Shown here piece after piece: positions 1 through 64,000 of a DNA stretch of 64,000 nucleotides. Position numbers and translations under genes: made by a program. The notes below the pieces were generated by a model. That model was not told the DNA's origin. It saw only the letters and a list, made by a program, of their open reading frames with translations, and searched no databases. The stretch lies in contig OX463808.1 in assembly GCA_949825045.1 (NCBI GenBank), positions 23,063,674 through 23,127,673 on the forward strand, in the 5' to 3' direction. Within the stretch, counting starts at the first letter, position 1. Every line of letters starts with the position of its first letter. This stretch comes from Argyresthia goedartella (lineage: Eukaryota; Arthropoda; Insecta; Lepidoptera; Argyresthiidae).

Positions 1-558
1 CAGTGCCTACAAGCTGACTTTGATATATGTGAAAATTTCTGTGAGTCAAATAAACTACTTTTAAATGTTGATAAATGTTTCGTGATCAGCTTTAGTCTGT
101 AATAAAGATTTAAATCGTGTCTCACTAGTCCGTGACCTGGTTTCATCATGGATTCTAAACTGTATTGTGTCCCTCATATAGATATCATGCTATCTCAAGC
201 CTACAAACAGCTAGGTTTTATATTGCGCGTCGGTAAACCTTTTAAAAACGTATTGACGTATAAAATTTTATATAATAGTTATGTACGCAGCAAATTGGAG
301 TTCGCATGCTCAGTCTGGTATTCATTCTACAACTTATACAAAGACCGTATAGAAAGAGTACAGAAGAAATTTATTAAAGCTATCGACTATCGTTTGGGTT
401 CTGCACATATAGATTATATTACTTCAGCGAAGAAATACAACATTAGTCTACTCATTAACCGCCGTGACTACATTGATGTAACTCTGCTTTATAAAATCAT
501 AAATAACCATGTTGATACATCTTTGTTACTGCATAAACTTTGTTTTCGAGTGATATGA
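1..558 (+). pseudogene. LINE-A reverse transcriptase, C-terminal remnant (Jockey-like)
   Basis: This is the C-terminal part of a non-LTR reverse transcriptase, cut by the window edge. Frame 1 from base 1 reads NKLLLNVDKCFVISF, text typical of the stretch after the RT palm, and hits TAA TAA at 100-105. Recognisable sequence (KDLNRVSLVRDLG) goes on in a neighbouring frame and returns to frame 1 near base 140, so two compensating one-base indels broke the gene. From 148 it is open to TGA at 556-558, with thumb and C-terminal text such as LSQAYKQLGFILR and RSKLEFACSVWY. The catalytic palm lies outside the window. The Jockey assignment is by remembered family resemblance. Confidence 0.85.
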
Positions 559-1003
559 ATAAATTAAAGCTAAAGCTTTTTGGTTGTGTTATTTCTGTAA
601 TGTTTATTATAAATTGTTATTATTTGCACCTACCCGACACCAGTTTAGCTTATTGCCGATGTCGGGCTGACTCCATCTTTTTCGTCTTATTAAATATTAA
701 AATACTAAATTAACTTAAAATAAAAATAGATACCTTCATAAAAATACAATTTAAATCTTTCTATAAATAGTCATAAATAGTGTGAGATTTTCGTGTTGTT
801 GCATGTCGGCTGTCGTCAGTGTGTTGAAATTGTTTGTTAAGGTTTGTGCAATTTGACCTTTTGTTATTTTTGTCATTTTAGAATAAAGGAAACTGTAAGT
901 CTACAATAAGAAATTAATCAGCATGTCTGTATAATCGTATATTTTTGAATGTGACTGTTTGTTTCTTATCGAAATAAATAAATTAGAAAAAAATAAATAT
1001 TGA
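559..1003 (+). mobile_element. 3' untranslated tail of LINE-A
   Basis: The AT-rich stretch directly after the RT stop contains a short imperfect inverted pair (cccgacaccag / cgatgtcggg at about 632-666). It ends in A-rich sequence with AATAAA-like motifs around 975-1003, as expected for the 3' UTR and tail of a non-LTR element. The end is approximate. Confidence 0.5.
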
Positions 1004-1308
1004 TCACCAAAATGTCTTAGGATTATCATTTTATGTAGTTATAAAACCTGTCATTTTTATTTATCGACCTAAAACCGAACATAAATCAACCAACTTAACT
1101 TTACTTTGGTTAAACCTAGGTTTAGCCGTTTAGGTATTTATTACTAAATACCTACTTTGGGCTTTAACCGAGGAGCTTGAGCAACCGGTTAAACCAAGAG
1201 TAAACCGCTCTTCTAGCTTTAGCCGTAACAAATACATATCATTCATTGGATATTTTACTGACCATCGAGCTCCATAATTTTCGATTCTTCTTTTATGACG
1301 TGCTTGGT

Positions 1309-1433
1309 GACTAGCTAGAAGGTGGAATAAGATTCAACTCAAACTCGAGTAACCTTTGACAACTACGTACAGATTTATGTGCTGTTATGAATGTTCACTC
1401 GAGCAAAGTCTTATTCCGCCTTCTAGCCAGTTG
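1309..1433. repeat. imperfect foldback (about 40-bp arms)
   Basis: The left arm around 1309-1350 (gctagaaggtggaataag) is the imperfect reverse complement of the right arm around 1396-1433 (cttattccgccttctagc), and both inner ends carry ctcgagt/actcgag. It may be a small MITE. No coding potential. Confidence 0.55.
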
Positions 1434-2159
1434 CCCTAAGAATAGATTTTTAGCAAACCTTCTTTCGTCAAATCATACCCATCACTAAAACAAATTATGA
1501 CACTTCTTGCTAATCTATGTTCAGATTTTCGTCGAAAGTGGAATTTTGGGAAATAATGTTATTTCTAAGCATTATTTAGACTAGTTTTTAGTGAATTCTA
1601 GTGTATTTATGTTTTAAATTGTCGCTACAGCTGAATGTGGCAACCAACATCGATGATCTCTTTGGAATATCGAGTTTCCCGATCACGTGAAATTTATTAC
1701 ATAGTGGGCCAAGTCAGAATGCCCATACTTTAAATGGTTTGATGTAACAGACGAGTTTCCCTTAAGTCCTCATATTTATTAAAATGATATCAGTATTTTG
1801 GTTTTACATTGAACGACCTAGCCGTCCGCCGCCGCTATAAAACCAGCGAATATATCTAAATCAAGTATACCTGTCTGTTTGCAGTTTGGACTGCAATGGA
1901 TACCCTAGCTTCCGTCAACCGTATTCTACATAATTTAAACAAAAAGTAAAACTTTAGAAAAAAACGACATCAATTAAACCCTATTTGTTACAAAACATCC
2001 ATACATGTCATCATTAATTGAAAAAAAACCTTTATTTCTTTTTGATCTTATCATCATCATCATTAACGCCTTCTCCTCCATTTCACCATTATCCATTATG
2101 TCGAGAATACATTACTGATCAACCTTAATAAAGTTATAATATCGCAACTAATAGGTAAT
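1434..2159. other. no recognised feature
   Basis: AT-rich non-coding sequence. I see no open frame of useful length, no repeat shared with the rest of the window and no RNA gene. Confidence 0.4.
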
Positions 2160-2450
2160 ACCCAGTATGGGGCAGTTCTAGTGATCATCTGTAGTCTTCA
2201 TCATCAGTTCCATCCAAAAAAAATGATGCTTCCCGAGAGTAAATGCACGAAAATACAAAAATAATATACTATAATAATACAAATATAACTATGAAAATTC
2301 AAAAATCGCTATAGGGATGCCGGTAATATTTGAAGAGTTCCATTGATTTCTCCTGAATTCCATCATCAGATCCTGACCGGATGTCAACGACACCAATCGG
2401 AAGGTAACCATTCAAACCAAAAATCTAATTTTAAAATGGGTCCATCCGTC
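2160..2450. repeat. dispersed repeat, copy 1 (related copy near 45740-45995)
   Basis: Shared landmarks with 45740-45995, in the same order: a 'catcagttcc' block, 'ccgagagcaaatgcacga', then a '...tttgaagagtt' block followed by sequence rich in 'ctcctg...ttc'. I associate this repeat with lepidopteran genomes, but its class is unknown to me. The copies are strongly diverged. Confidence 0.5.
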
Positions 2451-2529
2451 TTGGCGCAATCTAAATCAAAGTCATAGTTAAAGTAGAAATTTCTTTATTA
2501 ATGTAGATATTTACATACTTAGTAAACGT

Positions 2530-2895
2530 CATTTTTCTCTTCACTACATTGGACCACTGTGGGAGAAAAAAGAGCGAAGAAACTCCCACAGAATGATTTT
2601 AGATCTCTTTTAAAAATTGGTTGTGTTATACAAATATTAAAAAATTAATTATTATAAATAATAAGCAGGAATAAATAATTACAAAATTATTAACAACGAG
2701 TTCTGTGTTGAGTTAGATTTACCCCATACAGTCCCGTCATTTAAGTGATCTTGATCATTGCAAGATCCCTTTTTCAACAGTCGTTTTTACATGGTCTTTT
2801 AAATTGCTCAAATGGCAATTTCAAAATTCCCAGAGGTTTTTTGTTGTAGTAGAGAATGCACCAACACTTGAAAGAATTGCTAACTTTCGCTAGTC
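2530..2895. repeat. dispersed repeat, copy 1 (copy 2 at 7648-7975)
   Basis: This stretch and 7648-7975 share a long collinear sequence: 'aactcccacaga', 'tcttttaaaaattggttgt', 'ttctgtgttgagttagat', 'cagtcccgtcattta', 'aatggcaattt', then 'agagaatgca' and 'taactttcgc'. The upstream part 'ctacattggaccactgtggg' recurs in diverged form near 44778. The element is probably an antisense LINE tail, but its class is not proven. Confidence 0.65.
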
Positions 2896-3000
2896 TTAAT
2901 CGGGACGAAACTAGGCTCACAGCACTTATTCACGGTCACTTTATTTATCTTGCTGGAATGTCGTGAAGCAGAAGAAGTCAAAAACTCAGATGCTTTGACA

Positions 3001-3390
3001 TTATAAACATGTTATACATGATCCATGATGTTTTAAATCTTTTAAATTATAATATTTAATCTTAATCAGAATCAAGCAAGCTCTTAAGTAATTCCCAATG
3101 CAATAATCACCCTGCACAAACGCGGTTGCTAAAGATTGAATTATATTATAATAATCCGCTCCAGTGCAGGAAATGGCTCGGTTGGATACCGGTTCTATTA
3201 CAGAAATCCGGTCGGATATCGACGGCCCAGCGGAAGCCATCAGACGCCTTTCCAGTGGTGGGCTTACTGCAGTGAAGGTCCTGGGATTCAGACACGACTG
3301 TTTATCATGTTTTCGTGACTATAAAAGTCAAATCATCACGATATATGTATTATTTAATAACGTAACTGCTCAACAGTCAATCTTATAAGT
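3001..3390. other. GC-richer patch open in three frames; identity unknown
   Basis: Between about 3155 and 3305 the sequence is less AT-rich than its flanks and open in two plus frames (3136-3318 and 3164-3388) and one minus frame (3001-3240). One plus frame reads GYRFYYRNPVGY and TPFQWWAYCSEGPG, which looks protein-like but which I cannot assign. No splice sites or partner exons are evident. It could be an exon remnant of a host gene or a transposon piece. Confidence 0.25.
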
Positions 3391-3985
3391 AAAAGTTACG
3401 CGACTCAAAATGCTATCAACATCGTATTGAAGTAATGTTAGCGTGTAATACGAGTTAGTGCATCTTATTTTTAAACAACTTGTAATCTTGATTGTATAAA
3501 CTTCTATGCGACTGTTTTGTATGACTATTATACAACTGTCAGTAGTATAACTAGTTCTGTCGTCTTAGTAACGTCTATATGACTTTTACACCGACATTAA
3601 TCGTTTATTAGAGTCGCGAGAACTACTTATACGTGACGATCGGATAAGTGTGATAAATTGCACTCTTATATGATTTTAAATCAATTTGAACACTTAAACT
3701 ACTATTCAATGACTAAAACTATTGGTGTACAAAAATTCAGTAACTTTACAACCACAGCCATTCTTTTCTATATTTTTAAAAATAAAAATTCGTCGTTAAA
3801 ATTAATAAAAAAAACTGGGAAAGTGTAAAAAGAAGTGGAGCTTTTAAAAAGAAATGTATAACATCCATTCTGCGCTTATTACGTCTAATTGTAATAGATT
3901 GAATATTTACTACATGAAAAGTCAACTGGGGTTGGTTCCGTAAAAAAATGAATTTTGAACACAAGAGAATTGAGTTTTGTGCAGA
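3391..3985. other. no recognised feature
   Basis: AT-rich, without usable open frames or recognisable repeats. A short minus-strand open frame at 3776-3964 has low-complexity composition and no recognisable domain. Confidence 0.35.
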
Positions 3986-3989
3986 GTGG

Positions 3990-4670
3990 GTCTAAGCATT
4001 ACGATGTTGCTTGAAGTGCAGAAAGTAGATCTAGTGGTTCTATAACAGTAGAGTCAGAAGAATAGGAAGTAGATGAAATATTTGATAAATTATGGCTTAG
4101 TGATAGTTCCGATTATGAAAGCGTAAACGAAGCCAGTAAAAATTATATACTTCGCGATGATTTATAAAATAGGCTATTCATTTCAATATTACACAAGATT
4201 ATATGAAAGAGATAAACAAATTCTGGTCAAGAGAACGCCCTGTTCAATTCCAAAAGATCCACGAACACTTTTAAATTGTCAAAAAACAAAAATATCCATA
4301 ACTCCAGTTGGTTCTGGTCATAATTGGCATAATGGCCTTATACTATGCTGAAAGTTATCTTATTACATTAAGACAATGTACTAAAGAGCATATTGGCGGC
4401 TAATAGTATTAAAAAGTTCCGAAGATCAAGTATGGCCAATATTGTGCAACATTCCACCGTTGGTCGTGGGTGTGTATGAGGGTTTATTGATGAATTACGA
4501 GAGCTTTACCGCAATAATTTAAAATTTAATACACGACAGACAATTGAAGCAACAACCACAGCAAAACTGAGGGATTATATATGCGATTCTCCTGCAAGAG
4601 CATTATTTAAAGGTACCGCATTTAAAATCTATTTGCATGACCATACTAAGATAAGATGTAGTGAATAATC
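3990..4670 (+). pseudogene. decayed transposase, EnSpm/CACTA-like (tentative)
   Basis: Scattered frames give pieces of one protein: an acidic N-terminal stretch (DKLWLSDSSDYESVNE, about 4085-4135), then KSSEDQVWPILCNIPPLVVGVYEG-type text split across about 4410-4485, then FIDELRELYRNNLKFN and KLRDYICDSPARALFKGT (about 4487-4620). The pattern 'S..QVWPIL..I..L.VGVYEG ... ICD.PARA' matches a transposase-like family common in invertebrate genomes that I link loosely to the EnSpm/CACTA superfamily. There are several frameshifts and stops (for example TGA at about 4477), so it is dead. Family assignment is from memory. Confidence 0.5.
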
Positions 4671-5261
4671 CTTTCCTTTCGTATTTTCTCGGAAATGTTC
4701 GTTTTTGTCTTACTGTCTTGTCTTACAATTTGACATTAAATAGTATAGTTATAGTGTATATAAAATAGTAATTCATTTTAATATGAAATGTTTTGTTAGG
4801 TGACTATTTCATCAGTACCTATAGGTAGTAGGGAGTAGAATTTTACTATATCTAATATCAAGAACGATATCTAGCCTACTATGTTATTGAATACGTTTTA
4901 TCTATGATACATTATATCATCACCGATTTGATGCTTTAAAGTAACAACGGTGTTGGGCAGTAATTTTAGTTGCATTAATCATTCTAAGTTGACTGCACAA
5001 TCAAGAACGAGAGTGCAAGTCCAACGCAAATAGAAGTGCAGCCTTGTGCATCTTTGAGCGAAATATTCTCTTTCTGGCAATAATGATGTCGGCAGAAGTA
5101 GAACAACTCGTCGATTTTAGAATAATTAGGACTGGAACCGCCTTGGAAGTGAAATCCCTACCAGACAGTATGACATTTTATGCAGGGGCTGAGGCTACAT
5201 ACACACAGATTATGATAAAAGATGCAAACAAATTCTTTGTCGCAACTGGTCAATACAAGTT
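4671..5261. other. unassigned, one short plus-strand open frame
   Basis: Mostly AT-rich. A 95-codon open frame at 5044-5331 runs into the element that begins near 5262, so only its first two thirds could be native. I recognise no domain in it. Confidence 0.3.
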
Positions 5262-6215
5262 TTTTTTACCGACTTCAAAAAGGAGGAGGTTCTCAATTCG
5301 TCTGTTTTTTGTGTGTTTGTTACGCGATTAATAAATCAATTACAAACAGATTTTAATGATTCTTCTTTTGATTTGTAGGTCATACTTCAGAGGTGGTTCC
5401 ATACAAATTTTATCCAAATTTATGTAGCACTTTTTGAAAAATCAACAAATACAATAAAAAGTATTTTTTTGTATTTGTTGATTTTTGATTTTTTTCATTT
5501 GATTCAGATTTGATTCAGATGACTTTTTGGTTTGTAGTTCCGTGCAGCAAAGGTTTTGGTGAGGAATTTTCACATACACAGACTTCATTCACATCCCGAC
5601 CAGGGAGGAAATATAGTTTAAAAAAACTAAAAAACACACTTTTAAAGCACTTCGAACTAAAAAGTTAAAAATAATTTATAATATGACCTTAAAACAATAA
5701 TGAATAAAAAATACTATTATTATTGTGAAACAAAAAGCGTCGGGCGCTCGATGTACGAAAGATATGGAACAAAGCGCCCGACGCTTTTTTTTTCACAATA
5801 ATAATAGTATTTTTTATTCATTATTGTTTTAAGGTTATATCAATTTTTTTTGTTTAACTTTTTAGCTCGAAGTGCTTTAAAAGCGTGTTTTTTAGTTTTT
5901 TTAAACTATATTTATTTTTCACATTTTAGTTCGAGTGCGCGAGCCGGAAAGTAAGTAGACTGTTTTATCAATCCCAAAAATACGAGAAATTAATTAATCC
6001 TGGTGATCCTAATCAGGATAATGAGATAAACTTATGAAATTATTACATTGTCGCTGATTCTTGATAAGTGTACAAAGTTTGAATTGAATCTATCCGTTTA
6101 AAGTGGGTCAAAATAGAGTCCAAAGGAGTCGGTTACATACAAACAAACAAACATACAGGTGAAGCTAATAAAAGCGTGATAATAAAAACAGGGCTTGAAC
6201 TTGAAGTCGGTTTTT
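5262..6215. mobile_element. non-autonomous element bounded by inverted 'accgacttcaa' ends
   Basis: The left end reads tttaccgacttcaaaaagga (about 5266) and the right end reads gaacttgaagtcggtttttc (about 6196), an inverted pair. Interior text such as 'gatttgtaggtcatacttca' and 'caaacaaacatacaggtgaag' recurs, as I recall, in many lepidopteran genomes. It encodes no protein. A very large palindrome (5611-5911) lies inside. Class is uncertain (MITE or Helitron-like). Confidence 0.6.
5611..5911. repeat. 139-bp-arm inverted repeat, 24-bp spacer
   Basis: The left arm 5611-5748 starts atatagtttaaaaaaact and ends gcgtcgggcgct. The right arm 5773-5911 is its near-perfect reverse complement, starting agcgcccgacgc and ending agtttttttaaactatat. 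Arms differ by a few bases and small indels. The spacer at 5749-5772 is short enough for cruciform extrusion. Confidence 0.9.
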
Positions 6216-7499
6216 CTTAAGTTTTAAGCTTGGTGAATTATTTACTTACAAAAGAACACTGGCTAAAAAGCCAATTGTGCTGCTTATACATCAGGCAGCA
6301 GGGAAATTAAGCGCTTGGATGCCGTCTCCGTCGTAAAATCTCCTTGTCATCAGTAGATAGAAGGGTTTATTTTATACAGAACGTATCAGGTGCGCCGTGT
6401 TATTGCATGTGACATCCCAGCGATGGTGGGGTCTGTTGCGTTGACTATAGAGGTTAAAATTGAGGGAAACGTCTTGAAATAATCTGTGCTATTTTCTTGG
6501 TACATCTTTTTCTTGTGGGGTCGTTGTTTTTGTATTGTATATTTTACATAGAATATTGGAATGGACGCACAGACAATTAAAGTGCGGTTGTCATCCATAT
6601 CCTTCAATATATTTTGTTACCAGCGAGTATTTTCGTACCATATTCAACTGTGGCCAAAGTCAGATCTAGACTTCCAAAAGTGGCTTCGTAGGATTAGACT
6701 TCCGTAGGATTCCAAAAGTGGATTAAGATTTTAGTATTTTTCGGGATCCTGGATTTTAAAATAGTAAGTATAATATAAAATTCTAAGGCTTGCACCAGAC
6801 TTTTGACAGCCTCTATTTAAAAATCACAATTTAAATACAACACGGCAATTGTAAGCAGGTACTTGGCTGCCCGACAATAGCGTGCATAGCGACAATATGT
6901 GCTTGACTATGAGCTCAACTTCTTATATTACACTTTTATATTATATGTTTTTTGAATATGTTGATTGCAGTACAATAAATAAATCATGAAATTATATCCA
7001 TGTAACTTGACCGAGTTGTACTTAAGTTACGTTTAAACTGAAATTAGTGGCTGGCAATAGTCTGGTGCATTTCTCCCTAATTCTGTCCACAGCCACAAAT
7101 AACCGGTTTAAGAGAACAGATACCGGATGTGCGTTGAGGCTTAAACAGGCGTCATATGTCCCCATCACAGTACACCTTTCAGCTCCTTTCAGCACTACCG
7201 GAACGACACGACATTGTGTCGGTTGCCTGCACCGAGTTTATCTTTCCGCTACATTTGTCGGGCGCCCGCCGCTGATCCGACAAAAATGCCCCCCCACACA
7301 CGTCCCTTGCCGACCGTTGCGGTGTCAATCCATGGCGAGCTGCTTTACTATGAATAAGTGGAGATTCATAGTTTTACTGAAAGTTCAGATCACAATACAA
7401 TAATTTCTAACCAAACGTTTATGTGACCGCATCGGTCCCCGAAAAGAAGGGCAAGCCAGGCTACGTAGAAAATTCATAATTGATGATTTATTTATTGTA
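6216..7499. other. unassigned repeat-like sequence with two short open frames
   Basis: A minus-strand frame (6386-6607, ending ...VNATDPTIAGMSHAITR) and a plus-strand frame (7047-7403) are present. The first looks like a fragment of a repeat-encoded protein, but I cannot name it. The segment 'aaggcttgcaccagacttttga' near 6785 resembles 'aaggcttgtaccacaccttttga' near 30250, so part of this stretch is a dispersed repeat. Confidence 0.3.
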
Positions 7500-7600
7500 G
7501 TTCAATTAAAATATACAGAAAACATATAGAATAAAAGTGTACAAAGGCGAGCTAATAAGAGATTTCTTCCGTCAAACCAGGGTTCGATAGGGGAAGTAGA
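7500..7600 (-). repeat. LINE 3'-tail fragment (tgtacaaaggcgag family)
   Basis: The stretch contains 'gtgtacaaaggcgagct' followed by 'agagatttcttcc'. The same blocks occur at 11320-11370 next to a minus-strand LINE and, inverted, at 43683-43722. I read it as the 3' tail of that LINE family on the minus strand. Confidence 0.5.
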
Positions 7601-7647
7601 TCGAGTGGGGGAGAACTTGCGTTCAAATAAAAATATAAACTCAAAGT

Positions 7648-7975
7648 CAAACTCCCACAGATTTATTTTTAGTCCTCTTTTAAAAATTGGTTGTATTTAA
7701 CTTATAGAATTATAACAATATTAATAATTATAAATAAAAACGGGAATAAACAATTACAAAAATTTTAACAGCGAATTCTGTGTTGAGTTAGATTACAGTC
7801 CCGTCATTTAATTAATCATCAACATTGTAATATCCCTTTTTAGACTAAGTTGCTATTAAATAATTTTTGAATTTTTTAAATGGCAATTTCGAAATCTCCA
7901 GAGGTGTCTTGTTGTACTAGAGAATGCACTGACCCTTGAAATAATTGCTAACTTTCGCGAACCTAACAGGGGCGC
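7648..7975. repeat. dispersed repeat, copy 2 (copy 1 at 2530-2895)
   Basis: Collinear with copy 1 from 'aactcccacaga' to 'taactttcgcg', with substitutions and indels throughout. Both copies are in the same orientation about 5.1 kb apart. Confidence 0.65.
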
Positions 7976-8220
7976 AATTAGTATGTGATTATTTCTTAGG
8001 TTATCATTACAGCTATCGCTATTTTTGGAAAATGTTGTAAGGTACTAGCATACATACATTATATTTTCGAAAATAAATTGAGTAGCTTCAGTTAGTACGT
8101 CAATTTCTTCAAAAAGGTATCTTAAAGAGCCTGTAAGTTTTAAGATATAAATTGCTAGAATAGCTCTTTTCTGTAAAATATAAATAGTTTGAATATCCGC
8201 TGCTTTCCCCCACAACAAGA

Positions 8221-8647
8221 TACAGTAGGAGATGACACTACAGACACCTACGGAGTCGGCGAGTCGCCGTTGCCGAGTCGGAGTTGCCGAGAGTCGGCGG
8301 CAACACTGCCGTCGTAAACACCGCCTCCGTATATATTTTTAGAGTTTTGAGTGTCCAAAGTGCAAATAGTGCTACAAACAGTGATAAATATCAATTGTCA
8401 TTCCCAATTTGCCGGAATAATATACAATTTCCTCAAAGGTACAGTAGGAGATGACACTACAGACACCTACGGAGTCGGCGAGTCGCCGTTGCCGAGTCGG
8501 AGCTGCCGAGAGTCGGCGGCAACACTGCCGTCGCCTCCGTATATATTTTTAGAGTTTTGAGTGTCCAAAGTGCAAATAGTGCTACAAACAGTGATAAATA
8601 TCAATTGTCATTCCCAATTTGCCGGAATAATATACAATTTCCTCAAA
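8221..8647 (+). repeat. tandem duplication of a 208/217-bp LINE leader unit
   Basis: Unit 1 (8221-8437) and unit 2 (8440-8647) both start tacagtaggagatgacacta and end aatatacaatttcctcaaa. They are nearly identical; unit 2 lacks 9 bp (taaacaccg) and carries a 't' to 'c' change in the GC-rich block. The GC-rich part (ggagtcggcgagtcgccg) can form local stems. Repeated 5' monomers are known in promoters of some non-LTR elements. The position, upstream of a LINE ORF1, fits that reading. Confidence 0.85.
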
Positions 8648-9326
8648 TCAATGTTTACAAAGACGATAAATTGAAGAAATCATGTGCCGTAATACACCGT
8701 AACGAGTGACAATGAACAATAGTGCTAGTGACTGAAAAATACTTGTGTAATCATCTGATCAGTGAAAAAATCATAACCTAAAAGTGAAAAAATACAAATC
8801 ATTCTTCTGTATCGATCGATCAAGCAAATTCCAATAATTCTGTACCTACTAACGCTTCCTAGCGACGAGTAGCGAAACTATCTCACAAACACATACGTTA
8901 CCTTATTTCGCCAGAAGTAGTAAAAGGTGTTTGGCAGGAACGGTTAAGTCGAGGCGTTACGCCTAGACATTTTGCAAAGACGCAGGTTCGCTCCCCAAGC
9001 AACAAAAATATTTTTTCTTTTTTAAGAAATAAAAATATACGACTGCAGATGGTGTAAGTACTGCTACTATTAAGTAGCGCCACAAGACACCATCCAATGA
9101 TTTGAGAACTACAGATAGAAGAACTAAAAATCAAACCGATACCAAGCCAGCGAGCAGCATCTGTAAGGAGTAGCCAAACAAATACACGAAAATATAGTGA
9201 TGTTAAATTGACAACACAGTGGTTTTAAAAACTTCCGCAAGATGCCACTACCTTAAAAACTTGCAAGTGCAGTTCAACATGCAAGAGAAACGAATATATC
9301 CAGTGTTTTACGTGCAGACAGATATT

Positions 9327-9614
9327 ATGTATATGTCGCAGGCAATTTGTTTGATTGCGCATTTTACAAACGGCGTCGTCCGTTTACAAACGCGCGCTGC
9401 TATGTAATATGCCGAAGGCAAATTGACACTCCTTTATGTTTAAAGCATTTATTGTTGTTCTTACATGTTCAACCTAACACGACCTTCACCTAATTTGCGA
9501 TTTTAATTTCAATTTGCAATTTGCCTTCGGCATATTACATAGCAAGCGCGTTTGTAAACGGACGACGCCGTTTGTAAAATGTGGAATCTTACAATTTGCC
9601 TGCCACATATACAT
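9327..9614. mobile_element. foldback MITE with about 98-bp terminal inverted repeats
   Basis: Left arm 9327-9425 and right arm 9517-9614 are imperfect reverse complements. Shared blocks include atgtatatgt, ttttacaaacggcgtcgtcc, gtttacaaacgcgc and atgtaatatgccgaaggcaa. The unpaired centre is 9426-9516. It has no coding capacity. It sits in the leader of LINE-B and gives two artefactual open frames over its arms. No clear target-site duplication was found. Confidence 0.8.
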
Positions 9615-9682
9615 CAGATATGCTCAAACTTCAGCTACAAACGCTATATACTTATTGAAATTACACAGCTGTCTAACTAAAA

Positions 9683-10794
9683 ATGGGAGAAATGTTTAAA
9701 GAAATCGAGTACCCCAGTAAATATAAAAAAGAGCCGCACAGTACAGTATGTAAATTCAACGTCGAGAATATGGAACCGACAACATAATGCATTGACACGC
9801 TCAACTAGCTTGAGCTCTCGATGATCAATCCTATTGACAACATCACACGTAGAAAACGAGAGGTCGAAATCGCAAGGGTCGAAACTAGAAATTCTTTTGA
9901 ATCCCTGGCCGATTCATTGCAGTCTGATACCGAGGCAGAAAATTCAATCACGGGAATGGTAGAGCCATCTTACATGAATAGAAGTTGCCCAGAATTAAAC
10001 AACATGATTGTGGGTAGAGAAGACAAAATTACAAAACTAGAATCATAGCTAAACTCAGCAGAACATGAAATCGAAATTATGCTATCTGAAAACTGTAAAC
10101 TAAAGAAAGAGCTAGCAGAATAAAAGAAAATTTCGACCACCTAAAAAAATTATGCATTGACCCAAATGTTACAAAGAACTAGGAAAAGCTAAATGAAATC
10201 AATAAAACGTTACCTGCAACTTTAGAGGAAGAAAAGGTAGAAGAAAAGAACAACACAGCAAATTATAGTCATATCAATATTGAACATAAACTACCACAAT
10301 CTAAAAGAGCACAGTCACATAAAAAACCACAAATATGCATGGTAAGTAACAATAAAAATATTAAAATAGCGCAATTGGAGTTTGAAATGTTTAACGATGA
10401 ATTTGAATACCATCATTTTCGCTACCCTAATGCTGGAACTGAAAATCTACTAGAATGTTTTGAAAAACTGACAAGAAAATTAAACAAATACGACTACGGC
10501 GTACTATTTCTAGGCGAAACCGATTTTAAAAAAACTGAAAATTTTGAAGATCTCGTCGTGAAAATTAAAGAAATTTTAAGGAAGATTGTGAATACAAACG
10601 TGATCATTTGTGTACCAACATTCAAATATGGCACTACATTATATAATATTAGAGTAGAAAATCTTAACACAATGTTACACAGAAACAATAAAGACAGTGA
10701 ATATGCTTACTTATTAGACTCTAATCTACACTTAAGATGCGACTTAGAAAAGTTCAATCGACATGATAGTAGAATAAACACGCAAGGCTTTTGA
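9683..10794 (+). pseudogene. LINE-B ORF1: coiled coil plus esterase-like domain
   Basis: Starting with MGEMFKEIEYPSK at 9683, the reading passes several stops and frameshifts (around 9784, 10048, 10120 and 10180). The middle (about 9860-10260) is rich in E, K, L and N with heptad-like spacing, which suggests a coiled coil for ORF1p self-association. The last part, 10339-10794, is open for 151 codons and reads YDYGVLFLGETDF and VIICVPTFKYGT, then NLNTMLHRNN. That resembles the SGNH/esterase-like domain of CR1-type ORF1 proteins, though the catalytic Ser block is not evident. Domain name is inference. Confidence 0.6.
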
Positions 10795-10894
10795 ATTATT
10801 TTCCATTTAAAATAATTTGTATTAAACTTAAGTAACTATAACTTGTCAAGCATAATCAGAAAAGATATTCGTCCTGAAATCAACAGGTTTTTTC

Positions 10895-11319
10895 GTGAAT
10901 AATAGCGGAAATGATTGCAATAATACTGTATCGAGTTTTTTAGTAATGCATCAAAATATTCAGGGACTACTGTCCAAATTGGATAAACTTACATTTACCA
11001 TTAATGATATGAATGAATGCTCTAACCCTGAAGTAATATGTTTGACTGAAACATTCCTAAATAAAGTAAAACATTAAACGTTAAGATGGCAAATTACTTA
11101 CTAGCGGCTTTTTACTGCAGAAAAACCAGAAGAGGTTCTTGCATTTTCTTAAAAGGCGGTATTCAATATGAGCAACTAGAATCTCTTGGGATCGTTTCAG
11201 TATCTAACTATTTTGAATGTTGTGCAATTAAGATTCCCTGCAAAAACACTGTAATTATTTACTCTTTATACTTTATTGCACAAAAACAGAAGATACAGAT
11301 ACAAAAAAATGGAAACTAG
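10895..11319 (+). pseudogene. LINE-B ORF2, N-terminus of AP endonuclease
   Basis: The frame at 10895-11077 reads FLVMHQNIQGLLSKLDKLT and PEVICLTETFLN, the standard start of an apurinic-type endonuclease (the H-QN-I-G-L and L-TET blocks that hold metal-binding Asn and Glu). A frameshift near 11077 shifts it to the frame open at 11086-11319 (MANYLLAAFYCRK, CAIKIPCKNTVIIYSLY). The remaining endonuclease and the whole RT are absent. Confidence 0.75.
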
Positions 11320-12455
11320 GTGTACAAAGGCGAGCTTATCTCTAAAAAGAGATTTCTTCCAGCAAACCTAATATGGACAGAATACATGAAATAACAGGTA
11401 GACCTATATGCACAACGTTAAAAATATTAAAATAATAAACTAATTACTAATATGTACATAAATACATAATATCAATACAAATAGACAAAATTATACTACA
11501 TATATATCAAAGCAATAAACCTACATAAATCTAGTATGGAAGAGAAAGATAGTGTTCTTTTAAGCGAGTTTTAAAAATAGAAAGTGACGGGCTGTCTCTG
11601 ATGGCGCTAGGAAGTTTGTTCCAGAGCCTGATAGCTCGTAGTCTGAACCCATGTTCATATGCGGCTGTATTGTGTTGCGGAGTTATAAGCAGTGATCGAG
11701 CGTGAGATCTCCGAGGCCTATCCGAGGACAAAAATTCAAAACGATCTCGTAAGAAGACAGGATAGCGAGGATTAAATAAGATGTTATAGAGGCAGATGAG
11801 GATATGAGAATCCCGACGAAGACGGATAGGGAGCCACTTTAACTCCCTGCGATACTCCGAGACGTGGTCATACTTGCGCAGGCCGAAGACAAACCGAATC
11901 CCGAGGTTTTGAAGTCGCTCGAGTTTGTTCAGTTGCTCTTCATTCGCGCTCACCCAGCATACGTCAGCGTAATCGATCAGGGGGAGGAGAAGAGACTGGG
12001 CAAGCGTTATTTTTGTCTGACGAGGCAGGAAGTATTGTAGTCGTTTGAGGGAGTGAAAAGTGGCAAAGACTCGCCTACTGACCTCGCTGACATGCGCTGA
12101 CCAGGAAAATTGGTTATCGAAGAAAACTCCTAGATTTTTGGCCTTAGTACTATATGAGATTATAGTTCCATCATAGGTTATAGGGGCAATGGACAGATTC
12201 TGTAACAAGTTAAGGGAAAACCTGGAACCAATAATCAAAGCCTGGGACTTACTAGGGTTGACAAGTAGTTCAAAAGAAGTGGCCCAGTCCCTAATTCGCT
12301 CGAGATCGACATTTAACATTCCCACAGCAGACACCATATCACAGGGAGAAAAATGACGATAAATCTGGAGATCGTCTGCGTAAAGATGGTATGATGACGA
12401 GAGAGTATCCGAGACGGAATTTATGAAGACGGAGAAAAGAAGAGGAGAGAGAATA
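11320..12455 (-). pseudogene. LINE-C reverse transcriptase, 5'-truncated (Jockey clade)
   Basis: Minus strand. The frame upstream of the annotated Met reads LSPLLFSVFINSVSD and YHLYADDLQIYRHF (12453-12345), so the YADD catalytic box is present. It continues for 268 codons (12337-11531) with WATSFELLVNPSKS, NLGVFFDNQFSW and LIDYADVCW and ends ...KEHYLSLPY. No frameshift is seen in this part. The 5' truncation falls at about 12455 in RT motif B. The 3' UTR (11530 down to about 11320) ends in the 'tgtacaaaggcgag' tail. A typical 5'-truncated, relatively young LINE copy. Confidence 0.88.
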
Positions 12456-12579
12456 TTATTTGTATATATTTATTTGTATATATAGACCTTCAAATAATAC
12501 GAAACATAACTTGGACATATTCTTTGAAATACTAGTGTTATTACTTTTTAAATTTCATTGTAAATTCAAAAAAACTGGT

Positions 12580-14905
12580 TCAGATTCAGATTCAGATCGT
12601 TTATTGTGGAACGTAGTTAAGCTTAGATGTTACATAATAAGTTCTGTTCTTACGTCCAGCCGTTAGGCATACAAAATCATATACTAGGGAAAAATAGGCA
12701 ATTATACAATGATGTCAAAAAGAATTATTGGATTGGATGTCGAGTATAAATAAGATTATATAAATGTCAATACTAATAGAACATGTCATGTCAACACTAT
12801 GCAAAATATTCACCTACAGAGTAGTATGCCTTATCAACTAAATAATCATGTAATTGACGCTTGAACATATGTATGCTATCTATGTTCATAAGTGACAGTG
12901 GAACTTTATTATATATTTTTGACGCCATACCAAACAAACTATTGCTGAACAGCGCAGTTTGGTGTCTAGTAGCACGTATTTTTATGTTGTTACGGTCCTT
13001 CGGCGACTGATCAGGTAGTCGAACAGGTTTGGGTTTGTTTTTATAAACATTATTATTACAAAAATATACCGAGAGGGCATTGTTAATAATTTATGGCGTT
13101 TGAAATAAGGTTTGCAACTGTCTGTTCATTTTAACGAAAACTCCAGCTCTAATGCATTTCTTTTGAGACTTGAACGCCATTTCCTTATTTACGCCGTTAC
13201 CCCAGAATATTATTCCGTACCTGAGAGTGGATATTACGAAACCGTGATAAGCAGTAATTTGTGGATTTTACCGCAGAACTACTGCGGTAAAATCCACAAC
13301 TTTACTAAGCTTATACAGTGCATATGAAAATTTGTTCAGTTTTTTGGTTACATTTTCTATTTGTACATTCCAATTTAGTTTATTGTCGATTTGTAATCCT
13401 AAAATTGTTGTACTTGTACTTCGTCAATGATGTTGTTACCTTGTTTGATAATTAATGGTATCCGTTCTTTAGTTTGTTTAAAATTCATTATATAAATTTT
13501 ATTTAAATTAATCTTTATTATTATATATAATAATATAATTATTATATTGTAGCTATTAGGTCATTAAGTAAATTATTTATTAAATTTTGAGATGTCAAAT
13601 TATCATTACCCACATTTTTATAAACTATGGTACTATCATCAGCAAATAGGATCATAGGGTGAGATGTCGAGTAAACTATATCATTAATATAGATTAAGAA
13701 CAACAGCGGGCCTAGAACGCTTCCTTGTGATACCCCTAGCGTTACTTTTGAAGCTTCTGATGAGTAGATTTGTTCACAGTTTGTTTGGGAACATAATCTC
13801 TGAATTTCGGTGATTTGTTTTCGATCAGATAGTTATATTTAATCAAATCTATAACATTACCTCTGACTCCATAAGTCTGTAACTTTTTAACAATAATTTG
13901 TGGCTAGTCGAATGCTTAGGTCATGTCCATATATAAGGCTGACACAGGTGTTTTATTGTCTAAATTGAAAAAAAAAATTGCAGGAAGTCATAGATAGCCA
14001 AGTTAATTGTTTTGTGTTTTCTAAAGCCTTTTTGTTCGGGAACCAGAATATCATTATTTTTACAGTAGTTGTTATTGCCATTATATATTACTTTTTCAAA
14101 TATTTTTGAAAACACTGGTATAAGGGCGATAGGCCTGTAGATGTTCATATTTTCTTTATTTTTCTTTTTAAAAAGAGGCTTGATTATGGATGTCTTTAAG
14201 GCATTAGGATATATTTTGATACTTTCGTACAAATCTCATCATGTCCTTTACTGCTTGTGTTTTTCAAGGTCATAGTTATACGTATAATGTCAGTAGGATT
14301 GGTTGGATTTAAATATTAGGTCCTTACGTATGAAATTGGTGTTTTGTATGGAGAAATTGAAGTTAACTCAATTTTCAGTACAAACATTTTTGTATTTTTT
14401 TTAGGAATGACAGATCCTAATTTTATAAACTTTGTGTGTATGAATGAGACAACATTTAACTAACAGAAAATTTAATATAATTTTTGAAAAGTGTCAGCTG
14501 TAAAAAAATATTACGAATATTATCATGAAAATGGATGACATTTAGGAGGCACTGATTTTTAAGTTCACATTTTTGTTATCCAACTGAAAATGAAAAGAAA
14601 ATTTTATAAGTAATAAGATGTGAAATATTGAAATAAATTTTAAAACAATAAAAAATAACTGGAAATAGCTATTGAATTACTCGAATTATGAACTCCTGAA
14701 TCTGGAAGAAAAATTCACCAATGTCATAGGTAAGCACCCCAATATTATACATTGAATTTGGTTTAGGTCAAAGTTATATGATTATTAGGAAAATTATTTA
14801 ATGGTTCTGGTATCGTGAAATGGTCATTGAATGCCTTTGCTATGTCAGTCGTGTTTTTTATTACTTTTCCATTTTTTTCAATTTGTTCTCGTGATTTGAC
14901 GAGGT
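12580..14905 (-). pseudogene. LINE-D, decayed reverse transcriptase
   Basis: Minus strand, read from 14905 downwards. At 14905-14780 it reads QIEKNGKVIKNTTDIAKAFN, the linker before RT. At 14232-13960 it reads IYPNALKTSIIKPLFKKKN, YRPIALIPVFSKIFEKVIY and EQKGFRKHKTINLAIYDF (RT fingers). At about 13745-13560 comes GVSQGSVLGPLLFLIYIND-like text in broken frames, with an ADDSTIVYKNVGN-like active-site block near 13635. The C-terminal part and a 3' tail reach about 12580, where there is a 'cagattcagattcaga' run. There are many stops. A stretch at about 14250-14750 does not match RT. Confidence 0.75.
13259..13299. repeat. perfect 18-bp hairpin, loop 5
   Basis: Arms 13259-13276 (ttgtggattttaccgcag) and 13282-13299 are exact reverse complements around the loop aacta. 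It lies inside the LINE-D remnant. Confidence 0.95.
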
Positions 14906-14939
14906 CCCACACCATTAATTTTTTATTAATGGTGTGGGA
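14905..14939. repeat. perfect 15-bp hairpin, loop 5
   Basis: Arms 14905-14919 (tcccacaccattaat) and 14925-14939 are exact reverse complements with a TTTTT loop. It sits at the upstream edge of LINE-D. Confidence 0.95.
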
Positions 14940-15849
14940 TGTCTCGCTAACGGATTATTTCGAATATTGGATGAGAATTTTGCCGAATAATACAGGAAGG
15001 ACATCGTTCTAGTTAGAGACAGTGAGAGAACCAAAGCATCGCTTTGGAAAAATTAGTCCTCAATCATAGAGGTCAATTTGTCAAGAGCTGAAAATATTAT
15101 GGAAAAGCAACGCAAGATGATTAACCAACATATGAACGCAATAGAAAGATACTGAAAGAGGAAGCCCAACGAAATCGTATAATTAATTCCTTCAACATTG
15201 GAGCGATAACAGCAAACAACGTGCTACTCAGTTAACGAAATATTCAAAACAAGTTAGTAGATACTATCACCGATCTACACCACGGTCGGTTCGATTACCA
15301 TTTGTAATCGAACCGACCGTGGCTTGCAATTGTCATCAAGAAATTGATGACAATTGCAAGCCAATTACACCGAAGTGCACAAAATTTATAAAGTAAAATC
15401 ATGATTTTTGGCAGACGTACTTCTCTTTGAAATAAAACTTGCACTCATCAGTCGAGACAATTATTAAATTCTTAAAATGATACCGATACCTGAAACGAAA
15501 GCACAACAAGCAATCAGTGCAGTCAAATATCAGATAACATTGCGCTAAACATGAAAAAGTACATTTACATTCCTATGACCAATAGCGACATCAGTTCCTG
15601 TTTGGATCTTTAGAAAACTCATTTTTGCCAACTCCTGAAACCAGAGTATCACTTAAAAGACGACAAGAGTTTTTGTGGCCTGGAAGCTGCAGAATATACA
15701 GAACAACAATGAGCAAGATATGTGGAAATAAATGGCAAGAATTCAACACCGCAAATACGTACCTTTATTTTTGCTGCTATCGATGTCAAGTCCAAACAAC
15801 ACGAGGGCTATTCCAATTTTTTTTAGTGAAATGAAAAATAATTAGAATA
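14940..15849. other. unassigned, possible dead transposon
   Basis: No recognised domain. Short broken plus-strand stretches occur, including a 65-codon frame ending at 15012 and a 69-codon frame at 15625-15834. The double hairpin at 15280-15362 is the only clear structure. Confidence 0.3.
15280..15362. repeat. two abutting perfect 19-bp hairpins
   Basis: Hairpin 1 has arms 15280-15298 (ccacggtcggttcgattac) and 15304-15322 with loop cattt. Hairpin 2 has arms 15321-15339 (ggcttgcaattgtcatcaa) and 15344-15362 with loop gaaa. Both are exact. They share the GG at 15321-15322, so the second starts where the first ends. Confidence 0.95.
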
Positions 15850-16890
15850 TCAAAAAAGTTTATTTACAGTTTTTCAATAAATTCCCCTCCAACTTGCTCA
15901 AATGCACTTATGCATTCGAGTAAACCAGTCCTCAAAACATTTGAAAAACGCATGTTGCTGGAGGTCGAAAAATAACCGACGAAATTCTTCGACGGCGTCG
16001 TTTGCGGTGTTAAATTTTCATACCCGAAGCATTTTCTTTTTCTGTGGGAAATAATAAAAAATCGCACGGAGCTAAATCGGGGCTCTACTGAGGTTGGGGT
16101 AACATTTGTGCCCCCGAAGTTGATGGTTCTAGCATGAGAGCGAGAGGTCCGTGTGTGAGCGGGCGCGTTATCTTTGTGAAAAAGAATACCACGGACGCCG
16201 CTCCTTGGGCGCTCACTATTCCCCAAAAGCTTGAGGCAGACAAACTTTGGAATACCATTTACTAGTAACTGTTCTACGGTATTCTGGCGGGATTACTGCT
16301 ACTAGTCCACTACGACAAAAAAACGGCTTTTTTATTTATTAACGCTCCGATCGTGGGCAAATTTTGTGGGCAACTGGTCCTCTTCAACACCCATTGCGTG
16401 GATTGCTGCTTTAAAAGAGGATCTTAGCTATAGATCCTAGATTCATCAGTTGTCAAGATGTAGGATACGTTTTGTGGTGAAATTCCTCCTTCAAACTTTT
16501 TCAGCATAAATTTGCACCAATCAATACCACGGTATTTTTTCTCTTCTGTGGGAGAATGAGGTATCCACCGCAAAGCAACCTTCCTGACTTTAAGGTGTAT
16601 TCATGAAGGATAGTGAAAACTGCCTGTGATCCAATCTTCAATTCAACCTAAATCTCCCTATGTGTAATATTTCTATTATCCTGCAATAGTCACTCCACCC
16701 TGATGACGTTTTCATGAGTTACTACAGTTGTTGGTTGGCCGGGTCGGAGGTCATCGACTGTTGTTAACCCAGGAGCAGACTCTCCAAAGGCAGCTTGTAA
16801 ATTTTCGTTGGATTTCTTATAGGTCAACCCACGTTTAAGAACGACAGATATTTTCTTTAATAATAAAAAAATAATCATTCATAGCGAGCC
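15850..16890 (-). pseudogene. mariner transposase, decayed
   Basis: Minus strand. The N-terminal part (16878-16690) reads KKSNENLQAAFGESAPG, DDLRPGQPTTVVTHENV, the DNA-binding region. Then comes WIPHSPTEEKKYRGIDWC (about 16570-16520) and YILTTDES at about 16455, the first catalytic Asp block (normally TGDE). The later part (16226-15864) reads GILFHKDNAPAHT with the second Asp and ends FEQVGGEFIEKL. Several frameshifts and a stop after the first Asp block make it inactive. I could not fix the terminal inverted repeats. The subfamily is unclear. Confidence 0.85.
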
Positions 16891-18000
16891 AATTATTTTC
16901 ACCAAGGGGGTTTATATTAAAATGAGGTTTGCATTCAAAATAGTTTCAGGAAAAAATAGATAATATTTACTCTGCGGCTCACAATTTTTGGAACAGCCTA
17001 GGTATACGAAGATTAGGTGACAATGCATTGGTTGAGTAACAGCAGTATAATACATGTGAGTCCTAACTGCGTCATAAAAACGAATAGTTTCACCGTGACT
17101 CCACACAAACTTCAAATAAGTGAAGTGAAATTAAAAAGATTCCTCAGATAAATAACGTAATCAACATTACCACCCCTACCACTCCATCACAGGATGATTC
17201 ATGCAACATGCAACAACAATTATACCTTGTTAGGAGAACAAGCTGAAGAATGCAGAAGTAACATCGAAAGACATCTCCTATCACAATATTCATCACTACA
17301 CCATGATTGATGTGGTCTGGAGTAGTGACGAACATCAGAAAGCTGCAATCTAGATGGTTGGTGCACATCACTGCGCCTCCCGCACCACCGCCAGCACCAA
17401 CGCAGTCTGCGCTGCCCGCACCACCCGTGCTGCCGCCACCGACCGCCGGCTACGCCCGCACCGCCACGCGCAATTGAGATTCGGACCATACACACGCGCT
17501 GACACGAACGGAAGGGTGCAATTCAAGATTACAGATTATTATATACTTTGTTTATTTAAAACTTATCTTTTACAGTTTCAAGTGTTGATGTGTAATTTTA
17601 TTAAGTTTACTACGTTTGACATGTAATTATTATTTAAGATTTTTCTCATCTCAGGCCCGGAATATGTACGGTTCCATCGTGCATCGTCAGATATGTTAAC
17701 GTCAGCCTTAATGTATATTGCGGTTTTAATTATTTAGTCAATTATATTTATTGATCAGTTCACATTCGTCTATCAATAAGTGCGCACAAATTCAAATAAT
17801 TATAAATAAAGTGATTTATCACTCTTCTTTTCTGTTCCACCAACATCATCATCAACAACTTTTAATGTACAGTCAGCATCAGAGAAATGTATCCCCCTCA
17901 GTTTTTAAACATTAACTTCGCAAAGCAGAGCGAACGTGAGGTGCAATACTCTGCCAGTGTTCAACTACGACAAATTTATAATCAAAAATGTAATCTTTTA
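16891..18000. other. unassigned; contains a proline-rich GC island at 17360-17490
   Basis: The only striking part is about 17360-17490, which is GC-rich in an AT-rich setting. One frame reads TAPPAPPPAPTQSALPAPPV and then meets a stop; both strands are open there. It could be a piece of a low-complexity exon or a processed pseudogene. Elsewhere there are no supported features. An AATAAAG motif lies near 17805. Confidence 0.3.
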
Positions 18001-18012
18001 TTTTAAACTTTC

Positions 18013-18094
18013 TTGAGTTGGGGTTCGAACCTCGATCTCATAAGCCGCCCGAGTTATATCATTTCCTCGTTACCGCTGAGCTATAGAGGCACTC
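18013..18094 (-). repeat. tRNA-derived SINE head with Pol III boxes A and B
   Basis: Read on the minus strand the sequence has a box A (tagctcagcggtaa, about 18085-18072) and a box B (aggttcgaacccc, about 18034-18020) at tRNA-like spacing. The 5' and 3' ends do not pair as an acceptor stem, so it is a tRNA-derived SINE or tRNA relic, not a functional tRNA. Confidence 0.6.
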
Positions 18095-18606
18095 ATGATG
18101 AGAGGCATCCTATGTCTAACTAAAGAGTATGGATAATAGTTCTGTCTTTGTTTACTCTTGTTTCAAACCACCAGTGTCGTTTTATCTTCAGACGGATACT
18201 TGCCAACGATTTAATTAACTGTGGTGTAAGGTTGAAATTGGAATGATATAGGTAACCTTCGCGAGAGTTAACGATCAACGTTTGCTTCATTTAATAAATA
18301 ATGTTTGGGGGTAAGTTAATAAAGTTTTCGAAACTACGTGCTAAGCCGTGTGTGATTATCTCGATCGCTTTTCAGTTTTCTTTAATTTATCTTGAAAAGC
18401 AGTTTGACGACTTTTTTAAAAACCAAAATAGTCGTTCTCTGGGAACAAAACCAGAACATAAAAAATAGCTCGAGATATGAATATAAAGGTGAGATAATGA
18501 AACAATCGATCTGTTACTAATTTATTTTATAATACTGATTTAGTATTCATTGTGTTCTTGTGGTTGTGGTATTCTTCTCATAAACTGCTTAAATTTATAC
18601 CCACAG

Positions 18607-19550
18607 AGGAAAACGGTTCGTAAGTAGATAAGGAGATACCAGGAAACAGGTGATGTGAAATGTTTTCGTCAGGGCCCTCGTCCTCGAGTTTATACGGATG
18701 ATTTTGAGAGACACTGTAACATTGTGCAAGTTCACACTGGGGATCCCTTCAGAACCACTCGTTCTAGTGTTGAAACATTTGGGATTTCGCTCAGCACGCT
18801 TCGGCGACATATACATGCAGCAAACATCCATAATTATAAACCAGCAAAAAAAATACCCCTTTCTGATGCACATCGAACCGCCAAAGTAAGGTTTGCTAAA
18901 GATCACCTTGACTTTGATTGGGAAAATGAAATAGTAATTTTCACTGATGAAAAGTATTTCAAATCCAATAAAGATGGCAGGAAACTATTGTGGAGAAGAA
19001 GTGGGGAGCGGTATAACACTAAAAACTTGTTAGATATGAGAACAAGTGGGAGGTTAACATTAGGTAAGCAAATCTCATTACCATATTTAAGCTTATAAAG
19101 AATATGTAAAAAGACATTCTCAGCATGTGATTTGTAAATAAATTGGAATTATATATTTACTGTATTTTTCAGCGTATTGGGGATGGATGTCATCCATGGG
19201 CCCTGGAGAGCTTGTGGAAGTAGGCGGCCGTATGAACTCCCAGCGATAGTTGGAAGTGTTGAGGGACGTGATGCTGCCGGTCGGTGCGTGTCGCATACCC
19301 TGAAGGCCAAATTCATCTCGTCCAAGACAACAGTGCGGTGCACTCGTCCAAGAATGGCATCCCAAGATGACATAACTGTGTTCGATTGGCCGTCTAAAAG
19401 TCCTGACTTAAATCCAATAGAGAACTTGTGGGGTCAAATGGTTCTGAACTGGGACTCTAGTGAAGTTAAAAAATATTGGAAGATTTGCCAGCATTATTTT
19501 GTTTTTTTGTTTGTTTCTGTTACTAAAATTAAGAAAACTAAATAATATAC
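18607..19550 (+). pseudogene. Tc1/Tc3-like transposase with introns, inactive
   Basis: A splice acceptor (cccacag, ending 18606) precedes an exon reading IRRYQETGDVKCFRQGPRPR, with HTH-type text, then STLRRHIHAANIHNYKPAKK and the first catalytic Asp in FTDEKYF (about 18942). The exon ends at 19063, where GTAAGC starts a 109-bp intron closed by TTTTTCAG at 19172. It resumes YWGWMSSMGPGELVEVGGR. The second Asp block QDNSAVHSS (about 19335) and the third WPSKSPDLNPIENLW (about 19390-19433) follow. In-frame stops (TAG near 18625, TAG near 19246) and frameshifts kill it. Terminal repeats were not located. Confidence 0.8.
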
Positions 19551-19734
19551 CTTGAAATATAATATGGTTTATTACATAAGAAATAAAAATAATAGAATAA
19601 AGAAACAAATATTATTTCAACAACATGTCTATTTTTTATTGCGTTACTTCCGCATTTCTTTATTTTAATATGCTATGCTAGGAAGATAATAAAAAATAAA
19701 CAAGAACTGCTCCAAAAAAATAAAAAAGAACCTA

Positions 19735-19805
19735 CGCTGGCGCGGAATCGAACCCGCGACCTATGCTTCACCATTCCGATTTGTTAACCACCAGACCAAC
19801 TTGCA
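19735..19805 (-). repeat. tRNA-derived SINE head
   Basis: On the minus strand, box A (ttggtctggtggttaac, near 19802-19786) is followed by a canonical box B (gggttcgattcc, near 19757-19746). The tRNA-like part lacks a paired acceptor stem. A SINE or tRNA pseudogene. Confidence 0.6.
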
Positions 19806-20029
19806 AGTTTCTCGGTATAGCAAAAATGTTATACTGTTGTCTATGCCAATACGGGGGAGATACTTTTCTCTGAAGCTAACTGTACCTCCAGCAAAGGCTC
19901 GTACAAGGCCAACAAAATGATGGATAAGTCCTATCCTTACTAGCAATAGGGAATTAAACTGTTTGACCGCTTTGATCGGATAAGCAGTTAATTACACTTT
20001 AACTTGTGAATTCACATTCTTATTATTAT

Positions 20030-20230
20030 TAAGAGCCCAACGTTTTCCACTGCTGGGTAAAGGCCTCTCTACTCTTTTTCCACCCTTTGCGGTCCTGAGC
20101 GGTTACCCACCAACTCCATCTCTTTCATTTCAATTGAGCCGCCTTCTGAGCTACATCTATTATTTTAGTCCTGGAGAGCAACTCCGTATTCCGGACCCTA
20201 TCTAAGAGCCGGACTCCGAGAATGCTACGA
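20030..20230 (-). repeat. RTE-like LINE tail repeat
   Basis: The block 'cactgctgggtaaaggcctc' followed by 'tttttccaccctttgcggtc' and 'gagcggttacccacca' is a motif string I recall as very common in lepidopteran genomes, from the 3' part of an RTE-type LINE read on the opposite strand. No coding frame remains. It ends with a short (aatca)n run at about 20230-20248. Confidence 0.5.
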
Positions 20231-20379
20231 ATCAAATCAAATCAAATCAAAGGATTTTGTCTGGGCGTTGTAGCAAACGGAGGATCGTCTTTCGATCCAT
20301 GCCTTGTTACGGACTCAAGGCTGACACGATGCAACCCCACATTGGGGACTCTGATTCTGATCGAGTGAGTGATGTATCA

Positions 20380-20810
20380 GGACGCTCTTAGGTATTATTA
20401 CGGATTTTGAAGGACTACTGTTTTTTGTCCAGCGCTCAAGGTTACGTAACGCTAAACAGTACAAGGCGTATCTCTGCCTGTTTGTTTGTCTATCCACCAA
20501 GGCGGTGCTGACCTCTTGACTGAGGCCTTGATTGCTTGCTTGTACATATTTTTTTCCCGAGAGGGGACTTCCAGCATTAATCCGTTCTGATAACGGTATC
20601 AACTATGTAGGCGCTAAACGATACTAACGAAAGGTAGCAATTTTTTTTTTATGTAAAAAAGGTGGATATTGGCACGGCGCTCTCCCGTCGGGGTATATAG
20701 TGGACCTTCAATCCTTCTGGTTGCCCCCACTGGGGTGGGATATTTGAAGCCATAGTTAAGTCAGCTAAAACGCATTTAGGGCGTATAGTCAGGCTCAGTA
20801 GGAAACGGCG
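20380..20810 (+). pseudogene. BEL/Pao integrase remnant
   Basis: In shifting plus frames the sequence reads KQYKAYLCLFVCLSTKAV (with a frameshift), RGLPALIRSDNGINYVGAK and WTFNPSGCPHWGGIFEAI followed by VKSAKTHLGRI. These are the hallmark integrase-core blocks of BEL/Pao retrotransposons, with the D-N-G-x-N-F catalytic block represented by SDNGIN. Frameshifts and stops show it is dead. Its C-terminal side runs straight into copies of the 56-bp satellite. LTRs were not found. Confidence 0.75.
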
Positions 20811-20965
20811 TAAAGCTATGCTCTTGTTAAATATGTTCGCCTTTGTAGGGTCAGTATGTAACGGTGTAAAGCTATGCTCTCCTTTAATCTTCTCGACTTT
20901 ATTCAGTAGGCTACGGCTTAAAGCTATGCTCTTGTTAAATGTTCTCGGTATTATAAGATCATCCT
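20787..20965 (+). repeat. 56-bp satellite, short array (about 3 copies)
   Basis: The repeats share aacggcgtaaagctatgctc and ttgttaaat...ttctcg and are the same family and orientation as the main array at 24287-25565. Here they follow directly on BEL/Pao integrase sequence. Confidence 0.85.
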
Positions 20966-21139
20966 CCTCACCTCGGGGAAACGAGATAGCTGCCACAATT
21001 GCTGCACTCTTCGCAAGTAATAATAAGTAGACTCTTGCTGCTACGGACTGTCGCAAGAGCTACGAGTGCTACAGCCTGCTACTTCGCAACATCTACTCAC
21101 TCAGAAGTACTACGTGAGTACTTTTCTTTTGAGCATTAT
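20966..21139. other. no recognised feature
   Basis: Short non-coding stretch between the satellite and LINE-E, rich in 'gctac' and 'ctgct' steps. No domain seen. Confidence 0.3.
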
Positions 21140-22052
21140 GGACATATCGCCAAGCAGAGCTTATTCTCAGTCTGACATGACCTAAGTTGACCAGCAGCAT
21201 AAATCTCCTCTTACCTTTGTGGCGACTCGATATAAAGACTGAAGACCTAGACTTTGATGCTTTTAAGGAGGAGATCAGAAATATGATTCAGGCCTATATC
21301 CAAAAACTAGAAACTGAGTCCATATCGATGGGTCGTCCATAAAGGATATACGACAGTCTATTAGTAACATCGAAAGCTCAATGACGCTCTTGAGTGCTCA
21401 AAATGAGGACTTAAAAAACAAAATTAATGTGATGGAGTCCCAGCAGAAGAAAGACCGTGAACATAGATATGTTCACGGTCTTTCTTCCGCTCCTCCAATT
21501 TGTCCTCCAATATTGAGATCAATATTGGAGGATAAATTGGAGGACATGCACAGGTTGGGCCGAAAAATATTAGTTAAAGTTAGAAATGTTCCATGCAAGC
21601 TGAATGAGACGCATGAGGATCTTTTGAACATGACAGTGGAGCTTTCTAAGATAATTAATTACCCAGATTTTTTAAAAGTCTTGTAAAGGATATATTCCGT
21701 GTCAAAAAGAATGATAACTATAAACCATTAGTGGTGGAGCTACAATCAACCATAATAAAGAAGGAGATCCCAAGTGCCTCCAAAATCTCTAACCACAAGA
21801 ATAAGTGGGCCAAAATATGTGCTTGGCACCTGGGTATCACCGAAAATGGAGATGAACCAATAGCTGATCAGCTGACACCCAAGGCGGCTCCTGGCTCGAG
21901 ACCTGCCCCGACTACAGGAATATAAGTTCTGCTGGACTGCATTTGGTAAAGTTAACGTAAGGGAGGATGAAAGTCTCCGATCATAACTATCACCAGTGAG
22001 GCGCAAGTCCAAAGCTTAATGAATCTCACTCACGACAAAATTACTAGTTAAA
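21140..22052 (+). pseudogene. LINE-E ORF1 (coiled coil plus FP-like C-terminal domain)
   Basis: Starting around 21140 (MDISPSRAYSQSD) in broken frames, it reads DFDAFKEEIRNMIQAYIQKL, then SNIESSMTLLSAQNEDLKNK (coiled coil), then EDMHRLGRK, VRNVPCKLNETHEDLLNM and PLVVELQSTIIKKE. It ends with FGKVNVREDESLRSITITSE near 22000. The last parts look like the baculovirus FP-protein-related C-terminal domain often found in ORF1 of lepidopteran retroelements. Stops and frameshifts occur at about 21176, 21340, 21686 and 21925. A double hairpin (21446-21544) lies in the coiled coil. Confidence 0.7.
21446..21544. repeat. two adjacent hairpins (20-bp and 26-bp arms, 2-nt loops)
   Basis: Hairpin 1 has arms 21446-21465 (gaagaaagaccgtgaacata) and 21468-21487, perfect, loop ga. 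Hairpin 2 has arms 21491-21516 and 21519-21544 (starting tcctccaatttgtcctccaa) with one mismatch, loop ga. They are 3 nt apart. The extra bases stay in frame within ORF1 of LINE-E. Confidence 0.95.
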
Positions 22053-22494
22053 GTTCTTTTGTATCTTACTTACCGTAAATGTTTAATAATTAGACTAATG
22101 TTTATGAATATTGAACACGCTCAATCATACACAAACACTTATAGTCATAACAGCCTTAAATACACAAACAAAATTATCTACACACTTATTCATATATACT
22201 GACATGCCTTTAGACTGCCAGTATATTATCGTACTCGTACCAACTCGTACCACGCACAAACCGCATGAAAAAATTACAAAGTCAATATACTAAAGACCTC
22301 TAACTACACCCACAGTACTTTATTACTTTACAGAAATGGATAGTTCACTAAAAGCGCAAATTGAAATAAATAAAATAGAAATCGCTCGCTCTGTTCACTG
22401 CGACATTGAAGATCTCACTCGACATATATCTGTCAAAGAAAATTATCTAAAAATATTCTGCCAAAACATAAGAAGTGTATATGGAAATATAATA

Positions 22495-23679
22495 GGTCGT
22501 GTAAAAAGTCTTTTCGTATTTCGTGTGGGCATATTTGGAATTAAATATCTTTGGCTGTATTATTTGTACCTGGCTGGTTTTGATTTCATTAAAAAGTTTA
22601 AATTTCAAAAATAGAACGAAATTAGAAAAATGTTGTTTCAAGCTATTTTTCATTTGTTTTTCTTTCTGACAAAATGAGTGAATCAAATGAAGGAATTCGA
22701 TATATTTTAAAGTTTTATTACAAAATAGGGAAAAAATGCAACGCAGTCCACGAAAAAAAATTGTGACGTTTATGGATCAAATGCAGTGTCGGTGAGAGTA
22801 GCACAAAGTTGGTATCAGCGATTTGAATGCGGGAATTTTGAAGTCAAAGATGCACCTCGCTCTGTTCGCCCAGTTACGGAAAAAATGGACGCCATTTTGG
22901 AAAAAGTTGAGCAAGATCGGCATATCAGTAGTCACGACATAGCTGAAGAACTGAGGATTACTCACAAAACTGTTTTGAACCATTTAAACAAAGGTGGGTA
23001 CACAAAAAAGCTCGATATATGGGTGCCACACGAGCTCACTGAAAGAAATGTAATGAACCGTATACAAATTTGCGATTCTTTGTTGAGACGTAACCAAACT
23101 GAACCGTTTTTGAGGAGATTGATAACCGGTGATGAAATGTGGATCACGTACGACAAGAACGTGCGAAACAGATCGTAGTCAAAGGTCGGTCAGGCTTCAC
23201 AGACTGTGGCAAAACCCGGGTTAACTCGCAATAAGGTGATGCTGTGTGTATGGTGAGATTGGAAGGGCATTGTTCATTATAAGCTTTTACCGCCGGGCAG
23301 AACCATCGATTCGGATCTCTACTGCCAACAACTGATGAGATCAAAGCAAGAAGTTGAGAAAAAGCGACTGGAATTGATCAATAGAAAGGGGGTCGTCTTT
23401 CATCACGATAACGCTAGGCCACACACAGCTTTAACCACTCAGCAAAATTTAACCGAGTTTGGCTGGGAGGTGTTAATGCATCCGCCTTATAGCCCTGTCC
23501 TTGCACCTTCAGATTTCTACCTATTTCGCATCAAGAGAAGACTGCCAAAACTACTTGTCGCAGTTTTTTGATGAGAAGTGCCAAAATTTCAAAATCATGT
23601 CACTACCTACAAGATGGCAGAAAGTCATTGAAAAAAATGGTACATACATATAAAATACGAAGAAACTTTTTACCCCACC
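22495..23679 (+). mobile_element. mariner element, 1185 bp
   Basis: TA target duplications at 22493-22494 and 23680-23681 flank terminal inverted repeats. The left end starts ggtcgtgtaaaaagtc and then ttttcgtattt; the right end is aaaatacgaagaaac followed by tttttaccccacc. These pair over about 28 bp with a few mismatches. The element carries one transposase gene in the plus direction and sits inside ORF2 of LINE-E. Confidence 0.9.
22674..23653 (+). pseudogene. mariner transposase (D,D34D type), inactive
   Basis: The start is ATG 22674. A one-base indel in an A-run near 22760 shifts the frame to QSWYQRFECGNFEVKDAPRS. The HTH region continues with HISSHDIAEELRITHKTVLNHLN. The first catalytic Asp is in TGDEMWITYD (about 23130), followed by a TAG at 23176-23178 where the family has Trp. 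The second Asp is in FHHDNARPHT (about 23398), the third in YSPVLAPSDFYLF (about 23500-23522), the mariner D34D arrangement. An internal deletion and frameshift follow, and the C-terminus LPTRWQKVIEKNGTY ends at TAA 23651. It resembles SETMAR-type mariners. Three lesions make it non-functional. Confidence 0.9.
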
Positions 23680-23756
23680 TAATAGATGATCTATATCTTA
23701 CCCTTAGTACTTTGGATTTTACACTTTGTTTTTTTTTGACTAAGAGTTATTAAACA

Positions 23757-23783
23757 AATATATATATATATATATATATATAC
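23757..23783. repeat. (TA)n microsatellite
   Basis: About 13 TA units at the point where LINE-E ORF2 breaks off. Confidence 0.9.
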
Positions 23784-24015
23784 TCTTATTAAAGTGCCAG
23801 CTTGTAAGTCCACATTTTCTAGCAGGCAATACAAATTTTAGGCAGCCCGCTTAAATAATTTAATAAAAAAACTACATTAAAAAAAACTTGTGATGAAACG
23901 GATAATCACTAAAGAAGAGATTGAGAGCATTATCTGTCAAGCGACATAAGATTATATTATCATAAAATACTGGTAGATATTAACCACAATTACACAATAG
24001 GCACACAAGCACCAT

Positions 24016-24019
<4 letters not shown>

Positions 24020-24066
<47 letters not shown>
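24020..24066. repeat. (CA)n microsatellite, interrupted
   Basis: About 15 CA units, one A interruption, then about 7 more. Confidence 0.9.
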
Positions 24067-24068
<2 letters not shown>

Positions 24069-24099
24069 CATAAACACACAAACTATGCACACAAATTCT

Positions 24100-24286
24100 T
24101 AATGAATTTATTTTTATTATTAGCTAGCAACTATCCATTACTGGTAATCAAAAACTATGGACTGAAGGAGCGGGGTTTTCTGACACAGGTTTTGATATTC
24201 TTAAAAGAAGGCCCCAGTTGTTATTGTAAGCAATGAAATAATTTGGTTACTGCAATAAACATATTTTATTTATTTTATTATTTTAC
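24100..24286 (+). repeat. possible LINE 3' tail
   Basis: The stretch ends with 'gcaataaacatattttattt' and A/T-rich sequence, like a polyadenylation signal with a decayed tail. It may be the 3' end of LINE-E, but no coding text links them. Confidence 0.3.
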
Positions 24287-25565
24287 AGTAGGAAACGGCG
24301 TAAAACTATGCTCTTGTTTAATCTTCTCACCTTTATAGGGTTGTCATTAGATAACGGTGTAAATCTATGCTCTTTTATAATCTTCTCGCCTTTATAGGGT
24401 CATTAGGAAACTGCGTATAGCTATGCTCTTGTTAAATCTTCTCGGCTTTATAGGTTCAGCAGGAAACGGCGTAAAACTAATCTCCTGTTAAATCTTTTCG
24501 GCTTTATAGGTTCAGCAGGAAACGAAGTAAAATGATGCTTTTGTTAAATCTTCTCGCCTTTGTTGAGTCAGTAGGAAACGGCGTAAAGCTATGCTCTTGT
24601 TAAATCTTCTCGCCTTTATAGGTTCAGTATGTAACAGTGTAAAGTTGTAAAATCTTCTCGTCTTTATAGGGTCAAAAGAAAACGGCGTAAAGCTATGCTC
24701 TCGTTTCATCTTCTTGCTTTTATTCAGTTGTATACGGCGTAAAGCCATGCAAGTGTAAAGCTATACACTTGATAAATCTTCTCGGTATCATAGGATCAGT
24801 AGCAAACGGTGTAAAACTATGCTCTTGTTAAATCTTCTCACCTTTATAGGGTGGTCATTAGATAACGGTGTACAGCTATGCTCTTTTTTATCTTCTCGCC
24901 TTTATAGGGCCATCAGGAAACTGCGTATAGCTTTGCTCTTGTTCAATCTTCTCGGCTTTATAGGTTCAGCGAAAACGGCGTAAAATTATGCTCTTGTTAA
25001 ATTTTCTCGGCTTTACAGGGTAAGTAGGATACGGCGTAAAGCTACGCTCTTGTTAAATTTTCTCGGTATTATTGGATCAGTAGGAAGCGGCTTAAAACTA
25101 TGCTCTTGTTTAATTTTCTCGGCTTTATAGGGTAAGTAGGATACGGCGTAAAGCTACGCTCTTATTAAATTTTCTCGGTATTATTGGATCTATGCTCTTG
25201 TTAAATTTTCTCGGCTTTATAGGGTAAGTGGGATACGGCGTAAAGCTACGCTCTTGTTAAATTTCTCGGTATTATTGGATCAGTAGGAAGCGGCGTAAAA
25301 CTATGCTCTTGTTAAATCTTCTCGCCTTTATAGAGTTAGTAGGAAACGGCGTAAAGCTAAGCTCTTGTTAAATTTGATCGCCTTCATAGGGTCAGTATGT
25401 AACGGTGTAAAGATATACACTTGTTAAATATTTTTGGCTTTATAGGGTCAGTAGGAAACGGCGTGAAGCTATGAAGTTGTTTAATCTTCTCGTCTTTATA
25501 TGGTCAGTAGAAAAGGGCATAAAGCTATGCTCTTTTTAAATCTTCTCGCTTTCATAGAGTCAGAA
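24287..25565 (+). repeat. 56-bp satellite array, about 23 copies
   Basis: Head-to-tail monomers share the blocks cagtaggaaacggcgtaaag, ctatgctcttgttaaatctt and ctcgcctttatagggt. The period measures 56 bp between intact copies (for example 24541 to 24597). Monomers diverge by substitutions and small indels, and two sub-variants exist ('cggctttatagggtaag' and 'cggtattattggatcag') that alternate near 25000-25300, suggesting a higher-order arrangement. It encodes nothing, since 56 is not a multiple of three. Confidence 0.92.
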
Positions 25566-27380
25566 GGTTTACAGATATCGAATGGTCAGTTAGGGCCTGC
25601 AATGGACTGAAATTAACTAATGACTCGATTATGATGTTACTGCAACCGGTGCATTTGTATCAGAAATGATGCAGTGTAGTATGCTACTAATGGTTCTGGA
25701 GTCAATCAAGTCAAATGGATTGTAGATTATGTTGAATCTGTATCTAAATTAGAATGCAAATCATTCTCAAATCGTAAATGAATTTTCGGAAATTCTGTGA
25801 GCTATCGTATGACTTTACTCCGATAACCGATACCAAGTATCTTACCTCCGAAACACAATGGAACAAAAAATATATATCTGGCGCTCGCTATAAACGTTCG
25901 ATATTCTCCAAAAACACATATCAGACACCAAGCATTTTAGTACTTATAAATCCGATCCTTACCCTAAGTCATTCGATAACACTATACTGCCTGAAAATCT
26001 TGTCCCGCGCCTAATTAGACGCAGTAATTAATAACATTTAATTAATTTCCGTAACACAAAGACTCGGCACAAATTAATTTAATGAGAGCAAAGTTTGTTA
26101 GTGCCAAGAAACCGCGTATAACCCCCCGCGGGTAGAGAGGGGTCCCAGAGACCGCGAAAGCATACGAGAGAAGCGGTAACTTTACACTTACACTCAACAC
26201 GATATGTGCGATTGGTTGATGGGGACTGTAAACTTACAACTTACTTCTTAGTAAATGTGTTTTGTGTGACAGCTGAAATTACGGTGTGGGTGGTCATATA
26301 TTTGAATTGAATGAATTAAATTAATTACGGTTTATTTACAATAAACGTTTATGGATTTAATGTATGTAATTTACAACAAATTTGGAAAATTACATTTTTA
26401 AATATCATAATCTAAAATTTGATTTGTGCGTGATTTAAAGTAAAACAGTCTTCGGGATATTTACGCTAAAACAACAAACGTAGCATTTAGTATGCTCATA
26501 TCATTAAGGTACTTAATTAAAACGCAAAACAATAAAGAGACGATATAATGCTCTGTCTATATTGTCCTAATTACGAGCATCCTCATTAAACCGAGAAAGG
26601 CTCGAGTGTAATACAAGAAGGTAAATATGTATATTTTTATTTACCAAAATTAGCTGCGCGGTCTTCCAGACCCACCGCCTTAATGAGGGTTATGTAGTAA
26701 ATATGCAAAGTTTAGGAGCAGTTTTAGACAAATCCGCATTCACACACACACAAACACAAGGGATGGGTACTTCAGTCACAAATTTTGGAAGCCAGGTGCG
26801 TTTAATACGATCTTTAGGTAAAATATATTACCTATGGGTGAAATAGCCGCGTTCTCTATATTGGACGGGGATCGGCGTTTGGCGGGGTATCTTTATTCCT
26901 TTAGGAAGAGTATTTTCTTCGGAGAGTTTCAAATTGATCTACAAGGAGCTTAGCTGACGATTTTGGAAATATTGACGGTGACAGGAATGAAACACTTTTG
27001 AAAAATCTGATAGGTATTTGTATACCTGAAATGAAGGACGCCCATATATGTTGGATTTACTACAATATATATTCGGTTTTGATCCAATTATCATTGTTAA
27101 TGTGGTTCCTAGTTATGTTACAACCAAATAGGGATAATTTAATGAAGCATCTCATTTAACCTATTAACTACCTTTGCGAGTGCACGGTGACCCACGCAGA
27201 TGCAGGGCAAACAGGCAGTCTAAAACCACAGATAATATAATACCATTAAAACGGACGCGAGAACTCTAAAAGCTTCTCAGATTTCCACAGAAAGGGGTTA
27301 ATTAAAATTAATGACGGAGATTTAATGAGAAAAGGAGCTCCTTTAACTTCGGCAGAATAATCATCCATAGAAACGGCCAT
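25566..27380. other. unassigned AT-rich sequence
   Basis: About 1.8 kb without a supported gene or RNA. A 78-codon frame at 25778-26014 has no recognisable domain. A short GC patch at 26110-26175 (accccccgcgggtagagagg) stands out but I cannot assign it. It forms the left flank of the piggyBac element. Confidence 0.35.
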
Positions 27381-27581
27381 TTAACCCATTAACGGCTAGC
27401 GGTGCATTTATGCATCACCTATTTGATGTTTAAACTTTCGCTTGTGATTGGGTGAGGTTTTGTGCGTGAAATTGGTCTAGAAGGAATGTGTCTTTTGATT
27501 AGTCGAAACAATAGCCAATCAGGATGCATGGTTTGTGCGTGCAATCGAGGTGAATACAGGTGTTTGAAAGAAAGTGCGAAA

Positions 27582-29664
27582 ATGGAAGCCGCGTTCACGT
27601 AAGTTTAATATAATATTGCTTTTTTGTGATTGATTGTTAGTATTCTTGTGTTTAGCAGGGACAGTAACCCTTATAGAACCATGTTACATAGAAATTACTA
27701 AGTAGGCGCTCTTTTCCTTTACTTCACAAGTCATTATTTACTGCCGATGCAAAGAGGCATCACTAGCCCGATACCGTGTCTTTTCAAGATACCTAAAATG
27801 TTCGTGTTTTTTACATTTTGCTGTGTACTTATTACATATTTGTACCTAAGTGTATGTTTCTTTATAATTTAAAAGTTACTTTTTGTGTTTTAGGGACTGT
27901 ACATTGCACGAAGCTCTAGCAATTTTAGAAGAGGACTCTGATTATGAAGTGGACTCGATATTTGTGGAGCCTCCTGAACCAAATATTCATTCTGACGAAG
28001 ACTCGGGTGAAGATGATGGCGGCGCTTTAGTGAATAACCTCAGCGGTCGCCAGCTCAATGCAAGATGTGACGTGAAAACCTCACGAAGATCACAACGACT
28101 ACGAACCAACCGTTGTATATCGCCTCCAGGAGAGTCCTCGGCATCGGTTTGTGTTCCTGGCCGCAAACGCGGTGCAGCTGTTTCTCGGGCGTATTTACGT
28201 GGACGAGGGCGTGGTAAAACTAATCGTGGAAGTGTAAACAGAGCCGCCGATAAAAACATAAGTAGTAAACGCGCACGGTTGGTGGACTCTTCTTCGGATT
28301 CGAGTTCTTCGGATGAAGAAGCTGAAAGAAACGAGCCACAAGCAAAAAAACAAAAAGTGGGACGATCATGGATTCATGAAGATTTATCGCACGAACCGCC
28401 CATGTTTCCTGAAGGGAACTATGCTAAGTATAGGGAGCTTTCACCAGTAAAAATGCTTGAACTGTTCTTAGAGAATGATGTGTATACTTTATTGCAAGAA
28501 GAGACACGAAAATATGCAGCGTTTTTGAACTGCCCTGATCCGAAAATAAGTATGGATGAATTGATTGCTTTCGTGGAAATTCTCATACTGTCTGGTTATA
28601 ATACCGTGCCGTCAAAAACCCACTACTGGGATCAAGGAGAAGATTTGAGAAATGAACTCGTTCATAACTGCATGCGACGTGACCGTTTTAAGACTATTAT
28701 GCGGTTTCTACACTGTGCTGATAACACCAAAATGGATGTAAATGACAAAATGTGGAAGCTTAGGCTACTCATAAATATACTGAAAAAGAAATTTCATGAG
28801 AACTTTACAGCGTGTGCCCATTTGAATTACGATGAATCCATGATTGAATATTTTGGCAAGCATAGCTGTAAACAATTTATTCGAGGGAAACCAATCCGTT
28901 TCGGATATAAAAACTGGTGCCTGAATACACCATATGGGTACTTAGTTGATTTCGAGATATATCAAAGCAAAAGTGTACAAGCAAACACGGAGTACGATAA
29001 GAAGTTTGGGAAAGCCGCATCACCTCTCATGGTTATGATCGACAACTTGCCTGAAGAAATTCGTCCCCTGCCAATGAGTTTCTACTTTGATAACTTGTTT
29101 ACTAGCTTTCAGCTACTGGTGTGTCTAAAAGAACGTGGTTATCAGGCTACAGGAACAGTTCGCGACAACCGTCTTCCCAAAAACATTCCTATCACTGGTA
29201 AAAAGACAATGTTAAAAAAATCTGCGCGAGGGTCATACGAGTACACTAAAAGCCAAGATGATGACATTGTTGTAGTACGCTGGAAAGACAACTCTGTCGT
29301 TACAGCTATGTCTACTTTGCACGGTGTAGAACCACTATCAAGTATTGGTCGATATTCCGCAGTTGAGAAAAAAAAGATCAGTGTACCTCGTCCTGCCGTA
29401 TTTACCAGCTACAATCGTTATATGGGTGGCACAGACTTGATGGACCAGAACATCAGTACTTACCGGATTGGAATTCGTGGCAAGAAGTGGTGGTGGCCCA
29501 TCTTTACCTACCTCATTGATGTGGCAATTTGTAATGCCTGGAGTTTATGTCGAAAATCGGGAAATCCCGTAAGCCAGCTTGACTTTCGGAGGCACATTGT
29601 TCAAACATATTTAATGCGTTTCCGAAACATGCCTCGAGGTGCTGGCCGCCCTCACGCATCTTGA
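27582..29664 (+). CDS. piggyBac transposase, one premature stop
   Basis: Exon 1 is probably 27582-27598 (ATG, 17 nt, then GTAAGT). The intron is 27599-27893, ending TTTTAG. The splice keeps the frame into DCTLHEALAILEEDSDYEVD. An acidic N-terminus and a basic, Ser-rich stretch (about residues 60-150) precede the catalytic domain. The three Asp of the DDD core are visible in NYDESMIEYFG, FYFDNLFTSF and RYMGGTDLMDQN. TGA at 29662-29664 ends the frame, yet the same frame goes on to TGA 29854-29856 and encodes the expected C-terminal Cys-rich finger (CASQYCKS, CSKCDVGLCANC). So a single nonsense change, probably CGA to TGA, removes the finger. An open frame that starts at the TTG codon 27883 lies inside the intron and is not the real start. 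Confidence 0.95.
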
Positions 29665-29856
29665 CAATCTCAGGCTGGTTACAGAGTTTCTGATGACATT
29701 CGCCTTGATGGAATTGGACATTATTTTAGACCAGGTCCTGAAGGTATGCGTCGTAGGTGTGCCTCCCAATATTGTAAGAGTCAAACCAAATATGAATGCT
29801 CAAAGTGTGATGTCGGTCTGTGTGCTAATTGTAATTATTCATTCCATACCCAATGA
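29665..29856 (+). pseudogene. stranded C-terminal zinc-finger tail of the piggyBac transposase
   Basis: In frame with the main gene and directly after its TGA. It reads AGYRVSDDIRLDGIGHYF and then Cys pairs C..C, C..C and C..C plus His (SFHTQ), the cysteine-rich domain that binds element ends in this family. It is not translated unless the stop is read through. Confidence 0.85.
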
Positions 29857-30121
29857 TTAATTAAAATTGCTGACTGTGCATAATTGTAACTTTCATTTAT
29901 ATTTTTCTATAGTAAATGCTAAAAATTAACACTATGTTTCTCATTTGAAAAGCTACGGTAGTGGGCTAGCGGTGCATTTTTGCATCAGTGGTTTTTTTTA
30001 AAACTAGTAGTCCGATTTCAATTCTGATTTCACATTTCTATTACTGGGGTTCAATATAATGACATATATGAAAATCATCAAAATCGGAGACATAAAATTA
30101 ATTCAGCCGTTAATGGGTTAA

Positions 30122-30480
30122 TATTACGAAATTGAAATTGTGCTATGGACGTACCTTTACTTTTAAACCGACATTGGAAAAAGCGCAAAAAGTGGTTAAC
30201 ATTTCTAATTCTGAACTCTGAAATTCTGCATGACTACAGTAAAAACCTAAGGCTTGTACCACACCTTTTGAAATCCATTACAGTTTAAAAACAACTTAAA
30301 TATAACATGACATGCAATAACCTTAGGCAAGTTCGAGACCATGTTACTTGTCGTGATGTATTTAAATTCCATTTAACCTGTGTTTAGCAGGCTGTCGGCA
30401 AGTGTGGTACACGTCAGTACCAGGCGTATATTTGGCTAGGTCGAGAATTATCTTTCTTCTAGTATAATGGTTTGTTTCAC

Positions 30481-30567
<87 letters not shown>

Positions 30568-30889
30568 ACATGAGAAGGAAGATACTATTCGACCTAGCCA
30601 AATCTACGTCTGGGAGACATATTTGGATCGTTGGAGTAGTACTTACTAAACAATTTTAATAAGAGTCAAATGACTAGCATCTCTTTTATGTAGCAATTCA
30701 ATTTTGAAGAGTCCAACCCGAAATAGTTCCTCAAGTGGTCTTATTCACTAAACTACTTAACATAAACTAAACTAAAGACCAGTTGAAACGAAATTCGTGC
30801 AACTTGCTTCTGAGAATTATGTTGATTATATATAACTAATAATTGATAACCAAACGAAGTCAACCCAAGTGAAGTTCGATCACTATTAT
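30122..30889. other. repeat-like flank with (GT)n between short inverted repeats
   Basis: The part at 30240-30340 resembles 6780-6860 (a dispersed repeat). Around the microsatellite, atttggctaggtcga (about 30430) and tcgacctagccaaat (about 30588) are exact inverse copies, so the GT tract lies inside a small inverted-repeat element. No gene. Confidence 0.45.
30483..30564. repeat. (GT)41 microsatellite
   Basis: An uninterrupted 82-bp GT run. It produces a His/Thr-repeat open frame on the minus strand that is not a gene. Confidence 0.97.
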
Positions 30890-31797
30890 ATGAGTCGCTT
30901 CCTTCGAAGATGTAGATCCCCTTTTCGGACGGGTACAATTCGCACGGTTTTGGATAATTTGGACAATTGGACAGTTCAGTTGAATGAACTAGTCGGATTA
31001 TTTTTCCATTAGTTCAGCTGAAAATATAACATAAATATAGTTCTCCGTGCCTTATTAAGGTTTGATACAAAAACCTTTTATCTTAGTAACTGAGTACGCA
31101 ATATTTGTCCCTCGCTTAAACATCACAAATGGCTTAAACAAACTTGAGAGAGAAAATGTAATGCAAAAATAAGCAAAGTGGGATCGATCTTAATCTTTTA
31201 TTTCGGCACCTCACAATGAAATCCAATAGTACTAGGAGCATATATATCCTTAGGAAGTTTTTAACCTTTAAATACTAGTGACAGCCAGTGATGGGTTGCG
31301 TATCGATAAACAACAAGATGTTACATATACCAGGACAGCAGAAAGGTGTTGGAAGTTCCATTATCTATTAATACCTCCTAGCAACCCATAATTTCTTCGT
31401 AGTACTACTCTTAATTTTATATAAAGAAACGTAGAACTTAGTAAAACATTTAAGGAATATTACTAGTAATTCAACAGAAGAGGCGAGCAACTGAACTAGT
31501 AGGAAAAAATTCCCACTAGTTCAGTCAATTGAACTAGTGGGAAAAAAAGTCCCTCAAGTTCAACTGAACTGTCCAATTGAACTAGTTGGAATGAAGGCGT
31601 TTTATAGGTTGTATAGGCCCCAGCCATGACACTACAAACTTTATAATGTGGTGTATGAAACCATGTTGACATATGTGGTTCTCTGTGGTTTTATGGGCTG
31701 GGGAGGGTGATATAAACTCCCCGTGGACCCACTAGTGGGTAAAGTCAGTGGGTCGACGGGTCGTGCCAGGCCGGATTATATTTTCGGAAGCGACTCG
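30890..31797. mobile_element. candidate inverted-repeat element
   Basis: Outer ends gagtcgcttcc (about 30892) and ggaagcgactc (about 31786) are inverse copies. A perfect 21-bp inverted pair lies inside: 30964-30984 (caattggacagttcagttg plus aa) and 31559-31579. Several 'aactagtgggaa' units in alternating orientation sit at 31491-31543. Near 31680-31770 is a GC-richer block (ggctggggagggtgatataa). No coding frame. The element boundaries are tentative. Confidence 0.4.
31491..31543. repeat. three alternating arms of an 'aactagtgggaa' motif
   Basis: 31491-31505 pairs with 31510-31524 (one mismatch, loop aaaa). 31510-31523 pairs with 31530-31543 (perfect 14 bp, loop gtcaat). Three arms in the order plus, minus, plus. 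Confidence 0.9.
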
Positions 31798-31936
31798 TTT
31801 GATCATTTAATATAAATATGTGCTTTTAACAAGGCACTAATCCAGATTGACTTAAAACGTCTATTATAAAAGCTATTCACAAAGCTGGAGATAAATAGGA
31901 CGTCACGAAATACAGTAAATACTCTTATACCTATAG

Positions 31937-32018
31937 TAAAGTTAATTCAAGAGTAACTACGGGACAGAGCTAGACAGCTGTCTAGCTCTGTCCCTTAGTT
32001 ACTTTCAGATTAACTTTA
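31937..32018. repeat. 82-bp palindrome without loop
   Basis: The inner arms 31952-31977 and 31978-32003 (agtaactacgggacagagct...) match with one mismatch and no spacer. The pairing goes on outward to 31937 and 32018 with a few mismatches (taaagttaat / attaacttta). Confidence 0.9.
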
Positions 32019-32099
32019 GTCCCGGAGTAAAGCTTTTTATTAATAAGGAGGTATATATCCAAAATTTTGGCCCGGACATAACAGACTAAATTCATTACT

Positions 32100-33180
32100 G
32101 GATGCGCACATCATATTTGTAGACGAACAGGATTCCTTTAGAAAAATAAGTCCACAATATTAGAGATATATGACCTCTTAAAACATGTGTATGACAGTAT
32201 CAACAATAGACAACATGTCTTATTGATCGTCATGGACATGAATAAGGCTTTCGATTTCGTAGATCTCAAACTATTGCTGGAAAAACTAAGGAGTTTTGGT
32301 GTTAGGGATCCAACACAAAATCTATTATATTCATACTTAGCAAATAGAAAACAGTTTTGCATTATAAAAAGTATAGATAAAAGCGACCGACACTAGGGCT
32401 ATAGAATACGGAGTATCACAGGGATTTTTATGGGGCCTTTCCTGTTCCTAGCCTATATAAATGTGAAAGACCAGAAAGTGTTCCACATCCCACAGTTTTG
32501 TTTACGGATGAATGTTCCGTTGTCATAAAATGACTGAGCCACTAAACTTCGAACTAGATATAAACAATACATTAAGTTTGCTTGTCTTCAGAATAACAAT
32601 CTAAAAATGTATCTACAAAAAACTTAAATTATGCAATTTCATCAACCACAAGCAAACCCACCGAAACTAATCATAAACTATGATAACAATAACGTAGAAC
32701 TAGTACAAATAACAAAATCAGATTGCGACCACAGAGGCAGCTGTTACTGTATATTTCTGATATGTGCATTCTATCCTTAGTTATGGTATCATCTTTTTCA
32801 GAAATTCTACTGATAGGGACAAAATATTTAGGTATCAGAAAAAAGAAATTGGGGCCATCGCTGGCATAAATAAGACCGAAGGCTGCAAACCCTTAAAAAA
32901 ATAGACATTCTAACTTTACCATCGATATTTATCCTAGAGTGCTTAATATTCGTTAAGAAAAACTATCAAACACGTTTTAAAGAACAAAACACAATTCACA
33001 CAATAAATAAATGCGTGCTATTTAGATATAGCGTTTTCTATATCGCCATAAAAATATTTAACCTATTACCAAATGCTATAAAAACTTTGGATTCACATTT
33101 TTCCAAAAAAAAAAACGGTTAAAATCTTAAAACATAAAATGTACTACGATATCAATGAATACTTTAATGACGAATAACTG
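32100..33180 (+). pseudogene. LINE-F reverse transcriptase, decayed (same family as 55060-55260 and 62566-63350)
   Basis: One frame (32187-32396) reads INNRQHVLLIVMDMNKAFDF, the RT palm motif A with its Asp, then LLEKLRSFGVRDPTQ and SYLANRKQFC. The next motif appears shifted as EYGVSQGFLWG, then ...PFLFLAYIN. An active-site block of the YADD type is only partly readable (FVYG.MFRCH near 32500). Further text (NNLKMYLQKT, HQPQANPPKLIIN) matches the third copy at 62800. Many stops. The tail ends near the (TA)n tract. Confidence 0.75.
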
Positions 33181-33302
33181 ATTACTCAACAAATCCGCGT
33201 CGAAGTAAATGGGTTTTCTTGCCGTTTTTTTCTAGTCTTGGCTCACAGTTTGTGAAGCGCTGTAGCATCGCAATATTAGTATACCTTGAATCATAAAATA
33301 AA

Positions 33303-33308
<6 letters not shown>

Positions 33309-33361
<53 letters not shown>
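33309..33361. repeat. (TA)26 microsatellite
   Basis: An uninterrupted AT run of 53 bp just upstream of the gypsy 5' LTR. Confidence 0.95.
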
Positions 33362-33362
<1 letters not shown>

Positions 33363-33477
33363 TTATTCTGATTTAAATTGTTACTATGTCCACTACTCTA
33401 AATATATTTAGATTAAATTTAGCTTTAAGATGTTATATAATAAGAATAATATTTGTACACCCAGTACTAATGGGTAC

Positions 33478-33828
33478 TGTAAGGTTCGATATTTGTCTAT
33501 GCGATAATATTTTATACGGGCCTCTTTAGAGTGGGTGTTCACTTTGACACTGTTACGTAATTGGTAAAAAAAAGAAAGAGGCTTGGATGTGAAAAGTCAA
33601 TGTGACACACTTCACCGTAGGCTTCGGCCAGCGACTGAGCTAAATTATATAGTTAGGATTAGCGTAATGGCTATCGAGCCAGTTGGATCCCTTTTATATA
33701 AAGTGTAACCATATATTAAAAAATAAAAGTTCAAATTCATATATAAAAGTCTTTACCTAATATACCTAATCTGTAGGGCTAGCAAATTCAAGTATAGGCC
33801 GTGGTAGGTAGTTCTAAAGATCCCTACA
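33478..33828 (+). repeat. gypsy 5' LTR (351 bp)
   Basis: Starts tgtaaggttcgatatttgtc and ends ...gatccctaca, the TG...CA convention. The copy at 39606-39956 is about 97 percent identical by eye. Confidence 0.93.
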
Positions 33829-33851
33829 TTGGCGGAGGCGCCGATCGAACC
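33829..33851 (+). other. gypsy primer-binding site (probable)
   Basis: Directly after the LTR: ttggcggaggcgccgatcgaa. The TGG at 33830 fits pairing with a tRNA CCA end, and the later ttcgatc complement fits a T-loop. The tRNA identity is not determined. Confidence 0.5.
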
Positions 33852-34122
33852 AGAGATATAAGAAGACCGCTTCATAAGGAATAAGAGGTGACGTCATAAG
33901 AAGTGATGTAATAGAAGAGGATAGTGATCGTCGATCCAGACCTTGAAGAATCGAGGAAGGATCGAAAATACATTGAAAGGAAGTATATTTCTGTACTTAA
34001 GTTTTTAATTTAGGAATTACCTCGACCGACCTGCCAAGCGAGTGAAGAATTGAATAGAAAAATATTGTGGGAAGATTTTTATAGCAGCGGACATTTTGTG
34101 AAAAATTTTATGAAATTATTTC

Positions 34123-34647
34123 ATGATGGAGGATTTGTCAACTTGTTTTTCGGGGAGTCCTCAGGAGTCCTTTGAAGACTTTTTAGAAGACTTCAGAGAT
34201 GCTGCATCGAGGAAGAAATTTATATCGTCGGAGGAAACAAAATTATTATTTCCGTCGTATTTAAAAGGTGGAGCGTTATATTTTTTTAGGGAAATTAGTG
34301 GCAGTGCCCAGACATTTGAAGAGGTGGTGGATAAATTTAATGAGGAATTTGGAAACATAGACTTTGCAGAGAAGTTCTACAATGCCAAGCAAGAGAAAAG
34401 AAGTTTTTTGGACTACTTCCATTACTTAGGGGACCTAGCGAGGAAGGCTAGAGTTACCAAAGATGACATTTTTATAACGCAGTTTTTTAATGTAAATGTG
34501 TTTAGGAACCCGGCAACTTTTGGACCGAACTTGGCCCATAGCAATAGAGGGGAGGGAGACAGTGGTCAGGAACCACATATTAGACCTAGTACTAATAATT
34601 ATAATTTGCGTCCTAGGCAAGGGGATTTTGCAACACGTCGTCGCTAG
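34123..34647 (+). pseudogene. gypsy gag, truncated
   Basis: 174 codons from ATG 34123. It has a retrotransposon gag-type region: ESFEDFLEDFRDAASRKKF, FPSYLKGGALYFFREI, EEVVDKFNEEFGN and FLDYFHYLGDLARKA. The nucleocapsid zinc knuckle (C..C....H....C) expected near the C-terminus is absent. The end is rich in N, R and P (NNYNLRPRQGDFATRRR). Compared with usual gag of 300-450 residues this is short, so an internal deletion is likely. Confidence 0.8.
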
Positions 34648-34730
34648 AGGCCGATTGCGGTGACCAGGCTGACCGGTGGAATGAGGGCCTCAGACGAGCT
34701 CAGCAGCGTAGCACGGAAGCGAAACGACCA

Positions 34731-35357
34731 ATGGGGAAGATCGTCACAGTCGAGGCAGATCAGCAGGTCAGACCATTAGTTTTATTGAATTTTTCTGGGG
34801 TAAACGTGGTAGCTCTTTTAGATACAGGCGCTACGGCTTCATGCATCAGCCCAGTCGTTGCAGATCAAGTGGGTGCGAGTTGTATGCAAGAAGAGAAGAG
34901 ACGGGTTAAGGCGGTAAATGGAAGTTTATTGCAAATTATAGGGAAATGTGTTATAGATTTTAGTTTGGACAATTTTAATTTTTCACATGAATTTTTAGTA
35001 ATAACTGATTTAAATTGTAGCATTATTTTAGGGGTGGATTTTTTAATAAAGAACGGTATGAATATTGATTTTGTTCATTCGTGTATGTGTTTTTTCCAGG
35101 GAAAAATACCGTTTTTCAATAATTTCCATACGAAACAAAACACGACACCGGTAAAACGAAATGTCATGCGCGTAGGGATTCTTTCAAAACAAAAGATAGG
35201 GTCGGACTTTCTAGATGGTTCTAGAAGGAAACAAGTGAACTTCGGGGAAACCACGGTTATCGAGGATCGTGACGTGATAAATTCTATCGACTTTCAGGAG
35301 TTAAGAAAGGGCGATTACGTTTATTTCTCGGGGTTATCGGATTATCGTTTCGGGTAG
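34731..35357 (+). pseudogene. gypsy aspartic protease
   Basis: The open frame contains VVALLDTGATASCISP, the active-site DTG with the usual hydrophobic flank, then SLLQIIGKCVIDFSL and CSIILGVDFLIKNG, the second conserved ILG block of retropepsins. After TAG at 35357 pol sequence continues in another frame (DRNADRFAFATDQLG, HPYRVSPAQREII), so a frameshift separates protease and RT. Confidence 0.85.
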
Positions 35358-35586
35358 AAGATAAACGGTTTATCGTTAATGAGGATTTATGTGGGAATGA
35401 TAAACAGGTATTATTGGCGTTGTAGGATAGGAATGCGGATAGATTTGCGTTTGCAACTGACCAGTTAGGAAGGTCGGAGATAGTGTCGGTCGATATTAAG
35501 ACTTATGATGAAGAGCCAGTTCATTGTCACCCGTATCGCGTTTCACCGGCGCAACGAGAAATTATTGAGGAGAGCAGGTCGCGGAG

Positions 35587-37059
35587 ATGTTGAAACTAGG
35601 TGTTATTAGGGAATCCACTAGTTCTTATGCTGCGCCCGTTGTATTAATTAAAAAGCCCGATAATGCATGGAGGTTTTGTGTAGATTATCGGAAATTAAAT
35701 AAGAAAATTTGTAGGGATAATTATCCTATTCCGCGGATAGAAGACATTGTCGATAGTTTGGCCGGGGCCAAGTATTTTGCGGAGTTAGATCTCAATTCAG
35801 GTTATTGGCAGACGGTTATTACGGAAGGTAGGCATAAAACGGCTTTCGTCACGACCACGGGTCTTTATGAATTTAATGTTGTTCCGTTCGGTTTGGCAAC
35901 GAGTCAAGCGGTTTTCCAACGGATGATGGATAAAGTGTTAGATTTAAGATTTAAAGGGGTTATGGTTGACGTAGATAATGTACTTGTATATGGTAGAACG
36001 TTCGAGGAGTTTACCGATACGTTGCAGAAAGTTTTTGGGCGGTTTAGAGAAGCGAACTTGACCTTCAAGCCATCAAAATGTAAATTTGGTTTTTGCGAGA
36101 TTGAGATGCTAGGTTATATAATCTCGAATGAAGGAGTAATAGCTAGTGAGAAAAAGCTGAAGGCTATGCAACAGGTTCCAACTCCCACATCTACTGAGGA
36201 TGTGAAACAATTATTAGGTTTATTTTCTTATTTTAGAAAATTAGTATCGAATTTTGCGAGAATATCGTTACCTCTCACTAAATTATTGAAAAAGGGGGTA
36301 AAGTTTCAATGGAATGAAGAATTGCAGAATTCGTTTGATTATATTAAAAAGGTTATGTGTAGTGCGCCAATACTTTCCTATTATTCGGGGGATAAGTTGT
36401 ATACTACGAGAGTTTATGTGGATGCGTCTAACGAGGCGTTGGGTGCAGTATTGATACAGGGCGTTGAAAAAATGAGTCCGGTTGCCTATGCGTCTAGGAA
36501 ATTAACGGATGCGGAGAAAAAATATAGTACGACGGAGAAAGAGTGTCTGGGGTTAGTATGGGCGTTAAGGCACTATAGGCATTTTCTTTGGGGATCGTAT
36601 TTTCAGGTTGATACAGACCATAGCGCGTTATGTTGGTTACAGTCGAAAAAAGATATGTCTGGTAGGTTAGCGCGATGGGCGTTAGCGATACAAGAATGGG
36701 ATTTCGAGATAGTTCATTGCTCGGGGAAAAGCAATGTAGTGGCAGATTTTTTGAGTAGGAATCCGCTAATGGAAGAAGGGAAACGGGAAACAAAAGGACC
36801 TCAGTCTTCTTCTCGTTCTGAACCTTATGATGATGGTTTGGAAGTTTTTAGTATTAACGTAGAGTCGTTACAGGCGGATCAAGAGAACGATTCATTTTGT
36901 AGTAGATGGTTAACGCGGTTGAGCGAACGTCCGGAAGCGTGGCGTAGCGGTTTTAGTTTGACAAATAATTTATTATATAAAAGCGTACGTAGAGATGGAG
37001 AAATTAGGGAGGTATTAGTATTGCCTAGGTCTTCGTTTCAAAATGAAACAAAGACCTAG
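35587..37059 (+). pseudogene. gypsy reverse transcriptase and RNase H, catalytic box mutated
   Basis: 490 codons. RT blocks: VIRESTSSYAAPVVLIKKP, WRFCVDYRKLN, AELDLNSGYWQ (first Asp), PFGLATSQAVFQRMMDKVL. The normal Y-x-D-D-V-L-V-Y box reads D-V-D-N-V-L-V-Y at about 35968-35991, so Tyr and the second Asp are both replaced; the enzyme cannot work as it stands. RNase H follows with VYVDASNEALGAVLIQ, TTEKECLGLVWALRHYRH and DTDHSALCWL. The frame ends in TAG at 37057-37059 inside a hairpin (37021-37063), just before the integrase zinc finger. Confidence 0.93.
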
Positions 37060-37063
37060 GCAA
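37021..37063. repeat. 20-bp hairpin, loop 3, inside gypsy pol
   Basis: Arms 37021-37040 (ttgcctaggtcttcgtttca) and 37044-37063 with one mismatch, loop aaa. The right arm supplies the TAG that ends the pol frame. Confidence 0.95.
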
Positions 37064-37255
37064 ACGAACGAATTACATGATGAGGCGTGGACAGGAGGTC
37101 ATTTGGGTCTCGCAAAGACGTTGAAGAGGTTTCGGTCGAAATATTTCATGCCGAAAGCCGATAAGGAGATAGTTATATAGCTTCTTGCGTGCCGTGTCAA
37201 GAAAGGAAATTAGTTAAAAGCGTAGCAGATTTGACGCCAATAAAGATAAAAGGCT
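37060..37255 (+). pseudogene. gypsy integrase, N-terminal zinc-binding domain
   Basis: After the hairpin the HHCC domain is readable across one frameshift: ELHDEAWTGGHLGLAKTLKR, FRSKYFMPKADKEIV, then CVPCQERKLVKS and LTPIKIKG. Both His and both Cys are visible. A stop near 37180 and a frameshift break the frame. The catalytic core that should follow is missing. Confidence 0.8.
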
Positions 37256-37505
37256 AAGTTGGCGGATTTAGGAATACTCTGTATTTAAAACTGTTAATTT
37301 AGGAATGGTAAATCTGCATTGAATAAGGCAAATTATAGAAAAATGAATAATAATCACTATAACATGTGTTTATGAGCAAAGTTTATTTACAATTTATTTG
37401 GTAATATTTTTAAAAATTTAAGACTGAACTGCGGGTGAAATAAATTCTCTCAATAGCCCGGGAGGCCACTCGGCTATTTTGCGAGTTACTCGAGCGCGTC
37501 ATTTA
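37256..37505. other. about 250-bp non-homologous block replacing the integrase core
   Basis: AT-rich sequence without open frame, between the zinc finger and the last part of the integrase. It should hold the first two Asp of the DDE triad but does not. Its right part (ggtgaaataaattctctcaa, cccgggaggccactcggcta) looks like unrelated DNA. Confidence 0.7.
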
Positions 37506-37509
37506 ATGT

Positions 37510-38073
37510 ATGGGAAACACTAAACAGAGTAACGGTTTGGTAGAACGAATGAATAGAACGTTAACTTCGATGTTATCAAAATATTTAGGTAGTAGGCAAA
37601 GGCAATGGTGCTCGGTTTTACCTTTGGTAGTACATGCGTATAACACTAGCGTGCAGGCGTCAGCGAAAGTGTCACCGTATAATATTTTATTTGGTAGAGA
37701 ACCGTGCTCAGTGGTGGACCGATCATTAGGATTAAACGCAGTTGGTTTAGACGAAACGATAGATGAAAGGGTAAATCGTATGGGAAGGCTACTGACTAAG
37801 GCGTTAGGGAATATCGCGAACGCACAGCGTGTACAAAAACGGTATTACGATATGAGATCAAAACCCAGATCGTTCCGGGTGAATGACTTAGTTTTGTTAT
37901 ACGTACCAAGGCGGATAACGGGAAGATGTATGATGTTGGCACGTCTGTATCAAGGACCGTACAAGGTCATTGAGATCGTTGGGAGGTTTAATGTGCTGAT
38001 TCGTCGTCTGAACTCACGGTCACGGGGCGTAATTGTTAACACAAATCGTTTGAAACGCCTTGTGCTGCGTTGA
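37510..38073 (+). pseudogene. gypsy integrase, C-terminal part
   Basis: The frame starts at the end of the catalytic core with SNGLVERMNRTLTSML, which holds the Glu of the DDE triad. It goes on with WCSVLPLVVHAYNTSVQASA, SPYNILFGREP and the C-terminal DNA-binding region (RSFRVNDLVLLYVPRR, YQGPYKVIEIVGRFN). It ends at TGA after NRLKRLVLR. It is intact in itself but detached from the first two catalytic Asp. Confidence 0.88.
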
Positions 38074-39586
38074 GGAGTTCGTCTGATATTAAATAATTAT
38101 ACATTAGGAGTATAATTTAATTTTATCCCGGTTGATGGTTTGTGGTTTATGTATGCGGTAGAGTTATGAATTGTTTATTAACAGGTGTTTCTTTTCATGT
38201 TGTTGCTGAACTATGATGTTTGGTGAGGACCGTTCACCAAAGACCCAAGAAATATCTGTAACATACTAGATTTCCGTGGTAGATTACCTTTATATGAGAA
38301 ACTTTTATAAACGACAGTTCGAATAATTGTTTGAACCGATCGCCTGGTTTTATCTTTGAGAGCAGTATGACGAGGCAATAGCTATTCATCATAGGGTTCT
38401 GTTTTAGTTCCTGCGTTCTTAAAGTATAGAGTTGGGATGATTTGGTAAGGGGAGAGTAAGGGTTGTTCATAAAGTTGGTAACGAAGGTTTCTCAATGAAA
38501 GTAATTTCTGATGTGGGATAACTCGGGTATTCGATACACATTCGAGATTCTTTGTAGTGTTTTAACTTGGGTAATTGGTTGCAACTCACGGCGATTATCT
38601 TAAACTGTTAATAGTAAAAGATAGTTTACTGAATTCCAATGGATTAGTTGAGATGTTTGTAAGTTGTAGTATCGGTTTTAAAGCTAGTTGATTTCATCGT
38701 ATTATTGGAACGAATTTTAATGAACTCATTCTTAAGCTGTGGCTTAGTAATACGGTTCTATAGATTAATCCTGTTAATATGGTTGACGTTTTCTATATTT
38801 GAAAATGATAATTTTTGTTCTTTGATCTTTGCCTGCGTTAATTTTTGAAATATTTCCATTCGGTGGAAAAAATGAATTTTTAAAATGATTTTTTTAAATC
38901 AAAGATGGAGTTGTGTTAATATTAGGAACGGAGGTATTATAGTTGTCTGATAAGATTTTCACTAGTTTTTTTTTTCAGAAAGTTTGTCGAATGATAACCA
39001 TTCGAGAAGCTAAATCTTAGCTAGATTCAGCTGTTTGCCTTCGTATTGCAATAGAGTGTTTTCTAGCGTTAGGTAGGTTAGTGTTAAGCCGCGAATAATT
39101 GTATGATGGGATCATAGGGTGTTATAAATTAAGTTTTTTGAGGTGCATAGCCTACACCTTAAGTGTAGTTAGGTTTATATTAAGTAGGATCTACACCCTA
39201 AGTGTAGTTAGGTGTGTAACTTAACATATGACCTTCGGTCAGTTTATTCTATTTCTTGTCAATTTATTCTTATTCATGTCAATGTTTTGTTTTGGTACTA
39301 GTCTTATGCGTGATCAGAATTTAATGTTAGGGTATTTAATGTTTAATTAAGTAGGTTAAATGGGATGGTTGGACAGATAAGGATTAGGGTACTCGATGTT
39401 ATTTAAAATTATGCTTGCGGCATATTTACTGTTTTTTAGATTTCAAGCATAGCAAGCTCACTTAATGTTAACATTTAATGTTTGTTAGATTTTAGACTTT
39501 GAGATAGGGTTGTCATTTTAGATTTAAGACTTTGAGTGAGGGTTGCCACTTTGAAAAAAAAAAAAAACCGTTGGAAATTATTTTTT
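38074..39586 (+). other. long non-coding 3' region of the gypsy element
   Basis: About 1.5 kb between integrase and the polypurine tract, without an envelope-like frame. It contains a direct repeat pair, cctacaccttaagtgtagtt at 39151 and tctacaccctaagtgtagtt at 39190 (39-bp period), each an imperfect palindrome. Two 'tttaga...actttgag' units are at about 39490-39540. Confidence 0.6.
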
Positions 39587-39604
39587 GAAGGGAGGGTGGA
39601 ATGA
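39587..39604 (+). other. gypsy polypurine tract
   Basis: gaagggagggtggaatga directly before the 3' LTR; the expected primer site for plus-strand synthesis. Confidence 0.75.
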
Positions 39605-39605
39605 T

Positions 39606-39956
39606 TGTTAGGTTCGATATTTGTCTTTGCGATAATATTGTAAACGGGCCTCTTTAGAGTGGGTGTTCACTTTGACACTGTTACGTAATTGGTAAAAAAA
39701 TGAAAGAGGCTTGGATGTGAAAAGTCAATGTGACACACTTCACCGTAGGCTTCGGCCAGCGACTGAGCTAAATTATATAGTTAGGATTAGCGTAATGGCT
39801 ATCGAGCCAGTTGGATCCCTTTTATACAAAGTGTAACCATATATTCAAAAATAAAAGTTCAAATTCATATAAAAAAGTCTTTACCTAATATACCTAATCT
39901 GTAGGGCTAGCAAATTCAAGTATAGGCCGTGGTAGGTAGTTCTAAAGATCCCTACA
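39606..39956 (+). repeat. gypsy 3' LTR (351 bp)
   Basis: Starts tgttaggttcgatatttgtc and ends ...gatccctaca. It is followed by ttggcggaggc (39957-39967), which equals the first 11 bases after the 5' LTR. Confidence 0.93.
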
Positions 39957-39967
39957 TTGGCGGAGGC

Positions 39968-41344
39968 ATTCATTTGAAACACTATAAATAATATAAAGCG
40001 AGTTACATACAATGGTGAACAAATAATATTTTTTTGGGTTTGTATCCGTTTTGGTAACAACCTCCATTTGTCGTTGAAGACTCGCGATCAGCCCGTTACT
40101 TGTTGTTGAAGGTACTTTGACGACGGTACTTTGACCAGTAGGACTATTGTGACCTGCAGGAACTAGTTACAATCCTATGTGGACATGTGCCTGAGGCTCG
40201 CAACCAACTCTGCTACAGTCCTTGGGCTCTTGTCATTTTATTCTTGTGGATGAAATAAGGCCATAACTTATGGCTTTTCTTTAACTTTTATGAATCGTTC
40301 AATATTCATTCCTGACAATACCGTTAGACACTCGAGGTGTACATCGATAATTGCAGAAAAGTTAACAGGTTGGAATGTGAAAATATCTCATACGTCTCAC
40401 ATATTTCTTGTAAGTTGTGTCACTGGAGACTCGACTCGGACAGAATCTTTGAACACTCGCTGTGAACTCCAACAATGTTTGAGGTGACTACACCTAGTAT
40501 CAACATCTAACACGAGGAAAGTGAATATCTTTGGTAGATTGCGCTTATTTTAGTTCATGGTTTTATCGTTGGAGATTTGCAGTAAATCCCGATAAATATT
40601 GTGTATATATAGATGTGGACACTACGTTCTCATCTAATAATTATATCGGAAGAAGGCAGCAAGAATAAAGAAATGACATGTGCAACACGCAGAACAATAA
40701 CAACTCTGTGTTCACACTGTGATATTAAGCTTACCCTGTTTGTTGTTGTTGTTTTGAGAGACCTTAGTTCGCTTTAACATGTTTTCTTGTATATTATCTG
40801 TTATTTTTATTGCAATAAAGAATGATTGTGCACTTTTTTCACTGAATAAGCCACTTATGTATCGTAGAAGTTTATTTCTTAAATAAGACTTAAACCAAGG
40901 TTTAGAACAACAGGAACTGAATAGCGCTAACGAAGTAACTCACTGGCCTGGAATAGTGTAAAAGGGGACGAATAATTAATAGTTTGTCTCATTTAAAGCG
41001 AGAAAACCGTATATAATCTCACCCAGAATTGAATTAAAGTAAACGACGCAAAAGCGGGAATAACTTTGCGTCTGTACTTTGTCCCTATATTTAAACGGAG
41101 CGGTTGCAAGTTGCAATTTATTGAGATTCATACAAATTGTCGTTCCCGCGATATAATCGTAAATTCATAATTTATATTATTTGACCGACTATCCAGTTTG
41201 TGATAGTCAAAAATACTGGATTCAAAAATTGCTGGATTGTGCTAAAAACTAAAAACGACTTGCTAGTTTTTCCTCATCAACCTCATCAATTAATCAACCA
41301 ATCGAAAATTCTTTATTTTCAATAAATATAAACAAATGTTTTAG
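39968..41344. other. unassigned flank
   Basis: No supported gene. A 65-codon frame at 40290-40487 has no recognised domain. A (TTG)n run lies near 40740, and AATAAAG occurs near 40814. Confidence 0.35.
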
Positions 41345-41695
41345 AAGCGTCCGTGGCCTAGCGGTATTCGCACATCGGAAACATTATGTAACATCTGGCC
41401 GCGACGGGTACCGGATGGGTGTCCGTTTCTATGTGGCATTGTTTCGGGCGTTTCCGTATTTCGGATGGCACGTTAAGCTGCTGGTCCCGGCTACTGTCAC
41501 TACTCGGTGGTATTAGTCGTAAAGCTGTGTTAGAGTCCCTATTACGGCAGCTTAAAAACTTCTGACTGTCGGGCTGGCCACTAGCCGGACACCCCTCCAT
41601 CAACCCGCACTGAGCCAGGGTGGTGGAGTATGGCTCAACCTTACTGGTATCCGGGTAAATGCCCTGCCCCTCAGTGATTATGGGCTACATTTATT
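41345..41695 (+). repeat. SINE, tRNA-derived head plus body
   Basis: Starts gcgtccgtggcctagcggta, a box A-like tRNA head; box B is not clear. The body has cggatggcacgttaagctgc, tggtcccggctactgtcact and gggtggtggagtatggctca, word strings I recall from a widespread lepidopteran SINE. It ends in AT-rich sequence near 41695. It is GC-richer than its flanks. Confidence 0.65.
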
Positions 41696-42414
41696 TATTA
41701 ACATATGTTTTGAAAATTACATTTTTTTCCTGTTCTCTACATTAGACGACTGTATTGGGTATCATGAAATATAAAACGTAAAACACTTTAATATTTTAGC
41801 ATTTTTTTTATTGGATGCCATAACGAGCTACACTTTATTCAATATTTAGAAAATTATATAATTATCGTGAGCTTCTTTTTATTTTAAATTAATTGTTCTA
41901 AGATGGTGAAATTATGACGAAAAACCGTTACAGGCAACCACTAAGGTTCTGGTAAACAACATGCGGGGTCGCTTCGCTCCGCTCCGATAACACAACCTAA
42001 CTTTCAGACGGAAAGTTATGTTTTTTATTTGTTGTATCTTAAATATACACATTAATTTTTAACAAAAAGTACTCAAAAACCACGCCTGAGCACAGAACAC
42101 TTGTTGTTGTCAATGCACTTTGTAGATAAATCTACAATTAAAATGTGGGTACAATAATAATTTGACACTTAAGTAGGTACATTACATCACTAGTGGCATT
42201 AACTAAGGGAATGTAATAATAGATCATCTTTATAGGATATAAGATTAGGTAGTGTGTTTTGTTTGTCTCGAGCTATGAATGTAATATTATGTACGTGTGC
42301 AGACGTCTCGCTCACAACTCGGCCAATTTCCAGTATCTATTGTATATGGTGTGGTGGTGAACAACTTGTTATGTGGGTCATTCCGATGTGTCATTCATTA
42401 TGATATTGAAATTT
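41696..42414. other. unassigned AT-rich sequence
   Basis: No coding or RNA feature. A (cgctc) low-complexity patch, gggtcgcttcgctccgctcc, lies near 41968. Confidence 0.35.
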
Positions 42415-43100
42415 CATTTATTTGTTATTATTATAAGTAATTGCGTGTGGGTTAGTTTTGTTGTAGAAAGTGGTTTTTGATTTTTTGTTTGAGTTTTGTG
42501 GGTGTTATCGATTATCTTAAGCTAGGGGGTAGTTCGTTTATAAGCATGGGTAAAATTACTTTATCTGTTCTTCATCCATATGTGTTATAGTAAATGCGGC
42601 GGTTATCATTTCTTTGTTAACAACTTTTCTCGTGCAAATTTTATGTTGAACGGGTTGGGGGATATCTTTCCTATGGTATTGGTCCACGATAAGAGCAATT
42701 TTTTTCATATTGTGTATTGGTAACACTTGGCAGTGTTTAAACAAAGTTGGGCTGTGTTGAAACAGGCTGATTTAATGTTGCTGTGCACAATTGTTTTTTA
42801 ATATTCTTTGTTGAAGTGTCATGCATAGCTTGTTATTCCTTAGTAAACCGACCGCCGCAACCGCTACCGATTCCGCAAGTGCAGTATAGATATTCCGTAT
42901 TAGATTATAGGATATCCTACGCTTAATAACATTGAATTTGGCAAAAAGGACTCGGAGTTTGTTACAGACTTTATCAACATGAGGGCCCCAGTTAATTCTA
43001 TCGTCGACGGTGATGCCAAGTGACGTCATGTGACCACCTGCAAAGGGACGTAAATTTGGTTTGGAGCCTTTATGTAACCAATTCCTAATTTACAGTATTT
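42415..43100 (-). pseudogene. LINE-H, C-terminal RT fragment and tail
   Basis: Minus strand. It reads TSLGITVDDRINWGPHVDKV, CNKLRVLFAKFNVIKRRI and IRNIYTALAESV, the region after the RT palm (the LG-V-D---W-H-V block), then breaks down near 42800 with frameshifts and a run of 'YG' and 'R..K' text to about 42560. It ends on the plus-strand left with A/T-rich tail sequence around 42415. No catalytic motif is present. Confidence 0.7.
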
Positions 43101-43319
43101 TTTTGCACAATTTATTGTAAAATGTCAACAGCTGGGTCTGCAAAGGTCCGGGTCCGCATATTTTGTGGTGGTCATGAAAAAATATATAATAAGATAAGTT
43201 ACGATAAGATGACCTTATTTCAAACATGTAATAAGTTTTTTGCATAGTTTTAGTGCCTAATTAATACTAATCAAGTTATTACATTATTTAAAAATTTACA
43301 TTGTAATTTAACTCTAACA

Positions 43320-43795
43320 ATTAATTTCATGCATTCGTTATTTAAACATAAACATAAACATTTACAGTTAGGCACACACATTGCTTCTATTGCATTGGCC
43401 CTACACTAGGATACCCGTTGTCGTGGGAACCAGAAACAGCGACGTCACACTCATATAAACATCCAAGACCTGGGGTTTTTTCTGTTGATATTTAACTTAT
43501 TATTGTTTTTATATAGGTTATTATATACCTATTAAATATTATTGTGTTTTATATAGTTGAAGTATATATTTTATTTATAAGGTTTATATGTATTTTGAAA
43601 GTAATTTTCGTACGTATGTATACAGTTTAATTGCGCACTAGGATTGTTCTATTGCATTCACTCTCCTGTCTTGCCTTGGTTTGCTGGAAGAAATCTGTCT
43701 TTAGAGGTAAGCTCGCCTTTGGTTATAAGATTTCTTGTAACTGTTTGTACTTTTATATTTTCTGTGCAATAAATAATATGAAGAATATAATACAA
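43320..43795 (+). repeat. LINE 3' tail (tgtacaaaggcgag family, plus orientation)
   Basis: tttgctggaagaaatctgtc then aggtaagctcgcctttgg (43680-43720) is the inverse of the block at 11320-11370. It is followed by 'ctgtgcaataaataatatga' with a polyadenylation-like signal. No coding frame upstream; the part from 43320 is tentative. Confidence 0.5.
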
Positions 43796-45127
43796 AGCAT
43801 AAAACTACAGACAGATCTTCTGATGATGGTTGATACGTATTTTGTGGTCTGATTTGTTCCGTAAAAATTGCGTCCACTACCATATTGCGTCCGCTAAATG
43901 TTTCCACCGCTTTTGGAGGAAATCAGCCGGATGAGCAGTGAAAACATAGCCTTAGCCAATTGCAGCCGCTCTAGGTGACCTCACGTCATGTAGCTTACTA
44001 CGGCAGTTACTTCAGTTAAGTTCGATTAGGTTTCGTAAGATTTCAACTAGAGATCCTAGCACACGTTATATGAAATCTTTGAAACAATAAACCGAGTAAG
44101 GTCGGAAGTGTGAGTGGAGCATAGTTCAAATAAATCGCAACTTCGCAACCACCTCCGCCGAGTTGCTTGTTGCGTTTAATTAAATTTATCACACGTAACA
44201 TAGGTAGGTACATGCTTTCTAGGCTAACTATTTACTATATCAACAACATACAAATTTTAATGTTCTGGGCTCCCAGATCTCTTTAGTGCGGACCATTTAT
44301 ATAATAGCTATTTTGATACTGGATCTTAATAGGTTTAAAATATAAACGCGATTACAACATCTATATGTCTATCGATCCATCATACCTTCTGGATGGCAAA
44401 GGTGTAATGTACCTACAACAAGAGTATCCTGCCGGCAAGCACAACCAGAGACACTCTCCTAACTTTATATAAAGCCAGAATTATGGGTCTGGAGCTTTGA
44501 AAGTGTGAGCTTAAAAACTATTCACATGCCAGTTAAATCCACAATGCAAGCTTTACATAATTCGTTTAATTTTCCTGCCGTACAAGAGAGGTCGCTCTCG
44601 CTGAAGACAGTTTAAGTTGATGTGAAATGCCAACGTTTCCACAGAATACGGAACGCTACAACATTGGTTCTCCTATAGATGTCTAATCTTAAGATAGTCA
44701 GATAGATAGATAGAACAGATATTAGACAAAATTTTTATATCAGTTGTTCAAATCCAAAAGTAATTTTTTGGCCCTTCTTTACATTAGACCACTGTGGGAG
44801 AAGAGGGCTAATTGGAGACCTTACTGTTGAACATACCATTTATTAACTTTCTATGCCCTCACACAGAATATATCTTCGTAAGTATATCTCTATCCGTATT
44901 TGTAAAAGTCCTACCGCATGTTATCTTATCTCAGTCTTGAAAGAATGAAACCAAAACGGTAAACGGGAATTCTGACTAGTCAGGAAAACGGGAATAATCC
45001 AGATATTTCCATATCTGCCGGCATATCTCTAGATGTGAGCAGGAGGCGACACCTTCCGGGGAAAGATTAAGAACTGCCATCGGGAACTCATTAATTCTCC
45101 GGATAAATCTGCCTTCATTATAATTTT
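43796..45127. other. unassigned; possible LTR-like patch near 43880-44190
   Basis: The patch has caataaaccgagtaag and ccacctccgccgagttgctt and might be a solo LTR, but I see no partner or target duplication. A diverged copy of 'ttctttacattagaccactgtggg' lies at 44777. A short (agat)n run lies at 44698-44715. No gene. Confidence 0.3.
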
Positions 45128-45500
45128 GTAATAAAAATTTAAATTCATTCAAATCATACGACTGGTGAAGATAAGCGCCCTGTGGACATTATTCGTGTGG
45201 ACTTTATTACATGGCCCTGCTGAGGAATGTTTAGTAAAGAGACGTTTAATACAGACGCATTTGTGCAGAAAAGGTCAAGCAGTGTAGCACTATGAGATGT
45301 GAAGTGCGTCGGCTCAGAGACAACATTTATTATATTCATGCTTCTAAGGAAATCATTCACACGTAGCGTGGCACTATCAGCGGTATCCATAAGATCTATA
45401 TTGAAATCACCCAAAAGCACTATCTTATCGTCATTAGAGAAGGCAGTAATAGTAATATATATAGTTGTTAAGTATGAGGGAAATGACAACACAACGTTCT
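45128..45500 (-). pseudogene. LINE-J AP endonuclease fragment (Jockey-like)
   Basis: Minus strand. It reads SNDDKIVLLGDFNIDLMDTA, which contains the conserved G-D-F-N metal-binding block of apurinic-type endonucleases, then VNDFLRSMNIINVVSEPTHF and TSHSATLLDLFCTNASV, the next conserved block (T-H---S-T-LD-----). It breaks down toward 45150 in front of the catalytic S-D-H block. The RT is absent. Confidence 0.85.
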
Positions 45501-45600
45501 GCTATAAGGGCTCAGTAACCACTGTTTAATAGAGAGAGAGGTTCGAGCGCGCTGACGCAGTCTATCGCACTCGATAGTTATAGCTACATACGTAACAATA

Positions 45601-45661
45601 GTATATATAGTATATATATTATATATATAATATATATATAATATATATATAATATATATAG
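45601..45661. repeat. (TATA)-rich low-complexity tract
   Basis: Alternating tatata and atatat runs of about 60 bp with interruptions. Confidence 0.9.
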
Positions 45662-45739
45662 TGTAATATATCTTAACCAAACTTTATTTGATCAGCAACA
45701 AGTTAAGCAAGCGTATCCCAAACCATTAACTACCTAGGA

Positions 45740-45995
45740 ATGAGCAGTTCCGGTGGCTATCTGTAGTTTACATCAGTTCCTCTTCACATCACCAAGTCAT
45801 ACTCCCCGAGAGCAAATGCACGATTTAGTATATAAAAATAAAACAAATCGCGGCAGATGTGTCTTTATCATTTGAAGAGTTGTGTTGCTCTCCTGGTACT
45901 TCACCATCACCGTTAGCATTATGATGAGCATACATTTCGCAAAGTGTAAGTACATCCTGCAGTCAAAATTAATTTGTGAAACCCTAGAAGGAACT
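45740..45995. repeat. dispersed repeat, copy 2 (copy 1 at 2160-2450)
   Basis: Same order of landmarks as copy 1: ctgtagtttacatcagttcc, then ccgagagcaaatgcacga, then tttgaagagttgtgttgctc. It lies directly upstream of the Tc1 element. Confidence 0.5.
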
Positions 45996-46002
45996 GTATC
46001 TA

Positions 46003-46030
46003 CAGTGGTGGTCATATAATTAAGAACGAC
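46003..46030 (+). repeat. Tc1 outer terminal repeat, left
   Basis: Inverse copy of 47727-47754. Likely outer transposase-binding site. Confidence 0.9.
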
Positions 46031-46225
46031 TATTTGAAAACAAGCTTTTTTCAAACTTACGAGAATAACACTTATTGCATATCGTTTTGTATCTCTCTCG
46101 GTATCGTAAAACTGTTTTACACAATCGTAGCATACAGTTATAATATGATAAATTCAAAAATATTATTATATAAGTAAACTTTTTGTATATAATATATCTT
46201 AACATGTTATTGCAAACTTACTGGC

Positions 46226-46247
46226 TGGCCACATAATTAAGAACGCT
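46226..46247 (+). repeat. Tc1 inner direct-repeat site, left
   Basis: ggccacataattaagaacgc repeats the 'cataattaagaacg' core of the outer end, in the same orientation. Confidence 0.75.
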
Positions 46248-46372
46248 GGATAGTTTATTTTTTTATTCAAATTTAAATAGAGAACACTCTGTAACTAGGC
46301 CACTATTCGAGTAATTTTGGCGCCATTCAGTTCTGTAAAAGTCAAAAAGTTGATGGTTTCATAATAAAAAAA

Positions 46373-47398
46373 ATGGGAAAAAATAAAAGTTGTGATGCAT
46401 CTACAAGGGAAGTAATAATAAAACTTCGCGATATGAATTGGTCATATAAAAAGATTGCCAATCATTTACAGTGCTCAAAAACGATGATATTCCACGCTGT
46501 GAAGCATTTTAACACACATCAAACAACTTTAAATATTCCTCGTGTACCTAAACAGAGAAAGTCATCTCAGCGAGACGATCGAAATATCGTGCGTTTGGCA
46601 AAACAATACCCTTTTAAGGGGTCTAATGAGTTAAAAAAAGAATACTTTGGTGAAAATAACCCTTCAGCGATCTCAGCGCGCACTATCCGAAGGCGATTGG
46701 TAGAAGCGAAGTTGAACGGAAGGATAGCAAGAAAGGTGCCCATGTTGAAACAGTGTCATAGGCAAGCCCGGCTTGCATTTGCTAGGAGGTATGAAAGCTG
46801 GACAGCAAGACAGTGGAAAAATGTTCTTTTCTCTGACGAAACAAAAATTAACAGAGTATGTTCTGATGGGAAACGATATGTTCGACGCCCTCCGAATACA
46901 GCATTCGACCCCAAGTACACAAAAATGACATTAAAGCATGGTGGTGGAAATGTGAAAATTTAGGGATGCTTCTCTGGTCATGGTGTTGGACCTGTTAGAC
47001 TGATAGAAGGAAACATGGATCAATTCCAGTACAAAAATATACTCGAAGAAACTATGTTACCATATGCTGAAGACGTACTTCCGATTATTTGGACATTCCA
47101 ACACGACAACGATCCGAAGCACACTGCACGCACCGTTAAAGAATTCCTCACATCTCAATCAGTTTCTGTCTTAGAATGGCCACCGAACAGCCCAGATTTA
47201 AATCCCATAGAGCATCTTTGGTGCGAAGTCAAGAAAAAGGTTTCAAATCGACGATGTGGTAACCTAACTGAGTTATATAACGTTTTTTTAGAAGAATGGC
47301 GCTCTATTTCTCTTGAAAAATGTCAAAAATTGATAGAATCAATGCCTCGTCGGTGTAAGGCAGTTATTAAAAGCCATGGTCACGCTAGAAACTATTAA
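46373..47398 (+). CDS. Tc1 transposase (DD34E), one internal stop
   Basis: ATG 46373 opens a frame that is interrupted only by TAG at 46961-46963 and ends at TAA 47396-47398, 341 codons in all, normal for the family. The N-terminus has a paired-like HTH (NWSYKKIANHLQCSKTMIFH) and a second HTH (NNPSAISARTIRRRLVEAKL). The catalytic residues are visible: FSDETK (first Asp), FQHDNDPKHT (second Asp) and SPDLNPIEHLW (Glu), with 34 residues between the second Asp and Glu. The TAG replaces the Trp of the conserved G-x-V-x-W-G-C-F block, a single-base change. Otherwise no lesion is seen. As it stands, the first 196 residues only are made. Confidence 0.94.
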
Positions 47399-47502
47399 CT
47401 TAGAATAAAATGTATTAAATTATAATTTTTAACATTGTCACTGTCTTATTTAATGTGATTTGTAAAATCTAAGTATCTACGGAAACAACTCTCGAGCAGC
47501 TT

Positions 47503-47531
47503 AAGAATCGTTCTTAATTATTTGTCCAGCA
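47503..47531 (-). repeat. Tc1 inner direct-repeat site, right
   Basis: aagaatcgttcttaattatt contains the inverse of the outer-end core and mirrors the left inner site. Confidence 0.7.
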
Positions 47532-47726
47532 TTTTTACTACTTGAATTTGTAATTATCGATAATCAATTAAATTTGTAAAAAAAATAGTAAATGTTTTAA
47601 ATATTTACTCCTAATCCCGTTTACTTTATCGATGTAGCTATTTCATAACACAACTAATTACTTTTAAGAAGGAACTTAAAAGTACACATAGCATAGTTTT
47701 GAAAAAAAAAAAATCTGGTACTACAA

Positions 47727-47754
47727 ATCGTTCTTAATTATATGACCACCACTG
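47727..47754 (-). repeat. Tc1 outer terminal repeat, right
   Basis: Ends ttcttaattatatgaccacc + actg, the exact inverse of the left end over about 27 bp. Confidence 0.9.
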
Positions 47755-48465
47755 ATATACTAGCATTAGCAGTGAGTTAATTGATCGAGACATGAGTAGG
47801 AACAAAATGCCACTACTTTAAAAAATGAAACATTTGATATACTATTTTTCCTCATTCACGATCGCCGTTATACTTATACGCGCAAAGGCCTAAACTATAA
47901 AACATCATAGAACCAACACGGCATAATAATAATTTATCTTTAAAGGCCCATGAATAATTTCCACCCACACTACTGCCAGTTGTCTCTGACTACCTGCCAG
48001 AAATACACCAGCTCTGACTATTCTCGAGGCGCTCACCTGATGTGGTCACATGCTGGCTGATCCAGAAATAGCGAATATGGTTGTGGTTTATATTTGGCTG
48101 AATTTATATTTTTATCTGACTGCCTGACAATTTTTCTTAGACGTACTTTTATTACTTAGTCTTAAATTCAGAATTTTAAGGCTACCTATCAACATCTAAG
48201 ACCGGTATTATAAAATAGGTGACCGTAATTGGCCTTATGTTTAGTTTCAAGTTTAATTTGTTTTAATTTTAATGTAAATGCTGAGGTTAATAGATAAATA
48301 AATCTTATAAATCTTATAAATTTCAATTAATTGCATAAAGTTGGAAATAACATATGCAAAATAAGCGCGGGAAATTAAACGCGACTAAGCGTGACGTCAG
48401 ATACCACGACATAGATATGTATCCACTAATGGAGTATCCTTTAGTGGCATTTGAGCAAAGAGATT
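47755..48465. other. no recognised feature
   Basis: AT-rich, no open frame or repeat that I can name. A 'taaataaatcttataaatct' stretch near 48295 may be a decayed poly(A) tail of an unknown LINE. Confidence 0.3.
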
Positions 48466-48600
48466 GAATATACAAAATACAAAATACAAAATACAAAAAG
48501 CTTTATTCACCAACAAACTTAATTTTAGATTACAAGTTGATTAGGGCTTCCTTTTAAGTAAAAAATACCTGTACCAGGAAGCCCCGCTCTTCCATATCTG
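48466..48600 (-). repeat. LINE 3' tail, minus strand, with (tacaaaa)n
   Basis: The repeat 'tacaaaatacaaaatacaaa' followed by 'aagctttattcacc' and 'aggaagccccgctcttcc' looks like the tail end and 3' UTR of a minus-strand LINE. No RT is attached. A short direct duplication, 'ttgaaactacttaggtacct', lies at about 48732 and 48779. Confidence 0.4.
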
Positions 48601-48900
48601 TAACATTATGTTAAGCATGTGGATAGCAATCCATACATCTTTTGATTTTGAGTAGGTAAAGTTAATTTTAATTTATATCTAAGTTTATATAAGTTTGACT
48701 TCAATGCGACGTAATAAAATTAAAAGAATTTGTTGAAACTGCTTAGGTACCTACATTGATGTAACAAAACTAGTAGATGTTGAAACTACTTAGGTACCTA
48801 CATTGTTATTCAAATAAAGATAAAAATAAAAATATAAAATAATGTAAATATTCTAGGCTATTCACTTTCATCTTTGTGTGTTAGTGTGAGGAAGGTTGTG

Positions 48901-49073
<173 letters not shown>

Positions 49074-49189
49074 GCGTGTATGTGTTGGGTAGGGGTGTGA
49101 GTGTGTGGATATGGCTGTCTGAGGGTGTGGATTTGTAGTGTGTACATACACATGTACAAATTTGGGTTGCCACTTTAAGAGTTGATTTC

Positions 49190-50215
49190 TCATTTTGTTT
49201 TATTTCTGATTAGAACTTCTGTTTCATCATAATTTTTTTCCATTAGCCAATCAGTTATTAGTTTTTTACAGTGATAGAATGTCATCGGAAATATGTTAAG
49301 TTCTTTATTTGCCAAGTTGTATAGTAGCGATGATTGGTTTTTATACTGCCTGTAGGCGTATTCTGTGCTCACTATGTGTGCAGGGGCTACATTGTGTTTT
49401 CTTCTTTTAATTGTTAAATTAGGATCAAATTCCAGCTTTCTGTGTAGTTTCATTATAATGTTAAGTATATAAAGCTTCCTTACTGTCAGTTCCTTACAGG
49501 ATTGATAGAGTTCGTTTGTGGGAAATAAGCGAGATTTTAAGTACATGATTTTTAGAAGTGATCTCTGGGCTCTTTCTATCTCTATAAATTTTGTTTTAAT
49601 GGCACCTCCCCAGACAGGAATACAATATATTATCACGGATTGAACTAGAGAGACATAAATTTTACTTAGAATCTGTTTTGTAGCAATGTGTCGTAGTATT
49701 TTAAAAACCCAGGTTAGCTTGCGTATTCTACCTATAATAAGATCTATGTGTAACTTCCAGGTCAATGTTTGGTCAAGTATAACACCAAGATATTTTATGT
49801 GTGACACCTTGTTTATCACAGGGCAAGAGCATGGGAAGTCGTCGTTCAGACAGTTTGTGGACTCATGAATTTTTATATAAAAGTCAGTTTCAGGTTGAGT
49901 TTTGACAGTTGTTGTAAAGCAGATATAATTTGTTTTAGAGGAATTTAACGTGAGGAGGTTACGCTTTAACCAGTTACCTATTCTAGAAAGACCAGTTTCT
50001 GTCATCTCCTTGACCTCACTCCAGGAGCTTCCTGTGAAAACAATAGCTGTGTCGTCTGCGTAAGTGAATATCTGGCCATTATTTACTTTCATGTTACACA
50101 AATCGTTAATATATATTAGAAAGAGTGTCGGGCCCAGGACACTTCCTTGTGGCACACCATAGGATATAGAAGTCTCCTCACTAATATAAGGGCCTATTTT
50201 AACACGCTTATATAC
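49190..50215 (-). CDS. LINE-L reverse transcriptase, 5'-truncated but open
   Basis: Minus strand, about 340 codons of uninterrupted RT: YISEETSISYGVPQGSVLGP, LFLIYINDLCNMKVNNGQIF, TYADDTAIVFTG (catalytic YADD), NWLKRNLLTLNSSKTNYICF, IKYLGVILDQTLTWKLHIDL and YCIPVWGGAIKTKF, to TAA near 49190. The open frame extends upstream to 50287, but the text before VKIGPYIS (Tyr- and Val-rich) is not RT, so the 5' truncation is at about 50210. No stops or frameshifts show that the insertion is young. The 3' end leads into a GT/GA microsatellite. The clade is not clear to me. Confidence 0.88.
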   Translation of the reverse strand, partial: VYKRVKIGPYISEETSISYGVPQGSVLGPTLFLIYINDLCNMKVNNGQIFTYADDTAIVFTGSSWSEVKEMTETGLSRIGNWLKRNLLTLNSSKTNYICFTTTVKTQPETDFYIKIHESTNCLNDDFPCSCPVINKVSHIKYLGVILDQTLTWKLHIDLIIGRIRKLTWVFKILRHIATKQILSKIYVSLVQSVIIYCIPVWGGAIKTKFIEIERAQRSLLKIMYLKSRLFPTNELYQSCKELTVRKLYILNIIMKLHRKLEFDPNLTIKRRKHNVAPAHIVSTEYAYRQYKNQSSLLYNLANKELNIFPMTFYHCKKLITDWLMEKNYDETEVLIRNKTK

Positions 50216-50283
50216 AGTATATACGCAATATACAGAGACAAAAAGCACTGTACTCGTAAAATAATATGGAGTCGATGTTTTGT

Positions 50284-50405
50284 TCATCTAGCTAGATGAC
50301 GTCAATGAAGGAGTGTTTTCTATATGCATAAGCATATAGAAAGCATATATAAGACCGCCGGGTCTCTCATAAGAGAGACCCGGCGGGTGGATGGGACGTC
50401 ATTTA
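50284..50405. repeat. cluster of small palindromes
   Basis: tcatctagctagatga (50284-50299) is a perfect palindrome. Hairpin 1: 50317-50327 (tttctatatgc) with 50332-50342. Hairpin 2: 50355-50368 (ccgccgggtctctc) with 50373-50386. Both are perfect and both have the loop ATAA. Outer gatgacgtc / gacgtcat blocks at 50296 and 50395 also pair. It starts at the 5' truncation side of LINE-L. Confidence 0.9.
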
Positions 50406-52189
50406 AAGCTCGCTAAAATGACGGCGTTTAAACCGCTAAAAGTCACATCGTAATTTTAATATTTTTAAAGTGAATTTGATGCTACGACAGTGTATATTAT
50501 TTTCTGTGCTATTACGATGTGTACTAATAAAAAAATAGATATTCTCCATTATCCGGCCTCCAGAGTAACCAGCTACAGAAGTTAGAGGGATGACTTGTCC
50601 TACTTTTATAGTAGGATATATAACTGCCACGGCGAGATGCTTGTGTTTCTAGAAATATCCACAATTGTCGGCAGAATTTTTGAATAGGCTTCTGGCTGTC
50701 TAGTTGAGACGTTTGCTTTGCGCTCAGATGATATGCGTTCGAAACCACAGAGTAACTTTGGACGTTATCCTTCCATTTCTGTATTTGTTAGAGGCCCCAG
50801 TACTCCAACTTGCCAACTAACAGTAATTCCGACAGTTATTCAGATATAAATCAATTATTAAGCTATATATACTAGTAAGTTATTTATTAGTCTCTTCAAT
50901 ATATTAACTACAGCAACTTTTTCCAAATAATACCATAACGTCTCCGCTAAACTTCCCCCATTCATCGCTACTTCAACTTAGAAGTTCGACCTCAACACAT
51001 TCCTGGCAAACATCATGGCGACTATACAATTGGCCACATTTCTTTGAGGTAAGTAAGTAGGTAATACATTTTTCAAGTCAATAAACTGCGAACTGCTTTT
51101 CATTTGCATTCGGACGCCGTCCTGCGTTCTTATGAGCAATAAATTGGTCCGGCGACTTCACCTACCCAGTCTATTTTACTGCCATCTCTGACGAGTGACG
51201 TCCTCGGTTTCATGTTCACTGGGTGTTTGTGACAGTTTGCCGAGACTTTCCACTCTAGAGAGCTATTCTGGTGTTGTGGTGTCGTTACATTGAATTGGCA
51301 AACATTGCAAAGATAAATTTTGAAGTAAATTCAAGTAAGTTACTTGTGAGCCTGCTTTAACTCGAACTATAAACTTATGTTTATCCAACTAAGTTCCTCC
51401 CCAGCCTCCTTAATTTGCTCGAAAGGGTTCATTCTAATTTGGTGATTCGTCTATGGGTAATCAAGTAAAGTGTTTTAACTCAATCTTTTGGATTCAGCTG
51501 TTACCAGCAAATGAAAATAGATTGCACTACCAACTGATTATTATCTAAAACATTTACTAAAGCTCCCTTATAGTCCTGATTAGTAATTACCAATCAAAAT
51601 CATTATAATCACATTGATTCGCATATTTATATATAGATAGTTATGACCGACTGTGTTTTAACAATATAAATGTCTACGGTATAAATTTATTACTGTAGCA
51701 AATAGACAATTCCTATCATACAGTCGTCAATGTAGAGCAAACATTCAAAGTGCTCGCTGAAAACCACCCAGGTTTTATTTTAAGGGCCGACCAATAAATT
51801 GGACCCTTCGTTTATCTGATCGAAAACAAACAATACGATTGCAAGCTCTCTTATTTCGACTATGTAGGAGCTTCGCAGTACATATTACCAGCACTCAATT
51901 ATGCCCTGTTGTTATAAACTCATACTTGCGAGGCAAACAGTAATGCTGGACAAATTCGGTGTTCGGGCTTCGACAGAATTGTAAATCGGCTTCATTATGT
52001 GGTGGTCGGTCATACTGTGAACTCTGTCAACATACTTGTAAGCACTCAACAGTGCTGAGTCCGTAGGAATAACTGGGATAATTTATTACAAATGAAGCTT
52101 GTTGTAAACTTTACCCATTCTCGTAAAAATATACGTATCATAATAATTCGTATATATGTGTATAATAATCAAGGCACGAGTTCAAATTT
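50406..52189. other. unassigned
   Basis: About 1.8 kb without recognised coding sequence. A 'aataaattggtccggcgact' stretch at 51139 and GT-AG-like motifs (gaggtaagtaagtagg at 51046) could belong to an LTR or an old exon, but nothing supports either. Confidence 0.3.
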
Positions 52190-52860
52190 AAGAATAGTAT
52201 TCATTTATTTCAGACATAAGTCCAAAGTGTTAGTAACAATATCTTAAAGTCTAGTGTTAGTAGTTTGACAACAACAAAAATAAATAAGCAAATACATAAA
52301 TTGAATATCTAGATCCTGGTGTGATGCTGCACCCAACGTTTTAACATTGGGGAGTCCCACCGGTCTATGAAGTCACTCAGGATCCTGTTGGTGCTGCCGC
52401 GGAGGCGCGCCATCATGGAGGCGCTCCGTTTTCTCATTATAGCATAAAAGTCATCCGTAAGCGTCTCAGCTAACAGTCCAGAGGCACTGAAAAACCGCGG
52501 CAGTCGCAGCAGAACCCTGAATGCGTTATTATACTGGACTCGCAGGTCGCCATATGCCAGCTGCGTAAAGTCGACCCAAAGGCTGCAGGTGTAAAATATC
52601 TGACAGTGTGCTTTAAAAAGCGTGATTTTGACTGCTTGCAAACCTTCGGGCCAACATGTTACAGCGGACAGCTAGCGACCTGCGTTCCCTCTCTATGTCC
52701 ATATTGTCCCCATTAAAGACTCCATGTAGTTTCACAGAACGGTATTGCATGCCATCACTTTCTGTCCGAATACTAAAGTAAGGTTTGTCAGGTCACAACT
52801 TTATAATACAACCTGGAGCCTGGAGTCCCTGTGCAGTTTAGTATAACGTAGGGAATAAAA
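52190..52860 (-). pseudogene. LINE-M, RT C-terminal fragment
   Basis: Minus strand. The 110-codon frame 52641-52309 reads VKITLFKAHCQIFYTCSLWV, LRVQYNNAFRVLLRLPRFFS and AIMRKRSASMMARLRGSTNR, the C-terminal thumb region of a LINE RT that I recall as very common in Lepidoptera. Upstream on the minus strand (52860-52642) only scraps are readable (RSLSAVTCWPEGL). The catalytic palm is missing. The 3' UTR reaches about 52190. Confidence 0.75.
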
Positions 52861-53600
52861 GTTTTGTTGATCATTTAATTAATATGGGCAGATACTTTTT
52901 GGATGTACCTTTTTTACTCAATTCGGTAAACATTTAAACATAAGACAAACAAGGGCAGTCAAACAAAACGGCTTCTTGCTAACGATATAGGAACAAAAAG
53001 GATGGGAACGAAGGAACAAATTGATATTATACTCTGAATTGAATCGAATGTGCTACGGAGTGGAAGGGGAACGGGTGACACATTAAAAAAGGTTAATGTG
53101 GGGCGGCCGGCGGGGGAGACGGGATTCGAATGTGACTCTCTCTACCAGTCAATAGGAAGTACTGCGATGTAGAATGTAAGGGTTCGATTTACGGCCAAAA
53201 CTTTTTCTACTATACAGGATGTAGGAGAAAGGTGTACTCATATTATAGGGGATTTTTACGGGCTTCATTCTTAACTTTCACTATAATACTGATTAGATCT
53301 GAGCAGAGGCTCCATTTAACAAATTTTTCAACAAAATAAAATAGTTCACAATTTGCAAATAAATTTAGTAGCTCTTGATAAATATACATCTACAACCTAT
53401 TTAAACCTTCAAAAGTAACAATTTCCAGGTATTTTCAGCATCTTCTGTCGATGGAATGACGATTGTGAGGGTGAGCGAGAGGGTTAATTTATTTGAATGA
53501 TGTTGAGTTTCTTACTATGCTTAAGGGGATTGCTTGTAATTTTGAAAGAAAAAAACTGTGATTGTTATCAATTTTAACCTGCCATATTTCTGGTGCAATT
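52861..53600. other. unassigned
   Basis: No coding feature. A GC-rich patch (ggcggccggcgggggagacg at 53102) with 'gggattcgaatg' and 'gggttcgattta' has weak tRNA-like character, not enough for a call. Confidence 0.3.
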
Positions 53601-53619
53601 GTTTTGGTTTACGGTTCTA

Positions 53620-54480
53620 AACTAATTTTATTTTAGCTTGTAAGCCTGGCGTGCAGCGTGCCTGGGATGAAGACCTTTGCAGGTCATCCCTTGACGGGCT
53701 TCTGGCGCAGAGCTCGGGAGCGGATCTTTTCGCCTGCGAGCAGTCTCCCAGCCAGAGTCTGGCGCCTGGCTGCTTAAGTTGCCGTCTCGGCAGTTGGGCA
53801 CCTTTTTGGACGACAAATCCCTGCGTGTGGCAGTGGCGCTTCGGTGAGGTTGCGACATCTGCGAACCACATCGCTGTGTTTGTGGAGCGGCGGTTGACTC
53901 GTTGGGGCGCCATGGGCTGCACTGTGTTTGGAGTGCAGGGAGACTCTCTCGCCATCACTTAATTAACGACATCGTCCGAAGGGCGCTAGTCTCTGCTAAT
54001 ATTCCGACGGTTCTAGAACCTTCGGGTTTGAGCCGCAGCCACGGGAAACGTCCGGAAGGTCTCACGTTAATACCATGAGAGATAGGTCGTTGCCTATTGT
54101 GGGATGCGACCTGCGTGTGCACGTACGCACCATCCCACATCAGCTGAACTATGGTAACACCGGGTGCTGCTGCTGAGTCGGCAGCGCGGCAGAAACGAAT
54201 TAAATACGCACAGTTAATGGGAAGTTATCTGTTTGTTCCTTTGGCCGTCGAGACCACAGGGGTGTGGGGTTCGCAGGGTAGGGCCTTTGTCAAGGACATT
54301 GGGCGTCGTTTGAGGGACCGATGATTTGACCACCACTCCGGATCATGAGGATCTCGCTAGCTGTACAGCGCGGTAATGCTGCCAGTGTAATGGGCACGTT
54401 TGGTGCGAGCGTTTCTTGGGGCGGTTTATTTTTATAGATATGTATTTTGTTTCTTAAGTTTAGTTATGGCGAAGCGTTTG
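53620..54480 (+). pseudogene. LINE-N, C-terminal endonuclease-like domain, decayed
   Basis: Plus strand in three alternating frames. Readable text: [15 protein letters not shown], then [15 protein letters not shown] with [20 protein letters not shown] (a Cys/His cluster), then [20 protein letters not shown] and [17 protein letters not shown], then a stop, then LLWDATCVCTYAPSHI. The pattern K-R-P-D ... W-D-A-T resembles a restriction-like nuclease motif at the C-terminus of a LINE family widespread in arthropods; here the Asp is Glu. YLFVPLAVET follows. GC-rich compared with its surroundings. Stops at about 54078 and 54150. Confidence 0.65.
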
Positions 54481-54539
54481 GCGGATTTATGTCATTGTAT
54501 TTTATTGTAGTAATAGGTACTAGACCTTAGACTGTCTCC

Positions 54540-55055
54540 TTCAATTTATGTACATACTGGATAAATAAACAATATGCTGAAATAGTTCAGTTTAGCAAAT
54601 AATTTAATTTCGGCAATTGGGACCGCGTGGCATTCGCCGTCAACCAATGGGCGACGGCGGATTTCTCACGGACTAATCAGAAGCGCCACTGGTCGGGTTG
54701 TAGTGATTCCATTCCAGCGACAGGGTGTACGGTACGCACACTTTCTGTTGGGCGCTTTACTGGTGCGGACATGGTGCAATTGTCGTATCTATTCTAAACC
54801 TAAGTGCATTTTTTTTTTGTTCTATTCTCCATTTGCTTTTCTCGTGCGAAATAAAAGTGCTGTAAATTTTTGTTCTACTTTTTTTTCGTGTCTTGCTCTT
54901 GGCCTTCTGCTCTTGCTTCTAGTACAAAGTTTGGAGGAAAATGAGAATTGTGACGTCAGCGAGGCTGGCGTCACGCTTCCTAAAAACACTGACGACCCCC
55001 ATGCTCCGTTATATCTCAGATTTTTGAACGTCTAGTCATTATACAGTACTAGCTA
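54540..55055. other. unassigned; possible old LTR or exon
   Basis: A pyrimidine-rich stretch ending in ttgcttctag (54922) is followed by a 33-codon open segment reading NENCDVSEAGVTLPKN and DDPHAPLYLRFL. A splice acceptor plus exon is possible, but no partner exon or family is recognisable. Confidence 0.3.
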
Positions 55056-55059
55056 TATA

Positions 55060-55260
55060 TGACCTCTGAAAACATGTATGATTGATACCATCAACAATCG
55101 ACAACATGTCTCAGTGATCTTCATGGACATGACGAAGGTTTTTGACTTTGGGAATCATAAACAGCTACCGATAAAACTACCGAAGTACCGATAAAAGCTT
55201 TGGTAAAATAGTACCAACACAATGAGGCCAACCACAGATTCGTGTCTGAAAAATATAAAA
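55060..55260 (+). pseudogene. LINE-O reverse transcriptase, upstream part
   Basis: It reads INNRQHVSVIFMDMTKVFDF, RT motif A, matching LINE-F at 32187 (INNRQHVLLIVMDMNKAFDF). It breaks off in a hairpin at 55256-55293. Its natural continuation is found 7.3 kb downstream at 62566. Confidence 0.7.
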
Positions 55261-55293
55261 CAAGGCTAGCGTCTAAACGCTAGCCTTGTTTTA
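55256..55293. repeat. perfect 17-bp hairpin, loop 4
   Basis: Arms 55256-55272 (taaaacaaggctagcgt) and 55277-55293, loop ctaa. It sits at the end of the LINE-O upstream part. Confidence 0.95.
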
Positions 55294-55296
55294 GCC

Positions 55297-56311
55297 CTAA
55301 AGACGATGGTTTCAGATACTTTTGCTGATTTTATAAATGCTTTATTATGTCCTTATAGATGATTTCAAAGTACGCGAACCGTCGAATATAATTTGTTTTT
55401 GAGTTATATATTTTTTAAATGGCCATTTCACGCATTCAGGACCGTGGGGTTGTGGGACCACTAAGGTGGGGAAACGATAAATTTTGACGTTTTTTATTAA
55501 CCTTGACCTTGAACTTGACCTTTCGTGTATATTTCGCATACAATTCTCAGTTTTGCCATTTTTTTACGCTCTATGTGATTCAAAGTTTATTGACCTCGAG
55601 GTTATTGATCTTGGCCTTGATTTTTCATGCATATTTTGCGTAAAATTCTCACTTTTTCCGTTTCGGAATAGAAAATCCGAATCAGGTCATCCCACTACCT
55701 AGGTAGTCCTGCCTAGGGAGTCTTGTGGCTAGACTCTAGAGCGTTTTTATGAGCTGTTGTAGCCGGTGCTAAGGCGATTTAGAAATAATAATGGGATACA
55801 GTTAATTTTTGTAGCGAAAATTATGTAAACATAATCTAAAAATGGTCTAACCATTTTTAGATTATGTTTACATAATTTTTAAAAAGAAGAAAAATATTTT
55901 TTTCTCAATAACGGTGCCATTTCATTTTATGGGAGTGGTGGCATGGGGGATGGGATACCCTCACAAATTTTTCGCAAAAAAATGCATAAAAGGTTAATTT
56001 CAAGGTCAAAGTCAATGACCTCGAGGTCAATGAAGTTTAACCGACATCGAACTTCAAAAAACGGCAAAATTGATAATTTTCTGCGAAATATACATGAAAG
56101 GTCAAGGTCAATAGCCACGAGTTCAAATAACTTTGAACGACATCTATTAAAAAAATGGCCAAAATTCATCGTTTCCTCACCCCAAAACTCACATATCCCC
56201 ACGGTCCCGAATTCTTGAAACCACGATTATAAAAAAAAAAACTCGGAAACTAATTATTTCCGACGGTTCGCGTAATTAAAAATCAGCAAAAGTATCTGAA
56301 ACCATCGTCTT
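55297..56311. mobile_element. foldback element, about 1 kb
   Basis: The left end agacgatggtttcagatact + tttgctgatttt (55301) is matched by the inverted right end (aaatcagcaaaagtatctga + aaccatcgtct, 56279-56310). Inner parts are also inverse copies, strongly diverged: both halves carry 'tgaccttgaccttg'-type words, a 'atggccatttcac / aaatggccaaaat' block and 'cacggtcccga / accgtgggg'. It has no gene. Four short open frames over it are shadows of the repeats. Confidence 0.75.
55817..55879. repeat. perfect 30-bp hairpin, loop 3
   Basis: Arms 55817-55846 (starting aaaattatgtaaacataatc) and 55850-55879 are exact inverse copies; loop cta. It lies near the middle of the foldback element. Confidence 0.97.
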
Positions 56312-56449
56312 TCTAAATGTTTTCCGAAAACAACAATATATATATCAAACGACGACGAAATTGAGCATCTAACCAAATCAACCTACCCCTCTGAACGCGT
56401 ATTAACCTTTGCTGCGGTCATACTGCAAAGAGACAAAAACGTTAGAAAA

Positions 56450-58288
56450 ATGAAAGATATACTGAGACTACTCGATCGGCGCCTAAAACTCTGGGCAGAC
56501 AAACGTTTCGAGGAACTCATCACGGAATCCACCAAAGCAGATAAATCGATATGGAATACAAGAAACCGGAAACAAAACAACAATGACCAAGAAACAAAAT
56601 TATTCACACGACTGATACTACATGGAAAAACGCGGGAAGCGCTCAACTGGCTCCTCACAAAAGACACGAGCAAAGTTTTAAACCCAGATACTGAAGTTGA
56701 TCCATCCGGTAAAACCGTCAGTGATGTGCTGAGAGAAAAGCACCCCCCGCCTAATACTCCAGATCCCGCTTTATTCACTCTCCCCAAAGACGTCACAAAA
56801 CTCCCACCACTCCTTGAAATCGAAATAACTTGTGACCATGTCGAAACAGTGGCGAGAAAACTACACGGCGGCGGAGGCCCCACTGGATGCACAGCCGAAA
56901 ACTGGAGAGATTTCCTACTCCGCTTCGGCCAAGCAAGCGCCCATTTAAGAGAAGCCGTAGCGCAGCTCACAACGAAACTTAGCAACGAAACCATACCCTG
57001 GACCCAAATACAAGCATTAATGTCAAGCCGACTTGTTGCTTTAGACAAATGCCCAGGCGTAAGACCTATCGGCATCGGCGAATGCCTACGAAGAATATTA
57101 TCCAAATGCATGATCTTAGCAACAGGCTCTGAAGTCACTGAAGCATGCGGCCAGTCACAGCTCTGCAGTGGACTGGGCAGTGGCATCAAAGGCGCCATTC
57201 ATGCCATGACCGATGTCTTCCAAAGAGATTGCCAACCTGGTTCAAACTGGGGAATGCTCCTCGTTGACGCGAACAATGCTTTTAACGCCGTGAATAGACA
57301 ACTAGCCCTCTGGCAAGCAAGAATATACTGGCCACACTGCGCCCGCTTTCTTTATAATACTTACAATGGCCACGCTGAATTGGTATTTCGCGATTCTGAT
57401 ACAAGACTATATAGCAGAGAAGGCGTAACCCAAGGAGACCCACTCGCAATGCCACTGTACGCGCTTGCAACACTACCAATAATTAACAAACTTAAAACAG
57501 AAAACACAGTCACACAATGCTGGTACGCCGATGACTCCTCCGCGCAAGGCACTTTCCAAAGCCTACGACAATGGTGGGACAACTTAAACAAAACAGGCCC
57601 AGCATACGGATACTTACCACAAGGTAAAAAATCATTTCTAATAATGTCAGAAACTGACAAGTCTACCGCAGTAAAGACGTTCTCCGGTACCAACGTCTCC
57701 ATAGTTACCGGCTCCCGCTTCCTAGGAGGCTACATAGGGACAGGAGGGGACGACTTCGTAAAAAAGAATGTAACCGAATGGATATCTATCATCGAGAAAC
57801 TCACAACAATCTGCAAAAACTCACCTCAAGCCGCTTACACTGCCCTAACTAAAGCAGCTCAGTTTAAATGGTCCTTCCTACTACGTGTCTTAAAAAATTC
57901 AGAAGAACTTTTTGAACCCTTAACTAACACATTACACGACAAATTCATACCAACACTAATCGGAGGCGAAATCACAAAACTTGAAACCCAGCTATTTACC
58001 CTCCCAGTCCACAAAGGTGGACTTGCCCTTTCTGACCCCTTCAACACACCAAACCGTGCATACCAAATCTCAAAACAGGGATCTACAATACTTTCAACAG
58101 CCCTAACCGAGATAAAAGACATAAACCTTGCTGAACACTACAATTCTTTGCGTGACGCAAGAAAGGAAGGAAACAAGGAAAAAGAAACATACGAGAACGA
58201 AACTCTAGAAAGCATTCTAACAAAATTACCATCCAAAAAGAAAAGAGCAATAGAAAGATCAATAGCGACAAAAATGAAAACAAAAACA
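56450..58288 (+). CDS. RLE-LINE ORF, part 1: reverse transcriptase
   Basis: 613 codons from the first ATG; the frame is open upstream to 56351. RT blocks: SSRLVALDKCPGVRPIGIGE (fingers), SQLCSGLGSGIKGAIHAMTD, WGMLLVDANNAFNAVNRQLA (motif A Asp), YSREGVTQGDPLAMPLYALA (motif B) and QCWYADDSSAQG (motif C, YADD). Then KKSFLIMS and SRFLGGYIG, and a C-terminal Lys/Glu-rich linker to KMKTKT at 58288. No stops or frameshifts. The next 99 bases, still open, belong to the inserted LTR. The family is like RLE-encoding LINEs (R2/R4/CRE/NeSL group in the broad sense), by domain order; exact clade unknown. The 271-codon minus-strand frame here is a shadow. Confidence 0.88.
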
Positions 58289-59563
58289 TGTAGTGTTATG
58301 TTATACTACTTACGTGCTATTTTCTTGAATGTCTTAAAAATTCCAAGGCTGCAGCTGCTTTCGAGAAACTTAAAGAAGCTTTGGTAACTGCTCCTGTCCT
58401 TGCTTGCTCTATTACGCTGGATGCTTGCTGAGCTTGTGATTTTGTCATCACTTTTATTTCCATAGAACCCTGTAATGTTTTAAACCATAAGAATACATTA
58501 ATAAATCATGTTCGCTCTGCATTTTCATGTTATCAGCACTTCTAAATCGATAGGGAAGGGGCTTACCTTTGGTGACCTTGTTTTTGGCTTTCTCCGAAAC
58601 TCTGCAATCTCGGGCTTCGTGCGCGCTGGTGCGCTACTATTTTTCCTTTCGTTGTTATGTAATTTCGGCTATGTGAACTGGTTAAATTTTATATTACGAG
58701 CCTGAAACCAACATTTGACATTTGATATATTGATTGTTTATCTGGTTGTCATGGCAATGTCCTTTCAAACTCGTTAGCGGTCTGATATGTTTACTTTAAT
58801 ACTTTTACAAAAATACTCTTTCTCCCTTGGCCAATCTCAAAAATTACGTTTAATTTAAATAATTTTTAGAACTCTCCAAAAAGGGTATAAAAGCGGAACA
58901 TTTCTTCAATTCTGGACAGTCTCACGTCAGTTTCTGAACTGGAAGTACCAGTAAAGGCCTTATCCCGGGGTCGCTCAACCCCGGGATCCTGCGAAGCCTT
59001 CAAACTCCTTCAAATCTCCAAATTCTCCATCTACAACGGGATCCTGCGAAGCCTTCAAACTCCTTCAAATCTCCAAATTCTTCATCTACAACGGGATCCT
59101 GCGAACCTTCAAACTCCCTCAAAACCTTCAAATCAATCTTCAAACAACGGGATTCTGCGAGCCGCGCCTACGCCGTTACCATTCCTACAACGAAGATTTC
59201 TACAACGGGATTCTGCGAGCCGTGCCAACGCCGCTACTGTTCCTACAACGACGATTTCTACAACGGGATCCTGCGAGGCGTAACTACAAGTACGCCCGCT
59301 ACTGTTCCTACTACGACGATTTCAACAACATCTACAACAACAAATACACCTGCACCCAGGTCTCCGCTTCCTTCTTTCTATCCAGACATCTGTATTTTAT
59401 AAAACCTGTTTCACATCTCATCCATCCTCATCTTCGCATAATTTTTTTTTATAGACTTCACTGTAAATACTATACTTCTAATAAACTGATACTACTAAAT
59501 TTTATCTTGGTTGTTTGCTGTTAGGTTCTGTTAGTTTCTGTTAGGTCGTATCTTCACGCGACA
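58289..59563 (+). repeat. 5' LTR, 1275 bp
   Basis: Starts tgtagtgttatgttatacta, ends cgtatcttcacgcgaca. It contains a TATA box (58886), a stretch of about six 'acaacgggatcctgcga' units (58980-59280), an AATAAA at about 59480, and near its start an open segment reading AFEKLKEALVTAPVLA, which is Ty3/gypsy pol text. It also holds a 10-bp palindrome, atcccggggt / accccgggat (58962-58987). Confidence 0.95.
58886..58892 (+). promoter_or_regulatory. TATA box in the LTR
   Basis: gggtataaaagcgg, with a possible initiator (tctcacgtcagtttct) about 30-40 bases downstream. The second LTR has the same at about 61078. Confidence 0.65.
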
Positions 59564-59565
59564 TT

Positions 59566-59577
59566 TTGGCGCCCAAC
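59566..59577 (+). other. primer-binding site, tRNA-Lys-like
   Basis: tggcgcccaacg begins 2-3 bases after the 5' LTR. This is the well-known complement of a lysine tRNA 3' end. Confidence 0.8.
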
Positions 59578-59818
59578 GTAAAAGTTCTTCTCCACTCTTC
59601 ACCTTTTCTGCGCCTTGTCTCTTTCCCTTTGTTTTGCTTTCTCTTTCACTCTTAAATCTTTATCTATTCATCCTTTTCACATTTTCTAAATTCTAAAACA
59701 AAACTTCATCTAGTTTTTCAACTTATCTGGATTATATTTAGGCCTACATTTAATTTACATTACTTCACTTCACTTCACTTCACTTCTATAACACTTGACT
59801 CTACACTTAACTATAACA

Positions 59819-59941
59819 ATGACTCCACCTTCAACTGCAAATGACTCTCCATCACTTGACCTTCCTGCTGATCCGACTTTCATGGAACCTCCTCTTGTTT
59901 CTCAAACTTCTGTCCTGAAGGTGATACGAATCTTTATTTAA
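59819..59941 (+). CDS. short gag-start-like frame (40 codons)
   Basis: ATG 59819 gives MTPPSTANDSPSLDLPADPT and then FMEPPLVSQTSVLK, ending at TAA 59939. The position is where a gypsy gag would start, and the sequence could be a gag N-terminus cut by deletion. A GTGATA or GTAAGT (59953) downstream and two AG acceptors (60020, 60100) suggest splicing is possible. No domain. Confidence 0.4.
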   Translation: MTPPSTANDSPSLDLPADPTFMEPPLVSQTSVLKVIRIFI

Positions 59942-59991
59942 AATTTTTGCACGTAAGTAGCATAAATTTTCTTAACTTCTAAACTGTTAAT

Positions 59992-60151
59992 TTGTATATA
60001 TGTATATTCTTCATTTCAGACACATCTCGTTGGCGATGTGGCTGATCCCTGGCTTCGAGCTCTACCGCTCTGTTGTATATATGTATATTCTTCATTTCAG
60101 ACACATCTCGTTGGCGATGTGGCTGATCTCTGGCTTCGAGCTCTACCGCTC
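59992..60151 (+). repeat. 80-bp tandem duplication
   Basis: Two copies, starting at 59992 and 60072, of ttgtatatatgtatattctt + catttcag|acacatctcgttggcgatg and so on, differing by one base (ccctgg / tctctgg). Each copy includes a strong splice-acceptor-like tttcag. Confidence 0.92.
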
Positions 60152-60465
60152 TGGCCGTCTTTAATCTTAAGGCAAAGCGACTAAAGCTACCTTAGGATTA
60201 ATTTGTTTCTCTTTACCTCTACTTAATTTTTTTTTCCACGCAGGAGCGGATGACAACTCCTTAAGTAAGCCTGAATGTCGTTTTGAAAACACACTTTTAG
60301 AGTGGTAGTCATTGAATGTGAACTCCACCCTTACCTGAATGAAGATGATGAATGTAAGAGATGGTATATCTGATTTTGCCTGGTGATGTCTGTTTCTGCA
60401 AAGCTGTGTTTTTATGGTTTATTTTTGTAGATATCAAAATTTTTGCTGAGTCAAAAAAATTTCCA

Positions 60466-60480
60466 GGGTCGGGGGGAAAA
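60466..60480 (+). other. polypurine tract
   Basis: gggtcggggggaaaa directly before the 3' LTR. Confidence 0.8.
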
Positions 60481-61753
60481 TGTAGTGTTATGTTATACTA
60501 CTTACGTGCTATTTTCTTGAATGTCTTAAAAATTCCAAGGCTGCAGCTGCTTTCGAGAAACTTAAAGAAGCTTTGGTAACTGCTCCTGTCCTTGCTTGCT
60601 CTATTACGCTGGATGCTTGCTGAGCTTGTGATTTTGTCATCACTTTTATTTCCATAGAACCCTGTAATGTTTTAAACCATAAGAATACATTAATAAATCA
60701 TGTTCGCTCTGCATTTTCATGTTATCAGCACTTCTAAATCGATAGGGAAGGGGCTTACCTTTGGTGACCTTGTTTTTGGCTTTCTCCGAAACTCTGCAAT
60801 CTCGGGCTTCGTGCGCGCTGGTGCGCTACTATTTTTCCTTTCGTTGTTATGTAATTTCGGCTATGTGAACTGGTTAAATTTTATATTACGAGCCTGAAAC
60901 CAACATTTGACATTTGATATATTGATTGTTTATCTGGTTGTCATGGCAATGTCCTTTCAAACTCGTCAGCGGTCTGATATGTTTACTTTAATACTTTTAC
61001 AAAAATACTCTTTCTCCCTTGGCCAATCTCAAAAATTACGTTTAATTTAAATAATTTTTAGAACTCTCCAAAAAGGGTATAAAAGCGGAACATTTCTTCA
61101 ATTCTGGACAGTCTCACGTCAGTTTCTGAACTGGAAGTACCAGTAAAGGCCTTATCCCGGGGTCGCTCAACCCCGGGATCCTGCGAAGCCTTCAAACTCC
61201 TTCAAATCTCCAAATTCTCCATCTACAACGGGATCCTGCGAAGCCTTCAAACTCCTTCAAATCTCCAAATTCTTCATCTACAACGGGATCCTGCGAACCT
61301 TCAAACTCCCTCAAAACCTTCAAATCAATCTTCAAACAACGGGATTCTGCGAGCCGCGCCTACGCCGTTACCATTCCTACAACGAAGATTTCTACAACGG
61401 GATTCTGCGAGCCGTGCCAACGCCGCTACTGTTCCTACAACGACGATTTCTACAACGGGATCCTGCGAGGCGTAACTACAAGTACGCCCGCTACTGTTCC
61501 TACAACGACGATTTCAACAACATCTACAACAACAAATACACCTGCACCCAGGTCTCCGCTTCCTTCTTTCTATCCAGACATCTGTATTTTATAAAACCTG
61601 TTTCACATCTCATCCATCCTCATCTTCGCATCATTTTTTTATAGACTTCACTGTAAATACTATACTTCTAATAAACTGATACTACTAAATTTTATCTTGA
61701 TTGTTTGCTGTTAGGTTCTGTTAGTTTCTGTGAGGTCGTATCTTCACGCGACA
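60481..61753 (+). repeat. 3' LTR, 1273 bp
   Basis: Same sequence as the 5' LTR with a few substitutions (for example gttagcgg/gtcagcgg, actacgac/acaacgac, atcttggttg/atcttgattg) and a 2-base difference in a T-run. Confidence 0.95.
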
Positions 61754-61757
61754 AACA

Positions 61758-62477
61758 TCAACATGGCTTTCAGTAATACCGACAAGAAAAGACAACTTCG
61801 ACTTATCACCCCACGAATTTAGAGATGCCCTGGCCATAAGATACCACCGCACACCAATCTCCATGCCTGCGACTTGCGACGGCTGCGGCAATGACAACTT
61901 CAACGTGGACCACGCCTTGTGCTGCAAAACAGGTGGCCTTATCACACGCAGACATAACGAAATAAGGGATCTTTTCTGTGAACTGTGCCAGCAAGCCTGG
62001 GGAAACGTCACGAAAGAGCCAGTCATCTCCGAAGGCGATACTGGGCTGCGCGGAGACTTGGCTTGTCGGGGGGTATGGATTGCCCAGAGGGAGGCGTTAT
62101 TTGATATCCGTGTCATAGACACCGACGCTCCCTCCCACGCATCACGCCCCGTAGCGGCTGTCCTTCGTTCAGCTGAAGAAGAAAAGAAAAGGAAGTACTG
62201 CGACCCATGCGAGACGCGCCACACCACCTTCACCCCTTTAGTAACCTCTGTCGACGGAGTTTTTGCTCCACAAATGATATCATTCACTAAACACCTCGCC
62301 GAAACGCTGGCGGACCGCTGGAACCGGACCCCTGCCACAATAATGGGCTGGCTACGAGCAAGAATTCAAACCGCCATCATCAGGGCTAGCAGCATGTGCA
62401 TCCGCGGCACCCGCCATAGGTGGAATCGCACAGGCCTATATGAGGATGGAGCGGCAGTCCCACACGTCTTGAACTAG
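61758..62477 (+). CDS. RLE-LINE ORF, part 2: zinc finger and restriction-like endonuclease
   Basis: Continues the frame of part 1 at 61758 (STWLSVIPTRKDNFDLSPHE, FRDALAIRYHRTPISM). The Cys/His finger CDGCGNDNFNVDHALCC has C-x2-C-x8-H-x2-C spacing. The nuclease-like part follows: GLRGDLACRGVW and ALFDIRVIDTD, two Asp-containing strands spaced as in PD-(D/E)XK enzymes, then FTPLVTSVDGVFAPQ and RARIQTAIIRASSMCIRG. It ends at TAG 62475-62477. No lesion. An upstream Met inside this part would not make a separate gene. The 205-codon minus frame is a shadow. Confidence 0.85.
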   Translation, partial: STWLSVIPTRKDNFDLSPHEFRDALAIRYHRTPISMPATCDGCGNDNFNVDHALCCKTGGLITRRHNEIRDLFCELCQQAWGNVTKEPVISEGDTGLRGDLACRGVWIAQREALFDIRVIDTDAPSHASRPVAAVLRSAEEEKKRKYCDPCETRHTTFTPLVTSVDGVFAPQMISFTKHLAETLADRWNRTPATIMGWLRARIQTAIIRASSMCIRGTRHRWNRTGLYEDGAAVPHVLN

Positions 62478-62565
62478 AATGCATATCTTACTTATATTCT
62501 CTGTACTTATTTTCATGAATCTTTTGCTTAATAAATTTCTTATTGTTAAAGATATATATATCAAA

Positions 62566-63350
62566 TCGGTACAGAACAAAGCACCGCATCCAACATTCAT
62601 CCATTAAGTAATGAGTACCACAGGGCTGTAGTCTGGGGCCTCTAATATTCTTAGCCTGTATAAATAATCTACCTGAAAGTGTACCATCGAACGGTTTTGT
62701 TTGCGAATGATTGTTCGGTTGTCATTAAATGAACAAAGGTAACTTTGAATCAGAGATAAATGATACATTTAGTAGACAAGTGAAATGGCGTCAAAATAAT
62801 AATCTAATAATCAACCTTCAAAAAACTAAAATTGTGCAATTTTACCAGTCTCAAGCAATCCCATTAAGCTCACAAATAAACTACAACAACCTAAACATAG
62901 AAATAGTTAAAACAATGACATTCCTCGGACTACATCAAGACCAACATTGTGCATGGAAACTTCTAAGCTGTAATATAAATAGCCTTGTATATCCACTAAG
63001 AAGACTAGCCCACATCGCGTCCACACAGGCGGCTATTACTGCATACTTTGGCTATGTGCTCTCTATCCTAAGTTACGATATTATTTTCTTTGGTAATTGC
63101 ACTGATAGAGACAAACATGAATAAAATATTTCAAACATGAATAAAAATGCATCAGGGCTACATTAGTAGCCCTGATGCATTTTTATTCCGTATTTAATAC
63201 CAGCAATAGCTCGTATTAAACAATCGGAAAGTTGCAGTTCCTATTGCAAAAATATGATTTGTTAAAAAAAAATTCCTTCAATAGTCATACTAGAATGTTT
63301 AATATTTATATAGAAAAATTATAATCGTTTTAGTGAGCGCAATAGAATTC
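62566..63350 (+). pseudogene. LINE-O reverse transcriptase, downstream part
   Basis: It reads SNEYHRAVVWGL (motif B region), then FANDCSVVIK (active-site block, YADD-like but altered) near 62700, WRQNNNLIINLQKTKIVQFY and IEIVKTMTFLGLHQDQHCAW, then PLRRLAHIASTQAAITAYFG and VLSILSYDIIFFGN. Collinear with LINE-F (32400-33100). Stops and frameshifts throughout. Its 5' continuation is at 55060-55260. Confidence 0.75.
63139..63188. repeat. perfect 22-bp hairpin, loop 6
   Basis: Arms 63139-63160 (gaataaaaatgcatcagggc + ta) and 63167-63188, loop cattag. It interrupts the LINE-O tail. Confidence 0.97.
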
Positions 63351-63377
63351 ATTCAAGAAACTTACTTAACCTTGGTA

Positions 63378-63418
63378 ATGGTAATATTAGGTGGTGTTTA
63401 ACCACCTTATATTACCAT
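63378..63418. repeat. 18-bp hairpin, loop 5, one mismatch
   Basis: Arms 63378-63395 (atggtaatattaggtggt) and 63401-63418, loop gttta. Confidence 0.93.
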
Positions 63419-64000
63419 CTCCAAAATGCGCACTTTATTCTTAAAAATTAAATATACTATGAATAGAATATACATCAATGATGATGATTGAGAATCAATG
63501 ATTTAATGATAATGAATTAATTGCTCCATAAACTCGCAAAAGTTACTGAGCTGGCCTGAGTTTTCTTGCAATTTCTTTCTCGACCTAAAAGCCCACGGCT
63601 TACAAATTGGAGTAGTATTCCTAAAAATAGATTACCTACTTTATTACTTAATAAAAATCAAAATAAATAATATCAAGGTAAAATTAAAATAAATCACTAA
63701 TGATATTAAATACATAAGATAATTAAGTACTAATATCTCATGTAAATTTGAAAAATAATAAGCAGTAATTAAGTTTGGTAAATAAATTATTTGCATACCT
63801 TAACTCGCATTAATGTTCTTAAAAGAACTGTCATCGTCCAGCACGAAAATATATTATGAACGTCAAAGTCAAAGGTTTTTTACTGGACGATGACAGTTCT
63901 CTGTTTACCTTATCCTCGCAAGATTAGTAACGCGAGTTTATTTGGCTTGCAGACGACTCAGACACAAATTAATTTGACACTGTGTCATAATTGACACATT
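63419..64000. other. AT-rich end of the window
   Basis: No gene. Contains one inverted repeat (63824-63900). Confidence 0.35.
63824..63900. repeat. perfect 18-bp inverted repeat, 41-nt spacer
   Basis: Arms 63824-63841 (agaactgtcatcgtccag) and 63883-63900. The larger spacer makes it different from the other hairpins and it may be the ends of a tiny element. Confidence 0.93.

What the first reader, a model, noticed from the sequence alone, without database searches (positions are those of the whole stretch)
13259..63418. An unusual set of short, (near-)perfect hairpins with 0-6 nt loops scattered through dead elements
I count at least thirteen: 13259-13299 (18 bp), 14905-14939 (15), 15280-15322 (19), 15321-15362 (19), 21446-21487 (20), 21491-21544 (26), 31952-32003 (26), 37021-37063 (20), 50317-50342 (11), 50355-50386 (14), 55256-55293 (17), 55817-55879 (30), 63139-63188 (22) and 63378-63418 (18). 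Most are exact. They lie in unrelated elements, so they are not one repeat family. In two cases the inverted copy is extra sequence inside a coding frame (21446-21544 and 37021-37063). The signature matches templated inverted insertions made by snap-back synthesis, as described for synthesis-dependent microhomology end joining with polymerase theta in Drosophila, or by template switching. A sequencing or assembly artefact is the main alternative.
Basis: partly seen in the sequence, partly recalled or inferred. Interest (0 to 1): 0.78.

Follow-up and report, generated by a model that had tools for sequence, protein, structure and literature searches.

The report
Mirror-image DNA copies from strand switching
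This animal genome, probably an insect's, is dotted with short, near-perfect mirror-image insertions that look like scars of a DNA-copying enzyme jumping to the opposite strand and back, and several of them copied both sides of the jump point.

Summary
All 14 hairpins exist (10 of 14 perfect over the stated arm, 4 with one mismatch), and none of 160 Markov simulations of the window has even one. They are not local: a systematic 220 kb sample of the same 1.1 Gb genome has 16 against a simulated mean of 0.04, loops mostly 3-5 nt. For four loci other copies of the host element lack the extra arm, while near-identical segmental duplicates keep it in whole or part. So these are inherited insertions, not assembly errors or element parts. 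Two details go beyond the finding. Some hairpins form adjacent pairs that copy both flanks of one point (L-X'-L'-R'-X'-R); in 3 of 6 pairs the two loops are the same word. Where an ancestor can be read (3 events), the loop is the reverse complement of the ancestral word: the mark of an inter-strand template switch, whereas intra-strand snap-back leaves it forward. Best reading: short-range inter-strand template switching across a 4-6 nt segment, a new variant of a known process. Snap-back with later loop inversion, or two-ended staggered-break repair, remain possible. Whether this lineage is unusually prone is untested.

The parts
13259..13299 (.). hairpin, 18 bp arms, loop 5; 21-nt insertion in a LINE remnant on the - strand
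   Evidence: absent from 9 of 9 non-duplicate copies fetched (L044-L052; 10 places fetched of 44 matches listed), present with a 14-nt interior deletion in the 95% duplicate L043; relatives P0121, P0122 lack it in protein
14905..14939 (.). hairpin, 15 bp arms, loop 5, near the end of a - strand reading frame that looks LINE-like by eye (no Pfam match)
   Evidence: copies not compared
15280..15322 (.). left hairpin of adjacent pair, 19 bp, loop CATTT
   Evidence: copies not compared; reading frame 15187-15393 stays open across the pair
15320..15363 (.). right hairpin of adjacent pair, 20 bp, loop GAAA
21446..21487 (.). left hairpin of two-sided event, 20 bp, loop GA inside A-GA-T
   Evidence: net 51-nt insertion, absent from 4 of 4 paralogues aligned (L003-L006), present in the 96% duplicate L002; relative P0123 lacks it
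21491..21544 (.). right hairpin of the same event, 26 bp (25 matched), loop GA inside A-GA-T
   Evidence: as above; both loops AGAT, paralogues read ATCT in 3 of 4 and TTCT in 1 of 4
   Evidence: copies not compared
37021..37063 (.). hairpin, 20 bp (19 matched), loop AAA, in the pol region of a gypsy-type LTR element; the reading frame ends inside it
   Evidence: copies not compared
50317..50342 (.). left hairpin of adjacent pair, 11 bp, loop ATAA; 12 nt to the next
   Evidence: copy search did not complete
50355..50386 (.). right hairpin of adjacent pair, 14 bp, loop ATAA
55256..55293 (.). hairpin, 17 bp, loop CTAA, 5 nt outside the end of the inverted-repeat element 55299-56312
   Evidence: also in the 99% duplicate at C2:22661836-22661873; no outgroup copy
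55817..55879 (.). hairpin, 30 bp, loop CTA, inserted in the inverted-repeat element
   Evidence: 9 copies fetched (L053-L061): none has it, 8 of 9 read through the site and L053 has a deletion there; present in two 99% duplicates
63139..63188 (.). left hairpin of two-sided event, 22 bp with loop CATTAG (23 bp with loop ATTA); 46-nt insertion in a LINE remnant
   Evidence: of 8 non-duplicate copies aligned, 7 lack it (L020 with a deletion at the site) and L012 differs there; present in duplicates L010, L011
63193..63220 (.). short right partner of the same event; loop AATA in the scan, CAATAG in its 6-nt form; its left arm is the reverse complement of the copies' right flank
63378..63418 (.). 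hairpin, 18 bp (17 matched), loop GTTTA; the left arm is the extra one

Best explanation
The hairpins are scars of short-range inter-strand template switching during DNA replication or repair synthesis. The growing strand leaves its template at a short segment X (4-6 nt in the three decidable events), joins the opposite strand on the far side of X, and copies X and then 11-31 nt of flank backwards. It then returns behind X. This gives one arm, an inverted loop X' and the mirror arm. In two-sided events the same happens on the other side of X, giving L-X'-L'-R'-X'-R with both loops the same word. Shown: the inverted arm is extra relative to other copies, it is copied from the immediate flank, it is heritable, and loops cluster at 3-5 nt. 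Inferred: the loop orientation is original, the skipped segment marks a blocked site, and which polymerase acts.
For: Extra arm absent from other copies: 4 of 4 paralogues at 21446-21544, 9 of 9 at 13259, 7 of 8 at 63139 (one of the 7 with a deletion at the site), 9 of 9 at 55817 (one of the 9 with a deletion at the site); duplicates at 95-100% keep it in whole or part. Loop equals the reverse complement of the ancestral word in 3 of 3 decidable events: AGAT against ATCT in 3 of 4 paralogues, TTCT in the fourth; CAATAG against CTATTG, read exactly in L013, L015 and L017 and one base off in L014, L021 and L022; GTTTA against TAAAC within one base in 3 of the 4 copies measured, the fourth (L017) matched out of register. 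At 55817 the inverted copy starts about 2 nt beyond the point where the forward strand stops, which fits but is weak. PMC7954356 (passages) states that intra-strand switching needs point 2 before point 1; point 2 ahead of point 1 allows inter-strand only. Loops of 3-5 nt: 13 of 16 in the genome sample, 10 of 14 in the window.
Against: Ancestors are read from copies 66-81% identical, so a few loop bases could be lineage changes. The loop at 13259 (TAGTT) fits neither orientation. The left loop at 63139 needs one substitution and a repeated CTA. Some junction bases are unexplained: CGTA between the two inverted pieces at 63139, about a dozen bases left of the inverted arm at 63378, one C at 55817, 12 nt between the 50317/50355 hairpins. 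Loops can be inverted later by a further switch, as documented in yeast (PMC8604942, passages). Three of the 6 adjacent pairs found by scanning do not share loops: 15280/15320, one in L062 and a weak one in L023. A loop peak at 4 nt is also what intramolecular folding would give. A two-sided event needs more than one switch.
Confidence: 0.57

Rival explanations
1. Snap-back (fold-back) priming at a broken end by polymerase theta or delta, with the loop later inverted by a second switch.
For: Loop sizes fit hairpin priming. Purified Pol theta extends stem-loops, and inverted insertions of 3-30 bp are reported, with a favoured 6-nt loop in Drosophila (PMC11292364, part of the discussion). Yeast fold-backs of mostly 5-34 bp are shown (PMC11724301, abstract and sections 15, 16, 22). 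In yeast, fold-back hairpins have short loops (median 4 and 3 nt) in mre11 and sae2 mutants, against a median of 36 nt otherwise (PMC7467729, passages).
Against: Loop inverted in 3 of 3 decidable events. Events that use both flanks; in C. elegans Pol theta complex inserts, 16 of 17 used one flank (PMC5068794, section 11), and a supplementary figure title there calls snap-back a minor part.
Confidence: 0.25
2. Two-ended break with a 4-nt stagger: each end closes into a hairpin whose loop is the overhang, is opened 11-31 nt away, and the two are joined. Topoisomerase II or transposon excision could supply the stagger (recalled, not from a call).
For: Pairs share loop words: ATAA/ATAA, GGTT/GGTT, and GA/GA, which is AGAT/AGAT if the flanking A-T pair is counted. 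The hairpins of a pair abut or lie within 12 nt.
Against: By my reasoning, with 3' overhangs both loops should be forward, and with 5' overhangs they should be reverse complements of each other. At 21446 both loops are the inverted word. Single-sided events also occur.
Confidence: 0.12
3. The hairpins are structural parts of the elements or functional RNAs.
For: Many lie in or beside mobile-element remnants.
Against: Other copies lack them at four loci; no Rfam match at gathering threshold in the window.
Confidence: 0.03
4. Sequencing or assembly artefact.
For: High arm identity; raw reads not available.
Against: Duplicates about 0.45-0.5 Mb away share the hairpins with independent substitutions, arm mismatches and one interior deletion.
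Confidence: 0.03

Closest known systems
Short-range template switch mutations, four-point model (great apes, PMC7954356; yeast, PMC8604942; RNA genes, PMC8794818)
   Same: Reverse-complement copy of nearby sequence, one event making a perfect hairpin, switch points definable against an ancestor, inter-strand class recognised (passages and an abstract).
   Different: Arms here are 11-31 bp, against a great-ape median copied length of 12 (maximum 128). Two-sided events with a shared inverted loop were not described in the passages read.
Polymerase theta templated insertions / synthesis-dependent microhomology-mediated end joining
   Same: Short inverted templated insertions at a break, similar lengths.
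   Different: Loop orientation in decidable cases; both flanks used in some events; loss of target sequence at 21446 limited to a few nt.
Yeast local fold-back inversions at double-strand breaks (PMC11724301; PMC7467729)
   Same: Inverted duplication of sequence next to a break, mostly 5-34 bp; a short-loop class exists.
   Different: The yeast model extends one end only and captures the other by end joining; the local case shown there uses a 10-bp pre-existing repeat and a 41-nt loop.

Membership tests
Short-range template switch mutation | Inserted piece is the reverse complement of adjacent ancestral sequence | tested here: met
Short-range template switch mutation | Insertion absent from the ancestor or from other copies | tested here: met
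   four loci:
Short-range template switch mutation | Explained by a single four-point event | tested here: inconclusive
   55817 nearly fits (one extra C); 63378 leaves about a dozen bases at its left junction unexplained; the two-sided events at 21446 and 63139 need at least one more switch. Judged from the alignments by eye; no four-point model was fitted
Short-range template switch, inter-strand class | Point 2 lies ahead of point 1 in the ancestor | tested here: met
   3 of 3 decidable events; 13259 undecidable, 55817 weak
Pol theta / SD-MMEJ snap-back | Intra-strand fold-back: loop in forward orientation | tested here: not met
   loops reverse-complemented in 3 decidable events; later loop inversion not excluded
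Pol theta / SD-MMEJ snap-back | Dependence on polymerase theta | not testable with these tools
   no genetics
Element-encoded terminal or structural hairpin | Hairpin shared by copies of the element | tested here: not met
   four loci:
Assembly artefact | Inverted copy missing from raw reads | not testable with these tools
   no reads; duplicates argue against

The most novel reading that the evidence does not exclude
The two-sided events (L-X'-L'-R'-X'-R, same inverted 4-6 nt word in both loops) are the product of a distinct, undescribed process: mirrored strand switching from both sides of one blocked or broken 4-6 nt site. It would be active enough in this lineage to have left tens of thousands of scars.
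Probability: 0.25. Interest if true: 0.8.

Novelty: new variant of a known kind. Interest (0 to 1): 0.58.

Why it matters
In the papers I read, template switching and fold-back repair are studied at engineered breaks, in mutants, or by comparing related apes or yeast strains. Here a 1.1 Gb genome full of mobile-element copies supplies natural before-and-after pairs: a decayed copy with a hairpin can be compared with many without. That makes switch points, loop orientation and decay measurable without an experiment. If the two-sided signature holds, it would point to what blocks or breaks the DNA. Perfect hairpins made in one step are also raw material for new RNA hairpins.

Tried and rejected
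Rejected: artefact (duplicates carry the hairpins with their own changes); one repeat family or element-encoded hairpin (copies lack it at four loci); known RNA (0 Rfam matches at gathering threshold); chance. An untemplated CGC between the arms at 21446, which I first noted, was dropped: the paralogues read CAGCGG there, so it is templated.

Led nowhere: viral-contig scans with five queries and exact-pattern scans of a satellite word in genome contigs and viral contigs found nothing, so no other animal DNA could serve as a density control. The pair in L030 has no other copy across it among the matches shown, so its ancestor could not be read. Direct-repeat insertions: 18 outside arrays, many of them simple-repeat-like. 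Pfam pieces of 14782-15831 matched nothing above cut-off; my thought of an envelope-like frame there is recollection only.

Results against my reading: loop at 13259 fits neither orientation; 3 of 6 adjacent pairs do not share loops; some junction bases at 63139, 63378 and 55817 are unexplained. The probability printed assumed 5 pairs and 4-nt loops at all three matches, and is optimistic: one search lists 6 pairs and scores the 21446 loops as 2 nt. Some of the automatic word extractions hit the wrong place; for 63139 I rely on the alignment. The chance controls are Markov simulations, not other genomes.

Dropped rows: L016, L018 and L019 were fetched but not put in the alignment; L007 and L008 (partial matches) were left out; 10 places were fetched for 13259 from 44 matches listed, and 9 for 55817 from 104 matches listed; each of these searches scored only the best 40 candidates.
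Full report
What is there. All 14 hairpins are present at the stated coordinates; 10 of 14 are perfect over the stated arm and 4 of 14 carry one mismatch. Two more qualify, 5437-5486 and 31510-31543. Scored with mismatches, loop up to 8 and low-complexity sequence removed, the window has 14; 160 third-order Markov simulations of the window have 0. Exact arms of 12 or more with spacer 0-6 number 12 against 0 in ten simulations. Over 16 hairpins there are four mismatches in 309 arm pairs.

Where it is. The window is animal DNA with LINE, gypsy-type, piggyBac and Tc1-like remnants. It lies at C2:23063674-23127673 of an unnamed assembly of 1,108,636,262 bases in 89 contigs. Among the 120 relatives of its piggyBac protein listed, the named one with the highest identity is from the moth Tuta absoluta, 70% over 73% of the query. 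Contigs up to C31, where a length was shown, run from 46 to 25 Mb. A moth or butterfly is likely; this is inference.

Genome-wide. I took 20 stretches of 10 kb at base 6,000,001 of contigs C1-C20 and two more at 20,000,001 of C1 and C2. They hold 16 hairpins by the same rule; 160 simulations give a mean of 0.0375 and a maximum of 1. The spread is uneven, 0 to 3 per 10 kb. Scaled up by simple proportion this is about 80,000 in the genome, with a wide error. Loops are 3, 4 or 5 nt in 13 of 16, and in 10 of 14 in the window. The window is about three times denser, as expected of a window chosen for its hairpins. A survey of perfect inverted repeats gives a mean of 4.55 per kb for Metazoa, which I take from a methods passage to be bases per kb, and says eukaryotic ones are mostly AT-rich with spacer 0 (PMC13155455, abstract, passages and section 8). 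By its rule the window has 11.66 bases per kb, 9.86 without low-complexity ones, mostly with spacers 2-6; I did not compute this for the genome sample. No other insect genome was available, so the rate may or may not be unusual.

Insertions, not element parts. At 21446-21544 a relative in the protein database reads straight through where the window has 17 extra codons. Four of four paralogues aligned lack exactly the 51 nt, and a 96% copy about 0.47 Mb away has them. At 13259 two relatives and an in-window LINE lack 7 codons; 9 of 9 non-duplicate copies fetched lack the 21 nt, and the 95% duplicate carries the insert minus 14 interior nt. At 63139 two 99-100% duplicates have the 46 nt; of 8 other copies aligned 7 lack it, one of these (L020) having a deletion at the site, and the eighth, L012, differs there. 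At 55817 none of 9 copies fetched has it, one (L053) having a deletion there, and two 99% duplicates have it. At these four loci the hairpins are therefore inherited insertions older than the segmental duplications. Decay is visible: L002 has 3 of 20 mismatches in the arm that is perfect in the window, and L043 has lost the hairpin centre. This argues strongly against an assembly artefact, though no raw reads were available. The other listed hairpins were not compared with outgroup copies, except 63378.

Two-sided events. Scanning for adjacent hairpins found 6 pairs in window plus sample: 15280/15320, 21446/21491, 50317/50355, L030 2533/2598, L062 2526/2556 and a weak one in L023. In 3 of 6 the loops are the same word: GA/GA (AGAT if the A-T pair is counted), ATAA/ATAA, GGTT/GGTT. 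The copies show that 63139 is also two-sided: its second inserted piece is the reverse complement of the copies' right flank. Its loops are ATTA and AATA in the scan, CATTAG and CAATAG in their 6-nt form. At 21446 the two inverted pieces abut, and the CGC between them is templated.

Loop orientation. In the paralogues of 21446 the word between the flanks is ATCT (3 of 4; TTCT in one), while both loops read AGAT. At 63139 copies L013, L015 and L017 read CTATTG, and L014, L021 and L022 differ from it by one base, while the right loop is CAATAG and the left CATTAG, or CGTTAG in the duplicates. At 63378 copies read TATAC, TAAGC or TAAAT before the shared arm, each one base from TAAAC, and the loop is GTTTA; a fourth copy matched out of register. 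So in 3 of 3 decidable events the loop is inverted. At 55817 the inverted copy starts a little beyond the forward stop, which fits but is weak. At 13259 the orientation cannot be read. Walker et al. state the rule: if point 2 is ahead of point 1, the strand to copy has not been made and the switch cannot be intra-strand (PMC7954356, passages). An intra-strand snap-back gives a forward loop. The caveat is later loop inversion, documented in yeast (PMC8604942, passages). A few junction bases stay unexplained: CGTA at 63139, about a dozen bases left of the extra arm at 63378, a C at 55817.

Mechanism. My best reading is short-range inter-strand template switching: the new strand stops at X, joins the opposite strand beyond X, copies back over X and 11-31 nt of flank, and resumes behind X; in two-sided events the mirror image happens from the other side. 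Shown: extra inverted copy, source in the immediate flank, inheritance, loop size, loop orientation in three events. Inferred: X marks a blocked or broken site; the polymerase; that orientation is original. Snap-back by polymerase theta or delta is the main rival. Pol theta extends stem-loops from two terminal pairs (PMC11292364, abstract and part of the discussion), and yeast makes fold-back insertions of mostly 5-34 bp (PMC11724301, abstract and sections 15, 16, 22). Yeast fold-backs have short loops mainly in mre11 and sae2 mutants (PMC7467729, passages), so weak hairpin cleavage in this lineage is a testable thought. But in worms complex Pol theta inserts used one flank in 16 of 17 cases (PMC5068794, section 11). 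A staggered-break model explains shared loop words but not their common inverted orientation at 21446.

Known or new. Template switching that makes perfect hairpins in one step is known (PMC8794818, abstract and opening). I saw no two-sided form with a shared inverted loop in the listings of the ten searches I ran or in the passages read; that is a limited search of open-licence papers. I rate it a new variant of a known kind.

Noticed in passing
window 12999-63600 against C2:22585425-22672638: Parts of the window have 95-100% duplicates on the same contig about 0.45-0.5 Mb away; part of the 55-63 kb region is there twice.
   Followed up: partly
58285-59563 and 60477-61753: Near-identical (99.4%) repeat, 2192 bp apart, next to a reverse-transcriptase frame.
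   Followed up: no
24280-25630 and 20790-20961: Degenerate 56-bp satellite-like array with outlying copies 3.5 kb away.
   Followed up: no
27868-29664: Open 598-codon piggyBac transposase frame (Pfam DDE_Tnp_1_7), possibly intact.
   Followed up: no
5609-5913 and 9319-9622: Long palindromic stretches, 88% and 77% identical to their own reverse complement, probably foldback-type elements.
   Followed up: no
55299-56312: Inverted-repeat-ended element with many other matching places in the genome (104 matches listed from 40 scored candidates, the window included).
   Followed up: partly
33478-39967: Gypsy-type LTR element; LTRs 97.8% identical over 362 bp, so a fairly recent insertion carries the 37021 hairpin.
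   Followed up: no
L043:1-141: The duplicate of the 13259 hairpin has lost 14 nt from its interior, which suggests hairpins decay by internal deletion and may explain why old imperfect ones are rare.
   Followed up: partly
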